19,940 nt of DNA from Thermoplasmata archaeon. Its GTDB lineage: Archaea; Thermoplasmatota; Thermoplasmata; Thermoplasmatales; Thermoplasmataceae. Location: contig JAJZOK010000045.1 of assembly GCA_021811525.1 (NCBI GenBank), forward strand, positions 1 through 19,940, in the 5' to 3' direction. The translations under genes were made by a program, and so were the position numbers. Under the pieces are notes generated by a model, which was not told the DNA's origin, searched no databases, and was given only the letters and a program-made list of their open reading frames with translations. Below are positions 1 through 19,940 of the stretch, piece after piece; position 1 is the stretch's first letter; every line of letters begins with the position of its first letter.

Positions 1-490
1 TACCTTGTCCTTTCCTGAAAAGTTCCTCTATCTCCTCGAGATCCGGTATGCGCAGGTAATCAATGTTATGCGCGCCTCGTTTTTCCTTTGATAGGTATGG
101 CCCCTCGCATCTTATTCCAAGAACCTTGGCTCCTTGCTTCTGGTTGTGAATTATGTTATGGTATTTCCTGAATTGCTCAAGTATGGAATCCAGGGGAAGT
201 GAAACTAGTGATGGGACGAACGAAGAAACACCTGTGGCGTACAGTTTCTCGCCCCATTCCTCAATATCTTGCTGTTCACCGAAATAAGCGTCGATTCCAA
301 AATACCCGTGTGTATGGATATCAGAATATGCAGGGAGAAGCATGTAGTCCTGAAGATCATAATCTAAATAATGACCAGAAGATTCTCCTACAGATTCTAT
401 GAGCCCTTTGTTTAATGATATAATCGAATTATCCAGGGAATTTTTTCCTGTATGTATTTTCCCGGCTCTTATGCTATAGGACTCAGACAA
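1..490 (-). CDS. nagA: N-acetylglucosamine-6-phosphate deacetylase, NagA (N-terminal 163 residues; runs off the left edge)
   Basis: NagA removes the acetyl group from GlcNAc-6-phosphate, giving GlcN-6-phosphate and acetate in the cytoplasm. The visible part has the family's N-terminal small beta domain, then PAYSDIHTHGYFGID (residues 53-67), where H59 and H61 form the HxH metal motif of the amidohydrolase superfamily. It also has CEGPYLSKEKRGAHN (128-142), the NagA hallmark EGP with metal ligand E129 and the KxGAH substrate loop. Family members have about 380 residues, so roughly 220 lie outside the window. The frame opens after a TGA at 502-500. The only early start is TTG at 490-488, preceded by AGGAG at a spacing of about 5 nt, so this downstream operon gene has a ribosome binding site. 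It lies 59 nt after namZ and should be co-transcribed with it. It takes the GlcNAc-6-P made by MurQ. The family is recognised with high certainty; the TTG start is less certain. Confidence 0.9.
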   Translation of the reverse strand, partial: MSESYSIRAGKIHTGKNSLDNSIISLNKGLIESVGESSGHYLDYDLQDYMLLPAYSDIHTHGYFGIDAYFGEQQDIEEWGEKLYATGVSSFVPSLVSLPLDSILEQFRKYHNIIHNQKQGAKVLGIRCEGPYLSKEKRGAHNIDYLRIPDLEEIEELFRKGQG

Positions 491-549
491 TTCTTCTCCT
501 CATTGTTCTTTCTGCCTTAATTTTTGTGCCTCTTTGAAAAATAGTACTC

Positions 550-1635
550 TCAATAAAGGTGAAACTGTTTTGTATTCTCCCTGAAATCGTCCTGTTCTGC
601 TTTCCAGCTATGCATGATTTTATCGACGGAAGTACCCGATTCAAGCATCTTGTAGAGTTCATCAGAACCATACAGCCTTGAAAGCTTTTGCCTGTTGATG
701 TTAACAGAATCTAATTCATGGAGCTTAACAAGAATCGTTAATGCTAATCTGAATGGATCATATTTTTTCCTGTCTGTGATGTGAATGAAATAGCCATCAA
801 CAAGTTCTCCGCCAAAAGGATCCAGTGTGGGCCTGTATTTTGTTCTCCTCAGCACCACACCTTCCTGGTAATGGTCAAGATCCGGGAAGCCGGGTTTGCC
901 AAAGAAATGAAACGGGTAAGGTGTGCCTCTTCCCACTGAGAGATCGGTTGCTTCTAGCAGGCAGAGACCGGAATAAGTTATCACTGAATTCATGTCTGGA
1001 AGATTCAGCGAGGGCGGGATGAACCAGCTGAATATATCGTCGAAATAGTAACTTCTTGAGTAATCTGTCATCTTTACCACCTTAACATCAGCGCTGAATC
1101 TTCTGTTGAAGAAGAGTGCTAATTCACCGATGGTTAATCCGTATCTTGAAGGCAAGTTGTCTGTGCCTACGAAAGAACGGAACTCTTCCCTGAGGACAGG
1201 GCCATTTATGTCTTTGGAATTGAGCGGATTGGGCCGGTCCAGAACATACAGAGGAATATTGTTCTCACTTGAGGCTTCCACTGCATTGTACAGTGTTGAA
1301 ATAAAAGTGTAGAACCTTACACCTGCATCCTGGATATCATAAACGAGAAAATCCAGGCCATCTAAGTCACTCATATTAGGCTTCATCCTGGATCCGTAAA
1401 GGGAAGTAGCTTCTATTCCCCTGTAAGAAGAGTCATCTATTTCCGCACCATTTGACTCTGTGCCATAAAGGCCGTGTTCTGGCGTGAAGACTTTCCTGAT
1501 GTTGAAACCTTTGGATATGAGAAAGTCAATGTTTGGTTCAAGTTCGCTTGTTACGCTGCCTATGTTGGTGATCAGACCCATTCTTCCTGCTGGCAGGTTT
1601 CCTTTTGCATTATCTATCCCTAAGTTGAACATCAT
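550..1635 (-). CDS. namZ: Exo-beta-N-acetylmuramidase NamZ (GH171, DUF1343)
   Basis: NamZ-family enzymes release MurNAc from the non-reducing end of peptidoglycan glycan fragments. This 361-residue protein shows the DUF1343 blocks in order: MGLITN (19-24), TPEHG (51-55), LVYDIQDAGVRFYTFISTL (97-115), LDRPNP (132-137), a GPVL...FRSFVG block (145-157), PPSLNLP (207-213) and LLEATDLSVGRGTPYPF (226-242). There is no signal peptide, so it should be cytosolic, whereas some bacterial NamZ proteins are exported. ATG codons at 1635 and 1632 are both possible starts; a G-rich stretch (AGGGG) lies just upstream. It follows the DUF218 gene by 7 nt and precedes nagA by 59 nt, so the three form an operon. 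In B. subtilis the homologue YbbC sits with nagZ and murQ, and both partners are in this window. Family assignment is firm. Activity on MurNAc is inferred from the family and the neighbours. Confidence 0.92.
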   Translation of the reverse strand: MMFNLGIDNAKGNLPAGRMGLITNIGSVTSELEPNIDFLISKGFNIRKVFTPEHGLYGTESNGAEIDDSSYRGIEATSLYGSRMKPNMSDLDGLDFLVYDIQDAGVRFYTFISTLYNAVEASSENNIPLYVLDRPNPLNSKDINGPVLREEFRSFVGTDNLPSRYGLTIGELALFFNRRFSADVKVVKMTDYSRSYYFDDIFSWFIPPSLNLPDMNSVITYSGLCLLEATDLSVGRGTPYPFHFFGKPGFPDLDHYQEGVVLRRTKYRPTLDPFGGELVDGYFIHITDRKKYDPFRLALTILVKLHELDSVNINRQKLSRLYGSDELYKMLESGTSVDKIMHSWKAEQDDFRENTKQFHLY

Positions 1636-1642
1636 TCAGCCC

Positions 1643-2173
1643 CTATTGCCCCTTGTAGAGTTCGTGCATGGTGAAAAGCCTCTGCTTTATGGCTTCTACG
1701 TCTCCATCAGATATGCCTGAAAAGAAATGCCTGGCAAGTTCCATTGATTTTTCCTCCATTATGTCCGTTCGCATGAAATCGAAACAGTGGGTAAAGTCAA
1801 ACTTGTAGCCTGGGCCGAAACACTTCTGGAATATGAATTCCGATCGTTCCATGTGATAGCAGGAACTCACTACGTATATTATTTTGGGCAGGAATTTTCC
1901 ATGGACTTCCATCATACAGAACACACCGTTGCCTATGGTATCCAATGCCTTTTCTTCAAGGATTATTGAAGTTTCAGGAACTCCCTTTGAGAGGCAGTAT
2001 TCTTTCATTACCTGTGCTTCTGACTTATTCAGTGCATGATTGGTAATTCCACCGGAAAGGAGCAGCTTTGTGTCAGAATTAAAGAGCTTGATGGCAACGT
2101 CGAGCCTACCCTTGAGTTCATCGTGTATTTCATTTCCGTTTACCCTGCTTCCCAGTACGATTATCAATTCCAT
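1643..2173 (-). CDS. DUF218 (YdcF/SanA/ElyC-like) protein of unknown function
   Basis: This 176-residue protein has the DUF218 pattern: an N-terminal beta strand ending in VLGSR (6-10), a charged helix with GRLD (22-25), LLLSGG (37-42), SEAQVMKEY (51-59), ILEEKALDTIGNG (71-83) and a late VSSCYHMER block (102-110). Bacterial members (SanA, ElyC, YdcF) are linked to envelope integrity or peptidoglycan precursor metabolism, but no reaction is established. Unlike SanA and ElyC it has no N-terminal membrane helix, so it is predicted cytosolic. It is the first gene of the operon with namZ and nagA. A TATA-like box at 2195-2201 lies about 25 nt before its ATG, which fits a leaderless transcript. In this setting it may act on a sugar-phosphate or muropeptide intermediate, but that is a guess from context. 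The family call is solid. Confidence 0.82.
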   Translation of the reverse strand: MELIIVLGSRVNGNEIHDELKGRLDVAIKLFNSDTKLLLSGGITNHALNKSEAQVMKEYCLSKGVPETSIILEEKALDTIGNGVFCMMEVHGKFLPKIIYVVSSCYHMERSEFIFQKCFGPGYKFDFTHCFDFMRTDIMEEKSMELARHFFSGISDGDVEAIKQRLFTMHELYKGQ

Positions 2174-2194
2174 CTGATTCTGGCTCTAACCTTG

Positions 2195-2201
2195 AATAAA
2201 C
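2195..2201 (-). promoter_or_regulatory. TATA-like box for the DUF218-namZ-nagA operon
   Basis: On the minus strand the sequence reads GTTTATT, centred about 25 nt upstream of the ATG at 2173. No Shine-Dalgarno sequence precedes that ATG. This is the expected spacing for an archaeal promoter that makes a leaderless mRNA. Confidence 0.5.
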
Positions 2202-2276
2202 AGGACTCTCTTAAGTCTTGACCTGCTGCCAAACTTGATGGATTGCAAGATCAAATTGCATCACTCCATGACATCA

Positions 2277-2282
2277 TTTATA
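2277..2282 (+). promoter_or_regulatory. TATA-like box for the GNAT gene
   Basis: TTTATA is centred about 28 nt upstream of the TTG start at 2308. The spacing supports transcription starting at or next to that TTG and helps decide the start in the absence of an early in-frame ATG. Confidence 0.55.
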
Positions 2283-2307
2283 GGTGACATGACATTCTTT
2301 TTCAGAA

Positions 2308-3138
2308 TTGGATAGTGTACCATACGCAGTAAGTGAAGCATTGGACGAAGACTTCGATGACATTATGAGCTACCTGAAAAGTAAACTTCCTTTTTCAGTA
2401 AACATGGCTGCATCAATCAGGGACCACCGAGAAAGGTGCAGAGTGCTTGTTGCTCGCCAAGGTAACCTCATTGCAGGTGTTCTTGTGGAATTCCATTCTA
2501 CCTATAACAGCCACATCTGGCTTGACCCAATCATCTGGATGACGGGAAATTCGGAAGTCTCTTCTATACTGTTGCGTGAGAGAGGTTATGGCCGATCTAT
2601 TATCATTTCCCAGGCAGATTTCTCATCACTAATTCCAACTGAAATACCTGCAATTAGAGTCTTTGAGGAATTCTTTATGTCTGTTCGCCTGGAGAAATTC
2701 TCGGGAAAAGAGATCACTCCCGACGTTAATGTTAGGCGCCTGGAAATATCCGATGCTGATGATTCACTGAAGCTATCAGGATACAATGTTGAGTTGATCG
2801 ATCAAATAACCAGGGAAAAGGAAGAGAATTTTCTAAAGGAGCGGTTTTGCTTTGGCCTATATGCAAATGGCCAGCTTGCATCGAGAGGGGCAATTATGTC
2901 CATAACAGATGACTATGCCTCTGTCGGGGCATTTTTTACATTGAAAGCTCTCCGAAACAGAGGATATGGCTCAACTATTGTTTCTGAAGTGATAAAACAA
3001 GCTTCTTCTAAATCACAGAGTGCCTGCCTGTTGGTAAGAAGCACCAATGACAATGCAATTTCCCTTTACAGTAAACTTGGGTTTGATGTTGTAGGGAAAG
3101 CTTACTTCACAGACTTAGGAACGGGCCTAATGCCTTGA
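2308..3138 (+). CDS. GNAT-family N-acetyltransferase with two GNAT-like halves
   Basis: The C-terminal half is a typical GNAT domain: a beta strand SVGAFF (205-210), the acetyl-CoA pyrophosphate loop LRNRGYGS (215-222), and the closing helix and strand ISLYSKLGFDVVGKAYF (251-267). The N-terminal half (about 1-130) keeps a GNAT-like layout, with LVARQGNLIAGVLVEF around 47-62 and ERGYG (91-95), but is diverged. The 276-residue length is about twice a single domain, so this is probably a tandem GNAT with one active half. The TTG at 2308 is chosen because of the TATA box about 28 nt upstream and the lack of an in-frame ATG before residue 33. The acceptor is unknown. The surrounding pathway makes GlcN-6-P, D-amino acids and lysine or DAP, any of which has a free amine, but nothing in the sequence selects one. 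It converges with the D-aminopeptidase gene, 26 nt apart. Confidence 0.78.
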   Translation: MDSVPYAVSEALDEDFDDIMSYLKSKLPFSVNMAASIRDHRERCRVLVARQGNLIAGVLVEFHSTYNSHIWLDPIIWMTGNSEVSSILLRERGYGRSIIISQADFSSLIPTEIPAIRVFEEFFMSVRLEKFSGKEITPDVNVRRLEISDADDSLKLSGYNVELIDQITREKEENFLKERFCFGLYANGQLASRGAIMSITDDYASVGAFFTLKALRNRGYGSTIVSEVIKQASSKSQSACLLVRSTNDNAISLYSKLGFDVVGKAYFTDLGTGLMP

Positions 3139-3164
3139 CATTTATGCTCTTTTTCTGAATTCAG

Positions 3165-3983
3165 TCAATATTTCCCGTGATCAAAATCTGAAAGCGATGC
3201 AAGCACTCTGAATGTATTGTATGCCTGAAGCATGTTTTCTGCCATTGCAGCCACTGTGTATCCATCCAGCCTTCTTATTCCATTGAAGATCATGCAGTTA
3301 TCGGCCATAGCAGGATTATTGAACTCAACTTTCACTTCTACTGCCCCTTTCACCTTAAGAATGGTGCCCTTCCTGGAAATGGAACTCCTGGAAGCTTCCC
3401 TGAGTGCATCCAGGGCTGCATCCATTGAAAGAGAATCCGCAGAGTACCTGGACAAACCTTCCTTTAAAGACACAAATTCACAGTCCCTGAGGTATTCCTG
3501 TGCTTCTTCCACTGCTTGCTTGTCTCCTGCAACCATCTTAACCGGAACGTTAAATTCACCTGCAACTGCTGATGTCAGGTAGGTTTCCCCGGCTTCAAAA
3601 CCGTTTATGTAAACTCGGTGGATGTTTGTTGAATAAGTATGGCTGAGTACTCCGTCAAGGGTGCCAGCCCTGCTGTGGTATCCAAGCAGAACAAGTGCTT
3701 CAGTATCCTGCACGCCCTGAGCCATGCTCAAAGGCTTTGGCCAACCGAGAATCACCCTAGCCCTGCGGTCAATGGTTGAGGCATCGAGGTTCCTGTTTCC
3801 ATCATGGGCATCCACTGCCTTTACTTCAGTTGCTCCACCAAGATACAGGCCTTCTATGACAGCGTTTGTGCTCTTTACCATGGCTTCCTTGCCTACCTGG
3901 TAATCCCTCTCCCCTGGCAGAACCTGGGTACCGTATGTTACACCTTGGAGACCTTCAGCATCAATGGAAACTAGGACTTTCAT
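3165..3983 (-). CDS. dppA: D-aminopeptidase, M55 (DppA) family
   Basis: M55 enzymes are zinc D-aminopeptidases that free D-Ala from peptides such as D-Ala-D-Ala. This 272-residue protein opens with MKVLVSIDAEG, giving D8 and E10. Next come AVDAHDGNRNL with H60, LGYHSRAGT with H103, HTYS with H115, and NGFEAGE with E133. These match the zinc ligands (D8, E10, H60, H104, E133) and the putative nucleophile H115 known for B. subtilis DppA almost position for position. There is no signal peptide, so it is cytosolic. It lies 19 nt after the class II amidotransferase gene on the same strand and probably shares its transcript. In B. subtilis dppA heads the dipeptide transporter operon that continues into ykfABCD; here the same functions are spread over several transcripts. 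The activity is well supported; the natural substrate, D-Ala from stem peptides, is inferred from the neighbours. Confidence 0.93.
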   Translation of the reverse strand: MKVLVSIDAEGLQGVTYGTQVLPGERDYQVGKEAMVKSTNAVIEGLYLGGATEVKAVDAHDGNRNLDASTIDRRARVILGWPKPLSMAQGVQDTEALVLLGYHSRAGTLDGVLSHTYSTNIHRVYINGFEAGETYLTSAVAGEFNVPVKMVAGDKQAVEEAQEYLRDCEFVSLKEGLSRYSADSLSMDAALDALREASRSSISRKGTILKVKGAVEVKVEFNNPAMADNCMIFNGIRRLDGYTVAAMAENMLQAYNTFRVLASLSDFDHGKY

Positions 3984-4002
3984 GCTCTTCCATCACTTTG
4001 AT

Positions 4003-4803
4003 TCATAAAAGGATCGTTTCATTGCTTTCCACTGTCTTGCACCCGGAAATTCTTTCCATTGCCACACAGCCCGTAACTCCAATGGAATAGATTGTGCCGG
4101 GAGAGAGCGGGACTCTCTCAACACCAGATGGAAAATCCTTTGCTTTCAGCAGGCTTGAGGAAACAACTGCAGAGCACCTGTCTCCCTTAACTAGATACAG
4201 GCGATGGTACAGATCAAAATTCCTGGCATCTGAATATACATAGGTTTCCCGGGACTGAGTTTTCCTGTTGACTGCAAGGAATAAAATGTTGAGCCCTGAT
4301 TTTAAGGAGTCAGTTGAGTATACCTCTTCAATAGCAGTCCTGAGCTTCTCCATCGGGGTTCCTGGGAATTTTCCTAGCATGTTCAGGAAGACCTCGCTGT
4401 CTGATCTTGTTTCCTTGAACTCCCTGGTAAATTGGTTTGTAAGCTTTGTCTTGTCTATCCAGCCATTGTGGGCAAGATACACATCGTAATCATCAAGGGG
4501 CAGATGGAATGGATGTGTGCTGGTCAATGTGAGAGGTTCCCCAACTGTGGCATTCCTTGCATGTATCATGCGAATGTCTCCCCCGAAGCTATTCTGGTAT
4601 GACTGAAATATCGGATCCAGGAATTTCTCGAATCTTAGAAAGCGGGTTCCTGAATCCACATACCCCCAACCGTCCTTGTGGTCAAGAAACTGTTTATGCT
4701 GAAGATCGTGAAGAGGATCATTCCTGCTCACCTCCCTCAGAGATTTTAGGAGGGAGTCGAACACTTGCTCGTTGTTTCCCGTGAAGAGAAGCATCCTGCA
4801 CAT
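4003..4803 (-). CDS. Free-standing class II glutamine amidotransferase-type Ntn hydrolase (GATase_4/YafJ-like)
   Basis: The protein starts Met-Cys, so removal of Met exposes C2 as the N-terminal nucleophile of class II glutaminases. Other conserved positions are present: HKDGWGYV (42-49), IHARNAT with R83, THPFHLP (96-102), AHNGWI with N113-G114 for the oxyanion hole, and TRSDSEVF with D135 for binding the substrate amino and carboxyl groups. At 266 residues the protein is only the amidotransferase domain, without a synthase or ammonia-acceptor domain. A TATA-like box lies about 28 nt before the ATG, so it heads a leaderless operon with the D-aminopeptidase gene. The pairing with an enzyme of D-amino-acid peptides suggests an amidase acting on amidated or gamma-linked glutamate in stem peptides, such as D-isoglutamine, but this is speculation. 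A general glutaminase remains possible. Confidence 0.82.
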   Translation of the reverse strand: MCRMLLFTGNNEQVFDSLLKSLREVSRNDPLHDLQHKQFLDHKDGWGYVDSGTRFLRFEKFLDPIFQSYQNSFGGDIRMIHARNATVGEPLTLTSTHPFHLPLDDYDVYLAHNGWIDKTKLTNQFTREFKETRSDSEVFLNMLGKFPGTPMEKLRTAIEEVYSTDSLKSGLNILFLAVNRKTQSRETYVYSDARNFDLYHRLYLVKGDRCSAVVSSSLLKAKDFPSGVERVPLSPGTIYSIGVTGCVAMERISGCKTVESNETILL

Positions 4804-4827
4804 TGGGTACAGCTACCTTATACAAGG

Positions 4828-4834
4828 ATAAAAA
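4828..4834 (-). promoter_or_regulatory. TATA-like box for the amidotransferase-dppA operon
   Basis: On the minus strand TTTTTAT is centred about 28 nt upstream of the ATG at 4803. No ribosome binding site precedes the ATG, so the transcript is probably leaderless. Confidence 0.5.
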
Positions 4835-4867
4835 TTCTTTCGGCTTCCATGGGAAGCAATGAAAAGG

Positions 4868-4875
4868 AATAATTA
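4868..4875 (+). promoter_or_regulatory. TATA-like box for murQ
   Basis: AATAATTA is centred about 24-25 nt upstream of the murQ ATG at 4896. With the opposing box at 4828-4834 it makes a compact 92-nt divergent promoter region between the amidotransferase gene and murQ. Confidence 0.45.
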
Positions 4876-4895
4876 GTCAATGTCATCCCTTTTCA

Positions 4896-5720
4896 ATGAA
4901 AGGCACCGAAGACAACAATCCATTTTCGAGAGACATCGACCAGTGGTCAACCCTTGATGTTGCAACTTTCATACATCTTTCAGATTCATTCGCCCTTCAC
5001 AGCATTTACCCACAGCTAGAAAACATTGCAAAGGTCATAGACAGATGCCTCGAATCCATTGAAAATGGCGGGAAAGTTGTTTATGCCGGTGCCGGCACCA
5101 GTGGGAGAATAGCTGTCCAGGATGTTGCTGAGCTGAGGCCAACTTATGGAATTGGCAAGGACATGTTTGATTACATTATGGCAGGAGGAGACGAAGCCAT
5201 TCGGAAATCCATTGAAGGTGCTGAAGATTCCCCGGAGGCGGCTGAAAATGCCCTGATGGAGAGGAACTTCAACAGCAATGATGTCCTGGTTGGCATCACC
5301 GCTTCCGGAACTACACCTTATGTCATAGGGGCACTGAAATATGCAAGATCGGTCAATGGCTTTGCAGTTTCTATCACCAACAACATGGACAAACCTGTCA
5401 AGGAAGTGAGCGACATTTGCATTGAGATACTTTCCGGCCCTGAAGTTGTCCAAGGCTCAACAAGGATGAAATCCGGCACAGCCCAGAAGATGGTTCTCAA
5501 TATGATATCAACCAGCGTTGCGATCAAGCTCGGCTATACGTACAAGAACACCATGATGAAGATGCAGTCTTGGTACAACGAAAAGCTGAAACTCAGGGCA
5601 AAGAGGATGATCGTGCAGGAATTCCATGTTTCGGAGAATGAAGCCCAGAATATTCTTGAGAAATACTCCTACAAAATCGATGAGGCTTTCAGGTACTTTT
5701 CAGAAAAGGCGCAGAAGTAA
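4896..5720 (+). CDS. murQ: N-acetylmuramic acid 6-phosphate etherase, MurQ
   Basis: MurQ splits the D-lactyl ether of MurNAc-6-phosphate, giving GlcNAc-6-phosphate and D-lactate. The 274-residue protein begins with the family's TEDNNPFSRDID stretch. It carries the SIS-fold phosphosugar loop VVYAGAGTSGR (61-71), then VQDVAE (74-79) with E79, equivalent to the catalytic Glu83 of E. coli MurQ. EGAED (107-111) is followed by GITASGTTPYVIGAL, the second SIS phosphate site, and by GPEVVQGSTRMKSGTAQK, a MurQ signature. E. coli MurQ is about 298 residues; the small difference is at the C-terminus. The GPEV...GSTR...GTAQK block fits MurQ rather than a generic SIS isomerase. It is also the most specific marker of peptidoglycan catabolism here, because MurNAc occurs in bacterial walls and not in archaeal ones. 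The product feeds NagA at the left edge. The epimerase gene follows on the same strand. Confidence 0.95.
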   Translation: MKGTEDNNPFSRDIDQWSTLDVATFIHLSDSFALHSIYPQLENIAKVIDRCLESIENGGKVVYAGAGTSGRIAVQDVAELRPTYGIGKDMFDYIMAGGDEAIRKSIEGAEDSPEAAENALMERNFNSNDVLVGITASGTTPYVIGALKYARSVNGFAVSITNNMDKPVKEVSDICIEILSGPEVVQGSTRMKSGTAQKMVLNMISTSVAIKLGYTYKNTMMKMQSWYNEKLKLRAKRMIVQEFHVSENEAQNILEKYSYKIDEAFRYFSEKAQK

Positions 5721-5755
5721 AAGCAATCAATATCAAGCACCATACCACTAAATTA

Positions 5756-5761
5756 TTTTAT
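5756..5761 (+). promoter_or_regulatory. TATA-like box deciding the epimerase start
   Basis: TTTTAT, inside the longer stretch TTATTTTATTA (5753-5763), is centred about 25 nt upstream of the ATG at 5784 but only about 10 nt upstream of the ATG at 5769. The spacing favours 5784 as the leaderless start and gives the epimerase gene a promoter of its own in addition to read-through from murQ. Confidence 0.5.
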
Positions 5762-5783
5762 TACCCAAATGGCATCCTATGGC

Positions 5784-6854
5784 ATGATCAAGCAAATTTC
5801 TTACAGAAAGCTTGAACTTCCAATGGTTAAGCCATTCAAGATTGCACTTGGTGCGACCAACTCTTACGAAGGCTTTCTCGTTTCCATTACCACTGATGAT
5901 GGAATCACCGGATATGGGGAGGCAACCACTACTCCTTTCATCACAGGGGATACCTTAGGATCGATAGAATATGAACTCAAGTTCTTCTCAGAGGTCCTGG
6001 CTGGAAAAGAAGAGTCCCCTGAACAGTTGAACGAGTTGATGAAGAGCCTGCTTAAAGGATCTAAAGCCAGCAGAAATGCCATAGACTGTGCTCTCTGGGA
6101 TATTATAGGAAAAAGGGCAAAAACCAATGTGAGAAAACTGCTCGGAAATTACAGGAAAAAGATAAGCACATCATATACCGTTGATCTTGTTGAGCCTAAA
6201 CTGGCCAGAAAACAGGCTGAGGATCTATTGTCTCATGGAATCCAGGTTTTCAAGATCAAGATGGGCAGCGGTTTGGAACAGGATCTTGAACGTGCCAGGG
6301 TAGTCAGGGAAGTCATAGGGCTGGAAAAAATGGTCTACGTGGATTTCAATCAGGCATACACTGCACGAAAGACCATAGAGATATCCAGGAAGCTTGCACC
6401 CCTGAATATTGAATTCCTGGAACAGCCTGTGCCTATGCATGATATCAGGGGATTGAAATTTGCCAGGCAGCATTCAGATATCCCAGTTTTTGCAGATGAA
6501 GCTATATTCAGCACTGACGATGTAGTAAATGTGCTTGAAAATGAAGCTGCGGATGGAATCAACATCAAGCTCATGAAATCCGGCGGAATAACTGAAGCAA
6601 TCAAAATGGCAAGCGTTGCTGAAGCCTATCGCGCACCCGTCATGATTGGCTGCATGGTGGAAACAAGGGTCGCAAATACTGCGGGCCTCGCTGTTGCGCT
6701 TTCCAGATCTGCAGTGAAATACAGCGATCTCGATGGATACAGCAGCATCATTGAGGATATTGCCACGGACGGGATAACTTTGACAAATGGAGAAGTGTCA
6801 GGACCAGACATCCCCGGTGTTGGAGTGAGCCTCAAGGAAAAATATGCAAAATAA
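5784..6854 (+). CDS. ykfB: L-Ala-D/L-Glu (dipeptide) epimerase, enolase superfamily
   Basis: This enzyme inverts the alpha carbon of D-Glu in L-Ala-D-Glu, so that the wall-derived dipeptide becomes an ordinary L-dipeptide. Counting from the upstream ATG at 5769 (361 residues), it has the N-terminal capping domain and then the muconate-lactonizing-type barrel. KIKMG carries K162 and K164 (base), the metal ligands are D192 (VDFNQ), E218 (FLEQP) and D243 (ADEA), and K267 (IKLMKSGG) is the second catalytic lysine. A late DLDGYSSIIED block matches the dipeptide-binding DxDG motif of L-Ala-D/L-Glu epimerases, which argues against muconate or succinylbenzoate enzymes. I prefer the ATG at 5784 because of the TATA spacing and because family members begin close to this point; 5769 adds five residues. 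The gene lies next to murQ and is functionally linked to the NlpC/P60 gene at 8364, as ykfB is to ykfC in B. subtilis. Confidence 0.9.
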   Translation: MIKQISYRKLELPMVKPFKIALGATNSYEGFLVSITTDDGITGYGEATTTPFITGDTLGSIEYELKFFSEVLAGKEESPEQLNELMKSLLKGSKASRNAIDCALWDIIGKRAKTNVRKLLGNYRKKISTSYTVDLVEPKLARKQAEDLLSHGIQVFKIKMGSGLEQDLERARVVREVIGLEKMVYVDFNQAYTARKTIEISRKLAPLNIEFLEQPVPMHDIRGLKFARQHSDIPVFADEAIFSTDDVVNVLENEAADGINIKLMKSGGITEAIKMASVAEAYRAPVMIGCMVETRVANTAGLAVALSRSAVKYSDLDGYSSIIEDIATDGITLTNGEVSGPDIPGVGVSLKEKYAK

Positions 6855-6877
6855 GGTTATTTCAGGGATAAAATAGA

Positions 6878-8281
6878 TTAGAAGAAGCCAAGGGCTCTGT
6901 AAATAGAGCCCATCAGATTCTCTTCCTTTGACGAGTATGCAGCTATATAACCAATGCTTTGGTCAATAGCCCCCAGATCCTTAGATATGCTTGTTGAAAT
7001 GAATACAGAAGTCTCATTTTTGCATATTTCATTGACCCGGTGAATCCTGTCTTTTACATGCTCATTCCTACCAACAAGGATGACCTGGAAATTCTTCACT
7101 TTGATTTTTTCAAGTTCTTCAAGTGAAACCGACTCGAAGTCAAGATTCAGCTTCTCGAGATTTTCCTTGACAGCTTGGGCAGAACTCTTCAGTTCTGACA
7201 CCTTGCTCTCAGGTTGTGTGTCCAGGAATACGAGGTAAAAATGTTTTCTTGGATCTATCCTGAGGTTTCTCCTCACTGCATTATTGGAAACAGCTACGCT
7301 CTTCAGCAACTCTGCAGGAGGTACAAATTTTATTCCCTTCTGTAATGGAATGCACTTAAGCCTCTGGTACTTTTCTTTGGCTTTTGCAGGATCAATATTC
7401 TTGACATATTCTGCCAGTTCCATACCTAAATCCAAATCCCCGGCTTCCACGAGATCTGCAAGTTGTCCCACAGAGTGCTCAACAATTTCCTTTCTGGAAT
7501 AATTGTTTGAGAGCGCTTTCATGTCCACCGCATCAGTGAGCATGATGCCGTTAAAGTGAAATTCTTTCCTGAGAAGTTCCTGGACTGGTGCAGAAAGGGA
7601 TGCAGGCAGGTCACTATCAAGGGCTTCGTAAAGTACATGAGAGAGCATTACTGTCTTTGCACCTGCCTCAATCGCTTTCCTGAATGGATAAGCCTCATTG
7701 AGGATTGCTTCCCTGTGCCTTGTATCTCTTGGCAGGACTAAGTGAGAGTCCTCAAGGACACCACCGTGTCCAGGGAAGTGTTTAGCAGTGGCGGCGATTC
7801 CTGCTTCCTGTAGCCCCTGTACAAAAGAGGAACCGTGCATGGCAACCTTTTCTACGTCCTCAGAGTAGCTTCTTTCAAGGATAACCTGATTGTAACTATT
7901 AAGCATATCAAGCACTGGGGCAAGGTTCCACCTGATGCCTGATTCATAAAGCTGGTAACCCGTGAGGTTTCCTACATATCTTGTAAACTCCGGATTGTCA
8001 TAATTCCCGAGGAAGTAGTTGCTTGGGCTGTAGTCAAGCCAAGGAATCCTTACCACATTCCCGCCTTCCTGGTCAACTGCAATGACAGGCGGATCAATGC
8101 CTTCCTCCACTTTGTAAAGGTGGTTCACCTCATGTACTAAATCCTTCAGGTCAGAAGACGTTGTGAAATCCGCTCGAAAAAAGACAACAGAATATGGGAG
8201 AAGTCTCTTTAGGGCTTTAAGTGCTGATTCCCTGTCTGGGTATCCCCGTATTCCGGATTGTATTAGCATCCCAGGGCGCAT
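6878..8281 (-). CDS. nagZ: Beta-N-acetylglucosaminidase NagZ (GH3), cytosolic two-domain form
   Basis: NagZ removes GlcNAc from GlcNAc-MurNAc fragments. Counting from the ATG at 8281 (467 residues), the GH3 barrel shows AVDQEGGNVVR (68-78), NLAPVLD (119-125), RSYS (137-140), AKHFPGHG (166-173) with DSH (178-180), and IMLTDAVDM (246-254). The DSH histidine belongs to the NagZ-specific Asp-His acid/base dyad, and D250 is the nucleophile. About 150 further residues form a C-terminal alpha/beta domain, as in B. subtilis NagZ and unlike the single-domain E. coli enzyme. There is no signal peptide. A GTG at 8296 would add five residues, but a TTAAAATA box centred 26-27 nt upstream of 8281 favours the internal ATG as a leaderless start. 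It converges with the epimerase gene and diverges from the NlpC/P60 gene. Together with NamZ it could digest a peptide-free glycan alternately from the non-reducing end. Confidence 0.93.
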   Translation of the reverse strand: MRPGMLIQSGIRGYPDRESALKALKRLLPYSVVFFRADFTTSSDLKDLVHEVNHLYKVEEGIDPPVIAVDQEGGNVVRIPWLDYSPSNYFLGNYDNPEFTRYVGNLTGYQLYESGIRWNLAPVLDMLNSYNQVILERSYSEDVEKVAMHGSSFVQGLQEAGIAATAKHFPGHGGVLEDSHLVLPRDTRHREAILNEAYPFRKAIEAGAKTVMLSHVLYEALDSDLPASLSAPVQELLRKEFHFNGIMLTDAVDMKALSNNYSRKEIVEHSVGQLADLVEAGDLDLGMELAEYVKNIDPAKAKEKYQRLKCIPLQKGIKFVPPAELLKSVAVSNNAVRRNLRIDPRKHFYLVFLDTQPESKVSELKSSAQAVKENLEKLNLDFESVSLEELEKIKVKNFQVILVGRNEHVKDRIHRVNEICKNETSVFISTSISKDLGAIDQSIGYIAAYSSKEENLMGSIYRALGFF

Positions 8282-8303
8282 GGTAATTGACAACACTTAG
8301 TTG

Positions 8304-8311
8304 TATTTTAA
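8304..8311. promoter_or_regulatory. TATA-like box between nagZ and the NlpC/P60 gene
   Basis: The minus strand reads TTAAAATA, 26-27 nt upstream of the nagZ ATG at 8281. The plus strand reads TATTTTAA and would place a start site near 8331-8336, about 30 nt before the NlpC/P60 ATG at 8364. One near-symmetrical box may therefore serve both genes; no other good TATA match lies at the right distance from 8364. Confidence 0.4.
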
Positions 8312-8363
8312 CGAACTTGCACTCCCAGATGCGGGTCGATGGATAAAGCAACGAGTATTTTTT

Positions 8364-9077
8364 ATGATCGTACCAATTAGCAGGATCGTGAAGATAATTG
8401 GCATCAGCGTAGCTGACATTCGTGTTGAACCAAAATTTGAAAGCGAAAGGGATTCACAGCTGATCTATGGTGAAGAGGTACAGGTCCTGTCAGATCATGG
8501 GGAGTTTGTAAAGATAAGGGGGAAAGACGGGCTCTCAGGGTATGTGAAGATGAGGCTCATAGATGATGGCGACAGAAGGGAATTCAAGCTTAAGCACTAC
8601 TATGATGCCGGTACCATGAAATTCCCATTCGGGTCTTACCTTTCCACAAGTGATGTAGAAAAATACAAGGTGCCCGAAGATCTGCTTGTTAAAATAACAG
8701 ATTACAACTTTAAGGTAACAGAACTTTCTAAGATGTTCCTGACGATCCCATACCTGTGGGGCGGAACCTCAGACTTCGGATTTGATTGTTCAGGAATGGT
8801 ACAGAGGCTCTACAGGTTTGTGGGAAAGGAGATCCCAAGAAATGCAGACCAACAGAGGGATTTTACTGAAACAGTCCCTGACTTCGATTCAGCAAAGCCT
8901 GGGGACCTTGTATTTTTTGAAGGCCATGTGGGCTTGTATCTTGGAGATGGGAAAATGATTCATGCCAATGGGCATTCTGCTTCTGTATCAGTGGATGATC
9001 TTTTCCAAGAGAGTGAATACAAAAAAATGCTCATGTCTATTTTTGAAAAAATTGGAAGAGTGAAAAATAGCCTTTAA
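8364..9077 (+). CDS. ykfC: YkfC-like SH3/NlpC-P60 gamma-D-glutamyl-L-diamino acid endopeptidase
   Basis: Enzymes of this type cut between D-Glu and the diamino acid of freed stem peptides, releasing L-Ala-D-Glu for the epimerase. From the ATG at 8364 (237 residues) there is a bacterial SH3 domain (about 10-68, with GEFVKIRGKDGLSGYVKMR), a linker, and an NlpC/P60 domain. The latter has YLWGGTSDFGFDCSG with nucleophile C142, then PGDLVFFEGHVGLYLG with H188 and MIHANG with H200. The SH3-plus-NlpC/P60 layout and the YLWGG...FDCSG stretch match YkfC. There is no signal peptide, so it acts on imported peptides in the cytoplasm. The open frame extends upstream to a TTG at 8301, but that overlaps the nagZ promoter and adds 21 residues unlike the family, so I prefer the ATG. 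Family certainty is high; the exact start is uncertain. Confidence 0.9.
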   Translation: MIVPISRIVKIIGISVADIRVEPKFESERDSQLIYGEEVQVLSDHGEFVKIRGKDGLSGYVKMRLIDDGDRREFKLKHYYDAGTMKFPFGSYLSTSDVEKYKVPEDLLVKITDYNFKVTELSKMFLTIPYLWGGTSDFGFDCSGMVQRLYRFVGKEIPRNADQQRDFTETVPDFDSAKPGDLVFFEGHVGLYLGDGKMIHANGHSASVSVDDLFQESEYKKMLMSIFEKIGRVKNSL

Positions 9078-9082
9078 AAAAA
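9076..9082 (-). terminator. Poly-T tract downstream of the surface hydrolase gene
   Basis: The minus strand has seven T in a row starting 17 nt after the stop codon of the surface hydrolase. Archaeal transcription ends at such T runs without a hairpin. It lies in the 21-nt gap, overlapping the end of the convergent NlpC/P60 gene by two bases. Confidence 0.4.
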
Positions 9083-9098
9083 TATGGCTAAATTCCCA

Positions 9099-10298
9099 CT
9101 ATTTCTTCTTCGTATACTTGAGAAAAACAATAGATCCAATAGCAGCAATAATTATGACACCACCAATGGCAAAAAAAGCCAAATACGCCGTTATGGGAAC
9201 TGAACCGGAGTAAAAGGTGAATGAAGAAGTTGCAGTTCCGTTAGATCCTGAGGAGTCAAGTACTATATTGTTTGTACCTGATTGGGGCATATAGTTGAGA
9301 GTCTGATTATTTGAAATGAGTTTTCCATTATCATACCAAGAATAGGTGTAATTTCCAATCCCCACTCCGTCAGGAAAAGAGCCGATTAGAGTTACCATGT
9401 GTCCTTTTGGAGTCGTTGTAAAAGAAAACGAGGTGGAAGCCTTAATTGGATTTCCCCCTGAAAGTACGGTTATTGCTACGGTGTGCACTGAACTGAATGT
9501 TGGCATGTGAATGTAAAGCGATGAAACGTTCTGCCCGTTCAATGTATCCATTCCGTAGAAACTGATATTGGGGTCGCCAAGGTATGGTCCTGGAGCATAT
9601 TGCCATTTTCCAGCTGGATCTGTCTGCACGACGGTCCCTCCACCGATGTACAACATGGCATGACCCCCACCTGCTCCGCCATCAGCAACCATGTCTCCTG
9701 GTGAGAGAAACCAAGCTGGGTACATGCTATCATTTGTGACGTAATAGATTGAAGCAAGCGGGGAGCCCTGGTAACTGGCTGGTATCGGCTGATAACCCAA
9801 GGTGGATTCCACCGTGGAATTCGTAGAAAACAAGGAAATATGATATCCTGCAAGGAAGTCCACAAGCCTGTAGACCCCGACAATTCCATAGCTTCCCACA
9901 AACGCTCCTCCATCATATCCAACTAGATTGTCCCCAGGCGGGTTAGTTGCAAGTGTTGTTAATCCTCCCGCAATAAGGGCTTCAGATACGAAATGTGCAC
10001 AGTCCTCAGAATTATAGAAATAATCGAGGTTCTTCTGCAGCTGGGATTGGTTAATTCCTGATGGGTAATACTTCTGGTGGTAATACTTTGAGTCCACCAG
10101 ATTAGCAAAGTTTACTGCATTAGATGGATCATAGTGATAAAACGAGTACCCAGGTGGTATGGTGGCTGTGCTACTTTGTACAAATGGCGCTGCTTCAGTA
10201 GATTGGAGGCTGGAATTGCCTGCACCAAGAGAAGTGAGGAGCAGAATAATTGCGAGTGTTAATGCCGAAAGAGCTACAATAAATTTCGTAACTTTCAT
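9099..10298 (-). CDS. Surface-anchored Amidase_6-like cysteine hydrolase with Ig-like stalk and C-terminal membrane helix
   Basis: The 399-residue protein starts with a signal peptide (KFIVALSALTLAIILLL, about 5-26). Residues 55-260 resemble the putative amidase domain PF12671: YDPSNAVNFAN (56-66), then EDCAHFVSEALIAGG (98-112) with candidate nucleophile C100. A late GGHAMLYIGGGTVVQTDP block gives H213 and perhaps D227 as the rest of the papain-like triad. Residues about 270-365 form a beta-rich Ig/PKD-like stalk. A membrane helix (about 372-394) and a KYTKKK tail end the protein, so the catalytic domain faces outside. Several NxS/T sequons are present. It has its own TATA box 25-26 nt before the ATG and sits behind the transporter operon. 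It is the only visible exported hydrolase and so the best candidate for loosening external peptidoglycan or cutting its cross-links. The bond cleaved is unknown; a plain peptidase is possible. Confidence 0.78.
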   Translation of the reverse strand: MKVTKFIVALSALTLAIILLLTSLGAGNSSLQSTEAAPFVQSSTATIPPGYSFYHYDPSNAVNFANLVDSKYYHQKYYPSGINQSQLQKNLDYFYNSEDCAHFVSEALIAGGLTTLATNPPGDNLVGYDGGAFVGSYGIVGVYRLVDFLAGYHISLFSTNSTVESTLGYQPIPASYQGSPLASIYYVTNDSMYPAWFLSPGDMVADGGAGGGHAMLYIGGGTVVQTDPAGKWQYAPGPYLGDPNISFYGMDTLNGQNVSSLYIHMPTFSSVHTVAITVLSGGNPIKASTSFSFTTTPKGHMVTLIGSFPDGVGIGNYTYSWYDNGKLISNNQTLNYMPQSGTNNIVLDSSGSNGTATSSFTFYSGSVPITAYLAFFAIGGVIIIAAIGSIVFLKYTKKK

Positions 10299-10319
10299 TC
10301 AAAAAATAACAGATTAATG

Positions 10320-10327
10320 TATTTTAA
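10320..10327 (-). promoter_or_regulatory. TATA-like box for the surface hydrolase gene
   Basis: On the minus strand TTAAAATA is centred 25-26 nt upstream of the ATG at 10298. The ten bases TTAAAATACA are identical to those at the nagZ promoter. The gene can thus be expressed apart from the transporter operon ahead of it. Confidence 0.55.
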
Positions 10328-10398
10328 GCTTTCATTCACAGAGTCACTAAAATTGGTCTTTTCTTGATGTAACGTGATAAGATATTGACTGCAAAATG

Positions 10399-10414
10399 AA
10401 AAAAAAGGAAAAAA
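10399..10414 (-). terminator. Poly-T terminator of the opp operon
   Basis: About 26 nt after the oppF stop codon the minus strand carries T6-CC-T8. This is a typical hairpin-free archaeal terminator. It lies between oppF and the separate promoter of the surface hydrolase gene. Confidence 0.6.
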
Positions 10415-10439
10415 TATTGGGTAGAATTTTGAAGACCTA

Positions 10440-11462
10440 TCACACAGGATGGAAACAGGCTACATAGTGACCAGGTTCTATCTCAGTCAGTTCAGGCCTT
10501 TCATGTTCACATTTCTCAGTCTTGAAAGGGCATGAATGTGCAAATGAACAACCTTTGATTCCTCCGTTGTATGCATTGTAGTCAATATCGGTTGCACGCT
10601 CAGTAGGTGATAGCCCCTCAAGTTCAGGCACTGATCTGATTAGAATAGCTGCATATGGGTGCCTTGGGTTTGCTGTTACTACTTCAGACGGCCCGTATTC
10701 CACGATCCTCCCAAGATTCATGACTGCCATTTTCTCTGATATGTACCTGGCAGTGGCAAGCTCGTGTGAAATGTAGATCATGGAAAAATTGAATTCCTTT
10801 TTCAGGTCTGACAATAGATTCAAAACTTGAGCGCTAATGGAAACATCAAGCATTGAAGTCGGCTCATCCGCAACAATGAATTTTGGATTCAGGATGAGTG
10901 CCCTGGCTACTGCGACCCTTTGCCTCTGTCCGCCGGAAAGTTTCCTTGGGAAGAGGTCAAGGAAAGTCTCTCCCGGTGAAAGGCCCACCTTGTCAAGCAT
11001 CCTGGAAACTCTCTTTCTGATTTCATCTGCAGTGAGTTTTATTCCTTCTTTCTCCTCAACAGCCTTCTTGTTTATGAGAAGCGGCATTGCGACAGTCGAG
11101 TAAATTGTATCATAAGGGTTAATTGAAGAATAAGGGTCCTGGAAAATCATTTGCGTATTTCTCCTGAATTCCTTGAGTTTGTTTCCCCTAATACGTCCAA
11201 CTTCAGCGCCCTCAAACTTGATACTTCCTTTTGTAGGCTGAAGGAGTTTTACCGCAGTCAGGCCCAAGGTAGTTTTACCACTGCCGCTTTCTCCAACTAT
11301 GGAGATGCTTTCTCCTTCCTTAAGGGATAGATTTACACTGTCCAAAGCGTAGTTTAGAACATGGCCGGACTTGAATACCTTTGAGACATTCCTGAAGACA
11401 AGTATTGCATTTTCATCACTAAATATCTCCTGTGCATGCGATGATAAGGTTTCGTTCTCCAT
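10440..11462 (-). CDS. oppF: Oligopeptide/dipeptide ABC transporter ATPase (OppF/DppF-like)
   Basis: This is one of two ATPases powering the peptide importer at the inner face of the membrane. In 340 residues it has the Walker A motif GESGSGKTT (57-65), a Q-loop in MIFQDPYSSINP (104-115), the ABC signature LSGGQRQR (174-181), Walker B FIVADEPTSMLD (194-205), and the switch His in ISHE. The C-terminal oligo_HPY extension begins at RHPY and holds four cysteines, C305, C311, C318 and C336, the spacing seen in peptide-transporter ATPases proposed or shown to bind a [4Fe-4S] cluster. The start codon directly abuts the stop of oppD, so translation is coupled. It is the last gene of the operon and is followed by a T-rich terminator. 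The family is certain; the substrate, muropeptides or stem peptides, is inferred from neighbouring genes. Confidence 0.95.
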   Translation of the reverse strand: MENETLSSHAQEIFSDENAILVFRNVSKVFKSGHVLNYALDSVNLSLKEGESISIVGESGSGKTTLGLTAVKLLQPTKGSIKFEGAEVGRIRGNKLKEFRRNTQMIFQDPYSSINPYDTIYSTVAMPLLINKKAVEEKEGIKLTADEIRKRVSRMLDKVGLSPGETFLDLFPRKLSGGQRQRVAVARALILNPKFIVADEPTSMLDVSISAQVLNLLSDLKKEFNFSMIYISHELATARYISEKMAVMNLGRIVEYGPSEVVTANPRHPYAAILIRSVPELEGLSPTERATDIDYNAYNGGIKGCSFAHSCPFKTEKCEHERPELTEIEPGHYVACFHPV

Positions 11463-12479
11463 CTAATTCGACTCCTTCAAATTTAAAGCTGCTTTTACGA
11501 CATCCAGGTCTTCCTTTGCCCTGATGCACTCTGCAAAATGGTCTTTCTCTAAGGCAATCCTATCAAGGTTATAAGTGCGGCACGCATCTATCCGCACCGG
11601 ACACCTTTCATAGAAGCTGCAACCACTAATGCCTTTACTAAGGTCTGGGGGGCTGCCTGACAGTGTAGCCAGTTTCTGTCCACGAGGAGTGCTTGTAGTG
11701 ATGATTGACGATAACAGGAGTTTGGAATATGGGTGCCTTGGGTTTGCTATAATCCTTTCTCTTGGCCCCAGTTCTACCAGTCTCCCAGCATAAAAAATGC
11801 CTATTCTGTCTGCAACAGAAGCAGCGACCCTGAGGTCGTGAGTTATGAAAATGATGGAGAGATTGAGATTCTTTTTGAGGTTGTTAAGTTCAAGAAGCAC
11901 TTCCTTCTGGACCACAACATCAAGGGCAGTCGTTGGTTCGTCAGCAATCAATAATTCGGGTTCGCACGATAGTGCAAGGGCTATGCATACCCTTTGCTTC
12001 ATTCCTCCACTTAGTTCATGAGGGTAGAGCCGCCTTACTTTTGGTCCCAAACCTGCCAATTCGAGATAATGATTTATTCTCTCGCTGAAATCGTCCTCTA
12101 TATTATGGGCTTCGAAAGTTTCCTTGAACTGATCCTCAATCCTCATGACGGGGTTAAGGACATTCATGGCAGACTGGAAAACCATAGACACCTTTTTCCA
12201 CCTGAATTTCCTAATTTCAGGAAGTGAAAGGTCCAGAATCGAAACGTCTCCATCCGTATCATGAAATATCATTTTGCCATTAGATATTTCATTGGGGTCC
12301 TCGATGAGTCTCAATATGGAGAGCCCAAGGGTCGATTTTCCAGATCCAGACTCGCCAACAAGAGCAATAGTTTCCCCCCTCCTTACTTCTATGTCAAGGT
12401 TTCTAATTGCCTTGACAGTCTTGGTCTCAGTTCTGTAAAGAGTCACCAGATCTGATATAGTAAGTATATTCTCACTCAT
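11463..12479 (-). CDS. oppD: Oligopeptide/dipeptide ABC transporter ATPase (OppD/DppD-like)
   Basis: The second ATPase of the importer, 338 residues, has Walker A GESGSGKST (42-50), a Q-loop VFQSAMNVLNP (100-110), the OppD-type signature LSGGMKQRV (156-164), Walker B LLIADEPTTALD (176-187) and a switch His in FITHD. Its oligo_HPY extension holds C287, C293, C300 and C318, with exactly the same CX5CX6CX17C spacing as in OppF. Its ATG overlaps the oppC stop codon by 4 nt. The LSGGM form of the signature and the gene position ahead of oppF distinguish D from F. In bacteria, D and F ATPases of this family serve both dipeptide and oligopeptide import, including cell-wall peptides, so the sequence alone does not fix the ligand length. 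Confidence 0.95.
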   Translation of the reverse strand: MSENILTISDLVTLYRTETKTVKAIRNLDIEVRRGETIALVGESGSGKSTLGLSILRLIEDPNEISNGKMIFHDTDGDVSILDLSLPEIRKFRWKKVSMVFQSAMNVLNPVMRIEDQFKETFEAHNIEDDFSERINHYLELAGLGPKVRRLYPHELSGGMKQRVCIALALSCEPELLIADEPTTALDVVVQKEVLLELNNLKKNLNLSIIFITHDLRVAASVADRIGIFYAGRLVELGPRERIIANPRHPYSKLLLSSIITTSTPRGQKLATLSGSPPDLSKGISGCSFYERCPVRIDACRTYNLDRIALEKDHFAECIRAKEDLDVVKAALNLKESN

Positions 12480-13375
12480 ATTGAACCAGACCTCTTTCCA
12501 AAGACTTCGTTTATTCCACTACCCAGGATATTGGCAGCGATGCCAAGTACTGCGATGGACACACCTGGAGGTATAATCCACCACCATGCATTATAAATCA
12601 CAGCATTCTGGTTCTGAGCGTAATAAAGCATAGTTCCCCAGTTTACTGAAGCGAGATCGCCCAAACCGAAAAATGCCAACCCAGCCTGAGCCACAATTGC
12701 TCCGACGAAAGCGTATATGGCATTGATAATGATGAGAGGCAACACAAATTTGAGTATCTGGCTGAACACAATTTTGTATCCAGGCATTCCTGACAGGATT
12801 GCTGCTTTTATGAATGGCCGTTCCCGTATTGTAAGGGTTTGAGAACGAATCACTCTTGACATGAATGGCCAGCCCAGAATACCCAAAATGAATATTGTAC
12901 TTGTTACAGTGGGCTTGAAGTAAGTGGAAAGTATGACAAGCAGAGGAAAAGTTGGCAAAATGAGGAGTATATCCACCACTCTCATTAGCAAATTATCGAC
13001 AATTCCGCTGTAGTAGCCTGAAATCAAACCTACCAGTGTGCCAATGAACACCGTAATCAATGCAACCATGGCACCAACCCAGAGAGAAACACCTGTACCA
13101 TACATAAACTGGCTGAATACATCGTGTCCACCATAATCTGTTCCAAGTAAATGTGAAATGCTTGGCTGAAGGTAAGAAGCAAAATGGTCAGAGAACGGGC
13201 TGTAAGGGGTGAAGAATCTGCCATATAATGCCATGGCTATAAACACAATGAAGACGTAGATGCCCAGCCTCGCTTTCTTGTTTTCATACAGGCTCCTTAA
13301 AATGCTCTCTTTTCCAATTATTGTATCGCCGATGGATCTAGGTTGCGGGATTTGTACATCAAAGTTTTCTATCAT
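12476..13375 (-). CDS. oppC: Peptide ABC transporter permease (OppC/DppC-like)
   Basis: This is the second membrane subunit of the importer, 299 residues. It has the OppC-type N-terminal cytoplasmic segment followed by a first helix (about 38-53), then HLLGTDYGGHDVFSQ (75-89), the conserved LGTD-DxFS signature of DppC/OppC proteins. Further helices lie around 96-120, 132-152, 157-172, 208-235 and 268-287. The coupling-helix (EAA) motif is at FIKAAILSGMPGYKIVF (188-204), which docks on the ATPases. The start lies 3 nt after the oppB stop, and the end overlaps oppD by 4 nt, so the genes are tightly coupled. Nothing is missing compared with bacterial members. Confidence 0.94.
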   Translation of the reverse strand: MIENFDVQIPQPRSIGDTIIGKESILRSLYENKKARLGIYVFIVFIAMALYGRFFTPYSPFSDHFASYLQPSISHLLGTDYGGHDVFSQFMYGTGVSLWVGAMVALITVFIGTLVGLISGYYSGIVDNLLMRVVDILLILPTFPLLVILSTYFKPTVTSTIFILGILGWPFMSRVIRSQTLTIRERPFIKAAILSGMPGYKIVFSQILKFVLPLIIINAIYAFVGAIVAQAGLAFFGLGDLASVNWGTMLYYAQNQNAVIYNAWWWIIPPGVSIAVLGIAANILGSGINEVFGKRSGSI

Positions 13376-13378
13376 AGG

Positions 13379-14362
13379 TTATTTCAACTCCACTCTAGGG
13401 TCAAGGAACGCGTATAGCAAATCCGCAGCGAAATTGGCAATGATGACAGTTATTGTAATCATTAGAAATACCCCATCTACTAGAGGATAATCGTAAGAAG
13501 TAACTGCATTATACAAGAGGTAACCCACACCCTGGTAACTGAATACAACTTCAACAAAAAACGCTCCTCCTACAATGTACCCAAAAGCCAGAACAATATG
13601 TGTAGTAACTGGAAGTACAGCATTTCTTGCTGCATGTTTCTTCTCAATAATTCTCTGCGGGATTCCTTTTGCCTTTGCCATCAGAAGATAATCTTCCCGG
13701 TTCTGATTGACCATTGTATTGCGCATTGTCAATGCAAATGAAGGGAAAGTTGTGATAACAATGGTGATGATTGGAAGCATTGCATGCTGGGCAATATTTA
13801 AGATGTAATCCAGGGTGAAACCGGGAATTGCTGCGATTGACACAGATCCCCCCAATGGGAATATAGGGATCATGAAAGCGAACAATAATAGGAATATTAT
13901 AGCCAGCCAGAAGTATGGCAAAGACGTCAACCCTATAAAGAGTGATGAAACAGCGGATTCACTCTTTGATCCCGCTCTCCAGCCCATGATCCTACCGAAG
14001 TACACTCCAAGGACCGATGAAATCAGCGTGGAGGTCCCAAGCAAGAACAGTGTCCATGGAAGATGTGTGACTATGAGATGCGCCACTGTGTCAGGATAGT
14101 TTGAAAATGAAACCCCAAGATTCCCATGGAATAATTCAACTATGTACCTCTCAAACTGGTATAAAAGGCTCCCCTTGAGTCCAAATTCCTGCTCAAGAAG
14201 TTGCACTTTACCTGGAGGAAGGTAATGATAATTTGCAAAGAGAATTACAGCAGCGGGATTTCCTGGAATTATCCTAGGAAGCAAAAAATTTAGAACAATT
14301 GCGACAAAAGCTGTCCCAAGTGCGTAAAGACTTCGTCGTAATACATATCGACCAGTAATCAT
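13379..14362 (-). CDS. oppB: Peptide ABC transporter permease (OppB/DppB-like)
   Basis: This is the first membrane subunit of the importer, 327 residues with six predicted helices: about 9-29, 100-122, 140-165, 186-207, 251-273 and 297-317. RIIPGNPAAVI (30-40) is the OppB-type segment after helix 1, and LLMAKAKGIPQRIIEKKHAARNAVLP spans the EAA coupling motif (226-251). Unlike most genes here it has a clear ribosome binding site: GAGGTAG at 14371-14377 lies 8 nt before the ATG. A T-rich stretch separates it from the binding-protein gene upstream, and an AT-rich box near 14386-14394 could start a transcript of its own. Both fit lower expression of the membrane part than of the binding protein. 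Confidence 0.94.
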   Translation of the reverse strand: MITGRYVLRRSLYALGTAFVAIVLNFLLPRIIPGNPAAVILFANYHYLPPGKVQLLEQEFGLKGSLLYQFERYIVELFHGNLGVSFSNYPDTVAHLIVTHLPWTLFLLGTSTLISSVLGVYFGRIMGWRAGSKSESAVSSLFIGLTSLPYFWLAIIFLLLFAFMIPIFPLGGSVSIAAIPGFTLDYILNIAQHAMLPIITIVITTFPSFALTMRNTMVNQNREDYLLMAKAKGIPQRIIEKKHAARNAVLPVTTHIVLAFGYIVGGAFFVEVVFSYQGVGYLLYNAVTSYDYPLVDGVFLMITITVIIANFAADLLYAFLDPRVELK

Positions 14363-14370
14363 GACATATT

Positions 14371-14377
14371 CTACCTC
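14371..14377 (-). promoter_or_regulatory. Shine-Dalgarno sequence of oppB
   Basis: The minus strand reads GAGGTAG 8 nt upstream of the oppB ATG. It is one of few good ribosome binding sites in the window and marks oppB as translated from a leadered mRNA, meaning read-through from the binding-protein gene or an internal promoter. Confidence 0.55.
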
Positions 14378-14397
14378 GTAATTTACATAATATTTTT

Positions 14398-14414
14398 AAA
14401 AAAAAAATAAAAAA
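14398..14414 (-). terminator. T-rich terminator/attenuator between the binding-protein gene and oppB
   Basis: About 11 nt after the stop codon of the binding-protein gene the minus strand carries T6-A-T10. In archaea this should end most transcripts, leaving abundant mRNA for the binding protein and less for the permease and ATPase genes. Confidence 0.55.
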
Positions 14415-14425
14415 TGGAGTAAAGA

Positions 14426-16267
14426 TTATTTCTCTTCCTTACCGCCTTTCTTGCCCCTCATTGTTAGGCCAACTATGGCAGCTATGACTACAACAGCAGC
14501 TATTCCGCCACCTATGTAATATATCATATTGCCACCCAGACCACCAGTTGAGGTAGTGTTAACTGGGGGTGAACTGACCACAGTAAGCTGCAGGAGGTTG
14601 TATGGGTCGTCGATAGACAGGTTGGAGACTTCTCCAGTGACCCTAGCATTGTTATATGCAACGTAGTTGAATGCATTGGACAATGGAACCATCGGGACCT
14701 GCTGGTCTATGACCTGCTGGACTATTGAAAGGTTCTGTTCAAGCTGGGCAAGGGTTGTTGCATTCTTGCTGAGATTCAGGTATTTGTCCACTGTGGCGTT
14801 GGTATAGTTCTCAAAGTTCCAGCCACCGTTGATAAAGGCTCCAGTTGAGTTATAGTATCCTTCGTATGCCTGCTGCAACTGTATGTATGGGTTTGTCACT
14901 GAAGGTACATATCCAAAGTATGTAGTCTGAATGAAGTTAGACAAATTCAGGTCTTGTGAAACCCATGTTCCTATTGGAATGACATCGACCTGTGCATTAA
15001 TGCCTGCTGCCTGAAGCTCGTTTGCTATTGTTGTGCCAGATGCTACCCAATCAGCAACTGCTGATGGTTCCTGAACAAGAAATTGTACCATTGCGCCAGT
15101 CTTATTGTTTACGAAGAACTTACCGCCGGCCGGTATGTGGTATCCTGCCTTTTCGAAGTACATCTTTGCCAAAGAAACATTGTACTGGTAGTATGTCAGA
15201 TTCTTTGCCCAAGCATATTTCATAATGCCCGGGAGACCACCGAATGACATGTTGTTCTTTCCAGCCTGACCAATTCCATCTTCGTCTTTCTGCATAATGT
15301 ATGACTTGTTCAGTGCATATGAAACACCGATTCTGAAGTTGGTGTTGTTGAACGGTGCAACCTTGTCATTCATCCAGAGATAGAAGACATACGGTGCAGC
15401 TTCCTTGACATTCGTGATGTTGGCCTGGGTTGTCAATGCATTATAGTCGCTCAGTGCAGGGTTGACTGCAGATATTGCTCCCTTTTCCAGTGCAAGGTCT
15501 GCTGTTGCAGTAGATGTGTATTTCTGAACATAGTAGGTACCTATGTGCGGAACGCCCATCCAGAAGTGTGGGTTGGGTTTGAGTTCAGCACCAGCTACAT
15601 TTATGTTTGACAGTACGAATGGCCCAGCTGTTATTTCCTGGCCATATGGTCCCATGTTAGTATAGCCGCCTATTTTGCCAGGGTTTCCATTATCATAAGC
15701 GCTCCAGGCAGATGGTACGATTGTCTGGGTAGCTATGTACTGGAACCAGAGAATGTTCTGGCTGGACAATAGGAATGTCACTGTGGTGTTATCAGGAGTT
15801 GAGACGCTCTTTATAACAGGGGTGATTCCATTGAAGTCTAGGGTCTGGTTATCCTTTAAGATCTGGAATGTAAATGCAACATCCTTAGAAGTTATCTGAC
15901 CAGCAGGGGTTGTTCCATTTACCCACTCGGCGTTGGGGTTCAAGTGGAATGTGATAGTTTCGGTCCCATTGGCGTTGTTTGAGGTGCTCCAAGAGGAGGC
16001 AAGCCAAGAGGTAAAGTTACCACTGGGCCACTGGTATGCCAGTTGAGTTGCATACATATCCTTCACCAGGATTGTCGCAAGGCTGTTAGATGCTGTCAAG
16101 GGATTTAAGTCGGCCACTGAGGTGTCAACTGCTGAACCAAAAATAAAAGTTCCACCGGAATTCGTATTGGTTGCCGCGTTGGATCCGGGGAGTGCAGCTG
16201 AGAAACCAATGGCCACAAATGCAACGACTACAAGAGCCGTCGCAAGTTTAAGACCTGTGATTTTCAT
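14426..16267 (-). CDS. oppA: Extracellular peptide-binding protein of the ABC transporter (SBP_bac_5, OppA/DppA-like), C-terminally membrane anchored
   Basis: This captures peptides outside the cell and hands them to the permease. Counting from the ATG at 16267 (613 residues), it has a signal peptide with a hydrophobic core (about 6-24) and no lipobox cysteine. The SBP_bac_5 body follows, with GTFIFGSAVDTSVADLNPL as its opening strand, the NPNAEWVNGT and SKDVAFTFQI segments, and a C-terminal lobe ending near PYNLL. A Thr/Ser/Gly linker, a membrane helix (IYYIGGGIAAVVVIAAIVGL) and a basic-acidic tail anchor it, the usual archaeal alternative to a lipid anchor. Many Asn sequons suggest glycosylation. 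The open frame reaches 16321, but a TATA-like box centred about 28 nt before the ATG at 16267, and the normal signal peptide this start gives, favour 16267. The ligand is not readable from sequence; context points to cell-wall peptides or muropeptides. Confidence 0.93.
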   Translation of the reverse strand: MKITGLKLATALVVVAFVAIGFSAALPGSNAATNTNSGGTFIFGSAVDTSVADLNPLTASNSLATILVKDMYATQLAYQWPSGNFTSWLASSWSTSNNANGTETITFHLNPNAEWVNGTTPAGQITSKDVAFTFQILKDNQTLDFNGITPVIKSVSTPDNTTVTFLLSSQNILWFQYIATQTIVPSAWSAYDNGNPGKIGGYTNMGPYGQEITAGPFVLSNINVAGAELKPNPHFWMGVPHIGTYYVQKYTSTATADLALEKGAISAVNPALSDYNALTTQANITNVKEAAPYVFYLWMNDKVAPFNNTNFRIGVSYALNKSYIMQKDEDGIGQAGKNNMSFGGLPGIMKYAWAKNLTYYQYNVSLAKMYFEKAGYHIPAGGKFFVNNKTGAMVQFLVQEPSAVADWVASGTTIANELQAAGINAQVDVIPIGTWVSQDLNLSNFIQTTYFGYVPSVTNPYIQLQQAYEGYYNSTGAFINGGWNFENYTNATVDKYLNLSKNATTLAQLEQNLSIVQQVIDQQVPMVPLSNAFNYVAYNNARVTGEVSNLSIDDPYNLLQLTVVSSPPVNTTSTGGLGGNMIYYIGGGIAAVVVIAAIVGLTMRGKKGGKEEK

Positions 16268-16286
16268 TAAAATTTGGAATGGAATC

Positions 16287-16298
16287 ATATACTTAAAA
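16287..16298 (-). promoter_or_regulatory. TATA-like box for the transporter operon
   Basis: On the minus strand TTTTAAGTATAT lies with its first half centred about 28 nt upstream of the ATG at 16267. The longer upstream reading starting at 16321 would contain this box inside the coding region, so it decides the start in favour of 16267. Confidence 0.55.
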
Positions 16299-16321
16299 GT
16301 ACGTTTCAAAAAATATCCCAC

Positions 16322-16604
16322 ATTATAAAATAGTGTTTATGATAAATTGCGCGGCAATAAATTTGCTTTATTGGACAAACAAAAGAAAAATGGCTTCAAT
16401 TCGATGTCTTAAGATGAATACATTTTGGCTTCATTTTAAAATTTTCATTCTATAATTTCTTATCAATATAGTTAATTGTTAACATATGTCAATATATAAA
16501 ATGGGTTGCAAATTATAAGTAACTATGCAATCTTCCTTTTGAAAAAGCGCTTTACTCTATTGGAAAAAGGGAATATTAAAAAAAATAGAAATTCGCAGCT
16601 TCAC
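16322..16604. other. AT-rich intergenic region without a gene
   Basis: This is the longest non-coding stretch in the window, between the 3' end of the decarboxylase gene and the transporter promoter. It holds the decarboxylase T-tract at 16578-16585 and a short inverted repeat at 16355-16373 (CAATAAA, 5-nt spacer, TTTATTG) about 90 nt upstream of the transporter start, which could be an operator. I see no ORF, RNA gene or longer repeat. Confidence 0.5.
16578..16585 (-). terminator. Poly-T terminator of the decarboxylase gene
   Basis: Eight T in a row on the minus strand begin 19 nt after the stop codon at 16605, in an AT-rich context and without a hairpin, as expected for archaea. Confidence 0.5.
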
Positions 16605-17891
16605 TTAATCCTTCAAGTGTTTTGGCACATTCATTCCCCTGACTAGGTCTGAGCTGGATTCGGCTTCCCGAATGATTGAAATTTCATTGTTTCCAATTAG
16701 CACTTCGGCGGGTTTGAGGTGGCCATTGTAGTTGCTGCTCATGCTTGACACATATGCCCCCGCATTGAAAACCGCCACTGTGTCCCCCGGCTTTGCCTCG
16801 GGGAATGGAAAGTCTTTCCCAATCTTGTCTGTGCTTTCGCAAATCTGCCCCACTATGTCAACATCCCCTTGCGGTTCCCGGCTTAGATCATTTGCAATAA
16901 CGATATGGTGGAATGCGCCATATAGGGCAGGCCTCAGTAAAAGATTCATGCCTATATCTGTTCCCACGAATGTTTTGTCATAGGACTTAACATTAGTTAC
17001 TTTGCCAAGTAAGACAGCTGAGTTGGAAACCATAGACCTTCCAGGTTCAACCATTAGCACTGGTTCTTCCATACCATACTTCAAACAGGCATTTCTGAGA
17101 TTGTCCACAATACAGCTGGCTGCTTTTTCGAGATCAAGTTCTTTTTGCCCCTCTCTGTAAGGAACACCAAAGCCGCCGCCTATGTCAAGATACTGGAACT
17201 GTATTCCAAGTTCTTTCGACACATTACCAGCGAGATCGAAGTATGCCTTTGTTACTGCGTCAAAATGGTTCCAGTCCAGAACATTGGAACCTGCCATCAT
17301 CTGCATTCCAAATTTCCGCGCACCGTATTTCATTGCTTCCCTGAATGCCTCGCCCACGAGATTAACCGGAATTCCAAACTTTGCTTTAGGCCCTGCTGTT
17401 ACTATTCCAGGAAATTCTCCACCCCCAACTCCAGGATTCACCCTGAAAGAAACCACTTCAGGAAGTTGATCCTTTACAAGTCTCATTTGCGGAATGTCAT
17501 CAAAGTTGATTGCCACGCCCTTCTCTATTCCGTACTCAAGCTCGCCTTTGTGCGCGTTGTTAGGGGTGAATGCAATCATATTATGCGGAATGCCCGCCAT
17601 GTTAGCAATCTTGATTTCTTCCGGTGTTGAGCAGTCTGCACCTGCACCTTCCTGGCGAAGGATGGATATAACTGCGAGATTAGGGTAAGATTTCACTGCA
17701 TATCTGATGGAAAATTTGGTGTATCTCTTCCTGAATGCCTGGTCAAGTTTCCGGTAGTTCTCTCTTATTTTGTTCTCAGATACAACTAGCAACGGGGAGC
17801 CCATTTTATCTAATAGGTCGACAAGATCGACGTTCTCGAGGCCCAGCCGCCCATTGTGGTTTTCAAATGGATGGAAAACAGAGGCAGTCAT
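16605..17891 (-). CDS. lysA: Diaminopimelate decarboxylase-like PLP enzyme (fold type III, LysA family)
   Basis: LysA decarboxylates meso-diaminopimelate to L-lysine. The 428-residue protein has the alanine-racemase-like barrel with PLP lysine K67 in YAVKSYPN, the phosphate loop LDIGGGFGVPY (235-245), and EPGRS (282-286) with R285 for the substrate carboxylate. GQICESTDK (349-356) holds C351-E352, the LysA-type CES motif, and FNAGAYVSSMSSNYNG (375-390) holds Y380. These favour DAP over ornithine or carboxynorspermidine decarboxylases. One position is odd: where LysA usually reads HxHIGSQ, with a His stacking on the PLP ring, this protein has QMMAGSN (197-203), so that His is Met. The gene stands alone, 3' to the transporter promoter region, with an AT-rich TATA-like stretch (17916-17925) upstream. 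In this setting it could turn DAP freed from stem peptides into lysine. No other lysine-biosynthesis gene is nearby. Confidence 0.85.
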   Translation of the reverse strand: MTASVFHPFENHNGRLGLENVDLVDLLDKMGSPLLVVSENKIRENYRKLDQAFRKRYTKFSIRYAVKSYPNLAVISILRQEGAGADCSTPEEIKIANMAGIPHNMIAFTPNNAHKGELEYGIEKGVAINFDDIPQMRLVKDQLPEVVSFRVNPGVGGGEFPGIVTAGPKAKFGIPVNLVGEAFREAMKYGARKFGMQMMAGSNVLDWNHFDAVTKAYFDLAGNVSKELGIQFQYLDIGGGFGVPYREGQKELDLEKAASCIVDNLRNACLKYGMEEPVLMVEPGRSMVSNSAVLLGKVTNVKSYDKTFVGTDIGMNLLLRPALYGAFHHIVIANDLSREPQGDVDIVGQICESTDKIGKDFPFPEAKPGDTVAVFNAGAYVSSMSSNYNGHLKPAEVLIGNNEISIIREAESSSDLVRGMNVPKHLKD

Positions 17892-17915
17892 GATTTACAA
17901 GAATGTATATGCCTG

Positions 17916-17925
17916 AAATATTAAA
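17916..17925 (-). promoter_or_regulatory. TATA-like stretch for the decarboxylase gene
   Basis: The minus strand reads TTTAATATTT, 25-34 nt upstream of the ATG at 17891. It is one half of a 101-nt divergent promoter region shared with the serine hydrolase gene. Confidence 0.4.
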
Positions 17926-17960
17926 TTTAATTGAACGACAGATGGCAAGGGGTTGGAACC

Positions 17961-17970
17961 TAAATTTAAA
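17961..17970 (+). promoter_or_regulatory. TATA-like box deciding the GTG start of the serine hydrolase
   Basis: TAAATTTAAA, with TTTAAA centred 25-26 nt upstream of the GTG at 17993. There is no ribosome binding site, so a leaderless mRNA beginning near this GTG is likely. Confidence 0.5.
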
Positions 17971-17992
17971 TGTACAGAAGAAATTTGACTGA

Positions 17993-18766
17993 GTGCTTAG
18001 CAGGGATCAAGTGAACCATGTCATTAAAAATTACGGCAGTAGAGTATCAATAGGTGCTTATTATGATCAAACTGCTATTGAGGAGGTAAATCCCAAAGTT
18101 GCAAGAACTGCTGCTAGTATCGTAAAGCCATTCATCTTCCTCTATGTGCTTAAAAACCGCTGGAAATTCCATAATATGGTACTAACAGAAGATATCAAAC
18201 TGACTGACGATACCATACTCAGGTATTTCAAGGGCAGCCGTTTGAGCTTGGATGGCTTGCTTGCACTCATGACTGACATTAGCGATAATTCTGTTGCAAA
18301 TTACTTTCTGGACAGGATTGGAATTGATGAGATGAATCGATTCCTGGAGGAGGAAGGCTATCCGGATACATCATTTGGGAGACGGTTCCTTGACTCCGAT
18401 GCAAGAAAGTCTGGAAAGGAAAACTATACCTCTGTGACGGACCTCTACAGGCTTTATTATAGCATCTTAAATGGAAACATCTTAACACCAGAGGACCGAA
18501 ATCTATTCATCAGCATAATGAGAACCCAGTTCGACAGGTCAAAATTTGCACTCTATCTCCCCGAGTCCATAGAATCTGGAGGGAAGAGCGGAGTTTTAGA
18601 CAATGTCTGGAATGACCTGATTTTCTTCAGTCATAATGGTAGTACGGTCATACTCATTGGCCTTACTGAAAATTTGCCCAGCCCCGTTGCAAGAGACTTA
18701 CTGTCTTCGTATTCTTTTCATTTCATTAAGGAAAAGTATCCTAAACTTCTTCAGGACTTAGCTTAA
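17993..18766 (+). CDS. Cytosolic class A beta-lactamase-fold serine hydrolase (Beta-lactamase2 family)
   Basis: The 257-residue protein has the three penicillin-recognising-enzyme motifs in order: SxxK at SIVK (S42, K45), SDN at ISDNSVANYF (97-99) and KSG in place of KTG (198-200). The omega-loop region RRFLDSDARKSGKENYTS (130-147) does not show the usual Glu166 that class A beta-lactamases need for deacylation; Asp134 or Asp136 is the nearest acid. With no signal peptide it cannot protect a periplasm. A peptidase acting on D-Ala ends of imported wall peptides fits better than antibiotic resistance, especially as the host seems to make no peptidoglycan. The GTG start rests on the TATA spacing. 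It converges with the S13 peptidase gene, 8 nt apart, and T7 at 18781-18787 just past its stop is a likely terminator inside the end of that neighbour. The fold is certain; the substrate is inferred. Confidence 0.82.
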   Translation: MLSRDQVNHVIKNYGSRVSIGAYYDQTAIEEVNPKVARTAASIVKPFIFLYVLKNRWKFHNMVLTEDIKLTDDTILRYFKGSRLSLDGLLALMTDISDNSVANYFLDRIGIDEMNRFLEEEGYPDTSFGRRFLDSDARKSGKENYTSVTDLYRLYYSILNGNILTPEDRNLFISIMRTQFDRSKFALYLPESIESGGKSGVLDNVWNDLIFFSHNGSTVILIGLTENLPSPVARDLLSSYSFHFIKEKYPKLLQDLA

Positions 18767-18774
18767 AAGTCTAG

Positions 18775-19848
18775 TTAGAATTTTTTTGCCATTTCTGAAA
18801 GGAAAGTGTCTATCTGCATTGGTAAGGTCTCACCAGGTTCCGTTGAATTGTTGATTATAATACTGAATGAAACCTGCGGCTTTTCCAAGAAACCTGTGAG
18901 GGAAGCACAGTACCCGATGCTACCAGTCTTTGCGTGTATGCCAAGATGTGAAAGACCTGAAAGTCTCTTCTGAAGCGTACCATTTCCAGGAGATGGCAAC
19001 AATTGAAGGAATTCGCCGTCTCCCTTCTCTCGTATGGTGTGTATCAGAGACGCAAGAAGATCAGTTTTCAGCAAGTTCAACCTGGACAGCCCAGAGCCAT
19101 CAGATATTGCTATACCGTCAGTATCTAACCTTAATTGATTCAGAAAATTCAGGATTGCCTTTGTGCCGTTCTTCCAACTCCCTTTCTTTCCTGTGGTTTG
19201 ATGCCCAACATATTTTTGAAGAATCTCGGCAGAAAAATTGCAGGATACAGTTTCCATGTGAGAAATCACGTCTACCAGGCGCTCTGAATGCAGTACGTGA
19301 TCCTGAACGTTTCCTGTTTCCTCCTGAGAAATGCCAATGGAAGCTGCCTTCATAACAGAATCAAATAGTCTAGCCGGATTCCTTGCCGGCCGATGTTCAG
19401 AGCCATGTGGATTTACCAGCTTTGAGATATCCAGTGATCCTATTCCTTTTGGTACACTGCCTTCATTGACGGAGAAAGGAGAAATTTTGGACTGGTACGT
19501 ATATTTCCTGTCTTCCAGTTCCCATGTTGGCACATAAGCAACCGAATCTATTGGTGACTTCTCGAAAGTGATTTCCGGAAATTTTCCAAGGTTTCCCGAG
19601 AGTTGCCCAATGATATCCTTAAGAGTTGGGCCGTCTAAAAGCGGTGTTGGATCCCCTGATACCGAAAATCTGCCTTCATCAGCAGTGAATGTGGTCTTAA
19701 ATCTGAAGTCCTTTCCAAGAAGCCTATAAGCAGCATATCCAGTGACAATTTTCATGTTGGAGGCGGGCATCAGGGGTAGCTGGCCATTCTGTGAAGCTAT
19801 GGTATTCCCTTTGCTGTCCAGGAAAGTATAGGCAAAGATACCTTTCAT
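18775..19848 (-). CDS. dacB: D-alanyl-D-alanine carboxypeptidase/endopeptidase, S13 (PBP4/DacB) family, without signal peptide
   Basis: S13 enzymes cleave the D-Ala-D-Ala or D-Ala-mDAP bonds of stem peptides. This 357-residue protein has MPASNMKIVTGYAA with S30 and K33 (SxxK), a middle part with WELED and SPFSVNEGS blocks typical of PBP4, SCNFSAEILQKY with S202 and N204 (SxN), ISDGSGLSRLNLL (248-260), and HAKTGSIG with K307-T308-G309 (KTG). E. coli PBP4 is 477 residues with a signal peptide and a large insert after the SxxK region; here both the signal peptide and most of the insert are missing, so the enzyme should sit in the cytoplasm. A TATA-like box is centred 27-28 nt before the ATG, and a GAGGT also lies close upstream. 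It probably trims D-Ala from imported peptides, alongside DppA. The family is certain, the compartment fairly so. Confidence 0.9.
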   Translation of the reverse strand: MKGIFAYTFLDSKGNTIASQNGQLPLMPASNMKIVTGYAAYRLLGKDFRFKTTFTADEGRFSVSGDPTPLLDGPTLKDIIGQLSGNLGKFPEITFEKSPIDSVAYVPTWELEDRKYTYQSKISPFSVNEGSVPKGIGSLDISKLVNPHGSEHRPARNPARLFDSVMKAASIGISQEETGNVQDHVLHSERLVDVISHMETVSCNFSAEILQKYVGHQTTGKKGSWKNGTKAILNFLNQLRLDTDGIAISDGSGLSRLNLLKTDLLASLIHTIREKGDGEFLQLLPSPGNGTLQKRLSGLSHLGIHAKTGSIGYCASLTGFLEKPQVSFSIIINNSTEPGETLPMQIDTFLSEMAKKF

Positions 19849-19871
19849 CCAGACCTCAAGGATCTTGAAAA

Positions 19872-19879
19872 TTATTAAA
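19872..19879 (-). promoter_or_regulatory. TATA-like box for the S13 peptidase gene
   Basis: On the minus strand TTTAATAA is centred 27-28 nt upstream of the ATG at 19848. Bases 19849-19940 hold no other supported feature. Confidence 0.45.
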
Positions 19880-19940
19880 GTATCATTGGAAAGAGGTCAG
19901 TGGTTCACCAAAATGAATTTCATTCCGAACGACCTGGCCA

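Follow-up and report, generated by a model that had tools for sequence, protein, structure and literature searches.

In Bacillus subtilis, the dppABCDE-ykfABCD operon brings together an M55 DppA, a peptide ABC importer, a YkfB-type epimerase, a YkfC-type NlpC/P60 enzyme and the LD-carboxypeptidase YkfA. The same species carries the cluster murQ-murR-murP-amiE-nagZ-ybbC (PMC5061867), and Fidelibacter multiformis is described as feeding on muropeptides (PMC11652737). Archaeal wall hydrolases are already published: Strock et al. (2025) reported modular archaeal peptidoglycan hydrolases, with Thermoplasmatota included, and the authors leave killing versus scavenging open (PMC12352652). Among the papers of the open-access library searched, none was found to describe an archaeal route that feeds on peptidoglycan. 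We consider it likely that the 19.9-kb stretch analysed here encodes such a route, covering most breakdown steps, in a probable wall-less archaeon.

Gene content of the window

The window, meaning the whole 19,940-nt stretch of DNA that was analysed, contains 26 open reading frames of at least 90 aa. Nineteen were taken as genes, and the remaining 7 overlap these 19.

2..490, minus strand: nagA, 5' part only (predicted GlcNAc-6-phosphate deacetylase); TIGR00221
550..1635, minus strand: NamZ, exo-beta-N-acetylmuramidase family; PF07075, PF20732
1643..2173, minus strand: DUF218 protein; PF02698, 79 bits
2308..3138, plus strand: GNAT acetyltransferase; PF08445/PF00583
3165..3983, minus strand: M55 D-aminopeptidase (DppA type); PF04951, 268 bits
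4003..4803, minus strand: class-II glutamine-amidotransferase-fold protein; PF13522, 39.7 bits
4896..5720, plus strand: MurQ, MurNAc-6-phosphate etherase; NF003915, structure 4lzj, tree
5769..6854, plus strand: predicted dipeptide epimerase, L-Ala-D/L-Glu epimerase kind; PF13378/PF02746
6878..8296, minus strand: NagZ-like GH3 beta-N-acetylglucosaminidase; PF00933, 180 bits
8301..9077, plus strand: SH3 and NlpC/P60 endopeptidase; PF00877, PF18348, PF08239
9099..10298, minus strand: predicted surface papain-fold hydrolase with PKD-like domain; fold, conserved residues
10440..11462, minus strand: OppF-type ATPase; PF00005, PF08352
11463..12479, minus strand: OppD-type ATPase; PF00005, PF08352
12476..13375, minus strand: OppC-type permease; PF00528, PF12911
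13379..14362, minus strand: OppB-type permease; PF00528, PF19300
14426..16321, minus strand: peptide-binding protein, SBP family 5; PF00496, 147 bits
16605..17891, minus strand: LysA, diaminopimelate decarboxylase; TIGR01048, 362 bits (cut-off 298)
17993..18766, plus strand: class A-like serine hydrolase; PF13354 (Beta-lactamase2), 103 bits
18775..19848, minus strand: S13 (PBP4/DacB-type) peptidase without signal segment; PF02113, 155 bits

The initial annotation had read most of these neighbours as fitting one catabolic route. Pfam and NCBIfam family matches bear this out, and each gene that it named, except the surface protein, is backed by one or the other collection. The enzyme activities in the route are predicted throughout, by family assignment. 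The DUF218, GNAT and class-II amidotransferase-fold proteins fit no obvious step of this pathway; for the last of these, gamma-glutamyl bond cleavage is a guess.

Probable archaeal host

The archaeal origin proposed from the same letters is also supported. MurQ groups with Picrophilus at 100/100 support, the named rows of the surface-protein family are archaeal (4/4), and the start regions are of archaeal type: A+T content peaks at -30 to -25, and Shine-Dalgarno-like starts are rare except in the opp genes (counts without a shuffled control). These features count against a bacterial, chimeric or contaminant contig, as do the separation of the NamZ clade from bacterial rows, the even G+C along the window (40-47%) and the apparent presence of the same gene pairs on other contigs. 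Such an origin would suit wall-gene families that are best known from bacteria, yet on this evidence it is exceedingly improbable.

The host is probably a wall-less Thermoplasmata archaeon. Published accounts call the Thermoplasmatales mostly wall-less (PMC6336744, PMC11349054), which argues for a host without peptidoglycan synthesis, and no wall-synthesis family was matched by Pfam or NCBIfam within the window, the only DNA searched for them. Both points speak against a host that makes or borrows a wall and uses the island for recycling, as bacteria use the same enzymes (PMC5061867); we regard that reading as highly unlikely.

Amino-sugar branch

NamZ is matched by PF07075 (219 bits) and PF20732 (119 bits), which together span residues 20-361 of 361. 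It exceeds the Pfam cut-offs of NamZ_N and NamZ_C, as the GH3 protein does that of Glyco_hydro_3, and its PDB relatives are 4jja and 4k05. In the tree it falls within a separate 34-row clade (33 database rows; support 100/100), apart from bacterial rows. Source names of NamZ-domain proteins use YbbC, and the YbbC of Bacillus subtilis is NamZ.

MurQ scores above the NCBIfam cut-offs of NF003915 (320 bits, cut-off 168) and NF009222 (296, cut-off 255), and under that of TIGR00274 (265 versus 302 bits), one of the three MurQ models. The MurQ structure 4lzj matches it at E 1.4e-64, and E79 and E110 are invariant in 25/25 rows. It belongs to a deep 43-row clade (100/100) in which Picrophilus oshimae is the sole named member. 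The SIS domain of MurQ is also present in GKRP and isomerases.

The GH3 protein retains the KHFPGHG...DSH motif and scores below the cut-off of the NagZ equivalog NF003740 (161 versus 207 bits). The earlier nagA call survives in part: the 163-residue piece, which runs off the window edge, reaches 84.7 bits against TIGR00221 (NCBIfam) over residues 1-158 and has no Pfam match. Among the 19 window genes, Pfam and NCBIfam gave no match to a MurNAc or GlcNAc kinase or to a MurP PTS; the same searches of the window returned no MurR-type regulator above cut-off, no NagB and no recognised MurNAc-L-Ala amidase.

Relatives of MurQ, NamZ and the surface protein occur on contigs of identical length (8 lengths, involving 7 of the 43 MurQ rows), which suggests that the three travel together elsewhere. 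The 1,545,895-base Picrophilus contig is absent among the 86 surface-protein and 120 NamZ matches listed, so much of the island may be missing from this cultured and named relative. A single scan across the genome collection yielded an Acidobacteriaceae locus as its sole result.

Peptide branch

The M55 protein aligns over its full length with DppA (1hi9) and retains Asp8, Glu10 and the GYH and GE motifs; it scores below the cut-off of the DppA equivalog NF058634 (165 versus 430 bits). The dipeptide epimerase named in the initial annotation is clearly an MR_MLE protein, and its top two PDB relatives are, by name, a dipeptide epimerase (3jva) and an L-Ala-D/L-Glu epimerase (1jpm). At subfamily level the protein is below cut-off in all 16 NCBIfam models listed, including the L-Ala-D/L-Glu epimerase model (207 versus 500 bits). 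The NlpC/P60 endopeptidase at 8301..9077, which we take to be of the YkfC type, is closest in the PDB to dipeptidyl-peptidase VI (3npf and 3pvq), then to 3h41; its true start codon probably lies downstream of the called one.

The S13 peptidase reaches 118 bits against TIGR00666 (cut-off 108), and its SxxK, SxN and KTG motifs align. The class A-like hydrolase is related to the beta-lactamase 4ewf (E 2e-15). A hydropathy scan found no hydrophobic segment above threshold in the class A-like protein, nor any in the S13, GH3 and NamZ proteins (scan without a shuffled control).

The folds could have been kept for other substrates, for example the archaeon's surface glycans or self peptides; MurQ would then resemble its GKRP relatives and serve as a sensor or as a sugar-phosphate isomerase. 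We judge this unlikely: to our knowledge, MurQ, NamZ, NagZ, the YkfC-type enzyme, DppA and LysA have no common substrate except the bacterial wall; the presumed catalytic residues and motifs are kept; and MurQ and NamZ apparently share contigs elsewhere. What favours it is that several proteins score under equivalog cut-offs, that the SIS domain is shared with GKRP and isomerases, and that an earlier paper expected archaeal MupG-like proteins to differ in function because archaea lack peptidoglycan (PMC6262408).

Predicted surface protein and importer

The predicted surface protein combines a papain-like domain (residues 44-268) with a PKD-like domain (268-366), flanked by hydrophobic segments at 1-28 and 365-396 (hydropathy, without a shuffled control). 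Because the C-terminal segment resembles an anchor and is present besides the N-terminal one, the protein is probably not released. The best fold matches of the papain-like domain are wall hydrolases, including endolysins and type VI amidases, with no Foldseek match at E 0.001 or better (best 0.059). D99, C100 and H213 are invariant in 43/43 family members; with the residue 44-268 piece, D56-C57 and H170 (piece numbering) are invariant in 58/58 rows. The invariant Cys and His would form the catalytic pair.

The protein is called a hydrolase because of this fold and these conserved residues. It falls below every Pfam cut-off (Amidase_6, 17.0 versus 23.2 bits). At E up to 1, 33 of the 43 family members match Amidase_6 and 25 match NLPC_P60; a precomputed Pfam domain is absent among the 86 matches listed, except for the odd row P0326. 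The family is likely a wall-hydrolase family without a Pfam entry. The survey in PMC12352652 required both a Pfam catalytic and a Pfam wall-binding domain, so the family was probably invisible to it; the terms MurQ, NlpC and recycl- are absent from the main text of that paper.

The resemblance to endolysins and type VI amidases would also suit a weapon: bacteria nearby would be killed by the surface hydrolase, and the other genes would clear the debris. Archaeal wall hydrolases can kill bacteria, and Thermoplasmatota are among the prominent phyla reported (PMC12352652). A weapon overlaps with feeding, and the odds of the two are not exclusive; we hold it to be fairly unlikely, since the protein is probably not released and most of the island belongs, by family, to cytoplasmic catabolism, for which a weapon has no need. 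That the locus serves feeding rather than attack or some other purpose is what we infer.

The SBP family 5 protein has hydrophobic segments at 15-49 and 595-613 and is probably located outside the cell with a C-terminal anchor. The Opp importer may carry ordinary peptides as cargo.

Proposed feeding route

In the proposed feeding route, the PKD-bearing papain-fold protein, placed at the surface by its fold and hydrophobic segments, would cut bacterial walls outside the cell. The peptide-binding protein at the cell surface and OppBCDF would then bring wall fragments in; since the enzymes have no membrane segments, digestion probably takes place in the cell, after import. The S13 and class A-like enzymes, which lack hydrophobic segments and may therefore be cytoplasmic, would trim D-Ala, and DppA would cut D-Ala-D-Ala. 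The NlpC/P60 enzyme would free L-Ala-D-Glu, which the epimerase would convert to L-Ala-L-Glu. Lysine would come from the decarboxylation of meso-DAP by LysA. On the sugar side, MurNAc and GlcNAc would be released by NamZ and NagZ and then phosphorylated by a sugar kinase that the window does not contain. MurQ would convert MurNAc-6-P to GlcNAc-6-P and D-lactate, and NagA would then deacetylate the former. The predicted end products are sugar phosphate, D-lactate, amino acids and lysine.

The idea of lysine from walls is strengthened by Cuniculiplasma, reported without a complete lysine pathway (PMC5155288). A broader proposal, that a wall-less archaeal lineage uses peptidoglycan as regular food, with a surface enzyme family, Opp muropeptide import, an archaeal MurQ clade and DAP decarboxylation covering lysine auxotrophy, comes close to an even chance without quite reaching it. 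Because a likely surface wall hydrolase, an importer and most of a catabolic route lie in one island, the food reading is directly testable. If true, it would mean that carbon, nitrogen and lysine pass directly from bacteria into archaeal biomass and that a bacterial pathway has long been settled in archaea, and would define a wall-hydrolase family without a Pfam entry.

Comparison with known systems

The window resembles the dpp-ykf operon in its M55 DppA, peptide ABC importer, YkfC-type NlpC/P60 enzyme and candidate YkfB-type epimerase. It differs in that the LD-carboxypeptidase YkfA (S66) has no Pfam match in the window, and in that an amino-sugar branch and LysA are joined to these genes. 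With the Bacillus subtilis mur cluster it shares MurQ, NagZ and NamZ/YbbC together; that bacterium makes a wall and has a MurP PTS, MurR and AmiE (PMC5061867), whereas no PTS, MurR or AmiE was matched in the archaeal window. NagZ and AmiE are extracellular in Bacillus subtilis (PMC5061867), in contrast to the window GH3 and NamZ proteins without a hydrophobic segment.

The surface domain has the papain-like fold, Cys and His in common with NlpC/P60, CHAP and Amidase_6 wall hydrolases, and is set apart from them by scores below the Pfam cut-offs, by its PKD-like domain and by its hydrophobic ends. Like the hydrolases in PMC12352652, it is an archaeal enzyme predicted to cut bacterial walls. The predicted use of foreign wall fragments as a source of energy and carbon, in which D-lactate would be formed, recalls Fidelibacter multiformis; that organism is a bacterium, and the fragments serve it as material for its own wall as well (PMC11652737).

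Gene content of the window

The window contained 26 open reading frames of at least 90 aa, 19 of which were accepted as genes.

Genes accepted in the window, with coordinates and strand for those discussed individually
First part
nagA fragment
NamZ
1643-2173 (-), DUF218 protein
2308-3138 (+), GNAT protein
M55 D-aminopeptidase
4003-4803 (-), class-II amidotransferase-fold protein
MurQ
Middle part
enolase-superfamily epimerase
GH3 NagZ-like enzyme
SH3-NlpC/P60 enzyme
9099-10298 (-), surface protein without a Pfam match
Last part
OppF
OppD
OppC
OppB
family 5 binding protein
LysA
17993-18766 (+), class A-like serine hydrolase
S13 peptidase

Pfam and NCBIfam bore out the gene list of the initial annotation, except for the surface protein, which neither confirmed. 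In NCBIfam, MurQ exceeded the cut-offs of two of the three curated etherase models; LysA scored above the DAP decarboxylase equivalog cut-off (the curated score for one named function) and the S13 protein above the PBP4 model cut-off; the GH3, M55 and epimerase proteins each fell below their own equivalog cut-offs.

The nearest solved structures agree with predicted wall roles for these enzymes. MurQ is closest to MurQ structures, NamZ to two NamZ-family structures, and the epimerase to a dipeptide epimerase and an L-Ala-D/L-Glu epimerase. The GH3 protein is closest to glucosaminidases and retains the KHFPGHG and DSH motifs, and the SH3-NlpC/P60 protein is closest to dipeptidyl-peptidase VI and further NlpC/P60 enzymes. 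The M55 protein is closest to the solved DppA and retains its motifs, and the SxxK, SxN and KTG motifs of the S13 protein align with S13 carboxypeptidase structures.

Judged by eye, the class A-like protein retains SxxK, SDN and KSG, and the glutamate of ExxLN, a class A beta-lactamase motif, does not lie at the class A position. Because this glutamate is out of place, beta-lactam resistance was disfavoured as the purpose of the gene, and a peptidase role seems likelier from these motifs.

The remaining features of the window are more local. The earliest possible starts of NagZ (GTG, 8296) and NlpC (TTG, 8301) lie 4 bases apart on opposite strands, and the true start of one or both is probably further inside the frame. 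The amidotransferase-fold protein, which adjoins M55 and matches the EgtC model weakly, might be a candidate for cleaving the gamma-D-Glu bond in wall peptides. The DUF218 and GNAT genes lie between NamZ and M55 and are given no part in the proposed route.

Phylogeny of MurQ and NamZ

In a tree of 117 of the 120 MurQ matches listed (P0001 being the window's own protein), 43 rows formed a clade on a long stem (support 100/100), separate from 74 further rows. In an alignment of the window's MurQ with 24 of the 120 matches listed, residues E79 and E110 were invariant in all 25 rows. They are 31 positions apart, the spacing of the two catalytic glutamates in E. coli MurQ.

The only organism-named row of the clade is MurQ of Picrophilus oshimae (P0033, 51% identity), encoded on a contig of 1,545,895 bases, a size that does not recur among the 86 surface-protein or 120 NamZ relatives listed. 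Picrophilus may thus carry MurQ without the remaining island genes, which counts against a fixed gene set.

For NamZ, a tree of the window's protein and 59 of the 120 matches listed placed 34 rows in the island clade (support 100/100). Outside it were rows named Thermoplasmata, Methanomethylicia and Thermoproteota, together with Methanomassiliicoccales, whose branch is long and unsure. Since these archaeal-named proteins (P0196, P0207, P0220 and P0238) lie outside the clade, archaea seem to have gained NamZ on more than one occasion. The clustering of P0207 (Thermoplasmata) with a Nitrospirae row suggests separate transfers or mislabelled contigs.

A scan of the genome collection with MurQ returned a single match, an Acidobacteriaceae locus at 37% identity, in a genome that also carries NamZ. 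There, a NamZ C-terminal domain (G001:C2:14228-14728) lies within a 1,431-residue open frame, perhaps a fusion. Among plasmids, 121 records matched MurQ, every one below 60% identity. Alignment scans of viral contigs matched 14 stretches for MurQ and 106 for the surface protein, and tblastn found no relative of either. Two long, fusion-like MurQ matches (P0018 and P0047) were judged by eye to hold internal MurQ repeats and revealed no kinase.

The surface protein

The surface family has at least 86 relatives, and its four organism-named rows are all archaeal (Thermoplasmata, Thermoplasmataceae, uncultured archaeon and Bathyarchaeia). A PDB sequence search with the whole protein gave a best E of 0.036. 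As PKD/Ig-like domains dominated the whole-length fold search, the N-terminal domain was modelled separately; Foldseek returned no match for it at E ≤0.001. The predicted papain fold of this domain rests on the VIA-align ranking, a re-examination of Foldseek's own candidates.

A 253-residue database protein, P0326, encoded on a contig of 3,024 bases, begins like the window's NlpC/P60 protein and ends with a surface-protein tail. It is probably a chimeric assembly, and it places the two genes in one sample.

Apparent co-occurrence of MurQ, NamZ and the surface protein

As a proxy for co-occurrence, the entries carrying no gene context, the exact size of the longest contig behind each protein was compared between lists of 43 MurQ, 36 NamZ and 85 surface rows, with expectations taken from pairs 1-100 bases apart. 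MurQ and NamZ had five sizes in common (about 0.025 expected), MurQ and the surface protein four (0.135 expected), and NamZ and the surface protein three (0.12 expected). Eight sizes matched overall; all three lists shared two of these, and 7 of the 43 MurQ rows were involved. Proteins with matching sizes had a common source code every time.

Host assignment

In ten hand-picked start regions of 18, compared without a shuffled control, A+T rose to 0.82 between -30 and -25, from 0.53-0.55 between -60 and -43; the peak is where an archaeal TATA box lies relative to a leaderless start. Shine-Dalgarno-like tetramers, likewise counted without a shuffled control, preceded all four opp starts and only 3 of the 14 remaining starts. 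Window G+C is even (40-47%). Because of these start regions and the even G+C, together with the MurQ and NamZ clades and the archaeal-named surface relatives, we conclude on sequence grounds that the host is archaeal; it probably belongs to the Thermoplasmata.

Proposed route

NamZ, MurQ, GH3, M55, epimerase, LysA, class A-like and S13 proteins had no segment above the hydropathy threshold (no shuffled control), so digestion by these eight enzymes would be cytoplasmic. The NlpC/P60 frame has a hydrophobic segment (18-40) extending into the SH3 region, probably part of SH3 or a start-codon artefact.

Outside the cell, the surface enzyme and binding protein would act, and the candidate Opp-type importer would bring wall fragments into the cytoplasm. 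Bacteria provide a precedent for an ABC muropeptide importer (PMC9790009). Inside, peptides would be trimmed and epimerised to L-amino acids, LysA would convert DAP to lysine, and NamZ and NagZ would liberate sugars. After phosphorylation by a kinase not among the window's genes, MurQ would yield GlcNAc-6-P and D-lactate, with deacetylation by NagA following. The weight given to this route allows for gaps in the gene set, with no MurNAc amidase recognised in the window. In PMC5155288, Cuniculiplasma is described as a scavenger with an incomplete lysine pathway, and DAP-derived lysine would be useful to a host with such a gap.

Less probably, the surface hydrolase would serve mainly to kill neighbouring bacteria. 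Archaeal hydrolases that kill bacteria have been published, with a scavenging role left open (PMC12352652). The killing and feeding readings overlap, and the odds of the rival readings are therefore not mutually exclusive.

Comparison with known systems

Archaeal relatives of a MurNAc-6-P glycosidase were expected in PMC6262408 to have other functions. In the main text of PMC6336744, PMC5155288, PMC11349054 and PMC8975820 the word "peptidoglycan" is absent, and in that of PMC12448462 it occurs in a different sense only. Open-access titles and abstract openings, mostly top matches of larger sets, held no description of MurNAc or muropeptide catabolism in archaea.

In B. subtilis, dpp-ykf occupies a separate locus from the murQ cluster. 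The latter reads murQ-murR-murP-amiE-nagZ-ybbC (PMC5061867). The window unites the contents of both loci. An ABC importer takes the place of the B. subtilis PTS, and the window's NamZ and GH3 enzymes carry no hydrophobic segment. Fidelibacter also lives on foreign muropeptides, but it is a bacterium that builds its own wall from them (PMC11652737).
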